Shown: positions 1 through 64,000 of the stretch, one piece after another | Layout: every line of letters starts with the position of its first letter | Numbering within the stretch: position 1 is the stretch's first letter | Assembly (NCBI GenBank): GCA_025355385.1 | Contig: JANXZS010000121.1 | Coordinates: 1 to 64,000, forward strand | Reading direction: 5' to 3' | DNA: 64,000 nucleotides | DNA from: Acidobacteriaceae bacterium | Lineage (GTDB): Bacteria > Acidobacteriota > Terriglobia > Terriglobales > Acidobacteriaceae | Position numbers and translations under genes: made by a program | The notes under the pieces: generated by a model | Databases searched by the model: none | What the model saw: the letters and a program-made list of their open reading frames with translations, nothing else | Told to the model about the DNA's origin: nothing

Positions 1-62
1 ACCAGCCGCTCGATCTCCCCACGGCTACGACGACCAACCAACACGCCAGCATCCACACTCAT
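1..62 (-). CDS. IS66 accessory protein TnpA-like, N-terminal fragment
   Basis: The first 20 or so codons are visible, starting MSVDAGVLVGRRSRGEIERL, and the frame continues past the window edge. The RRSRGEIERLV opening resembles the small HTH-type Orf1/TnpA proteins of IS66-like elements in Acidobacteria. It lies just inside an IS66-type terminus, which supports the call. The role in transposition is inferred from the family. Confidence 0.55.
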   Translation of the reverse strand, partial: MSVDAGVLVGRRSRGEIERL

Positions 63-119
63 CACCAGAGTTCATCACAAACCCCATCCCGCTAACAGGT
101 GCGTTGCTCGGTCGCTTAC
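1..119 (-). mobile_element. End of an IS66-family insertion sequence
   Basis: The element runs off the left edge. Read on the minus strand, its terminus starts GTAAGCGACCG (111-119), which matches the GTAAGCG end typical of IS66-family inverted repeats. Inside lies the start of its first small gene. IS66 elements usually make 8-bp target duplications, so 120-127 (tttagaca) is the candidate duplication; the partner copy is outside the window. Confidence 0.7.
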
Positions 120-392
120 TTTAGACAACAGAGCGGGTGGATCATTGGGCTGTTATGTGCGGCGGGTTGCCCCATGACTGCATACAAAAGAGATCTGGGC
201 CACTCGATCAAATACACGGGCAGATCCGTCCCAGTATTTCCAAAGGAGTCCGATTCGGGCTAGTAGCCGATGCGGCCGAAGTGAAGGCTGCGCCACGTTG
301 GAGATATTGACTTCGATACTAGTTGACGCCTACGTTGCGAAGGTCCCATTCCACACGTGGCTAACGGCCAAGTTGTGCCCAAGGAGTTACAC

Positions 393-506
393 ATGACCTG
401 CAGAAAACTCTTTTCACTAAAACTTTCAGTCCGAATTCTGTTCCTGATCTGCCCCGCAACACTATCTTTATCGACGCTCCTTGCTCAGGGCAGTGCAGGC
501 GCCTGA
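393..506 (+). pseudogene. Orphan signal peptide (37 codons), likely the 5' stub of a secreted protein gene
   Basis: An excellent ribosome binding site (aaggag, 381-386) precedes ATG 393. The 37 residues form a classic signal peptide: MTCRKLFSLKLSVRIL, a hydrophobic core, then an LAQG cleavage-like end. A TGA follows at once. No mature domain follows in any frame that I can see. It is most likely what remains of an exported protein gene (TonB receptors of this group start this way) cut near the IS66 insertion. A genuine tiny secreted peptide cannot be excluded. Confidence 0.4.
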
Positions 507-575
507 AGCGATGAGGTAACCATACTTAACGAGTGGAACCCGGTTGAATTCAACATGCAACCCCGTAGTGGCATC

Positions 576-1090
576 TCACGGAACTTTCGGAAGGGAGACC
601 GGCTCCGACCAGTGAGCATTCCGGAATTGCCACTGACCATTGCTATTTTCTGCCAGTGCCGTGAAGAAACCGCTCGTCGTTGTCTCGTGCCCCTTCAGGT
701 CGGTTTGGACTTCAACCCACGATGTGCCAACCACCGCCAAATCTGGAGTGAGCGAATCTATGCGAAGGTCATCTCCCCGTGCAGGTCAATGTGCTGGACG
801 GTGTGGGCAAAGTTTTGGATTCCTTCAGTAGCCGATTGGCTGTTCGGGAACACGAGGTGGCCGTTGACGGCCATGAAGAAGGCCGGGCTGTCCGCAAAAT
901 GCCTGCGCCAAGCTGTAGGCCCCTCCTGGCTGACGTCATGGGCCACGTCGAGGACGAAGTGCTTCACACTGTCCTCGATCCTGTGCTTCTGAGCAGCCGT
1001 CAACTGGGAACCGTTGACCGGTTCGCGAGGAGTTCCGCACCCTGATGATGTCACCAGGATTATGAGCGAGATACAAAAGACAAGACGCAT
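576..1090 (-). pseudogene. SnoaL/NTF2-like lipoprotein, frameshifted
   Basis: The N-terminal frame (1090 to 758) starts MRLVFCISLIILVTSSGCG, a lipoprotein signal with a cysteine after TSSG. It then reads as an NTF2/SnoaL-like alpha+beta fold (AFFMAVNGHLVFPNS, IQNFAHTVQHIDLHG). The frame stops at a TAG, but the adjacent frame carries on sensibly (DLRIDSLTPDLAVVGTSWVE ... WQFRNAHWSEP) to a TGA at 576-578. The break falls at a run of four G (775-778 on the plus strand as CCCC); restoring one G joins the halves into a roughly 171-residue protein. Function unknown. Damage may be a sequencing error. Confidence 0.65.
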
Positions 1091-1480
1091 GAAGCACCTC
1101 GAGTGTCACGACACGCGACACGGCAGACCCCTGCTCACAATCAGGGCAAGCTAATTGAAATAGACGCCTTGTCCGAGCCAACTCTCACAGAACTAGACGA
1201 AGGGGAGACTGGAGTTTCAGCCATGCGTCACTCAATAGAATCGTATGCAGGGTATGCCGGAACTGCGGCCAGATGACTTCAGTCCAAGCATGCCAGTAGA
1301 TTCTAAGCGTCTCCAAGAAAGCTCGCACACGCTGGTTACCTCGTGGACGAAACAGATGTCGCGGATCGGTGAAGTGACCCATCGGTCCTTTGTTATGAAC
1401 TCGACGCCTTGGGGTGAAATAAAGGGTGGCAGTTGTTTGCGTCAATTGCCACACTCTCAGATTGCCCCGAAATTATCCCC
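1091..1480. other. Intergenic stretch without a recognisable gene
   Basis: About 390 bases between two minus-strand genes. The open frames here have no ribosome binding site or protein-like composition. I see no clear terminator or operator. Confidence 0.4.
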
Positions 1481-3568
1481 TTACGGAAGCGTGTTGTATT
1501 TGCCAAGTGCCTGCACTGCGACAGTGGGTGCAGCCACACCCAGGGTCTGGACAACCTCAAACGTGGGTGCGTCGTTGAAGCTGTTGGAAGTCCAGATTGC
1601 GCCGGCACTATCGATTGCAATGCCCCGTGGTGAATCCGAGATTCCGTTCCGATCGACAGAGTTGTATCCGCCGCCGCCGCTGTCGTAGCTAGGTGGCAAA
1701 GGCGAGACAAAGGACGCCCTCGTGGTGTTGTATTCAACGATCCCGTCTCCGTCAAAGTCCGAGATGAACACGTTTTTGGCGCCATCGATTGCCAGGTAAC
1801 GCGCATTGGATAGGCCGCTGGTTGCTGGAAAGCCGGAGTAAGCTCCACCGGCCGAATTCAATTGGTAGAGGCCCGAGGTATGGGAACCGTTGCAGTTGCC
1901 GCAGGAATTCACCATCCAAATATTGCTCTGCGAGTCGATGGCGACGCCGGTGGGTGCAAATGCTCCGGTTTCCCCAATTTCGGTGTAGCTGGCCGGCGTG
2001 GTCGGCGAGCCCGGGGTAAAGATTCCTATGTTAGACGTGGATGCGGTACCAGCGACAATTACGTTACCAGCCGTTGCATTTGTAGTGTTGTCGATTGCGA
2101 TACCCTGCACGCCTCCCGATATCTGAGGGACGAGGCTATTGCTGCCAAAGCTAACGGTGAGCGCGCTCCCTCCAGCGAGCAGTTCGGCCGGCTGGCATGT
2201 CGTGCTGGGGCAACCCGCCTGACTATAGCCAGCGAAGAACGCGTCGCCAGCCTTGTCGATGGCCATCACGTAAGGCACGCCGACAGTGCCGCTACCGGTG
2301 CCGCCAGTAACGTTGGAAATATAGAACGTGAAGTTGCCGGAGGAAGGCACGTACTTGTATAGCCCCGGGGTTGCCGTTTGAACCGCCAACCAGAGGTTGC
2401 CAGTGGCATCAAAGGCTCCTCCCGTGACCTCGCCCGTGATATTGCTGGCACAGGTCGTGCCGCAGGTCGCGGTGGGTAATGGCTGCACTACACCAGCAGG
2501 ACTCAACTCGACGATGGGCGATACCCCGGTGACAGGAGGTACGTATACCCACGCGTCGTCATTGGCGTCCACAGTCAGGGCCCAGGGCTGTGTGACGGTA
2601 TGACTCCAGGTAGCGTAGTTGTAACCGATAGCGAGCGTCCAGTCGGTTGTTCCTGTCGCTGCACTGTAGGTTGTCGGGAATGGTGGTGTTGCTGTGACCA
2701 GCGCATAGAGGCTCGTGGTATTGGCGTCACTAATGTACGGGCGTTGTGCCAAGTTAAGCATCGATTGGAGGGTATTGGTTGGGAAAGTACCATTGTTTGC
2801 TGGTGTCAGCGCAAAGAGTTTGCCACAGGCGCTACCATCGCTTTGGACTCCACCCGTACTGTTGACGCAGGTCGCCATCATGTCGGCGATAAAGTTGATC
2901 TCCTGTTGAGGCACGGTCCCAACACTGCCCGAGGCTACCGTTGCTGCATTCGCGGTGCCGTTCGTCGTGTTGGCCAAATTGGCTGCGTTTACGAAAGCAT
3001 GCGCCAAACCGGCGTAGTTTCCCGTTACGCCGGTCCCGGAGGAACCGTTGTTATTGGTCGCGCTGGTCGTCACGTTTACTGTTGCGCCGCTGATCTTGGT
3101 AAACCCAGAGAGCGCATAGGCTGACGCAACAGTTGTGACTTCGTCAATGTTGACGAATGTGCTCTTGGTTAGGTTGGCGCATGGACCAAGCGCGGCCATC
3201 AGCAGAGCGTTACTATTGGTCCCCGCGCCGGGATTTCCGCCATTGGACGTGATGTACGCCTGTTGGCCTGCAGGACAAGTAATGGTCTGACTGTTGAAGC
3301 TGAAGGTGCCACCTGCTCCGGTTGTGACGGGCGTGCCCAGCTGTAATGCGGTGCCACCGTAACCGCTTGCCTGGGTCGCATACAGAGTGACAGTTGCGCC
3401 AACGATAGGCTGCTGGCCTCCTCGGGCTATTCCAGCAAGTGCCATTGGAGTGTCAGTTGCAGTTTCCGGAGCGAGGTCCTGAATTCCGCACCCAGTCATA
3501 AGCAGCGAGAGTCCTGCTAAAACAGCTCCGGCTGCCCATTTTGCACTTGTTGAAGAACAAATGACCAT
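1481..3568 (-). CDS. Secreted beta-propeller lipoprotein (NHL/SBBP-like)
   Basis: The chosen start (ATG at 3566-3568) follows a GGAGGA ribosome site and gives 695 residues; the open frame runs further upstream without a better start. The N-terminus is a lipoprotein signal ending LMTGCG, so the protein should be anchored in a membrane. Residues of roughly 30-90 resemble a carboxypeptidase-regulatory/Ig-like domain (PIVGATVTLYATQ). The second half contains repeated blade-like units (AIDKAGDAFFAGY, VAIDSQSNIWMVNSCG, AIDGAKNVFISDFDGDGIV, AIDSAGAIWTSNS), typical of NHL-type propellers. Such lipoproteins bind ligands or sugars, but no specific role can be assigned. It sits 31 bp after a small secreted-protein gene under the same operator-like dyad (3922-3941). 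Confidence 0.75.
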   Translation of the reverse strand: MVICSSTSAKWAAGAVLAGLSLLMTGCGIQDLAPETATDTPMALAGIARGGQQPIVGATVTLYATQASGYGGTALQLGTPVTTGAGGTFSFNSQTITCPAGQQAYITSNGGNPGAGTNSNALLMAALGPCANLTKSTFVNIDEVTTVASAYALSGFTKISGATVNVTTSATNNNGSSGTGVTGNYAGLAHAFVNAANLANTTNGTANAATVASGSVGTVPQQEINFIADMMATCVNSTGGVQSDGSACGKLFALTPANNGTFPTNTLQSMLNLAQRPYISDANTTSLYALVTATPPFPTTYSAATGTTDWTLAIGYNYATWSHTVTQPWALTVDANDDAWVYVPPVTGVSPIVELSPAGVVQPLPTATCGTTCASNITGEVTGGAFDATGNLWLAVQTATPGLYKYVPSSGNFTFYISNVTGGTGSGTVGVPYVMAIDKAGDAFFAGYSQAGCPSTTCQPAELLAGGSALTVSFGSNSLVPQISGGVQGIAIDNTTNATAGNVIVAGTASTSNIGIFTPGSPTTPASYTEIGETGAFAPTGVAIDSQSNIWMVNSCGNCNGSHTSGLYQLNSAGGAYSGFPATSGLSNARYLAIDGAKNVFISDFDGDGIVEYNTTRASFVSPLPPSYDSGGGGYNSVDRNGISDSPRGIAIDSAGAIWTSNSFNDAPTFEVVQTLGVAAPTVAVQALGKYNTLP

Positions 3569-3599
3569 TGGTCTCCTCCGAGGGATCCGTCGACGGGGT

Positions 3600-3788
3600 T
3601 TACTTACGAGCCGCTTTGTTCGCCTTATGGCGATTTCTAAGAGAGGCAAAAAGAGCGCCAGCGCCTCCGACAAGCCCGAGGATTGCCGTGGGGTTCTCAG
3701 GAGAATCAGTACACCCTGTTTGAGCGTGAAGAGAGAGCGGAATCCCGATGAGGGCGATCCCAATAGCGAAGAGAGTGGGCTTGTTCAC
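3600..3788 (-). CDS. Small secreted protein with PEP-CTERM-like tail
   Basis: The gene codes for 62 residues from a GTG start. A signal peptide (PTLFAIGIALIGIPLSLHAQ) is followed by a short mature part, then ENPTAILGLVGGAGALFASL and an Arg/Lys-rich end. That tail resembles PEP-CTERM sorting signals: a Pro-containing motif, one transmembrane helix and basic residues. The canonical PEP is altered (SPENP), so it may not be processed by exosortase. It is the first gene after the dyad at 3922-3941 and is followed at 31 bp by the propeller lipoprotein. Function unknown. Confidence 0.6.
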   Translation of the reverse strand: MNKPTLFAIGIALIGIPLSLHAQTGCTDSPENPTAILGLVGGAGALFASLRNRHKANKAARK

Positions 3789-3921
3789 GGGTATACCCCT
3801 ATGTGAGAGATCAATCTGTCCGGTCTTTGAAACGAGATCGCCGACAAAAATGGCCTGGTCGATCCGCCCCTACCTCTTTCGCGGCCTCGACTTCACACAA
3901 AGATAGTCCAGACAACTAAAG

Positions 3922-3941
3922 TAGTCAAGCAGATTAACTAA
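3922..3941. promoter_or_regulatory. MarR-type operator-like dyad (site A)
   Basis: TAGTCAAGCAGATTAACTAA. Both half-sites (TAGTCAAG and TTAACTAA) match the dyad repeated before the other units of this locus. It lies about 135 bp upstream of the minus-strand pair small PEP-CTERM-like gene and propeller lipoprotein. Confidence 0.7.
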
Positions 3942-4065
3942 TTTTGTGACGTATATTTTGCAAGCAACGCCTTACCGGCAACATTCTGGATTAGCCGTGC
4001 TATTGCGTATGAATGAAGGTTGGAGTAATCCTTTGGGCCAATCGGCGAGTACGGCAGGCCTGTAC

Positions 4066-5244
4066 CTAGAATGCTGAAATCCCTGTCGCACTCTGGCCTA
4101 GGATGAGCGTGTGGATATCGTGGGTGCCCTCGTACGTCTTCACCGACTCTAGATTCATCATGTGGCGCATGACGGGGTAATCGTCCGTAATGCCGGTCGC
4201 ACCCAGAATGTCTCGCGCCATACGCGCACACTCTAAGGCCATCCATACGTTATTCCGTTTAGCCATCGAGATGTGTTGGAATTGGGCTTTGCCTCTATCC
4301 TTGAGTCGACCTACCTGCAGTGCCAGTAGCTGTCCTTTGGTGATTTCGGTCAGCATCCAGGCGAGTTTCTCCTGCACGAGTTGATGCGACGCAATGGGCT
4401 GATTGCGAAACTGTTTGCGCTGCTGGGCGTATTGCAGCGCCGCGTCGTAACACGACATTGCCGCTCCAATTGCACCCCAACTGATGCCATACCGTGCCTG
4501 CGAGAGGCACATCAGCGGAGATTTTAGACCGCCGCTCGTCGGCAGAATACTCTCCGCCGGTATGCGGACGTCCTGCAGCGAAAGCCCCGAGGTGACGGAC
4601 GCCCGTAGCGACCACTTTCCGTGGATATCAGTAGCGGAGAAGCCGGGGCGATCGGTCTCGACCAGGAAGCCGCGAATTTCGGCTTCTTCGTCCTCGAGCT
4701 TCGCCCAGATCACCGCAACATCGGCGACCGAGCCGGAGGTGATCCACATCTTCTCTCCATTCAGGAGGTAGCCGTCGCGGTCGCGGCGTGCCCGTGTGCG
4801 CATGCCTCCAGGGTTTGAGCCAAAATCGGGCTCTGTGAGGCCAAAGCACCCAAGCTTCTCTCCAGTGGCCAGCTTCGGCAGCCAGAACTCCTTCTGCTTC
4901 TCAGAACCGAAAGCGTAGATAGGGTACATAACCAGGGCTGACTGCACACTGACGAAGCTGCGGATTCCGGAATCGCCGCGCTCCAACTCCTGGGTGAGAA
5001 GACCGTATTCGACATTACTGATGCCGGAGCAGCCATAGCCATCGAGCGTGGCGCCGTAGAATCCTAACTCACCCATTGGTCGAACCAATTCGCGGGGAAA
5101 GCGACCTTCGCGATTGCACTGTTCGATGATCGGGATAAGGTTTTGCTCGATGAATCCGCGAGTCTGATCGCGAATAAGGCGTTCATCCTCGGAGAGCAGA
5201 GAATCAAACTGAATAAAGTCAAAGCCTTGAAACTTAAAGCCCAT
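4066..5244 (-). CDS. gcdH: Glutaryl-CoA dehydrogenase
   Basis: This is an FAD enzyme that oxidises and decarboxylates glutaryl-CoA to crotonyl-CoA, passing electrons to ETF; it acts in lysine, tryptophan and dicarboxylate breakdown. The 392-residue protein matches GCDH throughout, not just acyl-CoA dehydrogenases in general: SVQSALVMYPIYAFGSE, GCFGLTEPDFGSNPGGM, the WITSG motif, ARYGISWGAIGA, and the catalytic glutamate in TYEGTHDIHTLILG near the C-terminus. The start at 5242-5244 is preferred over one four codons upstream because GGAG lies six bases before it. It is 58 bp downstream of the GH3 gene on the same strand, so probably co-transcribed from operator site B. The matching ETF genes are at 33.1-34.8 kb. 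Confidence 0.92.
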   Translation of the reverse strand: MGFKFQGFDFIQFDSLLSEDERLIRDQTRGFIEQNLIPIIEQCNREGRFPRELVRPMGELGFYGATLDGYGCSGISNVEYGLLTQELERGDSGIRSFVSVQSALVMYPIYAFGSEKQKEFWLPKLATGEKLGCFGLTEPDFGSNPGGMRTRARRDRDGYLLNGEKMWITSGSVADVAVIWAKLEDEEAEIRGFLVETDRPGFSATDIHGKWSLRASVTSGLSLQDVRIPAESILPTSGGLKSPLMCLSQARYGISWGAIGAAMSCYDAALQYAQQRKQFRNQPIASHQLVQEKLAWMLTEITKGQLLALQVGRLKDRGKAQFQHISMAKRNNVWMALECARMARDILGATGITDDYPVMRHMMNLESVKTYEGTHDIHTLILGQSATGISAF

Positions 5245-5301
5245 TGGCTTCTCCATTCAAACGGCATGGCTGTGAGCCAAAACCGATATCTCGCTTGGCC
5301 T

Positions 5302-7653
5302 TCAAGCGGATGGGTCCCCATGACCGACTTCGGCCACTTCGAAAGTTGCACGCAGGCCGTCCTGGCTGCTGCCGCCCGCCAGGATGGAGTAGAGGCCGAG
5401 GTTGACCTCGGGCTTGAGTTGCTCGTTCAAGAATGCCAACTCGTTTCGGCCCAGGATAAACGTCGCGGTCTGACTTGCACCGGCGGCCAGCGAGATTCGC
5501 TGGAATCCGCATAGTCGTTGCACCGGCTGGGCGATTCGGCAACTTGAGCACGAGAGATAGAGTTGAACGACATCTTCGCCGTCGATCGTCCCCGTATTGG
5601 TTACCGTGACGCTGATCCGAACCGTGCCTTCCCGCGAAATCTGACGCGGCACAATATCGAGACCTGAGTACGCAAATGTGGTGTAAGACAGTCCATGACC
5701 AAATGGAAACTGCGGGTTGTAGCGAACGCTGTCAAACACGTCCGGAACCTCGAGCGTCGATCCGGCTCGGCCGTAGGGTCGATGGTTGTACGGCATGGGA
5801 AGCTGTCCGGTGAACCGAGGGAACGTGATGGGCAAGTGTCCACTGGGATTGCACGCGCCGGTAAGAACCTGCGCGACGGCATTGCCGCCCTCTTCGCCGG
5901 GATACCAGGCCATCAAAACGGCATCCACTTTCTCGACCCAACGTGATAGGGTGACGGGCCCGCCGGAGATAAGCACCACCACAATCGGCTTCCCGAGCGT
6001 GGAGAGAGTATCGATCAAGGCCTCTTGCTTGCCCGTCAGGTCAAGTTCAGCGCGATCCATCTCTTCCCTCGCCGTCTCTCTGCTGCCGCCCATGAAGAGG
6101 ATTACGGTATCTGAATGACTCACTGCAGCGATGGCATCTGGGAAGCCGTCGATACTATCCCCGTCTAGTTCACAGCCCTTCGCATAGTGGATTGCAACAC
6201 TTGCGCCAAGATGGTCGACCAGAGCCTGTCGCGGCGTCACCGCCTTGTAGACTTCAGGCGTGTAGCCTCCTTGGCTGACGACGTCCGCGTTTGGTCCTAC
6301 GACCGCGATCGACTTGATCGTGGACTTTAGAGGGAGCACGGAGCGATCATTCTTCAGTAGCACGATGGAGAGCCACGCCATACGCAGAGCAATCTTGCGA
6401 TCCTCCTCTGTATCGGCATCCCACGAAGCCTTGTCCGAATCGTTATATCGGCTCTCGAATAGTCCGAGGCGAAACTTGATCCGCAAGACTCGGCGAACCG
6501 CGTCATCCAGAGCCTCCTGCTCGCAGCGACCAGCCTTCACCTCCCCGGCGAGGCTGCCATTGTAGACATCCAGCTTCGGTGTCTCTACATCGGTACCCGC
6601 AGAGAGTGCACGGCGTGCTGCCTCTCCAGATGTCGCGGCCACATGAAGATCGTTGATCGAGTTGGCAATCGCCCCCCAGTCAGACAAGACAATTCCCTGG
6701 AAATTCCACTCCGTGCGCAGCACGTCGGTGAGCAGCCAGCGATTCAAAGCACACGGTACACCACCCAGCGTATTGTAGGCACACATCAGGCCAAGCGCTC
6801 CGCCTTCCCTGACCGCAGCTTTGAACGGAACGAAGTAGAGTTCGCGGAGGGCGCGCTCAGATAGTTCAACGTCGCCGCTATCGCGCCCGCCCTCTCCTAC
6901 AAAGTTTGCGACAAAGTGTTTGGGCGTTGCAATCACACCCTGCGACTGCAATCCCTGAACAAAGGCAACGCCAAGCCTAGCAGCTAGGAATGGATCTTCG
7001 CCGTAGGTCTCTTCAGTACGGCCATGACGCGGATCGCGCCCCAGGTCGAGTACGGGTGCAAAGACTTGCCGAATACCTCGGTTGCGTGCGTCCCGGCCTA
7101 CAACGACGGCCGCTCGCCCAACCAATTCCGGGTCCCAAGTTGCCCCCATGGCGAGCGGAGTCGGGAAGATGCAGCCGCCATTGGCGCGCAGCCCGCGAAG
7201 GCCCTCTCCATCAACCAGCGCAGGGATGCCAAGTCGCGTCTCTTCCGCCGCAACACGCTGAATAAGATTCGTTACCTCGGTTCCCGACCTTGCATCCATA
7301 TCGGCAATGGGTAGGCTGATCGATCCCATCCCCGCAGCACCAAAGTACTTCTTGAGAGTCTCCGCAGTGTATGTTCCCAAGTCTGTAAACCGGTTTACGT
7401 GGGTGCCTATTTTCAGAGAGCAGAGCTGCCGTACCTTTTCATCCAAAGTCATCCGGCTGAGCAGATCGCTCACTCTTCGCTCAGTTTCTTGATCTGGCGT
7501 TCGTATCAGAGAGGCCTCGTTCCCGGCCCCTCCGTGTGCCGTCTGCTCGGCGGCGACAGGGAGGGTACCCAGTCCCGGAGCGCCGAGCCCACGTAAGCAA
7601 CCAGCGAAGGCCGCTCCTCCGATAACCAACGCTCTTCGGGTAATCTCTGCCAT
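5302..7653 (-). CDS. GH3 beta-glycosidase (BglX-like), Tat-exported
   Basis: Codes for 783 residues. The N-terminus has a twin-arginine-type signal (EITRRALVIGGAAFAG). The GH3 barrel follows, with GEDPFLAARLG, the KHF motif (ATPKHFVANF) and the nucleophile aspartate in GIVLSDWG near residue 325. The second alpha/beta domain carries the GGSRETAREEMDR segment, and a fibronectin III-like domain closes the protein (VTVTNTGTIDGEDVVQLYLS). GH3 enzymes of this layout release beta-linked glucose, xylose or related sugars; the exact substrate is not readable. It is first in a unit with glutaryl-CoA dehydrogenase and is divergent from the GH110-like gene, with the dyad at 7773-7792 between them. Confidence 0.9.
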   Translation of the reverse strand: MAEITRRALVIGGAAFAGCLRGLGAPGLGTLPVAAEQTAHGGAGNEASLIRTPDQETERRVSDLLSRMTLDEKVRQLCSLKIGTHVNRFTDLGTYTAETLKKYFGAAGMGSISLPIADMDARSGTEVTNLIQRVAAEETRLGIPALVDGEGLRGLRANGGCIFPTPLAMGATWDPELVGRAAVVVGRDARNRGIRQVFAPVLDLGRDPRHGRTEETYGEDPFLAARLGVAFVQGLQSQGVIATPKHFVANFVGEGGRDSGDVELSERALRELYFVPFKAAVREGGALGLMCAYNTLGGVPCALNRWLLTDVLRTEWNFQGIVLSDWGAIANSINDLHVAATSGEAARRALSAGTDVETPKLDVYNGSLAGEVKAGRCEQEALDDAVRRVLRIKFRLGLFESRYNDSDKASWDADTEEDRKIALRMAWLSIVLLKNDRSVLPLKSTIKSIAVVGPNADVVSQGGYTPEVYKAVTPRQALVDHLGASVAIHYAKGCELDGDSIDGFPDAIAAVSHSDTVILFMGGSRETAREEMDRAELDLTGKQEALIDTLSTLGKPIVVVLISGGPVTLSRWVEKVDAVLMAWYPGEEGGNAVAQVLTGACNPSGHLPITFPRFTGQLPMPYNHRPYGRAGSTLEVPDVFDSVRYNPQFPFGHGLSYTTFAYSGLDIVPRQISREGTVRISVTVTNTGTIDGEDVVQLYLSCSSCRIAQPVQRLCGFQRISLAAGASQTATFILGRNELAFLNEQLKPEVNLGLYSILAGGSSQDGLRATFEVAEVGHGDPSA

Positions 7654-7772
7654 CAGCTCGATCCAAAGTTCCCCGTGCGATGAAGTTACTCCGGTCAGAA
7701 CCGACGGGGAAGATTTGCGTACCTGCGCGATTGCGAAAAATAAAGGAGCCCGGTGACAATAGGCGTGACGGA

Positions 7773-7792
7773 TAGTAAGGTAACTTAACTAT
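7773..7792. promoter_or_regulatory. MarR-type operator-like dyad (site B)
   Basis: TAGTAAGGTAACTTAACTAT, between the divergent GH3 and GH110-like genes. It matches site I almost base for base. An upstream GATTGCGAAAAA block (about 7728-7740) recurs next to site C. Confidence 0.75.
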
Positions 7793-7839
7793 ATTGCCGT
7801 TGCAAGTCTAAGCGGCTGATCCACACGGAGGCGGTCGCT

Positions 7840-9696
7840 GTGCGGGAACGTATCCTACTTAATTCCGTCCTTCTCGTGGCCTTGGTGCTGCCAGGAGCTT
7901 CGCTATTGCGAGCGCAGCAAGTGGACGTCACAGCCTTTGGCGCTGTGCCGGACTCCTCCCAGGATGCTACGCCAGGAGTTGCCAGAGCCATCACATTCGC
8001 GAAGACTCTGGTCCGTCCCGTCCTCGATTTTCCCACAGGACGCTATGAATTCTGGCCGGACAAAGCACAGCACCGTCACTATTTCATCTCCAACCACGAC
8101 GCTTTAAAGAGCCGCGCGGTTGCTATGCCGCTAGAAGGGGTGAGGAACATCACCTTGGCTGGCCATGGCTCGATCTTCGTTTTTCATGGACTCATCCTGC
8201 CAATTAGCGTTGTTGGCGACAACAAAGTCACGCTACGCGACTTTTCGATCGACTACGCGACACCGCATGTGTTAGAGACGGTAGTCGCCGGTGTGGATGG
8301 TGACGCTGTCGACCTAAAGATCCCAACGGGCCAGATATACGCAGTAGAGAACGGCCACATCTGTGCAAGCGCAGAGGGATGGAAGCAGTGCCTGGGAACC
8401 AGCCAGGAGTTTGATAGCGTCAGCAAAGCCATCGCCTGGAACACCCATGCCGATCTTGATTTTGGGGATTTGAGCGCGGTCGAGCTTTCGCCAGGCACAG
8501 TTCGCGTCAACGGTATGTCAATAGAGCCGACCAAGGGGAACCGTCTTATCCTATGGAACCGCGACCGCCCCAACCCAGCCATTTGGGTGAGCGAGAGTTC
8601 CGCGGTGTCAGTCGTCAACGTCGATGTCTTCAGCGCGCAGGGCATGGGGTTTCTTGCACAGAAAAGCGCGAACATTCATCTCGATCGATTCAACGTGAGG
8701 CTTGGTGGTGATAATGCGCGCTATGTGTCAAGCGAAGCGGATGCCGTACACTTTTCCAATTGCCGGGGAATGGTCGTCGTTGAGAACGGAATTTTCGAAA
8801 ACATGCTGGACGATGGCATCAATGTGCATGGCGACTATCTACGCATAGCTAAGGTTATCTCTCCGAGTTCGGTGCAACTGGAGTGGGTCAATCCGCAGAC
8901 GTTTGGCTTCTCGTTTGCTTCCCCGGGCGAACACATTCAGTTCGTCAAGTCTGCCACACTGCTTGATTATGGGGTAGGTGTTGTCAAGGGCATGAAGCGG
9001 ATCGACGATCGGCATCTGCAAGTCACTTTAAATGATCCTTTGCCCGTCCGAACGCAGGTCAGTGATGCTGTCGTAAATTCCGACTGGCAACCCAGTGTTA
9101 TCTATCGCAACAATATCGTCCGCCGCAACCGTTCGCGCGGGACAATCTTCAAGACCACCAAGGGAGTTTTGGTGCAGGGCAATACGTTTGACCACCTTTC
9201 TGGCCCGGCTGTCCTGCTGATCGCGGATGCAATTGACTGGTTTGAATCACAGCCAGCAAGCAATGTCATAATCTCGGGAAACCATTTCATCGACCAGGTT
9301 TCGACCTATGGTCCGGCTCCGATCACCATCAATCCGCGTGTCGATCTGACAAGCGAGGCACAGCGATACAGTGTGCGCCGAATTCTGATCCGCAAAAACG
9401 ATTTCTCCGTATTCGAGCGGCCGCTGCTCGTCGCGAACTCAGTGAACGGGCTCGTTTTTCGCAACAATGCTGTTCGCATCAACACGGACTACAAGGCGTT
9501 CCGACCGATAGATACACCGATTCTCTCGTTCGATCATGCACGCTGCATTGATGTCGAGAACAACAACCTTCCTTGGACTTTGGCGGGTGCGGGCGTAGCG
9601 CTCGAGGATTCACGGCTGGTGCAGATCGACAGCGACAAGGCTTCAGCAAGTGGTCATTTGAAATGGCTTTCGCAATGCCGATCAGCGCTGCGGTAA
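7840..9696 (+). CDS. GH110-like alpha-1,3-galactosidase (right-handed beta-helix)
   Basis: The GTG start follows GGAGG by eight bases. A signal peptide (LLNSVLLVALVLPGASLLRA) precedes about 595 mature residues. The body is a parallel beta-helix. Characteristic stretches recall GH110: EADAVHFSNCRGMVVVENG, then FENMLDDGINVHGDYLRI, then VIYRNNIVRRNRSRGTIFKT and the WFES segment. GH110 enzymes remove terminal alpha-1,3-galactose from branched or linear glycans; the Asp pair in MLDDGINVHG lies in the region described as catalytic. A generic pectate-lyase-like protein is the alternative. It shares operator site B with the divergent GH3 gene, and a GH29 fucosidase lies next door (convergent). Confidence 0.72.
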   Translation: MRERILLNSVLLVALVLPGASLLRAQQVDVTAFGAVPDSSQDATPGVARAITFAKTLVRPVLDFPTGRYEFWPDKAQHRHYFISNHDALKSRAVAMPLEGVRNITLAGHGSIFVFHGLILPISVVGDNKVTLRDFSIDYATPHVLETVVAGVDGDAVDLKIPTGQIYAVENGHICASAEGWKQCLGTSQEFDSVSKAIAWNTHADLDFGDLSAVELSPGTVRVNGMSIEPTKGNRLILWNRDRPNPAIWVSESSAVSVVNVDVFSAQGMGFLAQKSANIHLDRFNVRLGGDNARYVSSEADAVHFSNCRGMVVVENGIFENMLDDGINVHGDYLRIAKVISPSSVQLEWVNPQTFGFSFASPGEHIQFVKSATLLDYGVGVVKGMKRIDDRHLQVTLNDPLPVRTQVSDAVVNSDWQPSVIYRNNIVRRNRSRGTIFKTTKGVLVQGNTFDHLSGPAVLLIADAIDWFESQPASNVIISGNHFIDQVSTYGPAPITINPRVDLTSEAQRYSVRRILIRKNDFSVFERPLLVANSVNGLVFRNNAVRINTDYKAFRPIDTPILSFDHARCIDVENNNLPWTLAGAGVALEDSRLVQIDSDKASASGHLKWLSQCRSALR

Positions 9697-9730
9697 GGCG
9701 TATAGAAGTAGCACGCCTTCGAACGGAGAG

Positions 9731-11302
9731 CTAAGCGATCATCATTTCGAACGCGACACTCAAATCTGCAGTTGCTGGCTTCAACTCCGGTAACAAGACG
9801 CGGAGACCGCCAGGATCCTGGACAAACTTCAGATTGCCCCCATAGCCCAGCATACGTACATTGACAATTTTGCCTGGGTTTTGCGGGCTTGCGGACGCGA
9901 GCGATGGGATCAGCGCCTCCTTATCTGGCCATCCCATGATGAATGCGTAGATGGTTCTTCCTTTGGTGGTGAAGCGGATATCCTGACTGGTAAGATCGGG
10001 TTTTAATTTCTCATTGAACTTCTCCTGGCCGACCAGAACCCTTGTGGAAGGGCCTTCTCCATAGATCTTCCACGGGCGGGTGGCGTGTATAGCTTCGCCA
10101 TGCACGGTCATCCACTCGGTGACGGTCTGAAGTATCTGAAGTTCGCGGGCGTCAAGTTCACCGGAGGCTGGCAGCGGAAAATTAAGAAGCAAATTGCCGT
10201 TCTTGCTAACGATATCGACCAATAGGTCGATTACTTTCTTCGGCGACTTGTATTCATAACCTTCCTTGTAGTGCCAGTCGCCGATACAGGTGTCCGTCTG
10301 CCATGGGTTGGGCCAAATGTCATCCAACACGCCCCGCTCACGGTCCAAAACGCACGTGCCGACCGTACAGTCCGCCATAGTCTTACTGTTATAGACAGAT
10401 TCGACCTTGCCAGCGTTGGCCATGGCGCTGGTGTTGTACTCCTCGGCCACCAGGCTAAGGCCGTACTCGTCAAATGGAATGCCGCCGTCGGTATAGAGCA
10501 GATCGGGCTTATGCTGGTCGACAAGGTCCTTTATGCGTGTGAAGTACTCCCGCTTCCAGACGTCTGGCGCAACCACCCCCATGGGCTGCGCTCTCTTGAT
10601 AAAGTCGGCGGGTTGGCCAGTGTAGTCGTGATAGAGGGAGGAATATCGCGAGTCGGCTCCGTCGTATGGGATACCCGCCAGTTCACCAGTGGTGTCGCTG
10701 CCGTGAGATGTGGCGAACCAGTCGTAGCTGTTGGAAAGGTGCTCGCTTACGCCAAATCGCAAACCGCGCTTACGGGCCGCCTGTGCCCATAGTCCCACGA
10801 TATCCTTCCTCGGTCCCATATCTACAGCATTCCAGTAGGGATGGAACTTTGAGTTCCACATATCGAAGTTATCGTGATGCACCCCCATGCTGAAGAAGTA
10901 CTTTGCGCCCGCCTTGGTGTAAAGGTCGATGAGGTGGTCCGGATCCCATCGCTCCGCGGTGAATACAGGGATGGCGTCCTTGTAGCCAACCTTCGACGGA
11001 TGGCCGAAACGTTTGCGGTGATACTCGTATTGCGGCGATCCCTCAATATACATATTGCGCGCGTACCAGTCACCATCGCCAATTGCGGACTGCGGACCCC
11101 AGTGCGCCCATATACCAAACTTTGCATCGGGAAACCAACTTGGGATGGTGTAGGTCTTCAGCGAGGCGCGCGTGGCCGCGAACGGTCCGGACAGAGAACC
11201 GAGGTCAGGGCCTGAAGTCTGCTGAGAGAAGAGTCGCGGCGCTGCAAGAACGGGAACCGTATAAGCCATGAACTCTAAGGCACGGCGGCGAGTGAGCTTC
11301 AC
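9731..11302 (-). CDS. GH29 alpha-L-fucosidase, Tat-exported
   Basis: The preferred start is the GTG at 11300-11302, because AGGAAAGGA lies just upstream and it puts a Tat signal at the very N-terminus (KLTRRRALEFMAYTVPVLAA). The open frame itself begins at 11329. The family is clear from WFPDAKFGIWAHWGPQS, AKYFFSMGVHHDNFDMW and the nucleophile aspartate in DLLYTDGGIPF near residue 272. GH29 enzymes release alpha-linked fucose. The acid/base residue varies in this family and is not assigned here. The gene follows the TonB receptor by about 70 bp on the same strand, so both are probably transcribed from site C. Confidence 0.9.
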   Translation of the reverse strand: MKLTRRRALEFMAYTVPVLAAPRLFSQQTSGPDLGSLSGPFAATRASLKTYTIPSWFPDAKFGIWAHWGPQSAIGDGDWYARNMYIEGSPQYEYHRKRFGHPSKVGYKDAIPVFTAERWDPDHLIDLYTKAGAKYFFSMGVHHDNFDMWNSKFHPYWNAVDMGPRKDIVGLWAQAARKRGLRFGVSEHLSNSYDWFATSHGSDTTGELAGIPYDGADSRYSSLYHDYTGQPADFIKRAQPMGVVAPDVWKREYFTRIKDLVDQHKPDLLYTDGGIPFDEYGLSLVAEEYNTSAMANAGKVESVYNSKTMADCTVGTCVLDRERGVLDDIWPNPWQTDTCIGDWHYKEGYEYKSPKKVIDLLVDIVSKNGNLLLNFPLPASGELDARELQILQTVTEWMTVHGEAIHATRPWKIYGEGPSTRVLVGQEKFNEKLKPDLTSQDIRFTTKGRTIYAFIMGWPDKEALIPSLASASPQNPGKIVNVRMLGYGGNLKFVQDPGGLRVLLPELKPATADLSVAFEMMIA

Positions 11303-11369
11303 TGGATGCGGTCCTTTCCTCATGAACACAATCTGCTCTGACGACTAAAGCGCGGAACCCCGATGACAA

Positions 11370-14300
11370 CTAGAAGCTCACACGTCCATAGAACTGGGCC
11401 TGGCGGGATTGCGTAAGCGTTTGTGTGGCAATCCCAAAGGCGGGCGCATTGTCGAGATCGTTGCCAATGGTCTTTGGGTCGAACCGCACGCTGTTAGATA
11501 TGTTGAAGGCCTCTACCCCGAGTTTGAGTTTCACGCGCTCAGTCACAAAGACTGTCTTGCCCAGCCCAGTGTCCACATCGAAGTAGCCGTCTCCACGCAG
11601 CGGATTGCGGGTTCCGGAGTAACCAGGCAAGGTGTGGGAAAAAGCCCCGTATGCGCTGGTCGGATTAGCGAACATCTGTTGGATCAGACCGCCTGAACTT
11701 GATCCGGCCCCAGTTTTGGGAGGGGCACCTGTCAGCGTTGCGTAACCTGCAATGTCCCAGTTGGTGGGGTAGTAGTTGTTGCCGTTCACAACTTCAAACG
11801 GAAGGCCGCTAGTCCAGCGGATAATGCCGGTCAACTGCCAGCCGCCAATCAATACGTTGGTCAGCTTCCCGACGGAGGGGAAGAACTGTTGACCACGTCC
11901 GACCGGCAGGTTCCAGATCACGTCCGACGTGATTTGATGACGAATGTCGAAGTCCGAGGGACCGTACAACTGTTTCGGCGACCATGTATTGAGTATCTGC
12001 GCACCGTTGTTTGAACCCGAATCTGTCTCGCGTTCGGCCTGAGACGTAATGTCCAGCGACTTTGAGTAAGAATAGTTGAGATCAGCCAGTAACCCATAGT
12101 CGAAGCGCTGCCGGTAAACGGCCTGTAAGGCGTTGTAGTTTGAATTGCCTATCGACCGCCACGCATACAGCGCAGAAAATTGGTCATGATAAAACCGGTA
12201 CGAAGGGTAGGATTGGCTCGGGTTCACGCCTGCGCTGGTAATAGAGTTTGGGAGGTCCAAGTTATACAGTGCGGTGGTTTCGTTGAACTGATTCGCGAGG
12301 AAGATGCCATACACGTTCTGGGTCGCCGTCAAACCAGAGCCATATCCGATGTTCTTCCCCGCGAGAGCAGCAAACAGCGACTCCCAATATGGATTCGTTT
12401 GGACCGATCCGATAGGGGTGCCGGCGCGGCCCAGAAGAGCCAACTGTCGGGCAGCAGTGAAGTAGTCCGTACCGCCGGCAGTCAAGTTTGTTGGGGCCGC
12501 AACATCCTCCTGCTCCAGAAGGCGATGCGCGAATCGGCCCACATAACTGATTTCGATGGAGGAGCCCTTTCCAACCTGCCTCGCGATTGAGAGATCCAGC
12601 ATTTCCGAGTAGGGAGTTTTGATAGCCGAGTCCTCAGCCCAGTAAATAGCGGCACTATTTGGACCGCTGGCTGGCGGATTTCCAGGGAAGCCGACCGGCG
12701 GAGCGGCAGGCAACAGAACCGACGGAATGCTGTTGAAGCTGGAGATGCGCGGCGCGGCAGCGGCGGTATAGGTGCCGGCATTGGTTGAAAGCGTGGTTGC
12801 AAGCCCGTACGATCCGGTGGAAGCGAAGGTGTTCACAATGCCTGCGCCAAAGTGGTCATATGCCATTGAGTAACCCGCTCGGATGCTTGTGCGCCCGCTA
12901 CCGAATATCTTTCCCAGTAGCCCGGTGAAGCCGGTTGGGGAGTAGGCGATGGCAAGGCGCGGAGCGAAGTCGAGTTTGTCCGGCGTCCAGTAGTCAGGTT
13001 GGTTGTTGTAGCGACCATTCAGTGGAAAGCCGAGTTCTCCTGCGCTGTTGGCAGGCTGGCCGGTTGCAGCCAGCGCGCTGCTGGTGTTCAGGTAGCGGGC
13101 CAGAGAGAATTGTCCCGGCGCGCACGCTCCATTCACCAGTTGACAGACGCCCGCCTGCGCGCCTTGCTTCTCCGCGGGCACTTGCTGATAGCTGTAGCGC
13201 AGTCCGTAAGTGATGGTGAGGTCTTTGGTTGCCTTCCACGTATCCTGCGCGTAGAACTCGTACTCATTCCAGCGGTAGTCGTAGATCAGCGGCGCGTTCT
13301 GCGGCAAGGGTGCGCCGGTCTTAGTGGTGTTGTAAGTGACCGTGCCTACCGACAAGAGTCCCGCGGCAGCGGTGATGGCATTGTTGTAGGGCACGCGGCC
13401 ATTGAAGCCCTTGAAGCCTACGGCTGGGTAGCCATATGCGCCAGGATCAAACGCTCCGCCTGCGCCGGCCACGCCGCCGTTGAAATACTGTTGCACACCG
13501 CTGGCATTCGCAAACGAAGTTGCGTTGCTGGATTCAATGTCCTCGATGAACCGCGTATTGATGCCAAAAGCAAAACTATGACTGTGCAGATTCCATGACA
13601 GGTTGTCCAGGAGGCTATATACCGGAGCGACCGTAGAAGTTGTTGGCGTGGTTGCATAGGGCGTCGTGAAGTAAAACGTGATGTAGGGCGACGATAACTG
13701 CCCCGATGTGCTGGTGCCTTGTCGTGTAAGGCCAAAGGTGAGATTATTCACAAGGTTGCTGCTATGCACATAGGTATAGCCAGTGGCGAACCCTTTGTTG
13801 TGGCTGGTTGCATTTGACGAAGGAGGCAACCCCGGAAAGATTGGTCCTGCCGGCGTCGAGTCAGCCTGCTGGGTACCTCTCCAGAAGGCACTGTGTTTAC
13901 CATTGCGTGTAATGTTCCAATCGAAACGCGCGGTCCAGTCGTTTAGCTTCTGCTCGGAGCTATAGATAAAGTCGTAGCCGGCATAGTTCAAGAAGTCGCC
14001 CTGGTTGAAGTTGTTAGGCTGGGGCAGGCTCTGCAGCAGGGACAGCACAACCGGATTATCACCGATGCCCTTTGGGTCCATGCTTGCCACTTGGGCTGGG
14101 GTCAGGGTATTGAGCGTCAGTCCTGCCAGGCCGGGTGCGGTCGAAGTGCCGCTGCATTGACTTGCCTTCGCGCAGACGTAGGTCACATTGCCCGCGCGAA
14201 AACTCGAGGTGGGCACGATGGTATTGCTATTTTGACCCTTGATATATCGCTGGCCTTCGTAGTTGCCGAATGCGAAGGCCCTGTCTTTCATAATGGGCCC

Positions 14301-15197
14301 GCCAACAGCTGCACCGAACACGTTGTAGATATTCTTTGCTGGGATGTTGGAAGTGCCGTTGTTGCTTTCGGTCTGCTTTGCAAAGAAATCATTCGCGAGC
14401 CACAAATTTGACCTGTTGTATTCGTATACGGCGCCGTGGAGATTGTTTGCGCCGCTTCTGGTTACTAGGGCAGTTTGGGCGCCGGACGCACGGCCCTGAG
14501 CCGCAGTTGGGTCGCCGGTCGTCACACGAAATTCGGCAACCGTATCCTCGGTGATCCGCAGGACGGGATTGAACGCGGCGCCGCTATTAATGTTATTCAC
14601 GTCCACGCCATCCAGAGTCATGTTGCCCTGGTCGGAGCGACCGCCGTTCACCGCACCGCTGCGTGTGTCATTGAGCAGACTTGACGATCCTGGTCCAAGG
14701 TAGACAACGCCGGGCTGAAGAGTCAAAAGAGTGGTGGTGTTCCTCGCAACCGTGGGCAGATCTTCAATCTGCTCCTGATTAAATGCATTGCCCAAAGTTG
14801 CGTCAGTGGTATTCAACAATGGCTGCCCGTTTGTGTTCACGGTTACTTCCGCAGTAGTCGTGGCCAGCGCGAGCGTCACGTTGTAGGTGGCCGGCTGATT
14901 GACGAGAATATCGAGGCCAGTGTTCTTCGAGAGTGCAAATCCAGTAAATGAAACATCCAGTTCGTACCGGCCCGGCTGTATCTGCGGGAAATAGTATTCG
15001 CCATTCTTATCTGTGCCCCCAGTACGGGTCGCTCCAGTATCCGTCAGTATGAGAGTAACCGCTGCTCCTGGAATAACTGCACCCTTAGGGTCTGACACAT
15101 GGCCAGTGAGTGACGTGGTCGCTTGAGCCCAACCCTGATGTAAGAAAACGCAGGGAAAGCTTGAGATTATGATGAGAATTAGGTTCTTCCATCGCAT
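11370..15197 (-). CDS. Oar-like TonB-dependent outer-membrane receptor
   Basis: The start at 15195-15197 follows AAGGAGTG; the protein has 1275 residues. Order of parts: signal peptide (LILIIISSFPCVFLHQGWA), a carboxypeptidase-regulatory beta-sandwich (TGHVSDPKGAVIPGAAVTL ... GEYYFPQIQPGRYEL), a plug domain with QIEDLPTVARN and LTLDGVDVNN, then a long 22-strand-type barrel ending in aromatic Phe (FYGRVSF). Acidobacteria carry many of these as uptake receptors for complex glycans and other large ligands; the ligand here is unknown. No TonB box is obvious by eye. Gene order with the GH29 fucosidase, and divergence from the ALDH7 gene across site C, tie it to the locus. Confidence 0.9.
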   Translation of the reverse strand: MRWKNLILIIISSFPCVFLHQGWAQATTSLTGHVSDPKGAVIPGAAVTLILTDTGATRTGGTDKNGEYYFPQIQPGRYELDVSFTGFALSKNTGLDILVNQPATYNVTLALATTTAEVTVNTNGQPLLNTTDATLGNAFNQEQIEDLPTVARNTTTLLTLQPGVVYLGPGSSSLLNDTRSGAVNGGRSDQGNMTLDGVDVNNINSGAAFNPVLRITEDTVAEFRVTTGDPTAAQGRASGAQTALVTRSGANNLHGAVYEYNRSNLWLANDFFAKQTESNNGTSNIPAKNIYNVFGAAVGGPIMKDRAFAFGNYEGQRYIKGQNSNTIVPTSSFRAGNVTYVCAKASQCSGTSTAPGLAGLTLNTLTPAQVASMDPKGIGDNPVVLSLLQSLPQPNNFNQGDFLNYAGYDFIYSSEQKLNDWTARFDWNITRNGKHSAFWRGTQQADSTPAGPIFPGLPPSSNATSHNKGFATGYTYVHSSNLVNNLTFGLTRQGTSTSGQLSSPYITFYFTTPYATTPTTSTVAPVYSLLDNLSWNLHSHSFAFGINTRFIEDIESSNATSFANASGVQQYFNGGVAGAGGAFDPGAYGYPAVGFKGFNGRVPYNNAITAAAGLLSVGTVTYNTTKTGAPLPQNAPLIYDYRWNEYEFYAQDTWKATKDLTITYGLRYSYQQVPAEKQGAQAGVCQLVNGACAPGQFSLARYLNTSSALAATGQPANSAGELGFPLNGRYNNQPDYWTPDKLDFAPRLAIAYSPTGFTGLLGKIFGSGRTSIRAGYSMAYDHFGAGIVNTFASTGSYGLATTLSTNAGTYTAAAAPRISSFNSIPSVLLPAAPPVGFPGNPPASGPNSAAIYWAEDSAIKTPYSEMLDLSIARQVGKGSSIEISYVGRFAHRLLEQEDVAAPTNLTAGGTDYFTAARQLALLGRAGTPIGSVQTNPYWESLFAALAGKNIGYGSGLTATQNVYGIFLANQFNETTALYNLDLPNSITSAGVNPSQSYPSYRFYHDQFSALYAWRSIGNSNYNALQAVYRQRFDYGLLADLNYSYSKSLDITSQAERETDSGSNNGAQILNTWSPKQLYGPSDFDIRHQITSDVIWNLPVGRGQQFFPSVGKLTNVLIGGWQLTGIIRWTSGLPFEVVNGNNYYPTNWDIAGYATLTGAPPKTGAGSSSGGLIQQMFANPTSAYGAFSHTLPGYSGTRNPLRGDGYFDVDTGLGKTVFVTERVKLKLGVEAFNISNSVRFDPKTIGNDLDNAPAFGIATQTLTQSRQAQFYGRVSF

Positions 15198-15449
15198 GCT
15201 GGCACTCCTTCGGGGAACCGGGGATTTAGAACCAGATACTTCAGGCGCCGCAGTCGTCTTATTAAGCTCTGTCAATCATTGCGTGAAAAACAAGATCCAT
15301 GATCGCATTCGAATAACTCACTAGCTGTGATGCTCCCCTAGACCCAAAGTAAAACCGGGCAGAGCGGAAGGTTCTGGAAGGTCAGCTCGCTGAAAGAGAA
15401 CCTCCATTGAGTTAACCGATTGCGAAAAAGATAGTCGGTGGTTTCGATA

Positions 15450-15469
15450 TAGTCAAGTCACTTAACTAA
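15450..15469. promoter_or_regulatory. MarR-type operator-like dyad (site C)
   Basis: TAGTCAAGTCACTTAACTAA, close to the consensus. It lies in the roughly 420-base gap between the divergent TonB receptor and ALDH7 genes, which holds no gene. The block GATTGCGAAAAA seen near site B recurs at about 15418-15429. Confidence 0.8.
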
Positions 15470-15620
15470 CTTGGTCGGCCAGCGTATAGTTTGGGCAACA
15501 TGGGCTTCGGCGTCGTCTCCGGCCTTATTGGAACGGCGCTGGTTAGAGACCACCCTGCATCGGAGGCCCACTCAAACAATAGGGCTGAGAGTGGATGGGG
15601 TCGGTAGGAGGAGAATTGAG

Positions 15621-17147
15621 ATGGTGAGTTCGACTTCACTTGCACATGAGGTTCGCGGCCTGCTGAACCAGCTAGGTGTTCAGCCTAGCGAATACGCAGA
15701 TGGCGATCTTGCCGCCCACACGCCAATTACCGGTGAAGTCATCGGGCAGCTTCGCAAACTGAGCGTTGAAGAGGCGGCGGCGAAGATAGGCGCGGCCCAC
15801 GCTGCATTCCAGGAGTGGCGTCTCGTGCCGGCCCCGCGACGCGGCGAGTTGGTACGGCTGTTGGGCGAGGAACTGAGGATGGAGCTACCCGCCCTTGGGC
15901 GGCTCGTCACTATCGAAACCGGCAAATTGCTCACCGAGGGGTATGGTGAGATTCAGGAGATGATCGACATCTGCGTCTTCGCCACGGGGCTCTCGCGTCA
16001 ACTCGCCGGACAAACCCTGCCCTCCGAGCGCAACCACCATCGCATGATGGAGACCTGGCATCCCTTCGGCGCGGTTGGAATCATCACGGCTTTTAACTTT
16101 CCAGCGGCGGTGTGGGCGTGGAATGCGGCGCTGGCCCTTGTCTGCGGAGACTCGGTCGTGTGGAAACCATCGGAGAAGACTCCGCTAACAGCTCTTGCCG
16201 TTCAAGCGCTGTTCGTGCGCGCTTCGGAGCGATTCGGTGGCACTCCAACTGGCTTGTCTCAGGTGATGATCGGCAACACTGCGCTAGGTGAGTATCTGGT
16301 GGACCACTCGCTATTGCCCCTGATCTCGGCAACCGGATCGACCGCGATGGGACGCCAGGTTGGCCCACGAGTTGCCCGGCGTTTCGGCCGATGCATCCTC
16401 GAACTTGGCGGAAATAACGCTGCCATCGTTTGTGCCTCCGCAAATCAGCAGCTCGCATTGCGAGCTGTAGCATTTTCAGCCATGGGAACTGCAGGGCAAC
16501 GCTGCACCACGTTACGCCGGTTGATTGTGCATGACTCTATCTACGAGACATTCGTCACTCAACTCCGTAAGGCCTTTGCGTCGGTCGTTGTGGGGGACCC
16601 GCGACAATCCGGCACGCTGGTCGGTCCGCTCATCGGCGAGGAGGCCTGGCTTGCAATGCAAGAAGCTCTCAACAAGGCTCGGCGTGCAGGCGCCGTCATC
16701 ACGGGTGGCACGCGCGTGCTTCAAGATGAATTTGCAGCGGCCTACTATGCAAGGCCGGCGTTGGTGGAAATCGACCGCAGCGCGGACATCATCCAGCGTG
16801 AAACGTTTGCACCAATCCTCTACGTAATGCGCTACCGGGAACTGCAAGAGGCGGTTGTGATGCACAACGGTGTAGCGCAAGGCCTCTCGTCCTCCATCTT
16901 CACCATGAACATGCAGGAGGCAGAGTTGTTCCTGTCTTCGACAGGATCCGACTGCGGCATTGCGAACGTCAATATAGGCACATCTGGCGCCGAGATCGGC
17001 GGCGCTTTTGGCGGGGAAAAAGAGACGGGTGGCGGCCGCGAATCAGGTTCCGATGCATGGAAGCAGTACATGCGGCGCGCCACCAACACCATCAACTATG
17101 GGGATGACCTACCGCTGGCGCAAGGAGTGACTTTTGAGATCGACTGA
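15621..17147 (+). CDS. L-aminoadipate-semialdehyde dehydrogenase (ALDH7 family)
   Basis: It oxidises alpha-aminoadipate semialdehyde (in equilibrium with piperideine-6-carboxylate) to aminoadipate with NAD(P), a lysine-catabolic step. The start at 15621 follows GGAGGAG and gives 508 residues; the 50 upstream codons of open frame are rejected. Family markers are strong: ILELGGNNAAIV with the general-base Glu, catalytic Cys in GTAGQRCTTLRRL, and the ALDH7-specific end GSDCGIANVNIGTSGAEIGG, then ETGGGRESGSDAWKQYMRR and DLPLAQG. It is convergent with the aminotransferase gene. The natural aldehyde could differ in this organism, but the antiquitin-like signature is clear. Confidence 0.88.
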   Translation: MVSSTSLAHEVRGLLNQLGVQPSEYADGDLAAHTPITGEVIGQLRKLSVEEAAAKIGAAHAAFQEWRLVPAPRRGELVRLLGEELRMELPALGRLVTIETGKLLTEGYGEIQEMIDICVFATGLSRQLAGQTLPSERNHHRMMETWHPFGAVGIITAFNFPAAVWAWNAALALVCGDSVVWKPSEKTPLTALAVQALFVRASERFGGTPTGLSQVMIGNTALGEYLVDHSLLPLISATGSTAMGRQVGPRVARRFGRCILELGGNNAAIVCASANQQLALRAVAFSAMGTAGQRCTTLRRLIVHDSIYETFVTQLRKAFASVVVGDPRQSGTLVGPLIGEEAWLAMQEALNKARRAGAVITGGTRVLQDEFAAAYYARPALVEIDRSADIIQRETFAPILYVMRYRELQEAVVMHNGVAQGLSSSIFTMNMQEAELFLSSTGSDCGIANVNIGTSGAEIGGAFGGEKETGGGRESGSDAWKQYMRRATNTINYGDDLPLAQGVTFEID

Positions 17148-17160
17148 GAATTCCGAATAG

Positions 17161-18549
17161 TCATCCCCGTTTCTCCGAGCAGAGTTGAATGCACTCTTCA
17201 AGAATATCCAGCGCAGTATTTGCTTCCTGCACATTGATCAGCAGCGACGGGCAGAGCCGGATGCTGGTTTCTCCGCAACCGAGAAGGAGCAGACCACGCT
17301 TGAATGCAAGGTCAACTACGCGATCCCGCAGGGAGGGCACGGGATTGCGAGAATCTTTGTCCTGCACCAATTCGACGGCGATCATCAATCCGCGACCGCG
17401 GACATCCCCAACAATCGTAAACTTCTCCATCCATGTATTCAGGCGGTCAACGATCGCGGTGCCAACCTCCGCCGCATTCTGCAGCCCCTCGCGTTCAAGA
17501 ATATCGATGGTTGCCAGTGCCGCAGCGATGGAAATCGGGTTGCCGCCGAATGTACTTGCATGCGAGCCTGGAACCCAGTCCATGATGTCAGCTTTGGCCA
17601 TGCAGATGCCAAGGGGCATCCCGGATGCAATTCCCTTTGCAATGCATACGATGTCGGGCTGGACCCCGGAGTGTTCGATGGCCCACCATTTCCCCGTTCT
17701 TCCTGCGCCCGATTGGATTTCGTCGACGATCAGCAAGATGCCATGCGTATCGCAGATGCGGCGAATCTCTTTGAGGAAGTTGTCGGGGGCAACCACGTAA
17801 CCACCCTCCCCCTGGATCGGCTCCAGAATGATTGCGGCTACCTCTTCTGGCGGCACGGTCGTCTTGAATAGCTTGTCTTCGATGTACCGCGCACAGGCGA
17901 GACCTAGCGCGTCAGCTGTGGGGAGTGCCTCATTGCAACCACGATAAGCATAGGGATACGGAACGTGACTGACTCCAGGAACAAATGGAGCAAAGCGGCG
18001 CTTCTGCTGGATCTTTGATCCGGTCAGCGAGAGCGCCCCCATGGTGCGGCCGTGAAAGCTGCCGATGAAACTGATAACGTGCTGCCTCCGAGTGTGGTAT
18101 CGCGCCAACTTCAGTGCGCATTCGACAGCTTCTGCGCCCGAGTTGCCATAATAAAAGCGATGTGGCCCAGGCATAGGAGCAATCGCGGAGAGACGTCTCG
18201 CGAGCGCCGGCATTTGTTCATAGTAGAAATCAGTGCCCGACATGTGGATCAGTTGCGAACACTGGCGCTGAATTGCACCGACTACTTCGGGATGGCAATG
18301 CCCGGTGGAGTTGACGGCGATTCCTGCCGTAAGATCCAGGAACCGATTGCCATCGACGTCCTCAATCCAGCATCCGCTGCCACTCTTTACGGCTAGCGGA
18401 TAACAGCGGGTGTAACTCGGGGAGATCAGGCAGTCATCTTCGGCAATCATCTTCTTCGCGAGGGGACCTGGTACTGGCGTGATCAGATTAGGACCAAAAC
18501 TGGTGTGGGTGCCGGATCTTCCACAGTCGGTTACAGGTGTGATGCTCAT
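17161..18549 (-). CDS. Class III omega-aminotransferase (PLP)
   Basis: The start at 18547-18549 (MSITPVTDCG) has AAGGAGG five bases before it; 462 residues. Fold-type I signature: NSGAEAVECALKLARYHT, SFHGRTMGALSLTGSK, ILEPIQGEGGY, the DEIQSGAGRTGKWWA segment, and the PLP-binding lysine in DIVCIAKGIASGMPLG. Relatives transfer the omega-amino group of GABA, 5-aminovalerate, ornithine or lysine. Position between marR (upstream, same strand, 291 bp gap) and the convergent ALDH7 gene favours lysine or a lysine-derived omega-amine as substrate, giving the aldehyde that ALDH7 oxidises. That is inference; motifs do not fix the substrate. Confidence 0.88.
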   Translation of the reverse strand: MSITPVTDCGRSGTHTSFGPNLITPVPGPLAKKMIAEDDCLISPSYTRCYPLAVKSGSGCWIEDVDGNRFLDLTAGIAVNSTGHCHPEVVGAIQRQCSQLIHMSGTDFYYEQMPALARRLSAIAPMPGPHRFYYGNSGAEAVECALKLARYHTRRQHVISFIGSFHGRTMGALSLTGSKIQQKRRFAPFVPGVSHVPYPYAYRGCNEALPTADALGLACARYIEDKLFKTTVPPEEVAAIILEPIQGEGGYVVAPDNFLKEIRRICDTHGILLIVDEIQSGAGRTGKWWAIEHSGVQPDIVCIAKGIASGMPLGICMAKADIMDWVPGSHASTFGGNPISIAAALATIDILEREGLQNAAEVGTAIVDRLNTWMEKFTIVGDVRGRGLMIAVELVQDKDSRNPVPSLRDRVVDLAFKRGLLLLGCGETSIRLCPSLLINVQEANTALDILEECIQLCSEKRG

Positions 18550-18839
18550 GGAATCCTCCTTGTGACGCAGCGTTGAGAGCTTGCTAGCAGAATTGAGATC
18601 GCGTTGGCGGCTGGCTGACCGTGAACGGAATCTATATGCTGCAGTAGGGCAGTGCTGGTTGCGGAGGATAGAACTAATCGCCGCCAAAGAGGCCTGGACG
18701 GGCCATGCTGGGCAATATGTCAAAAGAGACGCAAATTATCTGGGGCGCTCCGGAGTGACGCCGGCTCTTCGCGACCGAGATCGTGGAATTCCTGCGCATC
18801 ATCTTCCCCAGAATGCATGGTGGCTTAAGCGCTGCCTTA

Positions 18840-19550
18840 TTACTTCTGCTTTGTAAGCGTCTTTTCTTTGCGAAAAGACCGTGTCTTGCGCATGGCTTTA
18901 AGCATGCTAATTGTCTCAGAAAACTCGTCGATCAATTCCGCGAGGACCCTTGATAAGCGCCGAAAATCTTCTCCCGAGAGACCACGGAACAGATGATTGT
19001 TAATGAGCAGCCTCTGCGGCCCGATCTGATGCAGACTCTCGCTACCGGCCGGCGTAAGCCGCAGTTGGACGCCGCGGCCGTCGTTCGGGTTCTGGCTCTT
19101 ATCAACCAGACCCATCTTTGCAAGTTTGCCAACTTCACTGGTGATAAACGCTGTGGTCACGTGCAAATACTCTGCCACTTCACTGACGCTAACTCCGGTC
19201 TCCCCCTGGTAGTAAGCGATGATCATGGCAATGTTGTACTGGGGAGAAGTGAGATTCACTTGCGAGGCCAGATGTGCTCTTGCGTAGTCCAAATGGCTTG
19301 ACAGAACCGAAAAATCATAGAGCATCTGTCGAAATCGGCGGTCCGTCTTGCCATCTTCGTCCAATAGCTCAACATTGGAAATGGTAGGCGCCAGCGTGAA
19401 AATTTGGTGAGGGTCCTGCTCCACGGGCGATTGGGCCGAAAAGCGGGGGGCTCTTGCCTTCTTCTGACGCGGAGGACTCTTATCGGAACGACGCTTGCTA
19501 ACACTAGCCATTCTTATACTGTAGCCCAGAAAATCTTCTCGGGTCGACAT
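18840..19550 (-). CDS. MarR-family transcriptional regulator of the locus
   Basis: Winged-helix protein of up to 240 residues. An unusually long basic N-terminal arm (SKRRSDKSPPRQKKARAPRF) precedes the MarR core: LTSPQYNIAMIIAYYQGETG, recognition region VSEVAEYLHVTTAFITSEVGKL and wing DKSQNPNDGRGVQLRLTPAG. Start is uncertain: codons at 19562, 19556, 19550 and 19511 are all possible, and if the promoter overlaps the dyad at 19564-19585 the later ones are likelier. MarR proteins are usually repressors released by a small aromatic or carboxylate ligand. The same dyad stands before most units of the locus, so this is the obvious regulator, autoregulating through site D. Confidence 0.88.
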   Translation of the reverse strand: MSTREDFLGYSIRMASVSKRRSDKSPPRQKKARAPRFSAQSPVEQDPHQIFTLAPTISNVELLDEDGKTDRRFRQMLYDFSVLSSHLDYARAHLASQVNLTSPQYNIAMIIAYYQGETGVSVSEVAEYLHVTTAFITSEVGKLAKMGLVDKSQNPNDGRGVQLRLTPAGSESLHQIGPQRLLINNHLFRGLSGEDFRRLSRVLAELIDEFSETISMLKAMRKTRSFRKEKTLTKQK

Positions 19551-19563
19551 GTCCATTTCCATA

Positions 19564-19585
19564 TAGTTAACTTACAAAGTTAACC
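19564..19585. promoter_or_regulatory. Operator-like inverted repeat before marR (site D)
   Basis: Contains the perfect repeat GTTAACTT-ACA-AAGTTAAC (19566-19584), preceded by TA. It is a variant of the shared dyad, immediately upstream of the marR start region, as expected for autoregulation. The gap from here to 19945 has no gene; it holds this site and site E. Confidence 0.65.
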
Positions 19586-19785
19586 CTACACCATCATGTT
19601 ATGTCAATCGAAATCGAACGACTTGACGTAACTGACTGTAATGGCTGACAGTTTGTGTGTGCCCAATTAAAAGTCGTTCGGCGCTCGCTTCACTCATCTT
19701 GGCGAGATCTGACGTTGGATCAGTTGAGTTGGCCGAGCCAGAGATTGTGCTCAGGATATCTCGCCTCTCGAATTCCAACCTACAG

Positions 19786-19806
19786 TTAGTTAAGTTACTT
19801 GACTAA
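19786..19806. promoter_or_regulatory. MarR-type operator-like dyad (site E)
   Basis: TTAGTTAAGTTACTTGACTAA in the plus direction, the best dyad in the window: TAGTTAAGT and ACTTGACTA arms around a central T. It precedes the monooxygenase operon by about 140 bp. Confidence 0.8.
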
Positions 19807-19944
19807 TAGTTTTCCCCTCGTCTATGCTCATTTTCGTGGCTCCGCTTTAGGACGGGTAATCCACTCCCCTATATGCACCAGAGACAAGTGAGCCGCGGGC
19901 CAGATTTCACCGACGCGACCAGACTGCCTGAACCTTGGAGATCT

Positions 19945-21450
19945 ATGCCCAGAGATGGACAGAAGCATTTGCAAAGCCTGCGGGATGGCCGCGAGATATT
20001 CCTCGACGGTGTGGCTCTGAAGAACCACGTGGATCACCCGGCCTTCCGGCAGAGCATTCTTGCTTCGGCCACCCTGTATGACTACCAATCCCAGCCTGAG
20101 AATGCGGAACGAATGACCTTTGCCTCTCCCAAAACCGGGGAGCGCGTAAATCGTATGTGGCAATTGCCATCGTGCTATTCGGAGTTGGTCGAGCGGCGCA
20201 AGGCACTGGAATCCTGGGCAGAGTTGTCCTGCGGCTTCTTCGGCCGCTCCCCGGACCATGTCGCATCTGCAATCTCAGGAATGTACATGGGGATGGATCT
20301 CTTTCGCAATCATGGAGATAGATACGCCAGAGCACTCTCGGACTACTACGAGTATGCCCGTGACAACGATCTGTATCTGACCTATGCGATTGTGAACCCT
20401 CAAGCCGACCGCAGCAAATCGGCCGGGGAACAGTCCGACGCCTACGTTGTGGCGGGAGTTGTCGACGAGGACCACGAGGGCATCACTATCAAGGGCGGAA
20501 AGATGCTGGCCACCGGATGTCCTATGGCGAACGAATTGATGGTTGCGTCGATTCAGCCGTTGAAGCCCGGAGAAGAGAAATACAGTTTTACCGCTATGGT
20601 GCCGCTCAACGCAAAAGGGGTCAAGCTGCTGTCGCGCAGGTCGTATGAGCTAGCGGCCGGGTCCAGGTTTGACAATCCGCTCTCTTCCTCTTTCGATGAA
20701 AATGACTGCATTCTGTACTTCGACGAGGTCAAAGTCCCATGGGAACGTGTGTTCGTTCACAACGATGTGCATATGGCGACTGCCCAATGGCATGAGATTC
20801 CCACACACGCATATCAGAACTATCAGTGCCAGATTCGCCTCACGGTTAAAATGCGCTTTTTGCTGGGCCTTGCCCGCAAGATATGTGAGGCAAACGGGAT
20901 CCTAGGGTTCCCTCCAATCAAGGAGACTCTCGGCCAGATGGCGGCTGAAGTTTCCATGGTGGAAGGGATGGTTGAATCCATGGAGATCAGCGGCTACCAA
21001 TACGGGAACTACTTCGTCCCCAACAGCAAGCGCCTCTACGCGGCCAACGTACTTACGCAGCAGTTGTATCCGAAGTTCACTCACATGCTGCGTGAGCTCG
21101 CCGGTGGTGGCATGATCATGTTGCCATCTTCTGCGTCTGACTATGACAATCCCGAACTAGCAGGTTACATCGAAAAGACCCAGTACTCCCCGGTCATGGG
21201 CGCTTTGAACCGCGTTAAGCTATTCAAACTGGCGTGGGACGCGGTTGGGTCCGAGTTTGGCTCGCGGCATCTGCAATACGAGATGTTCTATTCCGGAGCC
21301 AACATGGTCACCCGCGGGCATTCCTTCCGGGCGTATGACTGGGACAAGACGGTGGGAATGGTCGATCGGATGATGGCAAGCTACGACCTCCCGGTAGCAG
21401 ACGTGAAGACAGACAAGATGCAGTGCACATTGCCTGAACTCAAAGGATGA
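19945..21450 (+). CDS. HpaB-family FADH2-dependent monooxygenase
   Basis: A 501-residue protein with the acyl-CoA-dehydrogenase-like fold of two-component aromatic hydroxylases such as HpaB, PvcC and TcpA. Visible markers: MPRDGQKHLQSLRDGREIFLDG at the start, YARDNDLYLTYAIVNPQADR, the flavin-site stretch GGKMLATGCPMANELMV and the end domain VGSEFGSRHLQYEMFYSG. The start at 19945 follows GGAG; 24 upstream codons are open. Its reductase partner follows at 4 bp, which argues against the related vinylacetyl-CoA isomerase/4-hydroxybutyryl-CoA dehydratase branch. Substrate unknown, probably a phenol or other electron-rich ring. First gene of a five-gene operon under site E. Confidence 0.88.
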   Translation: MPRDGQKHLQSLRDGREIFLDGVALKNHVDHPAFRQSILASATLYDYQSQPENAERMTFASPKTGERVNRMWQLPSCYSELVERRKALESWAELSCGFFGRSPDHVASAISGMYMGMDLFRNHGDRYARALSDYYEYARDNDLYLTYAIVNPQADRSKSAGEQSDAYVVAGVVDEDHEGITIKGGKMLATGCPMANELMVASIQPLKPGEEKYSFTAMVPLNAKGVKLLSRRSYELAAGSRFDNPLSSSFDENDCILYFDEVKVPWERVFVHNDVHMATAQWHEIPTHAYQNYQCQIRLTVKMRFLLGLARKICEANGILGFPPIKETLGQMAAEVSMVEGMVESMEISGYQYGNYFVPNSKRLYAANVLTQQLYPKFTHMLRELAGGGMIMLPSSASDYDNPELAGYIEKTQYSPVMGALNRVKLFKLAWDAVGSEFGSRHLQYEMFYSGANMVTRGHSFRAYDWDKTVGMVDRMMASYDLPVADVKTDKMQCTLPELKG

Positions 21451-21453
21451 GTC

Positions 21454-22002
21454 ATGTCTCAGACCGATAGCCGGCAGCTGCGCAAAGTTCTGGGTTGCTA
21501 CGCAACTGGTGTTACCGTTATTACTACTCGCACCAGAACAAATTCAAGAATTGGCGTTACCGTCAACTCATTTGCATCGGTTTCGCTGGATCCTCCGCTC
21601 ATTTTGTTTTCGCTCGCTCGCACCGCCAATGTCCTGGCGAGCTTTCAAGAGGCTGGAGATATTGCTGTCAATATACTGAGCCGCGGCCAACAGACGCTTT
21701 CAAATATGTTTGCGAAGCCATCCAGTGCAGTATGGACGGAGGCAGATCACTTCTGCGCAGATAATGGTTGCGCCCTCTTCAAGAGTTCGCTGGCGCACTT
21801 GGAATGCAGAAAGCGGTCCGAGATCGATGGGGGAGACCACCTGATCTTTCTCTGCGAGGTCATCAGATTTCACCTGCAAGAGACTACTGATCCCCTCCTG
21901 TTCTATCGCGGAGCTTATGGAACACATGTGCGCGACCCATGGAGCAAAATGCCTCAACCGGATTCTTCGCTTGCTGAACTTGCAGTCGGAGGCTGGGGCT
22001 AG
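21454..22002 (+). CDS. Flavin reductase (HpaC-like)
   Basis: The 182-residue protein supplies reduced FAD or FMN to the HpaB-type monooxygenase just upstream. Family marks: LRKVLGCYATGVTVIT, NSFASVSLDPPLILFSLA, NVLASFQEAGDIAVNIL, and the GGDHLIFLCEVIRF stretch in place of the usual H-x-GGDH motif. The start is 3 bases after the previous stop, with AGGA seven bases before the ATG, so the pair is translationally linked. Confidence 0.9.
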   Translation: MSQTDSRQLRKVLGCYATGVTVITTRTRTNSRIGVTVNSFASVSLDPPLILFSLARTANVLASFQEAGDIAVNILSRGQQTLSNMFAKPSSAVWTEADHFCADNGCALFKSSLAHLECRKRSEIDGGDHLIFLCEVIRFHLQETTDPLLFYRGAYGTHVRDPWSKMPQPDSSLAELAVGGWG

Positions 22003-22004
22003 CG

Positions 22005-22721
22005 ATGCAGCAGGTTCACCGCAGTGTGCAGGCTCTACCGGATGAGCCGCGGTTGCAATTCGACTGCAGCGGAATTCGCCTCTCCGTGCCTGTACATAAT
22101 CTGATCATTGCCGGCTGGACCGGTCGAGACTCTGCTGTCGTCGAACATCATATCGCTGAGCTCGAAGCAATCGGCGTTCCGCGCCCTCGAACGACGCCAA
22201 CATTTTATAGAGTGGGCACCAACCTCTTGACTACTGATTCGCGAGTGGATGTGGCAGGCACGGACACCAGCGGCGAAGTGGAGTTCGTCCTGCTGTATTT
22301 GACCGAGGGACTCTTTTTCGGAGTCGGGTCCGACCATACCGATCGCAAAGTGGAAGCCTATGGCGTGACCGTCTCCAAGCAGGTGTGCCCGAAGCCCCTC
22401 GGGAAAGTTATCTGGCCCATGCGGGAGGTGATGGAGCACTGGGATAGCCTGATCCTTCGTTCTTGGGTTACGTGCGATGGCGCACGGCGACCGTATCAGG
22501 AAGGAAGCGTCAACAAAATGCTAACGCCCTCCGATCTGACGGACCGTTACACTGCGCTCTATGGCCCATTGACTGACGGAACGGTCATGTTCGGGGGGAC
22601 ATTGCCGGTGATTGGGCCCGTCAGCGGCGGCGAGCTGTTCGAGATAGAGCTTGATGATCCGATTCGAGGGCGCCAACTAAGCCACGCCTATAGCATTCGC
22701 AGCATGGCCTTTGCTGATTAA
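22005..22721 (+). CDS. DUF2848 protein (fumarylacetoacetate-hydrolase-like)
   Basis: The 238-residue protein resembles DUF2848, a family related to the FAH fold that cleaves C-C bonds of keto acids. Seen here: NLIIAGWTGRDSAVVEHHIAELEAIGVPRP, FYRVGTNLLTTDSRVDV, VEFVLLYLTEGLFFGVGSDHTDR (with acidic and His residues that could bind metal), and GTLPVIGPVSGGELFEIEL. Standing after a ring hydroxylase and reductase, a role as a hydrolase or hydratase acting on the ring-opened product is plausible, though no ring-cleavage dioxygenase is evident nearby unless the following cupin serves. Function is inferred, not shown. Confidence 0.75.
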   Translation: MQQVHRSVQALPDEPRLQFDCSGIRLSVPVHNLIIAGWTGRDSAVVEHHIAELEAIGVPRPRTTPTFYRVGTNLLTTDSRVDVAGTDTSGEVEFVLLYLTEGLFFGVGSDHTDRKVEAYGVTVSKQVCPKPLGKVIWPMREVMEHWDSLILRSWVTCDGARRPYQEGSVNKMLTPSDLTDRYTALYGPLTDGTVMFGGTLPVIGPVSGGELFEIELDDPIRGRQLSHAYSIRSMAFAD

Positions 22722-22730
22722 GGAGCACTC

Positions 22731-23129
22731 ATGCCTATATCGAAGGAACACAAGGAATTTCACGCGGTTGATCTGGATCACGGGTGGGAGACGCCACGCG
22801 GCTATCCCGACGGTATACAGCAGCAGATTCTCGCCGGTTCACTCGATGAAAACAACAAACGTGGATACCGCACGCGACACCTGCGGTTCACACCTGGTGC
22901 CTACACCACCGCGCCCTTCGTGCACGACTACTGGGAGGAGGTCTATCTTATTTCCGGCGACTTGATCGTGGGAAATGATGCTCATGGAAATGGCGGCGAA
23001 AAGTTTGGCCCGCATACCTATGCCTGCCGGCCACCCGGCACATTGCATGGACCCTTCAAGTCAGAAGGTGGCTGCCTACTGCTTGAAACCCACCTATACG
23101 ATGAGAGCGAAGAGGCTGCAATTGGATGA
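22731..23129 (+). CDS. Cupin-domain protein
   Basis: The 132-residue single-domain cupin has AAGGAG before its ATG. The first motif reads FVHDYWEEVYLISGDL (His, Glu, Glu) and the second CRPPGTLHGPFKSEGG (His), enough ligands for a bound metal. Such small cupins act as ring-cleaving dioxygenases, isomerases or ChrR-like sensors. Within this operon an enzymatic role on the hydroxylated ring is attractive, but the sequence does not decide it. Confidence 0.8.
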   Translation: MPISKEHKEFHAVDLDHGWETPRGYPDGIQQQILAGSLDENNKRGYRTRHLRFTPGAYTTAPFVHDYWEEVYLISGDLIVGNDAHGNGGEKFGPHTYACRPPGTLHGPFKSEGGCLLLETHLYDESEEAAIG

Positions 23130-23132
23130 CCG

Positions 23133-24506
23133 TTGCGAACACTAGTTGAGCATCTGTCGGCACTTGCGGCGGGTCACACTACGAGCCGTCGCTTGGTGGA
23201 GGAGTGTCTCGACGCTGCAACTGAGCCCACCGGCGAAGGCACTCGCACATTCGTAGGGCTTTACGAAAACTCAGCACTGGGTGCGTCCGAACGCTCCGAT
23301 CAACTGCGACGATCGGGCATCAACACAGGCCCACTTATGGGCCTTCCCATCTCGATCAAGGATCTATTCGACGTTGGGGGAGAGACAACAACGGCGGGTT
23401 CGAGCGTCCTCGACAACGCAGCGCCGGCGAGACAGGATGCCGCAGTCATAAAGCGATTGCGGGAAGCTGGCGCGATCCTGATCGGGCGAACCAATATGAC
23501 GGAGTTCGCGTATTCTGGCCTCGGATTAAATCCGCACTTTGGCACGCCACGAAATCCATACGACCGAGCACTTGGTCGCATCCCTGGGGGATCATCCTCG
23601 GGGGCTGCCGTGTCCGTCTCCGACGGCATGGCAGTAGCCGCGATTGGGACGGACACAGGAGGCTCGGTGCGAATTCCCGCGGCACTTTGTGGACTGACCG
23701 GCTTCAAACCGACCGCACGTCGGGTTCCACTGGAAGGTGTATTCGAGCTCTCCAGAAGCCTCGACTCAGTTGGTTCGATTGCTCTGACTGTGGCATGCTG
23801 TTCTCTGCTCGATTCCGTACTAAGCAGCGAGACTCATACACAGACGACAGATCTAAGTCTGACCTCCATACGTCTCGGGATACTGCAAGGCTATGTGCTA
23901 GATGATCTGGGCGAAAACGTAGCGCGCTGTTTCGACAACGCACTCAAGACTCTCTCGGACGCAGGTGCGGAGTTGCGAGAGGCAAACTGGGAGTCGCTCC
24001 CACAGATTCCGCAGATCAACGCTGATGGTGGGCTAGCTGCGGCAGAGTCCTATCGCCATCATCGTGAATGGATTGAGTCGCGCAGTGAGCGCTACGATCC
24101 CAGGGTACTCTCGCGTATTCTTCGCGGCAGAGAGATCTCGAAGAAGAATTATGACCGCCTGACGTCCGCTCGCTCCAGCATGATTGCTTCTGCCGAACAT
24201 GCTTTTGCCGGCTTCGATGTGTGGTTGATGCCGACGGTACCCCACACAGCTCCATCAATAGCGGAGTTGGAGTCGAGCGACACCGCTTACTTCAAAGAGA
24301 ACGCCGCCATGTTGAGGAATCCAAGCGTTATCAATTTCATAGATGGCTGCGCGATCTCCATCCCGTGCAATCCGCCTGGCCAAGCCCCCGTCGGCCTGAT
24401 GATTGCTGCGCCGGGTGGACATGACCAGAGGCTATTGCGTATCGGTGCGTGCATTGAAGCGGCACTCGCCCGCACCGGTCTGGCGATTCATGGCTATCCC
24501 AAGTGA
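23133..24506 (+). CDS. Amidase (amidase-signature family)
   Basis: A 457-residue hydrolase of the GatA/amidase-signature family. The Ser-Ser-Lys triad is intact: Lys in PISIKDLFDV, Ser in PGGSSSGAAV and Ser in TDTGGSVRIPAAL. Start is TTG at 23133, three bases after the cupin stop; no ATG alternative gives the full domain. It closes the monooxygenase operon. In indole-acetate (iac) and similar clusters an amidase also accompanies a flavin monooxygenase, a flavin reductase and a MarR regulator. That similarity is only of gene types, and the amide cleaved here is not known. Confidence 0.88.
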   Translation: MRTLVEHLSALAAGHTTSRRLVEECLDAATEPTGEGTRTFVGLYENSALGASERSDQLRRSGINTGPLMGLPISIKDLFDVGGETTTAGSSVLDNAAPARQDAAVIKRLREAGAILIGRTNMTEFAYSGLGLNPHFGTPRNPYDRALGRIPGGSSSGAAVSVSDGMAVAAIGTDTGGSVRIPAALCGLTGFKPTARRVPLEGVFELSRSLDSVGSIALTVACCSLLDSVLSSETHTQTTDLSLTSIRLGILQGYVLDDLGENVARCFDNALKTLSDAGAELREANWESLPQIPQINADGGLAAAESYRHHREWIESRSERYDPRVLSRILRGREISKKNYDRLTSARSSMIASAEHAFAGFDVWLMPTVPHTAPSIAELESSDTAYFKENAAMLRNPSVINFIDGCAISIPCNPPGQAPVGLMIAAPGGHDQRLLRIGACIEAALARTGLAIHGYPK

Positions 24507-24522
24507 CGAAGTAGATCCGGCG

Positions 24523-25497
24523 TTATCGCTTTGCGGCCGGAGCCGATGGCTGGCTCCCAAGTTTCTCTCGAAAGAAGGCAAGCGATTTCTCTAGTATCTC
24601 CGGAAAGGAGGGGGAAATCGGCTGATCGCCCGCCTGTCTAAAGCCATGCCCCGCATACTTCACGGTAACCAGTTCAACATCTAAACCAGCCTTGCGATAT
24701 GCCGATTCCATGCGGCCGGATTGATCGTGAGGTACGGTCGTGTCTTCATCCCCGTGGAACATTAGAAGCGGTGGATCCCCCTTCGCGACCCAAGTGACCG
24801 GGCTTGCATTTCGGTAATTAGCGGGTTTCTGTTTGGGAGTGCCCCCCAGGAATGAAATGATGGACGGGCCCTTGCCGCGTTCGAACGCTTTTGGTCCCGC
24901 GCTAAAATCCGCGGGTCCAAACCAAGAGAGCACCGCCTGCACGCGGCTTGGTATACCATCCCATCCCCCGGTCCCCTCCAAGCCCGCGGACGCCGGTGCA
25001 GTTCCAATCAAAAGGGCCAGATGCGCTCCTGCCGACGAGCCTGCAACGCCGATCCGATCGGGATCGATTCCGTATTTCTGCGCATTTGCACGCAAGTAAC
25101 GAACGGCACACTTGGTATCTTCAATTGCCGCCGGGAAAGGCGCCTCGCCACTTAGGCGATACTCCGCGCTGGCCCCGACAAACCCACGTGCCGCTAACTC
25201 TGCCGCTACCCGGCTATTGCCCTTCCCGCCCATATGCCAGCCTCCGCCATGAATCCACAGAACCGCAGGCATCGATTGGCCGGAGGAGTTCCGAGGCAGA
25301 TACATATCCAACAGCAGTGGATGTCCGCCCCCGGTACAGAACTGCACATCCTTGACGACTTCAACGTTGAGCGGAATCGATATCGCCGTAGAGACGTCAG
25401 GAGCAGGCGTATCTTTCCCTGCAACGCCGGGTACCTGAGCCAGCAGCCCGAAGGTTCCAAACACTACCCACATGCATGCGCGGGTCCATGGCTTCAT
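24523..25497 (-). CDS. Secreted alpha/beta-hydrolase (BD-FAE/HSL-like esterase)
   Basis: GGAGG lies five bases before the ATG. A signal peptide leads into a 324-residue esterase: oxyanion loop LWIHGGGWHMGGK, nucleophile Ser in VAGSSAGAHLALL, acid in FHGDEDTTVP, and catalytic His in YAGHGFRQ. Family members cleave acetyl, feruloyl or other esters on polysaccharides or small esters. It follows the sulfatase gene by 60 bp on the same strand, so the two are likely co-transcribed from the region of site F. Confidence 0.88.
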   Translation of the reverse strand: MKPWTRACMWVVFGTFGLLAQVPGVAGKDTPAPDVSTAISIPLNVEVVKDVQFCTGGGHPLLLDMYLPRNSSGQSMPAVLWIHGGGWHMGGKGNSRVAAELAARGFVGASAEYRLSGEAPFPAAIEDTKCAVRYLRANAQKYGIDPDRIGVAGSSAGAHLALLIGTAPASAGLEGTGGWDGIPSRVQAVLSWFGPADFSAGPKAFERGKGPSIISFLGGTPKQKPANYRNASPVTWVAKGDPPLLMFHGDEDTTVPHDQSGRMESAYRKAGLDVELVTVKYAGHGFRQAGDQPISPSFPEILEKSLAFFREKLGSQPSAPAAKR

Positions 25498-25556
25498 GAA
25501 GTCCTCCGTGCGGCGTGTTGTTCCGTAACTGCGCCTAACTACTAGTCCAAATGAAT

Positions 25557-27020
25557 CTACAACGGACGTGAGTATCCCTGATTCTGGAGCTTTTCGAGCA
25601 GCTTCGTTAGCCGCTCCACAATCTCCGGATGTTCCTGGTAGACATTGTGCTGCTCGCGCGGATCTTCTGCCAGGTTATAAAGTTGTCCCTTTGGTCCGCC
25701 CGGGACTGGGTCGGCATGTTCCGGTTTCGAACTCCAGCCCCCCGATCCCAAACCCAACTCGAGCTTCCACTCACCCTGCTGAATGCAAAACATTCCGTCC
25801 CACGAGTGATCCACGAGCGAATCGCGCAACGTTTTGCGGGTCGTTCCCAGCAACACAGGCAACTGATTGAAGCTATCCTCCGCGGACCCCTGTGGAAGTT
25901 TTGTGCCTGTGATCGCAGCCGTCGTCGCCATGAAGTCGGAGAGACAGCCAAGCTCGCTGGCAACCGAGCCTGGAGGGATATGTCCCGGCCAGCGCGCGAT
26001 GAAAGGAATGCGGTGCCCCCCCTCCCAGATATCGGCCTTTTGTCCCCGCCAGTCTGCGTTAGCTCGATGCTCATAGAGTGCCTGATCTTCCAGTCGCCAA
26101 TCGGCGCCATTGTCGCTCGTGAAAATGAAGAGCGTATTTCCGGCCAGACCGCTAGCGTCTACCTGCGCCATAATTCGGCCAAGCATGTCGTCGGTCTCTG
26201 CCACGTAGTCGCCGTATTCCCCGGCACGCGATCGTCCTTGATATTGGGGCAGCGGAAGCCATGGAGTGTGGGGCGATGGCATCGCGACATAGAGAAAGAA
26301 TGGCTGCGAATGTTCGGCACCCCGCTGCTTGATGATGTCCAAGGCTCTGTTCGTAATCGTGGGCACGACCTGCTTGAAGTCAAAATGCGGCGCCATGTCG
26401 CCGGCGCGCCAGAATGCGCCGCGTTCCGTGCTTCCATCGGTTTGAGACGTAGGCTGTTCGATCACGCGGTCGTTCTCAAAGTAGAGATACGGCGGCATGT
26501 CGAGCGAGGCCGGAATGCCGAAGTAATAGTCGAAGCCGACGTCGGTCGGCACGGGATGCAACGGCTTTGAGTAGTCTGCGCGCCTGTCGTTGCCCAGTCC
26601 CAAATGCCATTTGCCTACGCCGGCTGTGTAGTACCCCTCGGCTTTGAGCATGGAAGCAACCGTCATGCGTCCCGGTTCAATGAGTGCCGGCGAATAGCCT
26701 TCGGTAGTGCCGTTCTTCAGCACGGTACGCCAACAGTAGCGGCCGGTCAGTACGCTATAGCGGCTGGGCGTGCATACGGCGTCTGAGGAGTGCATGTCCG
26801 TCCAGCGCATCCCCTGCCCTGCTAGTCGGTTGGCATTCGGTGTAGGGATGGCAGAACGCGGATTGTAGCAATCCAGATCGCCCCAGCCCAGATCGTCGCA
26901 AAGCACAAAGATGATGTTCGGCTTCGCCGCTCCCGACTGTTTGGCGACCCCGGGCAGAGCATGCAGGGCCATGGTCGCCGTCAGACTGGAACAAAACGAC
27001 CTTCGATTGATGCGATTCAT
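25557..27020 (-). CDS. Sulfatase (arylsulfatase-type), exported
   Basis: AGGAG lies eight bases before the ATG; 487 residues. A Tat-like N-terminus (INRRSFCSSLTATMALHALPG) precedes the sulfatase fold. Metal ligands are in IIFVLCDDLGWGDLD. The formylglycine site is CTPSRYSVLTGRY, a Cys-type C-x-P-S-R motif. Further marks are GKWHLGLG, FLYVAMPSPHTPW and FIFTSDNGADWR. It removes sulfate esters from a sugar or aryl group. Activity needs Cys-to-formylglycine conversion, for which an FGE gene lies at 42.7 kb. Confidence 0.92.
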   Translation of the reverse strand: MNRINRRSFCSSLTATMALHALPGVAKQSGAAKPNIIFVLCDDLGWGDLDCYNPRSAIPTPNANRLAGQGMRWTDMHSSDAVCTPSRYSVLTGRYCWRTVLKNGTTEGYSPALIEPGRMTVASMLKAEGYYTAGVGKWHLGLGNDRRADYSKPLHPVPTDVGFDYYFGIPASLDMPPYLYFENDRVIEQPTSQTDGSTERGAFWRAGDMAPHFDFKQVVPTITNRALDIIKQRGAEHSQPFFLYVAMPSPHTPWLPLPQYQGRSRAGEYGDYVAETDDMLGRIMAQVDASGLAGNTLFIFTSDNGADWRLEDQALYEHRANADWRGQKADIWEGGHRIPFIARWPGHIPPGSVASELGCLSDFMATTAAITGTKLPQGSAEDSFNQLPVLLGTTRKTLRDSLVDHSWDGMFCIQQGEWKLELGLGSGGWSSKPEHADPVPGGPKGQLYNLAEDPREQHNVYQEHPEIVERLTKLLEKLQNQGYSRPL

Positions 27021-27115
27021 GGTGTAAGCTCCTGAAAAAACAAAGCGACTTTAGCAGGTCAGAAGAAACGTCTCTTGCAGGCTCTTCACACGACAGTGAA
27101 AATTGTTGAATAAAG

Positions 27116-27143
27116 TTAACTAAATCGCTTGACTATCGTCAAG
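27116..27143. promoter_or_regulatory. Divergent operator-like site F, with perfect repeat CTTGAC-TATC-GTCAAG
   Basis: CTTGACTA (27128-27135) equals one half-site of the shared dyad, and TTAACTAA at 27116-27123 resembles the other in altered orientation. CTTGAC-TATC-GTCAAG (27128-27143) forms a perfect inverted repeat seen only here. The 440-base gap between the sulfatase and the GH-A-like gene also holds a 9-bp tandem repeat (27191-27217); no gene. Confidence 0.5.
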
Positions 27144-27190
27144 TCCTAGTCTTACATTCTGCCAAAGCTTGAGAAGGCGCGCAAGGTGCG

Positions 27191-27217
27191 TTCTCCTCGT
27201 TCTCCTCGTTCTCCTCG
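27191..27217. repeat. 9-bp tandem repeat, three copies
   Basis: TTCTCCTCG is repeated three times exactly, in the leader of the GH-A-like gene. It could vary in copy number by slippage; no function is apparent. Confidence 0.7.
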
Positions 27218-27462
27218 TCTTCCTGCTTATCGACATGTCGAAACAGGCCTTCTATGCAAGGGCCTCTTGTCTTGGAATGGGGCAGCCGAAGTGGTTTCAT
27301 CCCGAGCGGTCTCAATCAGAGTTGTATCCATGTAGGCCTGTATCTCGCCGAACTATCGTAGATGGCCTTGGAGACTCCCATTTTGCCCCGAGGTCGTTTT
27401 CAACCTGACAGCCAGCCGGATAGCAAGTCAGCGTCCGTTGCTTCGCCACCGGAGATTACGCC

Positions 27463-29949
27463 ATGAAAAAACTCGTCTGTCTATTCTTTGCGCTTTGTCT
27501 ATTTACAGCAGGCCAGCAAAATGCACACGCCCAGCAGGGTGGCCAAACATCCACCATTCCGCCAGGTTTCTGGGGAATGTCTTTCAACCAGTATTGCGAT
27601 ATCTCCAGCGCTTCCAACACGCCATGCAATGGGGGCAGCTTCGCTTTCCCGTCGGCTTCTCTGCAGGTGAACTGGTCGCGCACCCTAGGCTCTGGCATTA
27701 CCTGGAATACTTTGGAACTATGTGATCCCAATGGCAACTGGTGCCCTATTGCGGGATCCGGTTGCGCAGCAAATTACGACCCAACCCCGACAGATGAGCC
27801 GACTGGCGGCAAAGGAACCAATAACGCCCTAGCTACAGATATCAATGGCAAGGCAGTAACTTGCCTGAGACCGAACGGGATTGACGGGTTTTCCGCAGTA
27901 CAGATTTGCCCTACCGGAACCGGCGGCGGGAGTGCCCTGTGGTGTATGCCGGGGTTAACACCGAACCCTTGTATTCCAAGTAGTTATGCAAATACGACCT
28001 ATCCCATTGCGGCAAATAATCCCGCAAATTGCGCGTACACATGGAACTGGAACAACCTGAATCTTATGAACGGAGTTTCCTGGTACAAAGACCAGTTTGA
28101 TGAATTTGTCGGCCAATTCAACGGCTCAAATGGGGGCGTTCCACTGATGCTCACTCTGGCAGTGACTCCTGATTTTTTGAGTATTGAGGGATCGCGCTGC
28201 ACCGGCTTGCACACCTCGTACAATGGCACAGATCTGCACTGCTATGCGGTCCCTAATGTTGACTGCGCTTCAGAATTCAACTTCGGGCCATCGGTCGGCC
28301 TGTCTTTGCAGCCTTCCGAAGGCGGCTGCAATCAGGCCTGGGACGCCGATTCTTCCGTAAGCGCTGCCGCACTGGGAAATGGGACCGGGCCGAACAACTA
28401 TGTTAGTTACCTCGTGCAGGCTATGTTCAATCACATGTCAACGACGCAGTCCTTACAGTTCATAGAAATCGGCAATGAGCCGAACAACTGTAACTATTGG
28501 GACCATCGTGATGGCGGCGGCGGAGGCTCGAGTTCCAGCCCTTGCCCCAACAATAATGGTACCGGCAACTCCAGCGCCACGGCTAGCGGGAACGATTTGG
28601 TGAAGATGGGTCATGTGGTACGAACCGTTGCCCATAACACGGGCATCAACAAAACCGGTACAACCCCACTAATCGTATCTCCGCCGACAGTAGGCCCGGG
28701 AAGTTACACAGGATATCTGGCCACTATCTTGAACGAAATGAGTACTATGGCACTGGGGGGCGGAGTTGTCGTCGGAACAACTACGACAACAAATCAATTC
28801 GATGCGATTGGCTTCCACGGTTATTACGCGGCACCCTCAACCGATCCAACCGGCCAAGCAGATCAATGGTGCTACAACGAACCCGCAACAGGCGGAGGCG
28901 GAACGGCACTGGTCAACTGTCCTCAACCAGAAGGTTTCACTCAGACATGGTCTGAGATATTCTTTACTCTGAACAATGGTGGGTCTAATCCTTGCCCCAA
29001 CGGGAGTATTGGAGGCAGCGGAAACTACACCAATTGCGACCCGTACTACTCCTACTACGCGGCACTAGGAGGGTATCCTCCAACAATAGATACCGAGTAC
29101 AGCTGGCAAATCGGTACGAACGTCGTGAATGGTGACGAGCACGGAGCATCGGTAGCGCGAAGCGTCATTCTGCAGGCCCAGTTCTACCCCATGCTCACAG
29201 CCATCGATTGGTACGGAGAGGACTTCGGAACAGTCCCGCAAACAGCCTTTAACAATGGTTGCACCGCGGGCGGCCCACCATGTAACACATGCACAAGCGG
29301 TTTGCTGTCCCCGCCTTGTGATCCTGGTGGCGGCCCCGGGCAGTTATGGAGTCCGACAACCATTACAACTAACATTGATACCGATGCCTGCACGACCTTG
29401 TCCGCCACGCAAGGAGGATATCTCTGCAATGGTGGTCTGGCTTGGGAGGTCGCAAACAACTGGTTCAGGCAAGGGCCACTGTCAACACAACCTCGACGAG
29501 CAATTATTGCAGCGTCTGTCGGTTCGGCCCAGTCATGCACATGCTCTAACCCGACCGGCCACGCAGGCAACTGTTCGCCGACAGCCATCAGTGGTCTACC
29601 TCCAACCGGAATCTTCGTTTGTCAATTGGAAGAGTCTACATCCACTGGCACGAACCTGACCTACTTTGGCGAACTTGTATGGGACAACACAAAGGTGACC
29701 TTCCCTTGCAGTTCGTATTCCACGTCTGCGCAAAAGGCCGTGTGCGGAAATACGACCTACACGCTGCCCACCTATACGGAGCCGGGCGGCACAATGTCCA
29801 ACTTCCAAAACGGGACCTCGCAATGGCAGCCTCTGAGCGGAGTTGCTCCAACTACCATCGGGACTTCCCAAACTACAGTCCAAATCGGAGCGAAGCCGAT
29901 TCTGATTGAGAATCAGCACATCGTGACCGCTTTTACACCATCAAACTAA
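27463..29949 (+). CDS. Secreted clan GH-A-like glycosidase candidate, paralogue 1
   Basis: Strong start (GGAG before ATG) and signal peptide (LVCLFFALCLFTAGQQNAHA); 828 residues, Cys- and Asn-rich. I do not recognise a named family. The core reads as a TIM-barrel glycosidase: PPGFWGMSFNQYCDIS at the mature N-terminus, LTLAVTPDFLSIEGSRCTG, then QFIEIGNEPNNC, whose N-E-P is the acid/base motif of clan GH-A. DAIGFHGYYA and TIDTEYSWQIG follow, the latter offering a nucleophile Glu. The last 150 residues look like a separate beta domain (ANNWFRQGPLS to IGAKPILIENQ). The same core recurs at 30.2 kb. Substrate unknown. Confidence 0.6.
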   Translation: MKKLVCLFFALCLFTAGQQNAHAQQGGQTSTIPPGFWGMSFNQYCDISSASNTPCNGGSFAFPSASLQVNWSRTLGSGITWNTLELCDPNGNWCPIAGSGCAANYDPTPTDEPTGGKGTNNALATDINGKAVTCLRPNGIDGFSAVQICPTGTGGGSALWCMPGLTPNPCIPSSYANTTYPIAANNPANCAYTWNWNNLNLMNGVSWYKDQFDEFVGQFNGSNGGVPLMLTLAVTPDFLSIEGSRCTGLHTSYNGTDLHCYAVPNVDCASEFNFGPSVGLSLQPSEGGCNQAWDADSSVSAAALGNGTGPNNYVSYLVQAMFNHMSTTQSLQFIEIGNEPNNCNYWDHRDGGGGGSSSSPCPNNNGTGNSSATASGNDLVKMGHVVRTVAHNTGINKTGTTPLIVSPPTVGPGSYTGYLATILNEMSTMALGGGVVVGTTTTTNQFDAIGFHGYYAAPSTDPTGQADQWCYNEPATGGGGTALVNCPQPEGFTQTWSEIFFTLNNGGSNPCPNGSIGGSGNYTNCDPYYSYYAALGGYPPTIDTEYSWQIGTNVVNGDEHGASVARSVILQAQFYPMLTAIDWYGEDFGTVPQTAFNNGCTAGGPPCNTCTSGLLSPPCDPGGGPGQLWSPTTITTNIDTDACTTLSATQGGYLCNGGLAWEVANNWFRQGPLSTQPRRAIIAASVGSAQSCTCSNPTGHAGNCSPTAISGLPPTGIFVCQLEESTSTGTNLTYFGELVWDNTKVTFPCSSYSTSAQKAVCGNTTYTLPTYTEPGGTMSNFQNGTSQWQPLSGVAPTTIGTSQTTVQIGAKPILIENQHIVTAFTPSN

Positions 29950-30023
29950 CTGGTCTCGCGGATGAAAAATAGGCACGGTTTGGGCCGCTTCCATCGGCTC
30001 TTGTCTGTCATAACTGTCAACCT

Positions 30024-30059
30024 CGAACGGCCTGAGTGAGATATCACGCAGGCCGTTCG
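30024..30059 (+). terminator. Hairpin after the first GH-A-like gene
   Basis: CGAACGGCCTG and CAGGCCGTTCG form an 11-bp perfect stem around a 14-base loop. There is no clear T-run, so it could be a Rho-independent terminator of weak type or an mRNA-stability hairpin. Confidence 0.45.
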
Positions 30060-30098
30060 TCGCTTACCTGAGCGATCGTCTTGTAGCCACCGTTAATA

Positions 30099-30118
30099 AT
30101 AGTTAAGTAGGTTGACTA
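30099..30118. promoter_or_regulatory. MarR-type operator-like dyad (site G)
   Basis: ATAGTTAAGTAGGTTGACTA on the plus strand; its complement TAGTCAACCTACTTAACTAT follows the consensus. It lies about 105 bp before the second GH-A-like gene and the ETF genes behind it. Confidence 0.7.
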
Positions 30119-30224
30119 CATTTCCGTCATGCACTATCATCTACCAATGCAAAACCAGGAGCGCCTGTATCCAGCGATGCCTCCAGCCCAGGAGTGGCAC
30201 AGCGACGTTTTACAAGGAGAATGA

Positions 30225-33017
30225 ATGTCCCGCCGCTCTGCCCTTCTGTGTTTCCCCACACTGGCTCTGCTCGCCTTTGGCGGATGCGGGAGCGGACCGA
30301 GCGAGCCCACAACGCCCGCGGGCCTGCTCACTTCTGAGAGCCTTTCTTTTCCCAATACAGTGGTCGCCTCGACTGCTATGGCGCAGACGGTCTCACTCTC
30401 CAATCCGGGCAATGCCGCGCTCAGCATCAGCGGCATAACCATAACAGGGGCAAATGCGGGCGACTTCGCCCAGACCAACACCTGCGGAACCATGCTTGCT
30501 TCTGGAGCGAATTGCTCTATCGCGATTTCCTTCACTCCAGCCGCACCCGGCAACTTCACCGCGACTCTTACCGTGTCCGACAACGCTACTGGGACAATGA
30601 ACTCAGCCACGCTTCAACTCACGGGGGCGGGCATTTCTGCGCCCGCGCCGATGGCGATACTCATTCCGGCAAGTCTTAGTTTCCCCAATACGACTGCCAC
30701 CACGTCGACCTCACCGCAGATCCTCACGCTTAGCAATCCGGGCACTGCAGCGCTCAACATATCCACCATCAGCATCACAGGGGCCAACCCAATAGACTTC
30801 ACCGAGACCAACAACTGTGGCAGCACGCTGGCAGCGAATGCAACCTGCGCAATTTCGGTGACGTTTACGCCGGCGGCGGCTGCTACCTTTGCTGCCAACC
30901 TTTCTGTTGCGGATAACGCGTCAGGCTCGGCCCAAACATCTGTTCTGACCGGCACTGGCACTGCAACACCAGTACCAATCGCCGTACTGACTCCTTCGAG
31001 CCTGTCAATGCCGACAACAACCCTAAACACCACGTCCACGGCGCAAATGATTACGCTGACGAACACAGGCGCGGCGACGCTGAACATCGCCGGCATCACG
31101 GTTACTGGGGCCAATCCGGCGGACTTTGCCGAAGCCAATACGTGCGGATCGACGCTCTTGGTTAACGCGAGTTGCGAGATTTCGGTTACATTTACGCCGC
31201 AGTCGCCTGCCCCCTTTACGGCGAGCATCTCCGTCGCAGACAATGCTGCTGGTTCTGTCCAAACGGCTGCAATCAAAGGAACCGGCATTGTGGCAGCGTT
31301 GAACCCGATTCCCCTCAGCTTCTATGGATTCACTGTTAACACGGGCTGCGACATCTCGAACGAGCGCCCTACTAACCAGGCATTAAATTGCAACAGCACA
31401 GAGAGCCACTCGATGCCGGGGTTGCCATTCAGCTGGTCACGCTCGCTCGGTTCAAGCACTTTGAAATGGAGTGACCTGGAGGAGTGTGACCCGACCGGGA
31501 GTGTCTGTCCGATTGCCGGTCATGGCTGCGACAGGAATGGCGTTGGGGCAAATGGTGTCAAGTGCTCGAAGTCATTTCTGTATGCTGGCTGCCAGCCAAA
31601 CCTGAAGTCCCCTACTGACCCTGCCAACTGCGCCTACTATTGGACCCAATTTGATTTCTTCACACATCTCTACAACACAGGCAACGTGGACTGGATGTAC
31701 ACACTCACCAGTACGCCGGACTTTCTCAGCGTAGAAGGATCGCGCTGCACCGGCGCGGGCATCGGAAATAACGGTGCTGACCTAACGTGCGCATACGCGG
31801 CGAATCCCAACTGCTCGGGCACTGGCGCGGCAGACGGGCAGTGCGTGCCCCCTTACGACCTCGACTCTACGCCCGGAAGCGGCGATGGCAAAGGCACGGA
31901 TCAGAACCTCCTTTACTTCCTCACCGCTCTCATGACCCACATGGAGATCAATTCCGAAAGTATCCAGTATATCGAGATATGGAATGAGCCTTCCACGTGC
32001 CAGGCGTGGAACCACTCTGACGGCTCGCAAAATTGTGGCGTGCCTGCAACAGGAGCGGTGGCAACGGCAACCGACCTGGCAAGAATTGCGTCTGATGCCC
32101 GTGCGCTGGTCCATCAATACGATCCACGAGTGTTGATCACTTCGCCGCCGACCGCTGGTGGCACTTCCAGCTACGCCTATATGCAGACGATTCTCACAGC
32201 GGGAGCCACTCCATACGACCTGGTCGGCTTCCATGGCTACGATATTCTCCCGGTTCCGGGAGGCACAGGCGCCTGTCCATCTCTTTGCCCCGTTCCGGAG
32301 TACGAAGTTTCAGAATGGGCTGCACTGCAGAATGTGCTTACTACGCTCAACCTCACATCGCTGAAGGCGATCAACACGGAGTTCAGTTGGGGCGGATATC
32401 AGAATGTGACAATTCCGGATATGCGCGCGGCACAGGCAGCACGGCTATATATTCTCCAGGAATCGTTCTACCCTGCGCTGCAGCGAGTGGGTTGGTATGG
32501 CGAGGACTTTCCGGTGGACAACACGCCCGACCCAAACAACCCCGGACATCCCAACGGAGGTACCGGCGAGTTCTGGGCATCGGGCGCTACCAACGTTTCC
32601 GACGGCTGTACGGTACCCGACCCGATCCAGGGTGGGTACGACTGCCCGGCCGGACTCGCCATGCAGCAGGTCAAGAAGTGGACTCTGGGTGCAACCTATT
32701 CTGCTCCCTGCAGCTGCAGTGCCAGTCCCAACGGTGGCAGCTGCGCAGCGACACCGGCGACAGGAGTCTGGCAATGCTCCATCAGCAAGCCGGGCGGTTA
32801 CTCCGGTCTCTTGGTTTGGGATAGCACTTACACTACTTATCCGTGTCCTACTACGCCAGCTGCCGCAACCGCCCCCTGTGGGTCCGGCACATTTACGGTA
32901 CCTCCTTCCTATTCGAACGATTGGGAAGATTTGAATGGCAATGTGAACGGATTGCAGGGATCGACCGTGACAATCGGTGCCAAGCCCATTCTCTTGGAAA
33001 ATGAGGTCTTTCCGTAG
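30225..33017 (+). CDS. Lipoprotein with three Ig-like repeats and a GH-A-like glycosidase domain, paralogue 2
   Basis: AAGGAG precedes the ATG; 930 residues. The signal ends LLAFGGCGSG, a lipobox. Residues about 38-345 are three tandem choice-of-anchor-D/ASH-type Ig domains, each with SLSFPNT- or SLSMPTT-like starts and a TCGS/ANCSISVTFTP core. The rest parallels the 27.5-kb paralogue: FYGFTVNTGCDIS, TSTPDFLSVEGSRCTG, acid/base QYIEIWNEPSTC, DLVGFHGYD, and nucleophile candidate AINTEFSWGGYQ. A closing beta domain ends IGAKPILLENEV. The Ig stalk would hold the enzyme away from the membrane. Catalysis is inferred from the two Glu motifs only. It leads a unit that continues into etfB and etfA. 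Confidence 0.62.
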   Translation: MSRRSALLCFPTLALLAFGGCGSGPSEPTTPAGLLTSESLSFPNTVVASTAMAQTVSLSNPGNAALSISGITITGANAGDFAQTNTCGTMLASGANCSIAISFTPAAPGNFTATLTVSDNATGTMNSATLQLTGAGISAPAPMAILIPASLSFPNTTATTSTSPQILTLSNPGTAALNISTISITGANPIDFTETNNCGSTLAANATCAISVTFTPAAAATFAANLSVADNASGSAQTSVLTGTGTATPVPIAVLTPSSLSMPTTTLNTTSTAQMITLTNTGAATLNIAGITVTGANPADFAEANTCGSTLLVNASCEISVTFTPQSPAPFTASISVADNAAGSVQTAAIKGTGIVAALNPIPLSFYGFTVNTGCDISNERPTNQALNCNSTESHSMPGLPFSWSRSLGSSTLKWSDLEECDPTGSVCPIAGHGCDRNGVGANGVKCSKSFLYAGCQPNLKSPTDPANCAYYWTQFDFFTHLYNTGNVDWMYTLTSTPDFLSVEGSRCTGAGIGNNGADLTCAYAANPNCSGTGAADGQCVPPYDLDSTPGSGDGKGTDQNLLYFLTALMTHMEINSESIQYIEIWNEPSTCQAWNHSDGSQNCGVPATGAVATATDLARIASDARALVHQYDPRVLITSPPTAGGTSSYAYMQTILTAGATPYDLVGFHGYDILPVPGGTGACPSLCPVPEYEVSEWAALQNVLTTLNLTSLKAINTEFSWGGYQNVTIPDMRAAQAARLYILQESFYPALQRVGWYGEDFPVDNTPDPNNPGHPNGGTGEFWASGATNVSDGCTVPDPIQGGYDCPAGLAMQQVKKWTLGATYSAPCSCSASPNGGSCAATPATGVWQCSISKPGGYSGLLVWDSTYTTYPCPTTPAAATAPCGSGTFTVPPSYSNDWEDLNGNVNGLQGSTVTIGAKPILLENEVFP
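30335..31285 (+). repeat. Three tandem ~310-bp coding repeats (Ig-like modules)
   Basis: The three modules of the lipoprotein gene resemble each other in DNA as well as protein (about 30335-30640, 30655-30960, 30980-31285). Recombination between them could change stalk length. Confidence 0.65.
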
Positions 33018-33077
33018 CACTGGATTCGAGACGCAGAACGTTAAGCATTTAAGTGGAGATATCGTGGGCCGCATCAA

Positions 33078-33842
33078 ATGAAGATCATCGTAGCCATCAA
33101 GCAAGTGCCCGAACGCGACGCAGCGCTCACCATCGGTCCGGATGGCAAGTGGATCAATGAGAGCGATCTCACGTACACCACCAATGAGCCCGACGCCTAT
33201 GCGCTCGAAGAAGCCCTCCAACTCAAGGAGAAGAATGGAGGCGAAGTCATTGCTCTCTGCGCGGGGCCCGAGCGTGCCGCCTCGACCCTCCACGAGGCCC
33301 TCGCCAAAGGCGCCGACCGAGCCATCCATATCTTGGCTGACGATCTGGTACAACGAGACACTCTTGCGCTCGCGCAATTGATCGCCGACGCCATCCGCCC
33401 CGAGTTTCCTGATCTCATCCTCATCGGTATACAGTCTGACGACCTCGGTTTAGGTCAGACAGGCGTCGTCCTCGCTGAGCGACTCGGCATCCCCCACGCC
33501 ACCATTATCACGCGTGGGGAAATGACTCCTATAGGACTGCGCGTGAAGCGGGAGCTCGAAGACGGATGGTTCCAGAACGTCGACATGCCGCTACCCGCGC
33601 TGCTCGCCATCCACTCGGGCGGCAACAAGCTGCGTTACGCGACGCTGATGAGTATCAAGAAAGCGAAGAGCAAGGAGACGCGGACCGTCGAGACTGCCAC
33701 CTCGACTGTGCGCGCGAACCTCACGCTTGAACGCGTTTATTTGCCGAAGAAGCAGAAGCGCACGGAAATGCTCAAGGGCACACCGGCCGAGATCGCCGCC
33801 CAGTTGGTCGAGAAGCTGAAGTTCGAGTTGAGGGTGCTATGA
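33078..33842 (+). CDS. etfB: Electron-transfer flavoprotein, beta subunit
   Basis: The 254-residue protein starts MKIIVAIKQVPERDAALTIG and has the ETF-beta landmarks: NEPDAYALEEALQLKE, ALAKGADRAIHI, GIQSDDLGLGQTGVVLAERLG and a Lys-rich C-terminal region that cradles AMP. ETF carries electrons from acyl-CoA dehydrogenases, here presumably the glutaryl-CoA dehydrogenase at 4-5 kb, to ETF-quinone oxidoreductase. It overlaps the start of etfA by 4 bases (ATGA). It lies 60 bp after the GH-A-like lipoprotein on the same strand. Confidence 0.92.
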   Translation: MKIIVAIKQVPERDAALTIGPDGKWINESDLTYTTNEPDAYALEEALQLKEKNGGEVIALCAGPERAASTLHEALAKGADRAIHILADDLVQRDTLALAQLIADAIRPEFPDLILIGIQSDDLGLGQTGVVLAERLGIPHATIITRGEMTPIGLRVKRELEDGWFQNVDMPLPALLAIHSGGNKLRYATLMSIKKAKSKETRTVETATSTVRANLTLERVYLPKKQKRTEMLKGTPAEIAAQLVEKLKFELRVL

Positions 33843-34809
33843 CCGGAGTGCTCGTTGCTGTTGATCAATGGTTGGCGGGGCTAAGCCGGATCAGCCTCGA
33901 GACTCTCGCTGCGGGCCAGCAGTTGGCGAAAGCACGGGGGGTAGAATGCTCGGCCGTGGTGCTGGGCGAAGGCATCACGACTCTAGCGAATGGACTCAGC
34001 GGAAAGAACCTGGCCAAGGTGTTTGTGGTCGAGCATCCGCTGCTGAAGAACTACACTGCGGATGGCTATGTCCACGTGCTCGAGCAGGTCGTAAGACAGA
34101 CCGCGCCCGCATATGTTCTCTTCCCGCATACATACCAAGTGCGGGACTTTGCGCCGGCATTGGCAGCGCGTTTTGAGCAGGTGTTGGTCTCCGATGTGAT
34201 TGCGATTCAAGACGGTCCGTTTTTGTGAGGCAGCTCTTTCAGGGCAAACTTAACGCCGATTACAGGCACGCGGGCCGCAATCCATGTTTGGTCTCGATCC
34301 AGGCGGGCAGCTTCCGTCCCGAGATGCTCGAGGTCGGAGGCGAGGCGGCGATAGAGGTGATCGCTGTCGACCTCACGCCCGCGCAAATTCGCACTAGACC
34401 GAGCGAACCGTTCCGCGAATCGGCGCATGCGATAGATCTGGCGGCCGCCCCGGTAATTGTTGCGGTCGGTCGCGGCATCCGCGAACAGCAAAGTATTCCC
34501 CAGTTGCAAGACTTGGCCGATGCCCTGGGCGCAGAGTTGGCCGACTCGCGTCCCGTCTGCGACGCGGAGTGGCTGCCCATGGAACGCCTGGTGGGTAGCT
34601 CTGGCCACACGGCTGCTCCGAAGCTCTATCTGGCCGTTGGAATCTCCGGTGCGATTCAGCACATAGTCGGCATGAAGGGATCGAGGACCGTCATCGCTAT
34701 TAACAAGGACGAGAACGCGCCTATCTTCGAGATGGCGGACTACGGCATCGCCGGAGACCTTTTTGAGATCGTCCCGGCACTCATAGAGGCCATAAATGAA
34801 GCAAAGTGA
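33839..34809 (+). pseudogene. etfA: Electron-transfer flavoprotein alpha subunit, split at a T-run
   Basis: Two adjoining frames together give a full alpha subunit (about 323 residues). The first (33839-34228, 129 aa) carries the N-terminal domain, LVAVDQWLAGLSRISLE to VSDVIAIQDGPFL. The second (34225-34809, 194 aa) holds the FAD domain: VRQLFQGKLNADYRHAG, SSGHTAAPKLYLAVGISGAI and INKDENAPIFEMADYGI. The break is at TTTTT (34220-34224); one extra T restores the reading P-F-F-V-R-Q. As written, the stop TGA overlaps a GTG start (GTGA), so the halves might be made as two chains by coupled translation. A read error is the simplest explanation; if so, this is an intact gene. Confidence 0.85.
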
Positions 34810-34887
34810 GACGCGGCCTAGATCCTTGAGGTAGAAAAAGCCCTCGCGCCACTGATCTCCGAGGTAGCGTTTGACCGTTTTGACCGC

Positions 34888-37253
34888 TCACGCTTTCGAT
34901 TCAGCAATGATTCGGTCGTACGTGGAACGCGCATGCTCATAGGCTCTCTTAGCTTCTTCTATTTCTTTGGGCCGTATCCGTGACGACTTACTATCCCAGC
35001 AAACGTCTACGGCTTTGCGGCACCACTGTGCGCTCGCCTGCGAAGCCCGTATGGGGGCATTGTCGACCAATACCTCAATCGGATTTGTGTGCGATGAGGG
35101 CATCACTCGCAGGGCAATCCAACTACTCCTGTCGATCTTCTGGCTAAACTCCAACTCATGAAGAGCACCATCCGCTTGAATCTCGGACTGCTGCACGGCC
35201 ACTCCATTCACAATTAATTCGACAGGGACCTTGCGCGTTTGCCCGATGCGAGCGCGTTCAAGATGCCACTGTGGCTTTTCCTGTAGGGGCGAGTTGGCGA
35301 TGCGCTTCGTGACGTCGGTGATTTCCGGCTCCAACCGCGCGCAAATCTGTGCGGTCACCCGCACGCCCGAGCAGCCTACGGCGTTTACACGCCAGTTCGA
35401 TACCGGCGAGCCGCTTTCAGAAACAACTTTGAGGTTGAAAATATGGCTCCTGCCATCACCCACGTAAGAGCGACCCGCCCTAATGCCAGATATCCAATCG
35501 CTATAGCCGGCGTCGCCAATTGGGCGCTTGTCTAGCTTCACGTAGCTGCGGCCGTCGCCGACGCGAACGTCGGTGAGGCATGGAAAGTCGGTCTCCCCCG
35601 CGAGCGTCGTGCGAAATCCGCAGTTGAGTGTGTGATACCAGATGTTCAGTTCCGCATGCGGGAGCGTATCGCACGTGGAGACGAAGTTGACCACTCGGTG
35701 AGTCACATCTACGATGTACTCATTTGCGCCAATGCCATCAAAGCGCGGCATTAGGTAGTTCGGCAGCTCCTGCGTGTCCACCACCAACCCGAAGCCCGAA
35801 TGCGCGTAGCCGACCACCGCACCCTGAGCCTTGGCCCACTTGAGAATTGGTATGTTCCAGCTTGGCCAGTCATCCAGTGTCGGCGCACCGGGGAAGTTCT
35901 GCTTCGTCAGGCGCAACAATACCAAGTGTCCGCAATGACTGGATGGGAAACCGGAGATCTCAAGGTCATAGCGGAGCAGCGCTGCCCCCTGTGTCATCGA
36001 TGGATTCAGACTCATGTCCATATGCTTCATTGTCGAAGACGCAAACTGGCGGACGTGTCCGCTGAAAAATTGACGCTGGTAGTAGAAGCCGGGACCCCAC
36101 GTTAATACATCGCCCAGATCTAGCGCCTCGCCCTGCACTTGCCGATACATAACATCAGGCGTCACTCCTTCAGACGGACTATCGTAGTGCGCGCATCCAG
36201 CAGCGTGAATATGAGTATCGCCGCTGTAGTAACCAAAGTCTGAGGGTTTCACCCACCGTTTCAACTCAAGCTTCATCGACGCGACTCCAGCATCTCCTAT
36301 CGCGAGGGTTTTCTTCTCTCGCAGATACTCCGGACCGCGACCGTAATCCACATCGAAAGTGCCAGCCGGAAGTCGGATCGCCTCACCGTCTTTCCGGTAT
36401 ATATGCCGCTCAAACCACAAGTCGGGCAGTGCGCGTTTTCCCTGTGCCGGATAGACCCTTCCGAGTGAGTCGGTGATCAGCAAAGAAGCGGTCGTTGGCA
36501 AACCGTCCTCGTCGTGGATTCTCACAGACACATCCTTCGCCGGACGGCAGTCAAATAGCACCGGCAGCATCGAGTAGAAAAATGGATACTGCTCGGTCAG
36601 CGAGCCCGCACTCGTCTGCGCGCGGAACGTAGCCTCGCGCTTACCCTGGTCCCTGCTATAGATCTGCACGATCCGATACTCGATGGCAAGCCCGGAGAGC
36701 GTTTCCAGAAGCGGAGGCTTGTCCCACAGATTGACTGCAATCCACCGGTTTTTCGCCTCGATGAGTCAACTGCGCCAATGCTTCCATCGTGAGCCGCTAT
36801 GCTCGCTCCGTTGGATTGCCGTCCCATCGGGCCCGCCTGCTGGCAACCGAGGTTCAAGGTTGAGGCGTCGCCCGCATCGTTTAGAACTTTTACCAGGAAG
36901 GTCGTCCATCCCTGTTCGACCAGTTCAGCCTTGGCTCGACCGCGCGACAAGGTTACTCGATCTTCCGGATTGATTTCAATGTTCAGCAGTACATATGCGT
37001 CGAGTACTTCCTGGATACTACTCACCCCAGCGGCTTCAGTGTGGCTATTAAAGGCAGCCTGAAGCGCCGCACGTTGTGCCGCCGGAAGCGGCTCGCCGAT
37101 CGACTGCAATGCATCAAGGAGCCGTTTGATTTGGGCCGCCAGAGGCTGCAAGGCGACCGTGGTCGCACCCAAAGCCGGTGCGCTGCGCAGCAGCACCTCG
37201 GCTCCTGCGGCCATGAGGGCAATTTGGCTAAACGTGCGACGCGTCGTGAACAT
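34888..37253 (-). pseudogene. CehA/McbA-family metallohydrolase (PHP-type), frameshifted
   Basis: The N-terminal frame starts at 37253 with a Tat signal (FTTRRTFSQIALMAAGAEV) and reads to LVKVLNDAGDASTLN. The C-terminal frame continues with IVQIYSRDQGKREATFRAQT, the metal motif DFGYYSGDTHIHAAGC, GYAHSGFGLVVD and TTLAGETDFPC. A run of five A on the coding strand (36749-36753 as TTTTT) marks the switch: one more A gives KNRWIAVNLWDKPP, as the family expects. Full length would be near 788 residues. CehA and McbA hydrolyse carbaryl-type esters, but this family is broad and the substrate is open. It is divergent from the CocE-like gene with site H between. Damage may be a read error. Confidence 0.8.
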
Positions 37254-37345
37254 TTTGGATGCCCTCACGTGCAGTTTCACCCCGACTGAGGGGTCTTCAA
37301 CATGTGCGCGTTATTTTGCGAGAATATAGCCTATTATTTGCGATA

Positions 37346-37365
37346 TAGTCAACTTACTTATCTAT
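37346..37365. promoter_or_regulatory. MarR-type operator-like dyad (site H)
   Basis: TAGTCAACTTACTTATCTAT, one or two mismatches from the consensus arms. It is placed between the divergent CehA/McbA-like and CocE-like genes. Confidence 0.65.
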
Positions 37366-37427
37366 GTTAGTAAATAATATGGAATCGTTCACCGCGGGCC
37401 ACGCTCTGATCGAATAGAAAGGGGATC

Positions 37428-39311
37428 GTGCGGAAGCGTCTCTCCAATCTGGTTTTGGCCATTTGTTGCTTTATGTCGGCTTGTGCTCAACCGCCCCAGC
37501 CTGAATCTGCGTCCGAGATCGCGTATCTCCGATCGCACTACATCAAGCATGAATTCCGCATCCCGATGCGAGATGGAGTCCGTCTCTTTACCGCAGTGTA
37601 TGTGCCGCGCCCCGGCGCCTTTGCGGACCCCGGCCCATATCCCCTACTGATCACGCGAACGCCTTATGGCGTAGGTCCTTATGGAGAGAAGAGCTATCCC
37701 CTGGCCTTGGGCCCGAGCGATGAGTTCGAAAAGACGGGGTACATCTTTGCCTATCAGGATGTGCGCGAACGCTTCATGTCAGAGGGCACATTTATGGAGA
37801 TGCGGCCCCATCTCGGCATCAAGGAGTCTCCAAAGGATGTGGACGATTCATCGGACATGTACGACACGGTCGAGTTCCTTCTGAAGCACACAGCCAGCAA
37901 TAACGGAAAAGTCGGGCTTGTAGGTATGTCTTATCCGGGGTTCTACACCTCGGCTGGCATCATTGATTCACACCCGGCCATCAAGGCGGCCAGCCCGCAG
38001 GCGCCACTTACCGACCTTTTCCTCTCCGATGACGCTTATCACGGCGGCGCATTCATGCTGGCGGACAATTTCGGCTTCTACCTCGGCTTCCTTCCGATGC
38101 ATACCCCAACAACGAAGACGCCCCATTCCCCATTTCGATTCGGTGCGCAAGATATGTACTCGTTCTATTTGAGCATCGGAGCCACGTCGAATCTGGAGAC
38201 TAAGGTTCTGCACGACCCAAACCCTTATTTTCACGATCAACTTATCCACGATACTTACGACGACTACTGGCAGTCGCGTGACATCTCCCGGCACCTGACT
38301 GACGTGCACTGCGCGGTGATGACAGTCGCCGGCTGGTTCGATGGCGACGACCTGGCCGGCCCATTCAAGACCTTCCACTCCATCGATGCGCTGAATCCGG
38401 ATGCGGTTAACACTCTCGTCGTGGGCCCATGGAACCACGGCGGATGGGCACACAACGATGGCGACCAACTCGGCGATGTTGAGTTCGGTTCGAAGACGTC
38501 CTTGTTTTTCCGGAGCCAGATTCAGTTTCCATTTTTCGAGCACTATCTAAAAAATAAAGCAAGCGCTCCTCTTCCCAAAGCATATGTCTTTGAGACCGGC
38601 ACAAATGTCTGGCACAAGTACGATTCGTGGCCACCAAAGATCGCCATTGAGCGAACTCTGTATCTTCGCGCGGGAGGACGTCTGAGTTTTGACCCTCCTC
38701 TGGCAAGCGAGGACGATCACGACCAGTATGTGAGCGATCCGGGGCGGCCGGTCCCGTTTCTGAATTTCAATTTCAGTGATGTGCCCGCGCGCTACGTGGA
38801 TGGCGATCAGCGCTTCGCCTCCCGTCGCCCGGACGTACTGGTTTATCAAACAGAGCCTCTAACAGAGGACCTCACTATTGCTGGCCCAGTTGCGCCACAG
38901 TTGCGCATCGCATCGACTGGAACCGATTCAGACTTTGTAGTGAAATTAATTGACGTATATCCAGATGACTATCACGATTCGCCGCCTGCACACATGGCTG
39001 GATATCAACAACTGGTTCGTGGCGAACCGATGCGCGCCAAGTTCCGCGATTCGTGGGAAAGACCGCAACCGCTGACGCCAGACGCCATCACTAAAGTCAA
39101 CTTCTCCATGCCCGATATCAACCACACATTCTTGAGAGGTCATCGCATCATGGTGCAGATTCAGAGCTCATGGTTCCCGTTGACCGACAGAAATCCCCAG
39201 ACTTTTACGGATATTCCATTTGCCAAGCCGGAGCAGTTCGTGAAAGCGACGGAGAGCATCTACCACTCTCCAACCACGCCAAGTTCTCTCGATATCCTCG
39301 TGTTGCCTTGA
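37428..39311 (+). CDS. CocE/NonD-family hydrolase (alpha-amino-acid-ester-hydrolase type), lipoprotein
   Basis: GTG start; 627 residues. The leader ends FMSACAQPP, a lipobox. The X-Pro dipeptidyl-peptidase S15-type domain follows: MRDGVRLFTAVYVP, RTPYGVGPYGE, nucleophile Ser in VGLVGMSYPGFY, Asp in VAGWFDGDDLAGP and His in VVGPWNHGGWAH. The C-terminal jelly roll is intact (LTIAGPVAPQLRIASTGTDSDFVVKLIDVYP). Close relatives hydrolyse or transfer alpha-amino acid esters, while CocE itself splits cocaine. An ester between an amino-acid or aromatic acid and the rest of the glycoconjugate would suit the locus. That substrate is a guess. Confidence 0.88.
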   Translation: MRKRLSNLVLAICCFMSACAQPPQPESASEIAYLRSHYIKHEFRIPMRDGVRLFTAVYVPRPGAFADPGPYPLLITRTPYGVGPYGEKSYPLALGPSDEFEKTGYIFAYQDVRERFMSEGTFMEMRPHLGIKESPKDVDDSSDMYDTVEFLLKHTASNNGKVGLVGMSYPGFYTSAGIIDSHPAIKAASPQAPLTDLFLSDDAYHGGAFMLADNFGFYLGFLPMHTPTTKTPHSPFRFGAQDMYSFYLSIGATSNLETKVLHDPNPYFHDQLIHDTYDDYWQSRDISRHLTDVHCAVMTVAGWFDGDDLAGPFKTFHSIDALNPDAVNTLVVGPWNHGGWAHNDGDQLGDVEFGSKTSLFFRSQIQFPFFEHYLKNKASAPLPKAYVFETGTNVWHKYDSWPPKIAIERTLYLRAGGRLSFDPPLASEDDHDQYVSDPGRPVPFLNFNFSDVPARYVDGDQRFASRRPDVLVYQTEPLTEDLTIAGPVAPQLRIASTGTDSDFVVKLIDVYPDDYHDSPPAHMAGYQQLVRGEPMRAKFRDSWERPQPLTPDAITKVNFSMPDINHTFLRGHRIMVQIQSSWFPLTDRNPQTFTDIPFAKPEQFVKATESIYHSPTTPSSLDILVLP

Positions 39312-39373
39312 CGGTTGCGGCCGCCGCACCGTCGCCAGACCATATTCAGAAAGTGACAAAGCGAATGGCGAAA

Positions 39374-39393
39374 TAGTAAGGTTACTTAACTAA
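39374..39393. promoter_or_regulatory. MarR-type operator-like dyad (site I)
   Basis: TAGTAAGGTTACTTAACTAA, 64 bp before the second sulfatase start. Confidence 0.75.
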
Positions 39394-39456
39394 ATTATGC
39401 CACGGACGCGGCGGCAACAATCGCGCCATTCTCTGGCGGCGGAGGAGGACGGATCT

Positions 39457-41031
39457 ATGGATCGCAGATCGTTCATCAAACTCGCGGGAGCAGCTGGCCT
39501 CGCGACGAGTGCGGAACAGGCAGATTCCTCAGCCTACAAAGGCAAAGCAGAGCTGAGGCAGGCAATCGTCATCCTTGGAGAATCCGTCCGCTATGACATG
39601 CTCAACTGCAATGTCAAGACAGGATTACACACTCCTAATCTGGACCGCCTAGCTGCGCAGGGCGCTCGCTTCGACCGAGCCTACAACTGCCAGCCTGTCT
39701 GTTCACCTGCGCGGTCGTCGATCTGGACGGGGCTGTACCCACACACCAACGGAGTTTGGGGTAACAGCATGCCCCTTGGCGACACAACGCACACCGTCGG
39801 TCAGAGGCTGACGGACCAAGGCATACACTGCGCGTTCATCGGGAAGTGGCACTTGAGCGGTGTAGATTATTTTGATACCGGACGCCCCGCCTCTGGGTGG
39901 GACAAGAACTACTGGTACGATATGCGCGACTACCTCGAAGAGTTGTCTCCGTCAGATCGCCTGCGCTCCAGGAATCCGGCAACCGGCGACGATCCTGCCT
40001 GGACTGCTGAACACTGCTACGGCCACCGCTGCACTCAGCGCGCCCTCGGCTTCCTGGACAAGCATCAAAATGAGGACTTTCTGCTCGTAGTTGCCTATGA
40101 TGAGCCGCATGGCCCTTCCCTCTGTCCAATCGAATACTCAAAGATGTACGAGGACTACATCTTCCCGAGCAATGCGAATGTGAATGATGTTCTTCTGCAC
40201 AAGCCCGAAGAGCAGCGCGTGTGGGCGGACGGAAGACTTACAACGAGCCAGCCACCGATTCGAGACAAGCACTTCTTTGGGTCGCACACGTTCATCGATC
40301 ATGAGATCGGTCGCGTGCTGGACAAAGCCGAGCAGCGCACTCCAGGTGCAATGCTGATGTATACCAGCGATCATGGGGTCTTTTTGGAATCGCATCGGCT
40401 GACCGATAAGGGACCTGCGATGTATGACGAGATTACGCGAGTGCCGTTCCTTGTTAAGTGGACTGGGCACACACCACCCAATGTGGCCTCGTCAAGCCTC
40501 GTTTCACATATCGATATCAGTGGAACGCTGATGGAATTCTTTGGCTTTGAGGTTCCCAAAACCCTCGAAGGCGGCAGCATGCTGCCCTTGATCAAGAATC
40601 CAACCGCTGCGGGCAGAAGTGAAGTGTTTATCGAATGGGGCCGATATGAGGCTGACCACGACGGATTCGGTGCATTTCAGCCAATACGATGTGTCTTTGA
40701 TGGCCGGTACAAGCTCTCCATTCATCTCATGACCTCCGATGAACTCTACGACCTTGAGAGTGATCCAAGTGAATTGGAGAATCTGATCGATTCCGAGAAC
40801 GATCTTGTGTCCCGGAACGACCTGCATGACCGGTTGCTGAATTGGATGAACGTCTCGCGTGATCCTTTTCGAGGCTACTACTGGGGACGACGCCCCTGGA
40901 GAAGTGATTTTCCAGTGTCGTGGCAAAACTCGGGAATGACTCGCCAACGCGAGGCAGACGGCTATCTTCCCCGCGAGCTGGACTACGACACGGGTATGCC
41001 TATGGAAGCCTCCACACGCCCGAAGAGCTAA
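39457..41031 (+). CDS. Sulfatase, second copy, exported
   Basis: The start at 39457 follows GGAGGAGG and puts a Tat signal (MDRRSFIKLAGAAGLATSA) at the N-terminus; 524 residues. Formylglycine motif CSPARSSIWTGLYPH is intact. Metal ligands are seen in IVILGESVRYDMLN (Asp-Asp replaced by Glu-Ser, unusual) and MYTSDHGVFLESH. Other marks are FIGKWHLSGVDYF and DEPHGPSLCP. Since the usual DD of the first metal loop is not present, metal binding and substrate may differ from the 25.6-kb sulfatase, whose sequence is quite different. Needs FGE for activation. Confidence 0.88.
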   Translation: MDRRSFIKLAGAAGLATSAEQADSSAYKGKAELRQAIVILGESVRYDMLNCNVKTGLHTPNLDRLAAQGARFDRAYNCQPVCSPARSSIWTGLYPHTNGVWGNSMPLGDTTHTVGQRLTDQGIHCAFIGKWHLSGVDYFDTGRPASGWDKNYWYDMRDYLEELSPSDRLRSRNPATGDDPAWTAEHCYGHRCTQRALGFLDKHQNEDFLLVVAYDEPHGPSLCPIEYSKMYEDYIFPSNANVNDVLLHKPEEQRVWADGRLTTSQPPIRDKHFFGSHTFIDHEIGRVLDKAEQRTPGAMLMYTSDHGVFLESHRLTDKGPAMYDEITRVPFLVKWTGHTPPNVASSSLVSHIDISGTLMEFFGFEVPKTLEGGSMLPLIKNPTAAGRSEVFIEWGRYEADHDGFGAFQPIRCVFDGRYKLSIHLMTSDELYDLESDPSELENLIDSENDLVSRNDLHDRLLNWMNVSRDPFRGYYWGRRPWRSDFPVSWQNSGMTRQREADGYLPRELDYDTGMPMEASTRPKS

Positions 41032-41254
41032 CTGGAGCACCCTGGATAAGGAAGACCCCAAATAAATGGTGAAGCACCAAAGAGCTACATCGATCATTAC
41101 AACGACACCTATCAAAAGGATTGGGACGCATCTGCGAGGAAAGGTTGAAACCTCGGAAGAAAATGGGACCTGTCCCCATCAAGGCAAAGCTGCCTCCACA
41201 AGACGCCAGAGGCCTTTCGTGGTCATCGCTCACCGATTAACAGAAGCACTATAT

Positions 41255-41460
41255 GTGCGGTCTACTATGGCCAAGTCAGCGATAGCGACTGGTTACTCGG
41301 GGAGCTAATGAACAGCATTGAGAAAAATGGACGAGCCAAGGGACACCGCAATATTTGTTACCTCAGATCATGGCGACTATAGCGGAGACTATGGACTAGT
41401 GAAAAAGTGGCCAAGCGGACTAGATGACTGTCTTGCAAGAGTTCCTCTGATCTGCAAGGT
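41255..41460 (+). pseudogene. Sulfatase fragment, truncated
   Basis: The frame starting AVYYGQVSDSDWLLGELMNS (41257 on), followed after a one-base shift near 41341 by DTAIFVTSDHGDYSGDYGLV and then KKWPSGLDDCLARVPLI, matches the middle of a sulfatase (TSDHGDY metal motif). The match stops at 41460, exactly where IS3-type sequence begins. Neither end of the gene is present. It is a third sulfatase of the locus, cut by transposable elements. Confidence 0.65.
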
Positions 41461-41715
41461 AGGCACTCGTCGTGCAGCTTGCCGTTGAACGACTCGACGT
41501 ACCCAACTCTCCACCGGCTTGCCAGGCGGGTGAAAGTCCAGGTGCATACATACCGTTCTTTGTAAACCCAGGGGTCTATCGCCTTCCTCGCGAACTCGGT
41601 CCATTGTAGACGGCGATCGACTCTGGAGCCGCCCGCAGAGCGACAATCTTGTCCCGCGCCGTAGTCACCTTCTCGCAGCCCAGTGAGTTGTCGGCGAACA
41701 ACGTCAGGCACTCGC
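41460..41715 (-). pseudogene. IS3-family transposase OrfB remnant
   Basis: On the minus strand WTEFARKAIDPWVYKERYV and, further on, GYVESFNGKLHDECL correspond to the DDE region of IS3-type OrfB (N-G-x-E-F-x-S-x-A ... G-x-x-E-S-F-N-G-x-L-R-D-E-C-L). The metal-binding Glu is present in VESFNG; flanking parts are degraded. No inverted repeats were found by eye. Confidence 0.65.
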
Positions 41716-41789
41716 GGGTGAACTGCTCGACGACCGTCAGCACGCGGATTCAGCGTCCGTCGAGCAGCATCAAGCGCCTGATTCGCATC

Positions 41790-42256
41790 TCGCGATCTTC
41801 ACCGGGTCACCGGCAACCGCCGCGACAAGGTCCCCGGCGTCGGCGTCGAGTTCGTCCGCATCGTCGTGGACGATCGTAGCCGGCTGGCGTTCGCGACCAT
41901 CTGCCCGGACGAGACCAGGGCTTCCGTGCTGCACTTCCTGCATTTAAGGACGTCCTCATAGACAACGGAGTCAGCCATGCCTTCGCCGATCTACGCCGTG
42001 CGCGTCGCTTCAAGCATCGCCGCACCATGCCCTAGACCCCGCGCACCCACGGTATAAGCAGAACGTTTCATCAAAACCGCCCTCAATGAGGGGCCTACGC
42101 CCGCACGTGCCAGAACTCAGCAGAGCGAGAGCTCCACCTCGCCCCACGGATCAACGAATACAACTGGCATAGACCACATGCTAGTCTTGCACTACAACCA
42201 CCCGTCAGCCGAACAGGCCTCCATCAAGAACAACCTATTGGGTTTCCTCACCTAAG
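41790..42256 (+). pseudogene. IS481-family transposase remnant
   Basis: Read with frameshifts, the plus strand gives HRVTGNRRDKVPGVGVEFVR, VDDRSRLAFATICPDETRAS, then RFIKTALNEG, EYNWHRPHA and a C-terminal NNLLGFLT. That is the order of IS481-type transposases, including the VDDHSR motif and the NWHRPH box. At least three frame breaks and one internal stop make it dead. It adjoins the IS3 remnant. Confidence 0.6.
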
Positions 42257-42720
42257 ATGCTTTTGGTGGTCACCGATGGTCATCGATAGGGTACAAGCAT
42301 TATGTTTATGACGTCGCAAAGCGTAGCGCAACACGGGCGGCAGACGGAACGGTACGTGCTCATTTTCGCTCCAGAGTTACTAGCCCGGACCTGTTACTAT
42401 GCCCGTCTGTTCCCAGTCCATTCCGGCCATCTGACCGAGGAGACTGACCGCTACGCACAAGCCCTCATTTACAAAGACCTTGCTCATACCTGTTTTGCTG
42501 AAGCGAAACGGAGATTCCGTTCGTATTAACTACGGCTCAGTCTTGGTGACAAACGGCGGAGCTTGTTGTTGGGAGATGAGTCATCTTCGTCTATTAAGAG
42601 CGTCGACCTTCTGCGGCTGCTTTTGCTACCCTTTTTGCAAGTCGGGACAGACACAGGAACTCAGGTTCCTAAAAACGCTCTCGTGACCGGCCAATCGAAC
42701 GCCTTATTTAGGGGGTGAAA
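42257..42720. other. Gene-poor stretch before the FGE gene
   Basis: A 75-codon open frame (42302-42529) has no convincing ribosome site or homology that I recognise. Nothing else is evident besides the leader of the FGE gene. Confidence 0.4.
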
Positions 42721-42724
42721 ACCA

Positions 42725-43711
42725 ATGAGTTCCGAGACCGACATCACTCAGGCGAAGAAAAGCCACTGCTGTGTCCCGTCATCGGCACGCTCAGATTCAT
42801 CTTCAAGCAAGTTAAGTACTCAAAAGATTGAGACGCGGAGCCCATCGGATTGCCGCGCGCCTGAACAGATGGTTTCCCTCCCGGGCGGTACATTTCTGAT
42901 GGGGACAGACTGCGCCGAGGCATTTCAACAGGATGGCGAAGGACCGGTACGAGCCGTGAGTCTCGAAGCGTTTCAAATCGACCGATGCCCGGTCACTAAC
43001 GACCGCTTTCGGGAGTTTGTAGCAGCGACCGGATACAAGACAGAGGGTGAGATTTTCGGTTGGTCATTTGTATTCTGGACGCACGTTCCTAAGCTTCGAT
43101 TCCAGGAATTGGTTGAAGATACCGTCGCGGCCGCGCCGTGGTGGTGCAAGGTTCGTGGGGCACATTGGAAGGAGCCAGAAGGGCCAGGCTCAAACATCCT
43201 ACATCGCGGCGATCACCCCGTTATTCACGTCTCATGGAACGATGCAGAAGCTTATTGTCGCTGGACTGGTCAGCGCCTTCCCACTGAGGCCGAATGGGAA
43301 TATGCAGCGCGCGGTGGCCTAGAGCAAAAACTATATCCTTGGGGCAACAAGCTCAGACCTGGCGGGGAACATCTCTGCAATATATGGCAGGGCGAGTTTC
43401 CGCGAAACGACACTGGAGATGATGGTTTTACCGGCACGTCTCCGGTCAGAGCCTTTCCGCCAAACGGGTTCGGCCTGTATTCTGCGACGGGGAACACGTG
43501 GGAATGGTGCGCAGATTGGTTCGATACCGACTTCCATCTAACGGCTAGCCAAGACAATCCGAAAGGACCGGCAAGTGGCGTCGCCCGTGTGATGAAGGGT
43601 GGCTCGTTCCTGTGCCATAAGTCCTATTGCAACCGTTACCGGGTTGCAGCGCGCAGTTCCAACACTCCTGATAGTTCCACATCGAACGTGGGTTTCCGCT
43701 GTGCTTTGTGA
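42725..43711 (+). CDS. Formylglycine-generating enzyme (sulfatase activator)
   Basis: Strong ribosome site (AGGGGG) before ATG; 328 residues. It converts the Cys of C-x-P-x-R in sulfatases to formylglycine, which both intact sulfatases of this window need. SUMF1 fold marks: [69 protein letters not shown]. The two active-site cysteines are present ([19 protein letters not shown]), so this is a true aerobic, copper-dependent FGE and not one of the many SUMF-like proteins without them. It has its own leader and no copy of the MarR-type dyad was found nearby. Confidence 0.93.
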
Positions 43712-43756
43712 CAGTTCAATGTCGCTCCGCTCCACTCCGTGTCTGCCCGTCTCAAT

Positions 43757-44320
43757 CTAACCTTGGAAATGACATGAAAGAGGCCAGCGCATCACGATCG
43801 ATCGCCGTGCGGCAGACGCAACCGTGCCAATCTTATCGCTCAGAAGTGTCGAGGTGACTTCTGTTGGAGTGTTCGGATTCCAAGCAATGGAAGCACGGAC
43901 ATTCTCGTCAGGGTCCGACGATAAATGAGACAGCACGAGGGAGTCGGCATTTCGGTGTTTCGCAACCTCGATTCGAACTCGGGCTTCTACGTCTCTGCCC
44001 AGCTCAGCAAGAACCTGAGAAGGTGTTGTGGTATCGCGTGCGGTCTCGATCCTCACGTGAATATCACTGCACAGTGCGAGATTCGGATTCCTCTCTAACT
44101 CCTGGCACAATATCTCCGCTCGCTCCTCCAAACGTGCTTGGTTTTTCGTTATGTCGCTGAAGTGCCTGACAGCTCTCCCTCGTACGACTCTTGCGGCTGA
44201 TTGGCGCCATTGAAATACTGAGATGGACATTGTTTTGCCGCCGCCGTCCCCGCCGTCAAAATCCCATTCGCCTGGCGCTGGCTCAATCCTGAGTAATCTA
44301 GACCGAATTCCCCGTTGCAT
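43757..44320 (-). CDS. Leucine-rich-variant/HEAT-like repeat protein
   Basis: AAGGAG lies five bases before the ATG; 187 residues. From about residue 85 it has repeats of some 25 residues: VRIETARDTTTPSQVLAELGRD, VRIEVAKHRNADSLVLSHLSSD, VRASIAWNPNTPTEVTSTLLSD. This is the LRV type of right-handed alpha solenoid (V-R-x-x-V-A-x-N-x-x-T-P-x-x-x-L-x-x-L). Such solenoids bind other proteins. No further function can be read; it may be a fragment of a longer array. Confidence 0.65.
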   Translation of the reverse strand: MQRGIRSRLLRIEPAPGEWDFDGGDGGGKTMSISVFQWRQSAARVVRGRAVRHFSDITKNQARLEERAEILCQELERNPNLALCSDIHVRIETARDTTTPSQVLAELGRDVEARVRIEVAKHRNADSLVLSHLSSDPDENVRASIAWNPNTPTEVTSTLLSDKIGTVASAARRSIVMRWPLSCHFQG

Positions 44321-44995
44321 TGGTACTCCTTAAAAAATGAAATTAACTCGCTCCTGGGCAGCCAGGCCGAGCTCGGGCTCACCCTCGAGGAGTCGAAAGA
44401 GCTGGCCAACTTCCAGCGCTCCCTGGTCATCCTGGGACCAGCCGCCGGTGCCGTGATGCTCTGCCCTGGCAACCAGGTCGGCGTGCCCACTGAGCAACGC
44501 TGTCCTTACGCCGCCAAGTGCCCTCTCCTGCGCGCCGGGAAGGCGCCAGCCGACAAGCTAAGCCCGATCGAGCGTGCCATCACCGAAGAGCGCTTCTCGG
44601 CCTGGTCGAGGACCGTGGGCCAGGATCCGGAGTACCTGACAGAGGATGCCCGGGCTACTGTCTCGACTCTCACTTACATCGATCTGCAGGAACAACGCTG
44701 CACCCACATCCTGTCGACGGGTGAGGCTGCTAGGCTCACTCAGACCAATGTGACTGAGGCCATTAACTTCACAACGGTCGATGACGAAGGTGGGCAAACA
44801 CAGACTGTTTTGCCACTTACCTGGGAAAGAGTACTGCACATAAATGCGGAGCTTTTGGCTCAACTGCAAGAGAGGCGCAGGATGATTCTCAAGGACTGGA
44901 TAAGGCTGCGAGGCAATGTGACTGACGCCATCAACTTTCCTGTCCAGAACGACGACGGCAAGATGAGCCATGAGGTTCTCCCCCTTGTCAGATGA
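44315..44995 (+). CDS. Unrecognised Cys-motif protein, possibly truncated
   Basis: The frame is 226 codons from a TTG that overlaps the start of the divergent repeat gene; the real start is unclear and the 5' part may be missing. It contains VMLCPGN and CPYAAKCPLLRAGKAP, a three-cysteine cluster that could bind metal. The C-terminal half holds an imperfect internal repeat (TNVTEAINFTTVDDEGGQT and GNVTDAINFPVQNDDGKMS). A third trace of the linking motif (MILKDW) lies past the stop at about 45050, hinting at a decayed repeat. Neighbours are recombination genes, so a phage or ICE origin is likely. Function unknown. Confidence 0.5.
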   Translation: MHWYSLKNEINSLLGSQAELGLTLEESKELANFQRSLVILGPAAGAVMLCPGNQVGVPTEQRCPYAAKCPLLRAGKAPADKLSPIERAITEERFSAWSRTVGQDPEYLTEDARATVSTLTYIDLQEQRCTHILSTGEAARLTQTNVTEAINFTTVDDEGGQTQTVLPLTWERVLHINAELLAQLQERRRMILKDWIRLRGNVTDAINFPVQNDDGKMSHEVLPLVR

Positions 44996-45452
44996 GCGGG
45001 TTCTTTATTCCAACGTTTGGCTTTGCCTCATATGTCTGAAACGCGCATATGATTCTTAAGGATTGGCTGACGGTTGCGTTCCCCTGCGTTTCGCCTCGGC
45101 CCGAGTAATCGAGCTTCATACCGCGCGGGCGAGCATATTGCGCGTCAATTTCGCTATGCCTTTGTTGTGGAACCAATCTCTCCTGCATTGTTGGGAAAGG
45201 GGTCGAGTATATCGTCAACGCGGCCGACGTCCAGATAGAGAAGCGCGATTCCTCGGTCTGTCGCAGGTCGTTGTTCCGTTTTTCTCATCCGAACATGTCA
45301 GTCGGCTTGGTCTCCCCGTCAAGGCACCGGTGACGCCGCGGAAGCGGCCACCGGCTGCGAACACTCACCCGGGGAACATAGCAGTGCCCGCCCGTATGCG
45401 TTACATTTGCTGCAACGCTCGTAGAGGTGAGCGTTACGAAGAGGCAAAATCA
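44996..45452. other. Gap before the recombinase gene
   Basis: Apart from the MILKDW-like echo near 45050, I see no gene; upstream extension of the recombinase frame through here lacks a ribosome site and is rejected. Confidence 0.4.
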
Positions 45453-46133
45453 ATGGCAAACGATCGGTTCGTCGCGTACTTCAGGGTTTCAACGATAAAG
45501 CAAGGAGTGAGCGGCCTCGGTTTGGAAGCTCAGCAAGAGGCCGTTCGGTCGTACCTGAACGGCGGGTACTGGAAGAGGGTGGCGGAGTTCACGGAGATAG
45601 AAAGCGGCAAGAGGAATGATCGACCCGCACTCGCTGAGGCCCTCAGCGTTTGCCGCGTTCGCGGTGCCACGCTCATCATTGCAAAGTTGGATCGCCTCGC
45701 ACGCAACGTACATTTCATCTCCTCGATGATGGAGGCCGGTGTCGAGTTCATTGCCGTTGACTTCCCCCAGGCAAACCGACTCACGATTCACATACTGGCT
45801 GCAGTCGCTGAACATGAGGCTCTAATGATTAGCACCCGTACGAAGGCCGCTCTCGCCGCTGCGCGAGCCCGCGGCGTCGTCTTGGGTGGGGACCGTGGCA
45901 ACATCGCTTCCATGGCAGCAAAGGGCAATCATGCGAGCGCGGAGAAGCGATCCGCTGGTGCAACGAAACGGGCGGCGGACTTGCTGCCTGTCATCCAGCG
46001 TATCCAAGCGTTAGGGGCATCGTCATTGCGGGAGATCGCAGCGGCGCTGAATGATAGGGACATCCCCACCTCAACCAGCAAGGGCAGATGGTATGCGACA
46101 CAAGTGAGACGAGTACTTAGCAGAGCGGCATAG
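45453..46133 (+). CDS. Serine recombinase/resolvase
   Basis: ATG at 45453 with GAGG upstream; 226 residues. Catalytic Ser lies in FVAYFRVSTIKQG, with the other conserved region LIIAKLDRLARNVHFIS (Arg residues) and AEHEALMISTRTKAALAAARARG. The C-terminal part (LPVIQRIQALGASSLREIAAALNDRDIPT) is a helix-turn-helix DNA-binding domain as in Hin/resolvase proteins. Small serine recombinases of this type invert or resolve DNA within mobile elements. No paired recombination sites could be picked out by eye. Confidence 0.88.
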   Translation: MANDRFVAYFRVSTIKQGVSGLGLEAQQEAVRSYLNGGYWKRVAEFTEIESGKRNDRPALAEALSVCRVRGATLIIAKLDRLARNVHFISSMMEAGVEFIAVDFPQANRLTIHILAAVAEHEALMISTRTKAALAAARARGVVLGGDRGNIASMAAKGNHASAEKRSAGATKRAADLLPVIQRIQALGASSLREIAAALNDRDIPTSTSKGRWYATQVRRVLSRAA

Positions 46134-46422
46134 CTGCTTGACGCCGGCTGGCGACAACCGCAGCGAGCCAGTTGAATGTACCCATGACTGCGGCGGAGGT
46201 CGCTTCAGCCATCCAGCATAGCAGCACATGGATCGCCGCCAATTTTGGCTGCCCACGAAGAGTATTTGCCAGTAACGTCTGCCTACAGCTTTCCCGCCCA
46301 TGTCCCGACTCAGAATCGGATAGCTCGATCATTTCCCGTGTACCCTGCCGGCGACCGTGACGCGTGCTTAGAGCCAGTTATTAATGAATGACTCGCCCCC
46401 GCTAGCATCCTTACTGCGGCCA

Positions 46423-46932
46423 CTACGGCCGCGGCGTCGAATGAATCGGCGTCGTTTCGATCAGTCCGATCAGACCGTCCGAAGTGAGGTAGAAGCCGCA
46501 CTTGGAGCGGCGAGCACGCTTGATCAACATCCGCGGCAGACTCTTGGCCGCCGCGATCCCAAAGGTGCTGCGAATCTTCTCAGGAATCGCCTGAACGGCG
46601 AGGGGCCGCCCAGCATTCCGGATTACGATCCCGGCCATATCGAGCATGGACTGTGTGTTGGCGACTCTGGCCACACCGGGTGCGCTGGACAAGGAGATGA
46701 CGCGATGCACCGGCTTAGACCTGATTCGTGCAGGCTGGGTGCGCCGTTCCGGTGGGGTATCGATCGGCCCGCGCACCGCCAGAGTGCCCTTCATGTGTGT
46801 CCGCGGTCTTTGCCCTTCGTTGAGCAACAACTTGCTGATCAGGCCGCACCTGTCGGACAGCTCAGCGACCATCTCTTCTATCTGGCTTTTTTCCTTGCGG
46901 AGGGCTCGTATGACATTTGCCGGGAGGCTCAT
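46423..46932 (-). CDS. Coiled-coil plus HARE-HTH-like DNA-binding protein
   Basis: AGGAGA precedes the ATG; 169 residues. The N-terminus (MSLPANVIRALRKEKSQIEEMVAEL) looks like a short coiled coil. The C-terminal part, VIRNAGRPLAVQAIPEKIRS ... LIKRARRSKCGFYLTSDGLIGLIE, resembles the HARE-HTH winged helix used in restriction and chromatin proteins. Family assignment is by eye only. It is convergent with the recombinase gene. Confidence 0.5.
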   Translation of the reverse strand: MSLPANVIRALRKEKSQIEEMVAELSDRCGLISKLLLNEGQRPRTHMKGTLAVRGPIDTPPERRTQPARIRSKPVHRVISLSSAPGVARVANTQSMLDMAGIVIRNAGRPLAVQAIPEKIRSTFGIAAAKSLPRMLIKRARRSKCGFYLTSDGLIGLIETTPIHSTPRP

Positions 46933-47055
46933 CGTAATTCTCCTATGTGTTCAAATTGCGCGCCGCCCAGGACAAGAGCAAAACTGCAGTCCAGATTTGG
47001 GACAGCGGCAACTGGTTAATGGCTTAGTGTTGTGAAATAGGCAGCCGTCACTGAC

Positions 47056-47668
47056 CTACTTCTGGGATTTCTCGAGGACATCAAGCGCCTCATGAATATC
47101 CAGAATGGGCACCCTGAGGTACCGGAACCACTTCGTGCCGAAGCAGCTGAATCCCACGGGGCACGACTCTAAGAACGATTCCGGCGGCGGCCAATCCGGC
47201 CTCCGTCGATAACCCTGAACCTTTTTACGCGGGCTCGAAACTGACTTGAGATGGCCGTGACGCACGAGAACACGGATGCAGCCAAGAGGATCAAAATCCA
47301 CGGCAGCGGCGAATTCGTCCACTCGGACGACTGCTGATACGGGTTTGGTTTCAAGGTGCTTGCATACCTCTTCAATCTTCTTGGTGTAGTTCGGATCGTA
47401 GTGGGCGAAAACATCCAGGAACACAGTGACCAGGACATCGTAAACCTCCTCGGAAGTCACGCAGTCCTTGAAGGCCAGGTGCAGGTGCTTCGAGGCGTAG
47501 CGCAGATTCGACACGCCGGCGGATGACCCTTTGGGAAGTAGCAGCTTCAGAAAAGCCTGCGCATCTTTCCCCTGGGGGCCAGTGAGCGCAGGCACTTCAC
47601 TGAACACGATCAGGTTGAAGTACTTGATCAGGTAGCCGTGGAAAGCCTTCAGGATCTCGAACCGAACT
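47056..47668 (-). CDS. Uncharacterised ORF directly downstream of the Rep-like gene
   Basis: The frame opens right after the TAG of the Rep-like gene and shares its reading frame (QVRFEILKAFHGYLIKYFNL ...), ending 203 codons later. The only standard start inside it is a GTG at 47607 (VFSEVPALTGPQGKD). I do not recognise a domain; it has a hydrophobic/aromatic N-terminal part and a basic patch (SSPRKKVQGYRRRPDWPPP). It may be the second half of the Rep-like protein, parted from it by one amber codon (CAG to TAG), or a separate coupled gene. Confidence 0.5.
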
Positions 47669-47670
47669 TG

Positions 47671-48276
47671 CTACGACAGGTTCTTCGGGTTGCAGCTATG
47701 CCGCAGCGGCGGCATACCGCTGCGTACGCTCCTGCTCCACATCCTGCGAGTCTCCTTAGACGTAGCAAAGCTTTTCGGCTTCCGCTGACTCGCGCCCTCC
47801 AGGCGCCACAATGACAATCCCCACTCAGGATGGCGCAGACCCTTCATAAGGTAGAACGCAGCCGAAATCTCCTTCTCATACCTGAGCACTACTGGGGATG
47901 GACCAACGGTACGATCTCCCCCGAAGCGATCCTCACGCCACACGTCGGTCAGTTGAACGGGGTCCAGTGGCTTGGCGCAGCGGATCAGGAGATGGAAATG
48001 AACCCTGCCGAGACCTTTGCCCATCGCAGAGGGGCCCCGCTCTTCTGCGATCAGGCACGCGAGAGGTGCCTCGACCTCCCGTTCAATCGCCCTCAGATAT
48101 GTGCCGAGTACGGCGTTTGCACGTCCGCTGGTGAGATCGTACGAAAACGTCAAGGTCACGTATAGATTCCAGTGGAAGTCCTTCCTGAACCAGTCGGCAT
48201 ATTGCTGTTGTAGGTAGCGGTCGAACCCGGTCGGCCCCCTGTGACCGCTATCTTGTGACTTGTGTTGCGCTGACAT
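47671..48276 (-). CDS. HUH-type replication initiator/relaxase-like protein (Rep)
   Basis: About 201 residues from the second ATG (48274-48276), six bases after AAGGA. The three motifs of rolling-circle Rep proteins are in order: motif 1 LYVTLTFSYD, motif 2 GRVHFHLLIRC (the His-hydrophobic-His metal pair) and motif 3 EISAAFYLMKGL with one catalytic Tyr and the following Lys (Y-x-x-K). Such proteins nick one strand and start replication or transfer of plasmids, phages or IS elements. It would be the replication or mobilisation protein of the island. The C-terminus ends at an amber stop followed in frame by the next ORF. Confidence 0.65.
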   Translation of the reverse strand: MSAQHKSQDSGHRGPTGFDRYLQQQYADWFRKDFHWNLYVTLTFSYDLTSGRANAVLGTYLRAIEREVEAPLACLIAEERGPSAMGKGLGRVHFHLLIRCAKPLDPVQLTDVWREDRFGGDRTVGPSPVVLRYEKEISAAFYLMKGLRHPEWGLSLWRLEGASQRKPKSFATSKETRRMWSRSVRSGMPPLRHSCNPKNLS

Positions 48277-48756
48277 CGTCATCCTTCACACTCCTCATGT
48301 AGATACACCTTCGGCATCCTAGACTGTGTCTAGCGGTTTGGCCGGATACCCCATTTCTGCAACGGAACCCGGGACCCAGTCAATGACTGGGGCGAGCCGT
48401 ATCCGACAGCAAGTAACGCTGCTACTACTGCCCTGTTTCAGGCTTCGCCTGAGCCTAGGGCCGCTGGCCACTGCCATGGAGATTCCCGATCGAGCTCCGT
48501 CCCAAACAAGGTTGGCGGCTGGCAAACGGTGTTTCTCCATGTGCTGCCAGTGTGAGCCTCGAAAATATTCGGCCAAAGGCAACCTGTGGATCCGGTCGCC
48601 AGATGAAGATTGACCGGGCTCAAATCGTGAGGTATCAGCGGTTCGCAAACAGCTTCAAATAGACTATAACCCCTGTTTATTCAGTTACATATATAATTCC
48701 ATGTATTATCGGCTGGGCTATCCAGAAAAGCCCCACGAGTTCTGGAAGGAGAAGAG
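48277..48756. other. Intergenic stretch without a recognisable gene
   Basis: About 480 bases between the Rep-like gene (minus) and the winged-helix gene (plus). It must hold two divergent promoters. No protein-like frame was accepted. Confidence 0.4.
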
Positions 48757-49224
48757 TTGGCGACGAGCGAAGCTACGGGGCTAGATCTGTTCATCACCAT
48801 GGCAACAATATGGCAGAAGCGCGTTCCCCCAACCTTGGTAGATGAGTCACCTAGTACTCTCACACAAATTCTTGAACTCAGCTCGGCGGCTACGGGAATG
48901 TCGCATTCGGCAATGCAGCAACGGTTGGGGTTGAGTCAGCCGGAGATGAGCAACATCGCGAAGAAGTTAGTAACCGCGGGTTGGATCCGAAGTACGCGTT
49001 TGGAGGCTAACCGTCGCGTGAAGTTGATCACGGCGACCGCGGCCGGGCGCAGCCTCCTATCAACTCTGAAAACGGACCTGAACGCGGCAAAAAATCCCGC
49101 AGATGCTTCCTCCGGGCGGCCCAAAGAACGCAGCCGGCGACTTAGCCGCGGCAAAGTGCGTCAACAGGGGGGGCAGATACCCTTCGATCTTGAAAGTTGC
49201 TTGCCTCCCGACGAGGACACTTAG
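48757..49224 (+). CDS. Winged-helix DNA-binding protein (MarR-like)
   Basis: A TTG start with AAGGAG five bases upstream gives 155 residues. The middle (SHSAMQQRLGLSQPEMSNIAKKLVTAGWIRSTR, then ANRRVKLITATAAGRSLL) is a MarR-type winged helix: recognition helix then wing. The N-terminal dimer helix is short, and the tail is basic and low in complexity. Probably a regulator of the mobile element. It is unlike the MarR of the catabolic locus. Confidence 0.65.
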   Translation: MATSEATGLDLFITMATIWQKRVPPTLVDESPSTLTQILELSSAATGMSHSAMQQRLGLSQPEMSNIAKKLVTAGWIRSTRLEANRRVKLITATAAGRSLLSTLKTDLNAAKNPADASSGRPKERSRRLSRGKVRQQGGQIPFDLESCLPPDEDT

Positions 49225-49883
49225 GTTCGGCAATCCTGAGCCGCCGCGATCGCGCACAATGTAACTGATTCATAGTTCAATATCTCGGCTGCGATTCTGA
49301 CGACGTCAATGGTTCCGTCAGGGCGCTCGATTTCGAAACCGCAGCCGCATTTGTCATTCTCATCTAAGTATCGCTTCCCTGCTGCGGTGCGTAATGTTTT
49401 CCGGGCGCAGCCTCGTCTGCATTGGGTTCAGCCCCACGCGAGATACGCACACTCGTCTTTGGCTCGGACGGTGGTTCATTTATGGTCGGGGTAGATTCTG
49501 GCTCGCCGTCTTGAATTTATGACCGGGGATGGAATCTGGTTGCTGCCAATATCCGGTCCACACATGCAACGACATGCATTTTTTAGGCGGTCAGTTCGTA
49601 TTTTCTTTGGCTCAACTGGTGCGTCGTGGCAAGGTATGAATCAGCGCGCACTGACGCTAGTCAATGCTTGATGGGGAGTTTCAGATTGCCGAACCAGAGA
49701 AGTTTTTTAAGCGAGGGAAAGCAGCACTGAGGCTCGAGGTTATCCGCGTCCGTCGTGGACCTGTGATAGTCGTCCGTCCTCACGTCTCAGGGGTTTCCCC
49801 GATTTCCCTTTCGTCCCGGTGGCCTGAACATCTAGCCATCCTCTTCTTCACCGCACTCATCGCAAATTCAAAAGGATTTTACT
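49225..49883. other. Gap of about 660 bases, no gene accepted
   Basis: Open frames here are short and lack ribosome sites. No repeat or hairpin of note was seen. Confidence 0.4.
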
Positions 49884-50174
49884 TTGGACACTCAGCTAGC
49901 TCAGTCATCCCCACCCGGCATCACTACCCTGCTTGCAAAAGAGCTGGCCGCGGAGGTCACCCTATTGGTGCGTCAGGAGCTGGCGCGCTCGACCATGCCC
50001 GGCGTCCAGCCTCGGCTGTACGATGTCAGGCAGGCGGCTGTGTATCTGGGCAGGTCTGAGCAGGCTGTCCAGCATCTCATCTTCGACAAGGCCATCCCAG
50101 TCGTCCGCATCGGCAAGCGCGTCCACCTTGACCGTGAGGACATGGATGACTGGATTGAGCAAAACAAATACTGA
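49884..50174 (+). CDS. Excisionase/AlpA-like helix-turn-helix protein
   Basis: TTG start after AAAAGGA; 96 residues. The last 55 (LYDVRQAAVYLGRSEQAVQHLI ... VVRIGKRVHLDREDMDDWIEQNKY) form the MerR-like HTH_17 domain of Xis and AlpA proteins, whose role is to direct excision or switch on the integrase. With the tyrosine integrase at 61.9 kb it fits a mobile-element pair. The N-terminal helix is of no known type. Confidence 0.75.
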   Translation: MDTQLAQSSPPGITTLLAKELAAEVTLLVRQELARSTMPGVQPRLYDVRQAAVYLGRSEQAVQHLIFDKAIPVVRIGKRVHLDREDMDDWIEQNKY

Positions 50175-50910
50175 GCGGTAGAGAGGATGGAGTTGAGGGG
50201 TTGTATCGGCAGGATCCCTGACACAAAAGGCGTTTTCCGAACCTATCGCGTTACCAGCGTCGGCGAGCACGGCTCAGACTCTGCCCGCTCCCCTCCACCA
50301 CCGTTTTCCGGTATCAGGGTGGCATCGGGCCTGAACAGTACCCCCGAGCTCAATCTAGCCAACATGAAGGCCATCCTCGAGCAGCGAAGTGTCCCCCACC
50401 GACATCCGCCTCCATGACCCCGAGTGGTGGTCCCTATGGTGCCTCAGAGCGCACCCCAACCAAAGTTCAGTGAGTGACTCCGCCTGATATCGCCAACTGA
50501 GACATCAATCCTCGGAGCTCTACCGGGCGGAGCCACTTCTTGGACATAAACGGTATGTGTTCTATGTACCCGGCAGTCCAGCTCTGCATCGGCGATAGCT
50601 CCCAAGGCAAGTCTCCAATCTGTATTAGCGCAAGTATTGATGCCCCGGTACTCTACGAGAACGTCTCGGTTCCCATGCGGAACACGGCTCGGGAGGTCTT
50701 AAAAACGCAGATCGTCCACATAAACTGATAGGCATGGTGAATGGTCTCGACAAAACGCACAACATTCGGTTCGGCGATGAGAAGGGAATGCATGTGTACA
50801 GCGGTATGATGCCTCTTGTCGCTCATCTGTTCTCGATTGGCCTCGTTCGCTGATGTGAACTACGACCCCCGCGATTTCGCGGCGCAAACTTGATTGGTTG
50901 AGGTTCTCGA
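50175..50910. other. Gap of about 740 bases, no gene accepted
   Basis: A 76-codon frame at 50187-50417 and a 62-codon frame at 50540-50728 have neither homology I know nor good starts. The leader of the SEC-C gene is at the right end. Confidence 0.4.
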
Positions 50911-53900
50911 TTGGCGAAAACGAAGATTGGTCGAAATGATCCATGCCCCTGTGGATCCGGAAAGAAGTGGAAGAAATGTCATGGCGGCCCCAAGGCAACG
51001 CCCGCAGCTTCGCTCCCTGATCTCTCATCGTTCTTGGACTACCTTAAATCCCAGCCTTCACCGAGTGCTCTCCGCATCAGTGATCTGCGCACCGATCTGA
51101 AGGACCTGACCTCAGAGTTGCAGAACTACGACCCAGAAAAAGTCATTTCTGCATCCGCGGTTCTGGCGAGTGTGGCCGAAAATCACACGTTAGTCTATCG
51201 GATCAACGCATTGATTCTGATCGCTTCACTTGCCTGCAAAGGGGCACAGACACCATCGATTGCAGATCTCGATCGATGGTTGAACAGATCAATTTCTGAA
51301 TCTGCGGCGGGTCGCTTGGAGGATCCGGCCGAGGATTTTGCCATTGGTCTTGTGCGGACGCATACCGGCAATCACCTGATCTTCAATGGGTCGCTCAGTG
51401 GCCCGGATGCTTATCTTCAGGATGTGCTCGATGCGCTCACAGAAGGCCCTGCCAGCTTGGCGCCATTTATCTCAATCACAGAAGCCGTTTTGACGGTTTC
51501 TGATGAACTCGTCCGACGCCGAGGATATGACCGCTTCACTTCCGGTTCAGGCACTCACGAGGCTGTCATTCTGCCTGAGTCCGACGAGGCCCTGTGGCGT
51601 TTGGTCCTCACACAAACGTTCACCGCGGTGGATTTTCCTCCCCTGGGCACCCTTGCGAGTGATCTGCGACACTTCTCGCTCACCCTCGACGAGCTTCGAA
51701 AAGACGCGCCCAACTCGACGCTTGTGCGTAGTCGGCAGCAGGTTTTTCTCCGCCTCGGAGATGCGTACCTGCTGATATTTCCAGCCTCCGTTGCCGATGC
51801 TCTGATCGAGTCCACCCTTCGCGAACTGAATGCCAGAAACATGATTCGGGGATTCAACAACCAGTTGAATCGTCGACAGGGTGGTCGCATGTTTGATGAC
51901 GCACGACGCCATTTCGGAGCCGAGACTATCGTTGCGGACGAGCAACCTCTCAATGATCTTCCGCGACCTGCCGGCCTGTCCGATGTCGTGTTGCGCTTCG
52001 ATAACAATCGATATTTCCATCTCATTCTGCTCCACGACGACATGAGAGATGTGGTCAAGGACGGGTTCGACACGACACGTCCACCCAATACAGCTGTCAC
52101 GGATCACATCCGCCATGTGGCGACCATTCTCGCGAAGCGCAGCGACTACGTGAACGGCTTGACACTGGTCGTCATGCTCGGGGTGCGCCGCGCCTACGGA
52201 GTTGCGATTCCAACAGAGCTGCCAGCGAACTGGTTCTTGCAGGTCTGGTCTTTATACGATTTCGAACGTCTCCAATGGCTCGAACGAAACTGGGAAAGTA
52301 TGCTCTGGAAGCTCTCGAAACAGAGAGACACTCTGTCAAAGCGGCATATCGAGTACATGGCCCCGGACGATGCGATCCTCTACGCTTCGTGGATGAATGA
52401 AGACTACCGCCTCATTCCCGGTGGAGCAACAGAACCGGGCCCACTGCTCACCCCCATCTTCTGTGGCGAAGTCTTTCGCTTTCGAGAGATGGCTAGACTG
52501 CGGCTTGATACCCACGCGGCATATCGACCAGATTCTCAGAGTTGGGTCACCGTCTGTCGCGTCAATCCTCTTTCTTACTTCAAGGATGACCAACTCAGTC
52601 TGAGGTACGGCGCGCCCGACTTTGCCGCTGAAGGTCGTCTTGTGGGCGCCATCGTCACATCGCAAAGGATCTGGTGGATCGACTGCAACGCGCGGCTCTA
52701 CCCGGATGCAGACCGACTCTATCTCATGAAGGTATGGGAGACGGCGAACATCTGGATGGCCCGTGTAGCCGCTGTTGCTGAACAGCAGCTCCGCAGCCCC
52801 GTCTTGCAGAATCCTATTATCAGCCTCGATGTGTCAGGCGTCGCAACGATCAAAGACTGGTCGATGAGAGCCTTGGAGTCCATTGCTCCTGTAACCGAGT
52901 TTGCGACCGAAATTGATTTGCACGGATTCACCGTGAAGATTCCTGCCGGGTTCGTGACGATGGGCCGTACACCCGAGAATCACGCAGAAATGCTCTTGGC
53001 AAAGGCGCTCGTATCAGGCGCCGCCCTTCTCGGCGGCAAACCCCTTTCGGGATCGAACGTCGAGGCAGAGATTGCAGCGCTCCACATTTCTCCCGACGAG
53101 CGCCACATGCACACGATCGTCGCGTCGGATCACCGCGATTACCTCAGAGAGTTTGCGGAAGATGACTTTCATCTCTTGGAGACGCAGATACTCACTTTGC
53201 AGACGCTGGCGTTGCCTATGAGGCGGGATTCACCGGGCCGGTGTTGATCGAAGGTCGAGATGAAGGGAATGATTGTCTCAAGAAGATCGTCGATGCCTTC
53301 TGGCAGCGATGCAAACGACAGTTGGAGAGATTGGACCGTCGTTCCCTCGTGATCCGCTGCCTCAGCAACAACGAGGCAGTCATGACGGAGCAAGACAACT
53401 GGACCCGCACAAGACGAGCGGTTGCCGCTTTGCACAAAGACCGCGAAGATGTTCTTTCCGCATCACTTGCCGTCCGCCAGAAGATGGATCGGACGCAAAT
53501 CTCGCACCGCTTGCTCATTGAAATGGCGATTTGTACTTGCCCCGAGACGGGTGGCAGACAAGCTAACCAGGAAGACATCGACCATCTGTGTGCACAGGTG
53601 CTTCAGTTGGCGGCGACAGCCCAAGAAGCGGATGCCATGCGGGCGGAGGCAATCCCGCCTTGGGTGAGGTTGGGGTTGGCGGGCGACGTTCGTCTGGCTT
53701 CGGACTTCTCCGGATTGATGAGACCGTACATGTCCAGCCATTTCGAAATCACCCATGAGTCCGACGTGGCGCGCTACGAACAATATCTCGAAGAGCCAAA
53801 GCGAGGTTCCAAGACAGAAGCCGAAGTCTTCGGCGAGACGTTCCTCAATGCTTTCCTCGACGAGTACGGAATCTCTCCAATACGGCTGGCCGACGTTGCA

Positions 53901-54731
53901 GCGATTCTCGCGGAAGATGCTCTCCTGCAACAACGGAACGTAGTCGTTCGCTCCAAAGTCAATCTACGCTCCGACCTAAGCACCAGGGGCTATTCTGACC
54001 GTGAGATCGACCGCCTCTTCCGGCACTTCGTCTTGCCGGCACGGCCCGATTGGACGGTCGTTTCTCCGCCATTCCGTTCCAAGGACTGGTGGCCTTGGCG
54101 CTACAAGAGGAAACTATCTGTGATGAATCGTCCGCTCATTGCTTTGAACGATGCAGAAGTCGCCTACGCTCCTGGGTTTTGCGAGGATTCTTTCCGGCAT
54201 GTCGCTTCAGAGGTGTTTACAGGCTCATTTGAGCCTGAGTACTTCACCGCACCGGCAATGCGCAAGTACGTAGGTTCTACGAATGCCGCGCGCGGCTTAG
54301 AGTTCAATAAGTCTGTTGCTTCCAGATTCAGGGAGGCTGGCTGGAATGCCTGGACCGAGATTGAAATGAGCCAACTCCACTGTCCGCAAGATCAAGCCGC
54401 TGGCGACATCGACGTGGTTGCCGAAAAAGACGGGATCGTCTTTCTCTGCGAATGCAAGGATCTTTCCTTCGCCCGCACGATTACAGAAGTGGTGGAACAG
54501 TTAGGGAGGTTCAAGGGCAAGCATGGTGACGAATTGTGGAAGCACCTTCGCAGGGCCGCGTGGATCAAGAACAACGGTTCGCGACTCCGACACGTCATCG
54601 ACCGAGAGCCAGCCGACATTCTCTCTCTGCTGATATCGAGCAAGATCGTGCCGATGCAACATGCTGAGGGCTTCGCAGAGCAGGTAATCCCCATCGACGC
54701 GCTGCCCGAGTTCTTGAACGCCTTGGTTTAG
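50911..54731 (+). pseudogene. Large SEC-C / PD-(D/E)XK protein, one frameshift
   Basis: TTG start with GAGGT upstream. The N-terminus is a SEC-C zinc motif (IGRNDPCPCGSGKKWKKCHGG). About 730 residues without a domain I can name follow. The first frame ends at 53247; the next (from 53241) reads on. At TTT 53196-53198 one added T gives a smooth join (QILTFADAGVAYEAGFTGPV), so a single protein of about 1273 residues is likely. Its last quarter holds GDIDVVAEKDGIVFLCECKD, a PD-(D/E)XK nuclease signature (Asp, then Glu-x-Lys), preceded by ARGLEFNKSVASRFREAGW. SEC-C and PD-(D/E)XK domains are frequent in defence islands; here it stands beside CBASS. Role as a defence nuclease is inferred. As written, it could also be two overlapping genes. 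Confidence 0.65.
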
Positions 54732-55400
54732 GTGGCGTCTCGGAGCAACGGATAATCCACGCCCTCTGCGGGGAGGACGAGCCGCTGTGGCCATCGGGGC
54801 ACGTCATCGGTCTGCAGCTTATCCTGTTCGGCGATATGTGCCCGATTTCGCGGGGCAGAGTGGCGATCAGTGAGAACGCATCGCCTGGAAGACACTTCAC
54901 CACGGAGCCTCGCCCTGAGGCTGGCGATAGCAGCGTCATCCGCCGGTACCCTGGGTGAATGGGGGTAAGCTTGAAAAGGTGTCAACCAGCGCATAAGAAG
55001 GAGCCGAAAAAGGGCGAAGACATGGAACCGACCGATGACGATGCGCCCAATCTAACGTAGACGTTGGTAGCGTTAAATGCGGCTCTCGCCAGTCAGCATT
55101 ATCAACCGGTGCCAAATCGCCTTACCACTTATTGAGAGGGCGATGCAATCCCCACGCTCCGCGCACACATTGCACACCAGAAACGTCCACCGCCGCATCC
55201 AAGCGCGCCAGGACGGCTTCGATCTGCTGACGGCGAGTCAGCAGATCAGCTCTGGCCAGCGGCCACACAGAATCTTAGGGTCGTCGCGATTTCCGAACGA
55301 ATGGAATCATCGGTCAGTCATTGAGGAGGTAGCTATCATCCAACTGAGAATTTGTCTCGAATGGAGAAGCGATCCAACGTAACTCACCGACGCGCTGCGG
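54732..55400. other. Gap upstream of the broken patatin gene
   Basis: No patatin N-terminal motif (G-G-G-x-[RK]-G or G-x-S-x-G) is present in any plus-strand frame. A minus-strand frame near 55130-55270 (LARADLLTRRQQIEAVLARLD) looks protein-like but is unassigned. The junction with patatin sequence lies near 55400-55420. Confidence 0.45.
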
Positions 55401-56029
55401 GGCACCGGATCGGGAAGACCAACCACCGCGACGATGCTTACTCACTCGTTGACGTTTGCTTGGCCTCCAGCGCTGCTCCCGTTTACCGGTCCGTAGCAGC
55501 CATCGAAGCCCCTGGGCACAAGGGGCACTTCGATACCTTCATCGACGGCGGTCTCTGGGCCAACAATCCGATCCTTGTGGGACTGATCGATTCCTTGGAG
55601 GTTGCGGCCCCTGAACAGCCCATTGAGCTGTACGCGCTTGGAACCTGCCCTCGTCCAGCAGGTACGTCCATAACCCCGAAGGAAGTCCACCGCGGCCTGA
55701 GAGAGTGGAAGTTTGGCGGAGAGGCTGCCGTCATCGCCATTGATGCGCAGGAATTCACGTTCGATCACATGGCCAAGCTCCTAGCCCCCCATCTGAGGCA
55801 CGATTGCCAGGTGATTCGCTTTCCCCGCGAAGCAGTGCCAGCAGCGATGATGGACTACCTCGATCTTGATGACACCCGTAGCGAGGCAACTGACGCGCTG
55901 ATTGGTTTAGCTCGAACGGATGCCGATCTAACGAACAGCAGATGTAGTGATCCCAATGACCCGCATGGGTTGTTGGTGCAAGCCCTGTTTGAATCCATGC
56001 CTGAACTCGAAGTGGGAGAGGAGAAGTAA
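55352..56029 (+). pseudogene. capV: Patatin-like phospholipase CBASS effector (CapV), N-terminally truncated
   Basis: Only the C-terminal part of a CapV-type patatin is present, from about NHRDDAYSLVDVCLASSAAPVYRS onward. The dyad Asp motif is intact (FIDGGLWANNPILVGL), followed by the usual helical end. The N-terminal half, with the oxyanion loop and the G-x-S-x-G nucleophile, is absent from the DNA upstream. CapV is normally a cyclic-dinucleotide-activated phospholipase that destroys the membrane of infected cells; without the serine this copy cannot be a lipase. It overlaps the CD-NTase gene by one base (TAATG), as in intact operons. Confidence 0.8.
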
Positions 56030-57090
56030 TGTTCAACTGCGCAGACGAGATAACCGCCTACCACAACCAGAAAGTTACCCTGCCCCAAGAAGACCGCACT
56101 GCCATGCGCGATCGGCGGAACGCCAACAGAGACAGGCTGAGGGATGGTCTGGAGGGGAGGAAAAAGCAACAGCCATTCGCCTTCCATAAGCAAGGCAGCT
56201 ATGCCATGTTGACGATGGTGCAACATGACGATAACGCCTATGACATCGACGATGGCGCCTACTTCGACAAGGAAAATCTGGTCGGAGACCGCGGCGGTGA
56301 AATGTCCGCGCTTGACGCCCGCAAGATGGTCCGAGATGCAGTAGACGACGGTTCATTCAAGACGGCGCCGGAGGTCCGTCAGAACTGCGTCCGCATCTTC
56401 TATGCTGCCGGCTACCACGTTGACATGCCGGTATACCGGAAGCGCATCGAAAAGAACTTCTGGGGCCCCGACGAAGAGATCTATGAGATTGCCGGTTCCG
56501 ATTGGAAGCGCTCGGACGCGCGACTGGTGACGGATTGGTTCAGCCAGGAGAACACGAACCAGAGTCCGGATACCAACAATGGGCGTCAGCTCCGTCGCAT
56601 TACGCGCCTGATCAAGAAATATGCGCAGAGCCGGGCGAGCTGGGAGGGCCTGATGGCGAGCGGCTTCGCTATCACCAAGTTGGTCACCGAGTGCTACCGT
56701 AAGGACGCGAATCTCGAAGACTGCGCGTTGCGGAATACGATGCGCGCGATCAAGAACCGCCTTGATGGAAGTCTTGTTGTGAAGCATCCTACGACTCCGG
56801 ATGAGACGATCAGCAAAGGGAACGATGACCCGAAGCTTCGGTTTTTGCGAGAGAAATTGGAAGAGGCTCTCGATAAACTCGATGTCCTCGACTCGGCGGA
56901 CTGCACACGAGAGGAGGCTCTGAAGGCCTGGGACAAGGTGTTCAGCACCAACTTCTTCTCGGAGAGAGCCGATTCTGCGAAGGCAGCGCGTTCCGCGCCG
57001 GGCATCCTCACGTCCGGCATTATTGGATCACTGGCTGCGAACGCTGAGCAGGTTCCCGTGCGGAAAGAGGGCGGCGGACGGTTTGCCTAG
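56029..57090 (+). CDS. CBASS cyclic-dinucleotide synthase (CD-NTase, DncV-like)
   Basis: The 353-residue nucleotidyltransferase has the motif set of CD-NTases: FHKQGSYAMLTM (the G-S loop), YDIDDGAYFDKEN (first two metal Asp) and GYHVDMPVYR (third Asp). KRSDARLVTDWF and the helical lid (RQLRRITRLIKKYAQSR) complete the fold. On phage infection such enzymes make a cyclic dinucleotide that activates the effector. DIDDG with a Cap2/Cap3 pair fits type II CBASS of DncV-like enzymes; the exact clade and product are not decided. It is downstream-coupled to Cap2. All catalytic residues look intact. Confidence 0.92.
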   Translation: MFNCADEITAYHNQKVTLPQEDRTAMRDRRNANRDRLRDGLEGRKKQQPFAFHKQGSYAMLTMVQHDDNAYDIDDGAYFDKENLVGDRGGEMSALDARKMVRDAVDDGSFKTAPEVRQNCVRIFYAAGYHVDMPVYRKRIEKNFWGPDEEIYEIAGSDWKRSDARLVTDWFSQENTNQSPDTNNGRQLRRITRLIKKYAQSRASWEGLMASGFAITKLVTECYRKDANLEDCALRNTMRAIKNRLDGSLVVKHPTTPDETISKGNDDPKLRFLREKLEEALDKLDVLDSADCTREEALKAWDKVFSTNFFSERADSAKAARSAPGILTSGIIGSLAANAEQVPVRKEGGGRFA

Positions 57091-58894
57091 CTCCGATCAA
57101 TTCGATGCGGCCGCTCTGCAACTGGACGAGTGGCTGCGAGGCTTTCAGAACGTTCGGCCACTCTCATGCGACGAATGCGCGGGCTATCATCCTCGATTGA
57201 TCGAGAGCGGTTGGGAACTGGACCTGAGCGGCGATCCTGCTATTGGTTCCACCATAAGGGTTCTGCTTCCAGAGTCGTTCCCTTATGCTCGGCCTCTCAT
57301 CGCAACGTGTTCCAAGCAGTTTCTGGTGTGGCCTCATATCGAAGAAGATGGGGTCATCTGTACGTTGCCACTGTCGGCCACGTTTAATCCATATGACCCG
57401 TTGGCCGTGACTCAGTACGTACTGAACGAGGGGGCTGAGGTCGTTAAGCAAGGACGCTCCGGAACAAACCTAGACGACTTCCGGCAGGAGTTCCACTCTT
57501 ACTGGGATCGCGCGGTCACAGAGAGCAGCGTGCCCGTCATCAGCACGTTGACCGACTTTGCGTCGCCACGGATCATCAGCGCCTGATATGGAAAACACCA
57601 TGTCATCGTGGGGGGCAGCGACGTCAAGCTTCAGGAATGGATGGACAGGCGCTTTGGCAGGGCCAAGGATGACCGCATCTTTGAGCCGGGGATTCTTCTC
57701 CATCTGGATGTCCCTTTACTTCCGGATCAGTATCCCCGACGTATCGCGGACGTCGGCAACATGGTGCAATCGCTTGATCGAAGATCACGAACTCTGCTGA
57801 CCAGACGCTTGCTCGCAGACAAAACGCGCAGCCTTCTTGTGCTTGACGCTCCAACGACGAATGGAAGAGCGCTGGCTGCGCTGCGTCTAATCCCCCCCTC
57901 TGGTAAGAACATGTGTGGCCACAAGGTAGACGTGCGCCAAAATGGCTTTCGTCCTGGGCACGTGCCGGAAACCTTGGAACTAAGTCGCTATTTGAACAGC
58001 GCCCCGGCTCCTCAGCGGCTGAAGGTGAAGCGTGCCGATTCGAGCTGGATTCATGGGCGGGACGTCGATCCCAAGGCCCAACTGCTGGCGCAGAAGAAGA
58101 TCGCGATCATCGGCATTGGCTCAGTCGGAAGCTTCGTCGCCGAACTCCTCGCGGCCTCAGGCGTCGGAAGCCTCACCCTGGTCGATAACGAAACTCTCAC
58201 CTTCGCCAATGCCGGCAGGCACCTGCTTGGAGTCGATAGCGAAGGGACGTACAAATTTCAGGGAGTTGCCCAATTACTGCAGAAGCGCTTTCCACATCAT
58301 TCCATAACCGGGGTCGTCTCCGACGGACAGCTTTTCCTCCGCGAATCCGCCTCACACAATCAGTCATACGATCTCATTCTGAGTTTGGCAGAAGACTGGG
58401 AGTTCGATTGCTTCCTCAACGACCAATACCTCAGTCCGTTGAGCGCCAGTTTCAAACATATCGTTTTCGGCTGGACCGAACCTCACGCCGTGGCGGGACA
58501 CGCGGTCTTGTTAACTGGTGGCAATGGCTGCTTTCTATGCCACTTCCAAGAGGACGGTCTGCCCAAGCTGAAGATTGCTCAATGGACGCAGGAGACCATG
58601 TTCAGCGAACCGGCGTGTGGCGGCACGTTTCAGCCGTATGGTCCCGTCGAGATCATGGCCATCAACTCCATGATTGCGTCCCCCGCCATTGATTCGCTAC
58701 TAGGGAAGGCTTCAAGCAATCTGCATCGAGTCTATGTCTCAGATGAGGCACGGATTCACGAAACTGGTGGTGAGGTCACCTCCGAGTGGCGATCTCTTCG
58801 CGGTGCGGTACCAGGCGATATCTCGGCGGTCCTGAGCCTAGCGTGGCCCGAGGAGACGGGTTGCGCTCATTGCAGGGTATCGAATGTCGCTTAG
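57083..58894 (+). pseudogene. cap2: Cap2 E2-E1 conjugation enzyme with an in-frame TGA between domains
   Basis: The E2-like domain runs from a TTG near 57083 (LPSSDQFDAAALQLDEWL), overlapping the CD-NTase end, to TGA at 57584-57586; its active-site cysteine is in EEDGVICTLPLS. The ThiF/E1-like domain follows in the same frame: ATP loop IAIIGIGSVGSFVAELLA, LVDNETLTFANAGRHLLG, and a candidate catalytic Cys in EPACGGTFQPYGPVE. In known systems Cap2 is one chain that joins the CD-NTase C-terminus to a target and so boosts signalling. Replacing TGA by a sense codon such as TGG would restore it. Two separately translated chains, or a read error, are alternatives. Confidence 0.8.
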
Positions 58895-59345
58895 GATACC
58901 GCTGGGTGACTCCGCCGAATTGGTCATTCTTACGGACGCTGTTCTTGAGCATTTCCGGCGCTATCGGCAGCTGCGCAAGAGAGACACGGAAGCTGGCGGA
59001 CAGCTGTTCGGGCGAATTCAGGGGCAGACCATCACCATCGAAGAAGCCACTGGTCCCCGGAGCTCGGATATCCGGTCCCGCTATTCCTACGTCCCGGATC
59101 GAAAGGCCGAGCAACGCGAAATTAATGAACGCTTTCCTTCGGGGCTGCACTTCATCGGGGACTGGCATACTCATCCCGAGCCAATCCCACATCCCTCGGG
59201 GACGGATCTGGACAATATGCGAGAATGCGTAAACAAATCGCGGCGCGCCATCTCAGGATTTCTGCTGATCATCGTCGGTACCGCCCCGCAGCCGAGCGGA
59301 CTTCATGCGTCGTTGCACAACGGAAAAGACACGCTCTTGTTGTAG
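58884..59345 (+). CDS. cap3: Cap3 JAB/JAMM isopeptidase
   Basis: The 153-residue metalloprotease overlaps the end of cap2 by 11 bases. The JAMM motif is complete: Glu in EAGGQLFGRI, then HTHPEPIPHPSGTDLDNM with the His-x-His and Asp zinc ligands. In type II CBASS, Cap3 removes CD-NTase from its conjugates and so reverses Cap2. Presence of both fixes the subtype. Confidence 0.92.
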   Translation: MSLRIPLGDSAELVILTDAVLEHFRRYRQLRKRDTEAGGQLFGRIQGQTITIEEATGPRSSDIRSRYSYVPDRKAEQREINERFPSGLHFIGDWHTHPEPIPHPSGTDLDNMRECVNKSRRAISGFLLIIVGTAPQPSGLHASLHNGKDTLLL

Positions 59346-59411
59346 ATAGCGGACGCGAGTGTCCCCACAGATCCCGATGCAACTGGCACTCAATAGACTG
59401 AGAGGTAGAAG

Positions 59412-61087
59412 GTGAAGCGGGCCATCCGTTTATTCATGTGGGGTTATCAACAACACTTCGCCAGCGCCTTGTTCCATCTCGCCGAGGGAGTTTTCAAAGA
59501 GCTCGGCGTATCGATGAAGCCAGATGTGCTCCTGGTCGGAGTGCTCAAGCCCGATGCCAGCGGACATCCCGTCTGCGTGGAGCCGGAAGACGGCAAGTGG
59601 GAGTTGGCGCTCTTTGACGCGATTCCCGAAGGATTTCCGAAGACGATCAAGAATCATCGCTTGCAGACCATGATGTACGGGGATGAGGCAAGCAACAACG
59701 ACAAACCCGAGAATATCCGAAGGTCGTCGGCGACGATGGTGATTCGGAATGCCCTCAAACCGTTCAATAAAAAGCATCGGTTGCGGTCCTTTTGCGGATG
59801 GCGCGACTAGTTGAAAAGTACTACGTTGTGCCCGTAATCCAAGTGCCTGAAGAGTTGTTTACCGAGTTTCCCCCTCTTACGCTTCCAGACACTAACGACG
59901 AAACCTGGCCCAGCGGCGAATACGGTCTCATCCTCTCGTGTCTCAGCGTGTTACTGGATGAAGCCAGTCGAGAGCTTCTTCTGCCTGACCCCGGTCGCTC
60001 GATCAATTCCAGCTGCGATCGGCCAATGAGATTGTGGCGCATGGAGCGGAGGCATTCATGCGTATTCCCGATATGCTCACCGCCCAGGAACGATATACCA
60101 CCGTCGGTCTCTTCCAGCGCCTCAACATCATTTCCTCGCTGCTGTACGAAAGAGCAAAGGGAACCGGCAGTCTGATCCTCGTGCGACCCAACCATCCAGA
60201 TGTTGATTACCTGGTTCGATTCCAGAAGCCGGTTCCGTTCCATGAACCCCGTTGGGCAAGGAAAATCCTCACGATGGCTGGCCCTGAGATTTCGCTGATC
60301 GCCAGCGGCGGAAGGATCTTGGGTCTCGGACGGCTCAAGCCGCAACATGACCCGTCTCGTTTCGACTCTTTCACGATCATCTTCCTGGACCATTACGAGT
60401 GGGAATTCCGCCACGACCAACAACCTCTCCTCTACAGCCACTATCGCGAACCACGTCTGCCACAGCCGCCTATCAGTCAGGAGCGCTTTCGGAGCAACTT
60501 CCTGCGGATCTTTCGGAACGCGAGCGCCAGGGATGCGGGTCGACTTTGGGGACTCTTCGAGGCCGGTGCCAGTCTGAACCACGGAAGCATGTTGGTCGTG
60601 GCGGAAGATGCGGCATCCGAGGCAGCTCGACTCTCGGATCAGGGCCCCGCGATCCGGCCTGCTCCCATGACCTCGGCACTCCTGGAGCGAGTGAGTGGGA
60701 TTGATGGAAGCATCTTGCTCGATCCTAGCGGGACTTGTCGCGCGATCGGCGTCATTCTGGACGGAGAAGAGTTCGAGGATTGCTCGCCCGCTCGCGGCTC
60801 ACGATTCAATTCGGCACTGCGCTACGTGCATGGTCGGGGAAAGGGGAGAATGGCAATCGTATTTTCCGATGATCGGACGGTGGATATTGTGCCGCTTCTC
60901 AATCCTCAGTATCAAGAAGAGCGAGATTGAGGAACACGTTGCCGCATTGGAGGGCGCTTCAAACGATACGTGTCACGCTTTTCAGAACTGGTTGGATAGG
61001 CATCGCTTCTATTTGAACGAGAAGCAATGCGATCGCATTAACATGGCCCTGAAACGTCTGGACGACCCAATGCGGATCAATATCTGA
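59412..61087 (+). pseudogene. DisA/DAC-fold nucleotide-sensor or cyclase-like protein, three frame breaks
   Basis: Joined frames give a protein near 558 residues. First part: MKRAIRLFMWGYQQHFASAL ... HRLRSF(L)RMARLVEKYYVV; second: IQVPEELFTEFPPLTLPDT ... LLLPDP; third: DQFQLRSANEIVAHGAEAFMRI through SGIDGSILLDPSGTCRAIGV and SPARGSRFNSALRYVHGR; last: KKSEIEEHVAALEGAS to LKRLDDPMRINI. The third part is a diadenylate-cyclase (DAC) fold: Asp-Gly-Ser in place of D-G-A and G-S-R-F-N in place of the R-H-R loop, as in the DAC-like sensor families (DACNV type). Breaks are at TTTT 59790-59793, CCCC 59989-59992 (one base lost each) and 60908-60913 (one base extra). Placed after cap3, it could add a second nucleotide signal or sense one; that is inference. 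Confidence 0.7.
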
Positions 61088-61698
61088 CGCAGCTCCGTAA
61101 CATCGCGGATCATACGACGGATGCCGGCGACACTTGGTTAGGCATTCTGCCTTCGGCAGAAGCGATGCCGATTCCCCAGCGTCGGGTGAATGTTGACGTG
61201 CTTCGCTCGTTGACCGGTGCGATCAAGAATCGCCAGTCTCTACATGTGCGGTATCAATCGATGAATAAAGAGCGACCGGGCCCGATGTGGCGATGGATCA
61301 GTCCGCACGCACTCGCTCATGACGGTTTGCGATGGCATGTAAGAGGCTTCTGTCACAAACAGAAAAGGTTCAAAGACTTCCTCCTCTCCCGTTGTCTCCA
61401 GTCGGGAGATCTCCACGATGCCGAGGCGCCGGCGAGTCAGGACAGAAATTGGAATGAATACTTCAGCGTTGTGTTGATTCCAAACCCTGCGTTAAGTTCA
61501 GAGCAACAAGACGTTATTGCTCAGGATTACTGCATGGAATACGGGCAGACCGCAATCGCAGTTCGTAAAGCTCTGCTTTACTACTTCAACAAGAGGTTGA
61601 GGCTCGACGTCGCCAAGGCAATTGACGATCCCAAAGAAACTCCAGTCGTGGTCCTGAATGAAAAAGCCTTTCAGGATGCGCTTGCAGAAGTGGGATAG
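61056..61698 (+). pseudogene. WYL-domain regulator fragment (CapW-like), N-terminus missing
   Basis: The readable frame begins about 61060 (PNADQYLTQLRNIADH) inside the last codons of the DAC-like gene and runs to 61698. It has a WYL domain (LRSLTGAIKNRQSLHVRYQSM, then PHALAHDGLRWHVRGFCH and FKDFLLSRCLQS) and a C-terminal WCX-like part. There is no start codon before the middle, and the winged-helix domain that such repressors need is absent. CapW, a wHTH-WYL repressor, controls many CBASS operons; this piece might be its remnant. The identity as CapW is a guess from the context. Confidence 0.65.
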
Positions 61699-61861
61699 CG
61701 GAACAAAGCGGAGGAGTGCCCTTCAGCACCTCTGCCGGCGTTTGTCGGTTAGACCAACTAATACGATGGTCCGCCGCTTAGATTGCGGCGGTGCATGTTC
61801 CCGATCCATCTCCACCTGAACAAGTACTGAGGCACTAGCCTTTTGGGGTACACTTGGCCCG

Positions 61862-62941
61862 ATGGCAAAGAAGAGCGACCGTTCCGGCACAGTGTATCTT
61901 CGAGGACAGATCTGGTGGGTCAAGGTCTATGTTGGCGGGCAGTCTATCCGGCAGTCCAGCAAATCAACCAGCAAGAAAAATGCCATGAACTTGCGGGACA
62001 AGTTGCTTGGCAGTCGGGCGCGCGGGGAACTCTCGGGCGGGATTCCTGACAGGGTTCTGATCAATGAACTGTTGGACGACGTCCTCAAGAGTGACATTGA
62101 AGAGTCTACCCGCAAGATATGGAGGCTGGTCGTTGAGAAGAGCATCCGACCGTTCTTCGGGAAGCTGAAGGCCACCCGGCTCACCACAGACAAGATGGAT
62201 CAGTACCGAAAGAAGCGCAAGGATGGCGGGGTGATGGATGCAACCGTCAACCGTGAACTCTCGATCCTGCGAACGGCGTTCCACAATGGCCGTAAGCGTA
62301 CCCCCGCCAAGGTCAACATAGTTCCCTACTTCCCCATGGTCAAAGAGACGACCGTGCGCCAGGGCTTCCTGTCTGATGAGAAGTACGAGCGGTTACGCGA
62401 TGAACTTCCGCACGAGCTGAAGGCGCTCTTTGTCTGCGATTACAACACCGGGATCCGCAAGAGTGAGTTGCTCGCCATCCGGTGGCCTCAGGTCGACTTC
62501 AAGGCTGGACTCATCACCTTGAGCAAAGGTGAAACAAAAGGTAAAGACGCCCGTACTTGCCCCATCCTAAATGGCGACATGCATGACCTCTTATGGGCAG
62601 CCTATCAAGAACGGCAGAAGAACTGGCCGAAGTCACCGTGGGTGTTCAATCGCTCTGGCAAACCGATCAAGAGCTTCCGCGGCGCCTGGAAGAGCGCCTG
62701 CCAACGGGCCGGTGTTTCCGACCTGCACCTGCACGACATGAGACGTACGGCAGTTCGCAACATGCGCGATGCAGGCGTGCCTCAGTCGATTCGGATGCAG
62801 ATCAGCGGTCACAAAACTGACTCAATGGAGCGGCGATACAGTATAGTGGATAGAGAGGATATCGTCATCGCGAAAGCCCTGATGGAGAAGAGGGTGCGAC
62901 GGTCGGAAATTGTGCCCGAGATTGTGCCCATCCTGGGATAG
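61862..62941 (+). CDS. Tyrosine recombinase (phage/ICE integrase)
   Basis: The 359-residue enzyme has a SAM-like core-binding domain (ESTRKIWRLVVEKSIRPFFG) and the catalytic domain: Arg in NTGIRKSELLAIRW, Lys in SKGETKGKD, HDMRRTAVRN (His-x-x-Arg), SGHKTDSMERRYS with His and the nucleophile Tyr. It lies 88 bp from a tRNA-Leu 3' fragment, which is its likely attachment site. It would integrate and, with the Xis-like protein at 49.9 kb, excise the island. Confidence 0.93.
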   Translation: MAKKSDRSGTVYLRGQIWWVKVYVGGQSIRQSSKSTSKKNAMNLRDKLLGSRARGELSGGIPDRVLINELLDDVLKSDIEESTRKIWRLVVEKSIRPFFGKLKATRLTTDKMDQYRKKRKDGGVMDATVNRELSILRTAFHNGRKRTPAKVNIVPYFPMVKETTVRQGFLSDEKYERLRDELPHELKALFVCDYNTGIRKSELLAIRWPQVDFKAGLITLSKGETKGKDARTCPILNGDMHDLLWAAYQERQKNWPKSPWVFNRSGKPIKSFRGAWKSACQRAGVSDLHLHDMRRTAVRNMRDAGVPQSIRMQISGHKTDSMERRYSIVDREDIVIAKALMEKRVRRSEIVPEIVPILG

Positions 62942-63028
62942 AACAGGATACTTTGCGATACAGGGCACAGCCTTAAGCTACTGATTCGATAGACCGCGCA
63001 ACCCACTGATACCTATGGACATAGTTTG

Positions 63029-63078
63029 AGGTGCTAGCGCCGCAAGGCATAGGGGTTCAAGTCCCCTCCTCCGCACCA
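63029..63078 (+). other. tRNA-Leu 3' fragment, presumed attachment site (att)
   Basis: The DNA gives the end of a class II (Leu-type) tRNA: a GCC-GCAA-GGC variable arm, T arm AGGGG-TTCAAGT-CCCCT (63051-63067), acceptor strand CCTCCGC, discriminator A and CCA (63076-63078). The matching 5' acceptor (GCGGAGG) and D and anticodon arms are not upstream, so it is a partial copy. Integrases of this class use the 3' half of tRNA genes. The intact copy was not found in the window. Confidence 0.75.
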
Positions 63079-63105
63079 ATACAAAGAATCAAGCACTTAC
63101 GAGAA

Positions 63106-63135
63106 GGCCAGCCCGAAACGGCTGGCCTCCTTTTT
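63106..63135 (+). terminator. Intrinsic terminator
   Basis: GGCCAGCC-CGAAAC-GGCTGGCC stem (63106-63127) followed by TTTTT (63131-63135), just after the tRNA fragment. It is probably the original terminator of the tRNA-Leu gene. Confidence 0.85.
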
Positions 63136-63209
63136 CGTCACTGTAGTAGTTTTTGTAGTGGTTGTAAGAAGGCGAAGGCTGAATCAGCGTCGAAGGACGG
63201 CCAATTTGC

Positions 63210-63830
63210 CTACCAACCATTTGGCTTGGCAAAGGTTCCCTTCCTGTCAGTGATCGTTCTCGGGAACTGACTTGCAGCCAAATCTCCCTGTCGGATACGC
63301 TTGAGGAAGATCGCGTACTGTCTCAGTTCCCTACTGTGAAACTGATGGGGATTGAGGAGCCCGACTGGTAGCCCAATCTCTTGCGCCACAATCCTAACCG
63401 GCTCGGCCAAATCTGAATCATTCGTAATCAGAACCGCTACCTCGAACTTCTTGACGTAAGCGTCCCTGAGCAAATGCGAGGCTAGATTCACGTCCGAACC
63501 CTTCTCCTCTGTCTTGTCCACCCAAACCTTTTGAGCGGGTACGACGTTAGTGAGGTACATGGGAACGGAGTGCGTCAGAAAATGCCCATACTTGATTTGC
63601 AGGTTGGGAATGGTTTTGAGTGCCCGAATGTACAACCCTTGGTCATGAGCCGACGTGGGATTGTACGGTCTGGAACTGACCCGTGCGGTGAAGTAGTGGA
63701 TCTCCTGAACCGTATCCGTTGGCAGCAAAATCGCCGCTAGCTTCCCCAAATCCAGCCACTTGTACGGTGTCCGCTTGAGCGCGCCGTAGTACAGATTGAA
63801 GCCATCTACATAAACATTGATGATTGCCAA
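63210..63830 (-). CDS. NYN-domain (PIN-like) putative ribonuclease, LabA-like
   Basis: The 206-residue protein has the NYN pattern of conserved Asp: VYVDGFNLYYGAL at the start, KGSDVNLASHLLRDA and VLITNDSDLAEPVRIV. The family are metal-dependent nucleases acting on RNA, sometimes linked to defence or RNA decay. Outside the att site, so it belongs to the host chromosome or to a neighbouring element. Confidence 0.88.
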   Translation of the reverse strand: MAIINVYVDGFNLYYGALKRTPYKWLDLGKLAAILLPTDTVQEIHYFTARVSSRPYNPTSAHDQGLYIRALKTIPNLQIKYGHFLTHSVPMYLTNVVPAQKVWVDKTEEKGSDVNLASHLLRDAYVKKFEVAVLITNDSDLAEPVRIVAQEIGLPVGLLNPHQFHSRELRQYAIFLKRIRQGDLAASQFPRTITDRKGTFAKPNGW

Positions 63831-63920
63831 GCACCGCTCCAGAGCTCCCCGTTTGACATGCCCGGCTTCGCCTGTATGATTGGAGAAGAAATTCCCCCTG
63901 CCCCTTGGTGAGCAGGAAGC

Positions 63921-63946
63921 GAAGCCAGCCCGAAAGGGCTGGCTTC
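63921..63946. repeat. Hairpin GAAGCCAGCCC-GAAA-GGGCTGGCTTC
   Basis: A perfect 11-bp stem with a GAAA loop, similar in sequence to the terminator at 63106 but without a T-run. Could be a terminator for the right-hand neighbour or a small REP-like repeat. Confidence 0.5.
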
Positions 63947-64000
63947 AGTGTTTGCGGAGCCTCATGCCGCCAGCATCTCTGTATTCGTCTTCGGTGCAGC

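Follow-up and report, generated by a model that had tools for sequence, protein, structure and literature searches.

The locus studied here raises the question whether one repressor of the MarR family governs a whole series of degradation genes through a short, repeated operator. In the window, the stretch of 64,000 nucleotides that was analysed, the same 19-letter dyad precedes about eleven degradation gene groups beside one repressor gene, so these groups are probably switched on together. The original prediction had claimed nine such dyads. Its 19-bp dyad was taken as the search consensus, with up to 3 mismatches allowed, over both the window and the own genome. Seven matches were found in the window, at 3922, 7773, 15450, 19787, 30100, 37346, and 39374; two of them start one nucleotide from the claimed position (19786 and 30099), and the rest stood as given. 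An eighth, weak site at 27117 is listed with them.

3922-3940, predicted operator before the lipoprotein unit (minus strand), 25.3 bits; -35 TTGACT at 3923-3928, -10 TATCTT at 3900-3905
7773-7791, predicted operator in the spacer between the GH3-acyl-CoA dehydrogenase unit (minus) and the GLAA-B-type gene (plus), 28.7 bits; neither side with a good -10 box at the usual spacing
15450-15468, predicted operator, 29.7 bits; full promoters both ways, TTGACT N17 TATCTT (transporter) and TTAACT N17 TATAGT (aldehyde dehydrogenase)
19787-19805, predicted operator in the marR/hpaB spacer, 32.2 bits; TTGACT arm at 19799-19804, -10 TATGCT at 19823-19828 toward hpaB
27117-27135, weak predicted operator, 12.1 bits; left arm degenerate, right arm intact (TTGACT 27129-27134), -10 TACATT at 27153-27158 toward the 27463 gene
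30100-30118, predicted operator before the 30225 gene, 27.9 bits; TTGACT at 30112-30117, -10 TATCAT at 30135-30140
37346-37364, predicted operator in the spacer between the CehA/McbA-type gene (minus) and the CocE/NonD gene (plus), 26.6 bits; TTGACT N18 TATATT toward CehA/McbA, -10 at 37323-37328
39374-39392, predicted operator before the second sulfatase, 28.7 bits; without a good -10 box at the usual spacing

The seven strong dyads were clearly separated from the rest of the window. In 100 dinucleotide shuffles the mean was 0.01 matches against the seven real ones, and none of the 100 attained seven. A matrix built from the seven sites scored them at 25.3-32.2 bits, and the next place in the window at 12.1 bits; when each site was left out of its own matrix, the sites scored 20.8-31.5 bits against a non-site maximum of 13.2. 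As claimed, all seven were found outside the listed genes, and they fall in the non-coding share of 1481-43711, which is about 10%. A blunt count of similar 19-mers (up to 5 mismatches, all non-coding seeds) did not pick out the dyad and was led by other, mostly G+C-rich words.

The own genome, as searched, comprised 4.63 Mb in 321 contigs. All seven matches with up to 3 mismatches were present on this contig, and the reversed control pattern gave 2 places; an even spread over the genome, which had been named as the adverse outcome, was thus not seen in the pattern search. When the centre was unconstrained and the arms were allowed up to 2 mismatches, 23 places were found (control, 43): 8 here, which are the seven strong dyads and 27117, and 15 elsewhere, all carrying 2 mismatches. 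The genes and presumed transcription units of the locus are as follows.

1481-3788, minus, lipoprotein unit: a 62-aa secreted-type frame (3600-3788) and the lipoprotein gene (minus; probable start 3568, end 1481; weak NHL-like repeat); starts read from the sequence
4066-7653, minus, GH3 glycosidase (5302-7653) and acyl-CoA dehydrogenase (4066-5256), by Pfam
7840-9696, plus, GLAA-B-type beta-helix protein, galactosidase-like (PF23764, 59.2 bits; PF23763, 36.3 bits)
9731-15275, minus, outer-membrane transporter-type protein (11370-15275; PF25183, 447 bits) and GH29-type alpha-L-fucosidase (9731-11329; PF01120, 291 bits)
15621-17147, plus, aldehyde dehydrogenase, L-piperidine-6-carboxylate dehydrogenase type (NF050084, 768 bits, cut-off 730); frame open from 15471, probable start 15621 after AGGAGG as read from the sequence
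17161-18723, minus, class III aminotransferase behind marR (PF00202, 407 bits)
18840-19562, minus, marR, proposed repressor, 240 aa (Pfam MarR_2, 35.5 bits, cut-off 27; MarR, 33.4, cut-off 24.6)
19873-24506, plus, core operon in the order hpaB-hpaC-DUF2848-cupin-amidase, hpaC being the flavin reductase gene
19873-21450, plus, core gene 1, hpaB-type oxygenase
21454-22002, plus, core gene 2, flavin reductase (hpaC)
22005-22721, plus, core gene 3, DUF2848 gene
22731-23129, plus, core gene 4, cupin-like gene (under the Pfam cut-off)
23133-24506, plus, core gene 5, amidase
24523-27020, minus, sulfatase (25557-27020) and BD-FAE type esterase (24523-25497), by Pfam
27463-29949, plus, secreted-looking protein without a Pfam or NCBIfam match
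30225-34809, plus, secreted-looking protein (30225-33017, three choice-of-anchor D repeats) and ETF beta and alpha genes (33078-34809, plus; alpha split over two frames)
34888-37280, minus, CehA/McbA family metallohydrolase (NF038032, 207 bits; two overlapping frames)
37428-39311, plus, CocE/NonD family hydrolase (TIGR00976, 258 bits, cut-off 66)
39457-41031, plus, second sulfatase (PF00884, 165 bits); frame open from 39397, probable start 39457, twin-arginine-like, after GGAGGAGG
42725, FGE gene, no operator before it
48757-49224, second MarR-type protein

A recombinase and an integrase adjoin the dyad region. The original prediction had the FGE gene and the mobile region free of the motif, and both were found so: a 12.0-bit place at 42800 sits inside the FGE reading frame, no dyad was seen in the recombinase region, and the matrix scan of the window gave no place above 6.6 bits from 44 kb to the end. 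The claim that the motif stands before every catabolic unit was too strong, since the sulfatase-esterase unit and the 27463 gene have a weak site only. This site, 27117, scores 12.1 bits, where 0.13 places are expected at 12 bits or more per 64 kb; it lies between divergent genes, with a TTGACT arm followed by TACATT 18 bp on, and is probably a weak operator. The remaining claimed dyad, at 19564 (9.3 bits; 0.58 places expected at 9 bits or more), was not confirmed and is indistinguishable from chance.

TTGACT within the operators was followed 17-18 bp on by a -10 box scoring at least 4.9 in 6 of 6 cases, against 0 of 18 elsewhere in the window (best 2.7); the cut of 4.9 was chosen after the scores were known, and all cuts from 2.8 to 4.9 give the identical count. 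This spacing makes covering of the -35 box the likely mechanism, at 15450 in both directions, where divergent promoters with -35 and -10 boxes surround one operator. Among the seven strong dyads the layout was found on 6 of 11 gene-facing sides and on 0 of 3 sides facing away, and it is also present at 27117. It was thus found at most, not all, units; the gene-facing sides of GLAA-B, GH3, marR, CocE, and the second sulfatase (5/11) had no good -10 box at the usual spacing, and marR's own promoter in the window was without the -35/-10 layout. In the G744 copy, the CehA/McbA -10 box differs at its first base.

The MarR protein of the gene at 18840-19562 probably has the dyad as its operator and would repress by covering the -35 box at the local promoters. 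A MarR dimer would bind the dyad and cover the -35 box within the operator arm (TTGACT or TTAACT), and RNA polymerase would therefore be kept off; since the operator is symmetrical, a single copy could close a pair of divergent promoters, as at 15450. A pathway compound, probably an aromatic or acyl-type acid, would free the DNA of MarR, and its release would allow joint uptake, deglycosylation, desulfation, ester cleavage, oxygenation, and acyl-CoA oxidation of what may be a common substrate. As read from sequence, the large local MarR regulon appears to be real, and it yields a candidate operator, regulator, and gene list for a degradation pathway in Acidobacteria.

In the relatives, the dyad was tied to the core operon. 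Here marR sits across one operator from the hpaB-hpaC-DUF2848-cupin-amidase operon. In the bacterial family, marR homologues (E 1e-15) were found in 6 of 398 genomes and DUF2848 in 6 of 396, with the dyad before hpaB in all six of the latter; these fall among the 20 of 396 family genomes matched by a motif pattern. G409, which was left out of pattern building, contained the dyad before hpaB. In three relatives (G061, G708, and G701) the marR-hpaB spacer was the sole consensus match (up to 3 mismatches), a marR homologue adjoins the same operator, and the hpaB promoter reads TTGACT N17/18 TATGCT; the pattern fitted to relatives gave two further, weaker places in G708. In G084, which lacks the module, a marR homologue (39%) is present, and the one site there scores 16 bits and lies some 290 bp behind the gene. 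The seven dyads are also present on a 99.96% identical copy of the locus binned in another genus, and tetranucleotides were uninformative on which genome owns the contig.

This comparison supports the 18840 MarR as the predicted binder and, with the promoter layout, a local regulon of several promoters. The further claim of one compound class was not borne out, as only the core operon tracks the operator in relatives. Binding by another regulator, whether the second MarR-type protein (48757-49224) or a product of some other locus, with the adjacency of marR fortuitous, is improbable: MarR_2 has 12 matches in the own genome, including one in the right part of the window, and binding by the 18840 protein is a prediction, but the sole genomic dyad of the three relatives adjoins a homologue of this very gene, no place above 3 bits lies near the second MarR, and the 4 acidobacterial MarR proteins compared have similar recognition-helix regions, which differ in 3 proteobacterial ones. 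It is just as doubtful that control by MarR stops at its own gene and the core operon, and that the six remaining dyads, though real, have another use or are relics of shuffled promoters. The three relatives with a dyad in the core spacer alone and the five gene-facing sides without the -10 layout would fit such a restriction; the other dyads, however, score nearly as high as the core site, and 3922, 15450, 30100, and 37346 share its -35/-10 layout. An origin of the dyads from a small mobile repeat strewn near recombinase genes, as seven alike short palindromes in 36 kb with an adjoining recombinase and integrase might suggest, is very hard to credit. Similarity between their 60-bp flanks does not exceed that of random pairs (mean of 0.286 over 21 pairs, random 0.276), with two short flank matches of 13 bp and 18 bp (E 0.006); no dyad was seen in the recombinase region; and the dyads lie at fixed promoter positions.

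Under control by the 18840 MarR, a history can be sketched tentatively. An old one-operator marR-hpaB module may have been extended in one lineage, which put the operator, serving as a ready-made -35 box, over six or more additional spacers; genes for a transporter, glycosidases, sulfatases, and an esterase would so have come under the repressor of an oxygenase-amidase pathway, a glycosylated or sulfated conjugate could be dismantled completely, both sugar and aglycone, on one signal, and the 47-kb unit might later have moved between genera. The contrast between a single operator in three relatives and seven at this locus would allow the growth of a local regulon to be studied.

HpaR is the regulator of homoprotocatechuate/4-hydroxyphenylacetate degradation, and the present protein resembles it in being of the MarR family and tied to an HpaB-type oxygenase. 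It passes the curated MarR-domain (winged-helix) cut-offs of MarR_2 and MarR; it scored under the cut-offs of the models for HpaR (TIGR02337, 29.5 bits, cut-off 121.2) and for the bilirubin regulator BilQ (41 of 125 bits), and the oxygenase stayed far under those of the HpaB models (309.6 bits, cut-off 480.2; 284.5 bits, cut-off 885.2). Plasmid modules of Proteobacteria (marR-hpaC-hpaB-cupin-amidase-DUF2848) contained homologues of MarR, HpaC, HpaB, cupin, and DUF2848 in 5 of 7 loci read, and the amidase in 4 of those five, which links DUF2848, a domain of unknown function, to an oxygenase-amidase module present in two phyla. They differ in gene order and in an ABC importer in the three annotated loci. 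The operator was absent from the seven plasmid loci (best 10.1 bits), and a different dyad, CAGTGAWATWTCACTG, which precedes two core genes of one plasmid, had no match in four further plasmid loci when up to 2 mismatches were allowed. A Bacteroidetes-type polysaccharide utilisation locus has a SusD-type lipoprotein beside the outer-membrane transporter; no SusD family member was found among the 30 larger reading frames scanned.

The regulon looks like a large fresh case of an already known type of control. The CouR regulon of Rhodococcus jostii RHA1 has an inverted repeat overlapping the -35 box at each of four promoters, and its operator, cATTGA-N5-TCAATg, serves p-hydroxycinnamate genes only (PMC4737184). 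The MarR repressor, one operator for a divergent pair, and the regulator gene inside the cluster are shared, as is the position over the -35 box at 6 of 11 gene-facing sides and at 27117, whereas at least seven predicted operators are present here, also before transporter, glycosidase, and sulfatase genes. The HucR-type switch, as described in a review (PMC5487221), likewise pairs marR with an oppositely oriented gene for an oxidising enzyme across an operator, with a single site there against seven here. PheR was set aside as a comparison, as it is discussed as an IclR-family regulator.

Literature searches of the library used gave no match for DUF2848; for pyrrole-2-carboxylate with monooxygenase and amidase; for MarR with indole-3-acetic acid, operator, and amidase; for MarR with Acidobacteria, regulon, and TonB-dependent; for MarR with sulfatase and TonB-dependent; and for nearly all wordings of the hpaB-amidase-cupin combination. 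Amidase, cupin, hydroxyphenylacetate, and flavin reductase were absent from the auxin papers searched by word. A PDB search at E 1 gave no relative for either the lipoprotein gene (1481) or the CehA/McbA protein. The predicted structure of DUF2848 reached a pLDDT of 34; its profile gave 9 weak PDB matches (best E 0.12), of which 6 are named as fumarylacetoacetate-hydrolase-type and 2 further ones are presumably of that type. The 27463-29949 protein (predicted structure, pLDDT 27) is related to the 30225-33017 protein. Pfam, NCBIfam, and PDB gave no support for either as a glycosidase; by eye, they contain the motifs I-E-I-G-N-E-P-N and I-E-I-W-N-E-P-S, and T-E-Y-S-W and T-E-F-S-W, respectively, which we take to resemble those of clan-A glycosidases, and our guess is that both are glycosidases.

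When the consensus of the original prediction was searched with up to three mismatches, seven places were found in the window, against 0.01 in shuffles. The seven 19-bp dyads (3922, 7773, 15450, 19787, 30100, 37346, and 39374) scored 25.3–32.2 bits with a symmetrical matrix built from them, whereas the next-best place in the window scored 12.1 bits; with each site excluded from its own matrix, the scores were still 20.8–31.5 bits. All seven were located outside the listed genes. The motif did not stand out when similar 19-mers were counted at up to five mismatches from each non-coding seed. Nine sites had been claimed: the matrix score upheld these seven and the promoter layout upheld 27117 (12.1 bits; 0.13 places expected by chance at 12 bits or more per 64 kb), but 19564 was without such support (9.3 bits; 0.58 expected at 9 bits or more). 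If neighbouring same-strand genes are assumed to form operons, eleven units carry strong sites, one being found before each of the following:

lipoprotein unit
GH3-acyl-CoA dehydrogenase unit
GLAA-B-type gene
transporter-GH29 unit
aldehyde dehydrogenase gene
18840–19562 (-), marR, beginning the marR-aminotransferase unit
19873–24506 (+), hpaB operon
30225 gene with ETF
34888–37280, CehA/McbA gene
CocE/NonD gene
second sulfatase gene

The motif was expected before every catabolic unit; this held for the eleven, but the sulfatase-esterase unit and the 27463 gene contained the weak site alone. The FGE gene (42725) had no site before it in the window, as anticipated. The sequence points to a MarR regulon, with predicted binding, that is real, local, and large at this locus. 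A 62-aa frame, 3600–3788 (-), between operator 3922 and the lipoprotein gene had a signal-peptide-like start and, by eye, a possible sorting tail at its end (PENPTAILGL...RNRHK).

The operator arm includes TTGACT or TTAACT, which forms the -35 box. Counting both strands, TTGACT occurred 24 times in the window: 6 times within operators, 27117 among them, and 18 times elsewhere. A -10 box scoring at least 4.9 at 17 or 18 bp followed 6/6 operator hexamers versus 0/18 of the others (best 2.7; Fisher p 7e-6, with the cut of 4.9 chosen after the scores were seen). Around the seven strong sites, 11 sides face a gene, and such a box was present on 6 of these (lipoprotein unit, transporter, aldehyde dehydrogenase, hpaB, 30225 gene, and CehA/McbA), compared with none of the three sides that face away. 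No good -10 box at this spacing was found for GH3, GLAA-B, marR, CocE, or the second sulfatase. The hpaB promoter (TTGACT N17/18 TATGCT) was kept in three genomes of the same family, G061, G708, and G701, and by eye that of a fourth, G409, was TTGACT N18 TATTCT. Site 15450 contained complete promoters on both sides, and therefore one MarR dimer there could shut both divergent promoters. The available text on CouR, the MarR repressor of Rhodococcus jostii RHA1, describes inverted repeats overlapping the -35 boxes of four promoters, one serving a divergent pair (PMC4737184); both features match the layout here. As read from the sequence, MarR likely acts by occlusion.

The window's own genome (a draft of 4.63 Mb in 321 contigs) was searched by pattern scan rather than matrix scan. 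Hits spread over the genome, the refuting result named in the original prediction, did not occur, because, with up to three mismatches allowed, the seven matches were all in the window's contig (reversed control pattern, two places). When any centre and up to two arm mismatches were allowed, 23 places were found genome-wide, 8 of them here, against 43 for the control; the 15 outside the locus each had two mismatches.

Positions 120–46973 (47 kb) were 99.957% identical (8 mismatches, 12 gap positions) to contig C59 (L024–L026) of G744, a genome binned in a different genus, and a deposited Granulicella MAG contig carries the same stretch. This may reflect either recent transfer or misbinning, between which tetranucleotides did not discriminate. 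All seven sites were unchanged in G744, which had one additional three-mismatch place, and the confinement of sites to the locus holds in both genomes alike. In the G744 copy, the CehA/McbA -10 box had a different first base. The CehA/McbA and ETF alpha (33839–34809) genes each consisted of two overlapping frames, with split points identical in the two copies; the 27463–29949 gene was intact in the window and in two frames in G744. Relatives of this gene at E 1e-20 were found in 3 of 394 family genomes (its own, G744, and, as a partial match, G736).

The 18840–19562 gene exceeded two Pfam MarR cut-offs. Good homologues were rare (6/398 family genomes at E 1e-15; 3/396 phylum genomes at E 1e-20). 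Those of G061, G708, and G701 showed 45–51% identity, each separated from hpaB by a short spacer containing the sole consensus match (up to three mismatches) of its genome; a pattern fitted to these three found two further weaker places in G708 and none in the other two. In G084, whose homologue showed 39% identity, no DUF2848 was found; a 16-bit relative of the site lay about 290 bp behind this homologue, with one three-mismatch match far away. The recognition-helix region was LHVTTAFIT or L[HD]VSTAFIT in four aligned acidobacterial proteins; the three proteobacterial proteins, in whose loci the operator was not found, had LHQSGAFVT, LHLSSAFVT, and LHLSGAFVT.

DUF2848, the third operon gene, was present in 6 of 396 family genomes (the window's, G744, G061, G708, G701, and G409). 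A motif pattern, allowing one mismatch, matched 20 of the 396, including all six. Of these, G061, G708, G701, and the window itself had supplied the pattern, and G744 copies the window, which leaves G409 as the sole independent case; in G409, the site before hpaB scored 22 bits and the contig ends ahead of any marR. Within about 1.5 kb of the 14 other matches, no module genes and one weak transporter match were found.

The core hpaB-hpaC-DUF2848-cupin-amidase was complete in G061 and G701 and present in G409 as far as the contig end; in G708, hpaC had no match within the 80 kb read. Homologues of MarR, HpaC, HpaB, cupin, and DUF2848 were found in 5/7 proteobacterial plasmid loci (amidase too in 4/5), and an ABC importer in all three annotated ones. 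In the Roseateles plasmid L042, the dyad CAGTGAWATWTCACTG was present before DUF2848 and before hpaC (L042:13924 and L042:19738), where either the MarR homologue or the adjacent GntR may use it as an operator. After the amidase, on the same strand, G061 and G708 contained GH88 and UxuA-like genes and G701 a UxuA-like gene; therefore a tie to glycan breakdown is also seen beyond the window's locus. GH88 and/or UxuA-like genes were located 3' in hpaB operons of relatives at:

L013:10739–13068
L029:6955–9266
L027:12297–13514

Such operons link the DUF2848 module with uronic-acid glycans. DUF2848 showed a weak link to the fumarylacetoacetate-hydrolase fold. As a guess that fits the enzymes, the substrate might be a conjugate that combines sugars and sulfate with an amide or a nitrogen-containing ring.

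Close to the mobile genes was a second MarR-type gene, 48757–49224 (+), around which no operator of the hpaB-marR kind was found. The region also contained:

50911–54731, before the CBASS-like genes, a pair of frames that match the PADLOC Upx model, one for each half
55352–59345, CBASS-like defence genes: effector piece (phospholipase-type, 225 aa, matching the later part of the model only), oligonucleotide cyclase (491 bits), E2, E1, and JAB proteins
61862–62941, integrase

Follow-up and report, generated by a model that had tools for sequence, protein, structure and literature searches.

A DS-2 type DAC sequence, very probably a pseudogene, behind the cap3 gene of a decayed type II CBASS operon

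What is a second nucleotide-cyclase-like sequence doing directly behind a type II CBASS operon? The question is raised by the right end of a stretch of 64,000 nucleotides from an Acidobacteriaceae bacterium (contig JANXZS010000121.1; here called the window). The original prediction took the sequence for a single DisA/DAC-fold gene, which might bind the product of the neighbouring CD-NTase or make a second signal. Our best explanation is that it is a pseudogene of a DAC of the DS-2 type behind cap3, and that the operon, when intact, ran a circuit with two cyclases. Taken as a whole, we consider this explanation reasonably likely; its parts are held with differing confidence, as set out below.

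The gene order at the right end of the window, all on the + strand, is a patatin (CapV) fragment, CD-NTase, Cap2, Cap3, DAC, a WYL fragment and a tyrosine integrase. The four genes of type II CBASS are all recognisable, and in order. What remains of capV (55394-56029) encodes the C-terminal portion of a patatin phospholipase of CBASS (PADLOC PDLC00758, E 2.9e-46, profile positions 143-321 of 331). It lacks the N-terminal ~150 residues, including the G-A-S-T-G nucleophile region. CapV homologues align with it only from residue ~150 on, and therefore the protein has lost the half that carries the nucleophile Ser region; the operon has no intact effector. The DncV-like CD-NTase (56029-57090) is open and matches PDLC00783 over its full length (E 3.6e-148; Pfam DncV-like_NTFase, E 3.3e-21). 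An active-site alignment with DncV shows that its GS...DID and later D motifs are retained. The E2 part of cap2 (57101-57586; Prok-E2_B, E 6.7e-17) is terminated by an in-frame TGA (57584-57586), and the E1 (ThiF) part continues in the same frame past the stop (57587-58894; ThiF, E 3.1e-20; positions 184-601 of 602 of PDLC00836, the PADLOC E1-E2 model). Intact Cap2 homologues span this TGA in a single frame, and full-length relatives match PDLC00836 end to end. The gene for the JAB-domain isopeptidase, cap3 (58884-59345; Prok-JAB, E 7.8e-14; PDLC00891, E 1.6e-61), is open; its HxH...D motif is present and the sequence HTHPEPIPHPSGTD is retained.

As originally predicted, the DAC sequence (59412-61087) follows cap3 on the same strand; the distance is 66 bp. 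The DAC domains and the adjacency to CBASS have thus stood, but the assumption of one gene has not. The span is 1,676 bp, which is no multiple of 3, and three-frame translation shows that the coding sequence changes frame three times, giving four segments in shifting frames; a single intact gene is thereby ruled out. The breaks, positioned by tblastn with eight intact relatives, are at ~59798-59810, ~59998-60010 and ~60900-60911, and the four aligned segments (59412-59798, 59810-59998, 60010-60900 and 60911-61078) are each about 40-57% identical to homologues. The first (59412-59798) holds the N-terminal part of DACNG (Pfam DACNG, E 2.8e-30, and tblastn of intact DACs). The second, after the first frameshift (59810-59998), is placed by tblastn and covers DACNG positions 123-194. 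The third (60010-60900) contains DACNH and the DAC core with its DGS and RFN loops (Pfam DACNH, E 1.3e-25; NF053872 positions 207-496; tblastn). The fourth, after the third frameshift (60911-61087; tblastn), lacks the last ~20 residues when compared with intact C-termini, and at position 61087 stands the stop codon of a fragment continuing into the WYL remnant. DACNG, DACNH and DAC therefore follow one another in the expected order, but only across frameshifts. The NCBIfam family DS2_3_antiphage, to which the intact relatives belong, matches the two largest pieces (E 4.7e-37 and 6.6e-110); these reach 127.6 and 368.1 bits, against a cut-off of 630 bits set by NF053872 for one open protein.

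The pairing of a CD-NTase with a DAC protein is not new. It was reportedly noted by Galperin (2023), and it is a feature of the DS-2 system. DS-2, consisting of a phospholipase, a cGAS-like enzyme and a DAC, has been validated by DefensePredictor (PMC13092281; 2026), and the pairing was shown to protect E. coli from viruses. In the same paper, which credits Galperin 2023 for the DAC/CBASS association, 15 of 30 DAC homologues adjoin CBASS, and mutation of two predicted catalytic DAC residues eliminated DS-2 defence in E. coli (PMC13092281). Since both the pairing and the requirement for the DAC are already published, the question behind the original prediction has been answered in part. A complete DS-2 operon is found in 18 of 5,426 E. 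coli genomes. In E. coli strain 361 (L010) it lies directly upstream of capV-dncV-cap2-cap3, and in this strain DS-2, type II CBASS and Cap15/mCpol genes (Panoptes-like) adjoin within 10 kb (L010:5999-15676).

Relatives of the DAC were collected by a scan of one genome per species. This gave 34 loci, or 33 independent ones when a second assembly of the window locus (L032) is left out. A CD-NTase lies within 3.4 kb of the DAC in 23 of the 33, across phyla (22 by profile and one, L030, by tblastn). The same loci hold just one further CD-NTase, in L035, at a distance of about 5 kb or more, and in 10 of the 33 no CD-NTase was found. The search for the pair in other genomes thus bears out a recurrent association. 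The partner effector is a patatin in most loci and Cap15 in five (L011, L018, L021, L026 and L039); the DAC accompanies CBASS of differing CD-NTase groups and effectors. In Methylomonas methanica (L020) Cap15 and DAC stand side by side, with no CD-NTase detected about 9 kb either side; MazEF genes precede them (L020:8309-10752). Plasmid relatives in Citrobacter (47%) and Gluconobacter (43%) adjoin a patatin and a nucleotidyltransferase, and the family is found on plasmids and in defence islands. In Mucilaginibacter pedocola (L036:8995-13069), where no CD-NTase was found, a Piwi-domain gene lies directly 3' of the DAC. In Rhizobium ecuadorense (L042:8992-10709) the DAC is split into two ORFs with a 4-base overlap, which is either a frameshift or a two-protein version.

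The family is rare. The four genome sets sampled yielded it in 1 of 297, 1 of 250, 4 of 395 and 1 of 385, counts that include the query genome each time. No intact DAC copy was found in near relatives among 297 genomes of the phylum and 250 of the family, and the DACNG family was likewise absent from the other genomes of both sets. No DAC relative was found in phage records; IMG/VR holds one (L045), which carries CD-NTase and DAC. Among the papers searched, none of relevance came up under the names DACNG or DACNH.

The least documented part of the arrangement, and a modest lead, is the link of the DAC to type II CBASS, which is seen in the window, in Chryseobacterium limigenitum (L033) and probably in an alphaproteobacterium of the Hyphomonadaceae (L030). 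The Chryseobacterium locus is intact, in the order CapV, CD-NTase, Cap2, 2TM effector, one unknown ORF, Cap3 and DAC. The Hyphomonadaceae locus reads DAC, WYL protein, CapV and CD-NTase, and its contig ends before any Cap2; it is probably a type II CBASS and DAC locus, with a CD-NTase 51.5% identical to that of the window. In the DAC tree, well-supported branches separate the window DAC from that of Chryseobacterium, and therefore the association with type II CBASS was gained or retained on two or more occasions. No further type II locus with a DAC was classified among 395 genomes of the Chryseobacterium class and 385 of the class of L030, where L058-L063 (three genomes with matches) stand outside the neighbour analysis. 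Two acidobacteria whose CD-NTases are 48% identical to that of the window carry capV-cdn-cap2-cap3 in genomes that lack the DAC. For this reason we regard the DAC as an optional module, not obligatory for this CBASS lineage.

These last operons also fit a different explanation, namely that the window holds two neighbouring systems, the DAC being the leftover of a DS-2 operon that lost its patatin and CD-NTase beside an unrelated type II CBASS. The tandem in E. coli strain 361 is exactly of this kind, and in the tree the DAC of the window lies close to the DS-2 clade. However, the gene order in E. coli is the reverse of that in the window, and the gap of 66 bp between cap3 and DAC holds no trace of a DS-2 CD-NTase or a second patatin. 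Moreover, the intact Chryseobacterium operon has its DAC right after cap3, and in the Hyphomonadaceae locus the DAC is near capV and a CD-NTase similar to that of the window. Two neighbouring systems are thus an unlikely explanation, though one to be taken seriously, and we take the DAC for a part of the type II operon.

The structure of the DAC family provides clues to what the intact protein might do. An AlphaFold2 model of an intact relative (L013) has a mean pLDDT of 86.7, and its best fold matches in the PDB are DisA and CdaA (E 2e-6 to 1e-4), in the DAC domain only. Sequence searches of the PDB gave no match to either at E<=1; only the fold search found them. The model thus has the fold of a diadenylate cyclase, but the RHR motif of these enzymes is R[YF]N in 32 of 32 relatives, all of which also have DG[TASG] at the other loop; D438-G439 and R471-x-N473 are invariant in all 32. 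The DGS and RFN loops of the window fit this pattern. The original prediction was right that they are present and differ from canonical DisA, but they are normal for the family. Distant plasmid relatives are likewise without RHR. The spacing from Asp to Arg is 33 in the family and 32 in B. subtilis CdaA (D171, R203). DacA of M. tuberculosis neither bound ATP nor was active once its RHR had been replaced by AAA (PMC3328451). Because RHR is replaced in all members, and its loss inactivated DacA, the product of the family may not be c-di-AMP, and the protein might only bind a ligand.

For the intact operon we hypothesise that two cyclases would be needed. The CD-NTase would sense the phage and make a cyclic (oligo)nucleotide, while the DAC, under the control of its N-terminal sensor domains, would make or modify a second nucleotide by way of its D-G and R-x-N site. 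Both would be needed for the action of a membrane-attacking effector, which is CapV in the window and Cap15 elsewhere. That the DAC of the intact relatives is a putatively catalytic second cyclase, whose product is needed together with that of the CD-NTase, seems to us to have an even chance of being correct. It is favoured because defence is lost on mutation of the DAC, and because D-G and R-x-N are invariant over phyla.

The same mutations could also remove binding, and for that reason the DAC could be a pure ligand sensor: a DAC fold without catalysis, which binds the CD-NTase product or another nucleotide and gates the effector or the CD-NTase. The replacement of RHR throughout the family and in its distant relatives is what would be expected of such a protein, and Pfam calls the N-terminal domains 'probable sensor domains'. 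Against this, the invariance of the D-G and R-x-N residues argues for a working site, the DS-2 point mutations were made at predicted catalytic residues, and the varied CD-NTase groups and effectors mean that one sensor would need to read several products. We therefore think a sensor improbable, and prefer the second cyclase. A broader proposal makes the DS-2 type DAC a mobile accessory cyclase, which joins cyclic-nucleotide defence systems of several sorts (patatin-bearing type I CBASS, CBASS with a Cap15 effector, type II CBASS with Cap2/Cap3, and the Methylomonas Cap15 locus without a CD-NTase within about 9 kb) and makes a new nucleotide at its non-RHR site, needed beside or instead of the CD-NTase product. 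This is put forward tentatively, and is on balance doubtful.

None of this circuit can run in the present genome. The frameshifts in the DAC are real. A second assembly (L032, a Granulicella sp. MAG) differs from window 57794-64000 at only 2 of 6,207 nt, without any gap (99.97% identity), and it has the same four DAC ORF pieces and the same indels, which rules out sequencing error, with the proviso that the two assemblies could share reads. The locus is decayed, as is evident from the DAC frameshifts (the same in both assemblies), the truncation of capV and WYL, and the stop in cap2; mutations have left the DAC and most of the genes around it unusable, and the circuit is dead. The cross-talk between CD-NTase and DAC that was originally suggested therefore has no support in this genome, the DAC, the effector and cap2 all being disrupted. 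The composite reading of the DAC has no other stop in about 550 codons, which indicates that its decay is recent.

This same absence of stops is what could be said for a functional DAC, in which the frameshifts would be sequencing errors or programmed; it shows at most that the decay is recent. The identical indels in the second assembly, the open CD-NTase, cap3 and integrase next to it, the roughly 30 relatives with one open frame, and the combination of three shifts with the lost termini of two neighbours and the cap2 stop, which is a pattern of decay and not of recoding, make a functional gene very improbable. We are thus highly confident that the feature is a pseudogene of a DS-2 type defence DAC with the architecture DACNG-DACNH-DAC. 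A house-keeping c-di-AMP synthase of the DisA/CdaA kind, which shares the DAC fold and would have counted against the original prediction, is scarcely credible and is ruled out by distribution (present in 1 of 297 and 1 of 250 related genomes, and located on plasmids and in defence islands), by the missing RHR motif, and by the lack of any PDB sequence match to DisA or CdaA.

The 3' end of the DAC is fused to the truncated WYL gene (61063-61710, +; Pfam WYL, E 1.1e-10), a remnant of a CapW-like regulator, which aligns to residues 111-324 of the 332-aa homologue from the Hyphomonadaceae. It lacks the N-terminal ~110 residues with the DNA-binding domain, and its start coincides with the point at which the DAC is cut short by ~20 residues; a single deletion would give the joint loss. 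Downstream are an open tyrosine integrase gene (61862-62941, +; Phage_integrase, E 2.1e-22) and a duplicated tRNA-Leu(GAG) 3' end (63022-63078, +). The latter, to which intact tRNA-Leu(GAG) genes at other sites of the genome correspond, is probably the attachment site of an integrated element. The operon thus sits in an integrated, decaying defence island of a soil acidobacterium (Granulicella-like). Beyond the attachment site is a gene for a NYN-domain protein (63210-63830, -). To the left of window position 57794, the second assembly has instead a repeat end, which is also found at other genome sites with different flanks, and which is probably an insertion sequence inside cap2. This repeat end (L032:1-194; window 45-118) is 97-99% identical to other contigs and joins cap2 at 57794 in L032. 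Upstream of the operon, two adjoining ORFs in different frames (50911-54731, +) cover positions 8-724 and 758-1251 of 1271 of PADLOC Upx, so that this defence gene, too, may carry a frameshift.

The locus in the window is an ordinary relic and in itself matters little; its architecture is a modest lead. Its relatives, in which the pair of cyclases known from DS-2 also turns up alongside Cap2/Cap3 or a Cap15 effector, show that the arrangement extends beyond a three-gene operon. That RHR has given way to an invariant R-x-N poses a testable question, namely which nucleotide, if any, the defence DACs make.

The locus resembles four known systems, and differs from each. It has the same four genes in the same order as type II CBASS (CapV - CD-NTase - Cap2 - Cap3), but CapV is truncated, Cap2 is stopped in frame, and the operon is followed by a DAC gene as well as a WYL remnant. 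With DS-2 (NCBIfam NF053870-NF053872) it has in common the DAC family (NF053872, matched by both large pieces), a patatin effector and a CD-NTase. However, DS-2 consists of three genes without cap2 or cap3, whereas the window has both. The patatin and CD-NTase of the window match neither NF053870 nor NF053871, the respective DS-2 families, the CD-NTase matching instead NF041078 cGAS and PDLC00783; and the window DAC is frameshifted. CapW, the WYL regulator of CBASS, has wHTH, WYL and WCX domains and is reported to lie upstream on the opposite strand (PMC9122588). The likeness here is a WYL-domain remnant adjoining a CBASS operon, but it lies downstream of the operon, shares its strand and has lost the DNA-binding part. 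Finally, DisA and CdaA share with the window family the DAC fold, the DG motif and a nearly equal spacing from Asp to Arg, whereas the family has R[YF]N and not RHR, carries DACNG and DACNH in front, and has no HhH or membrane part.
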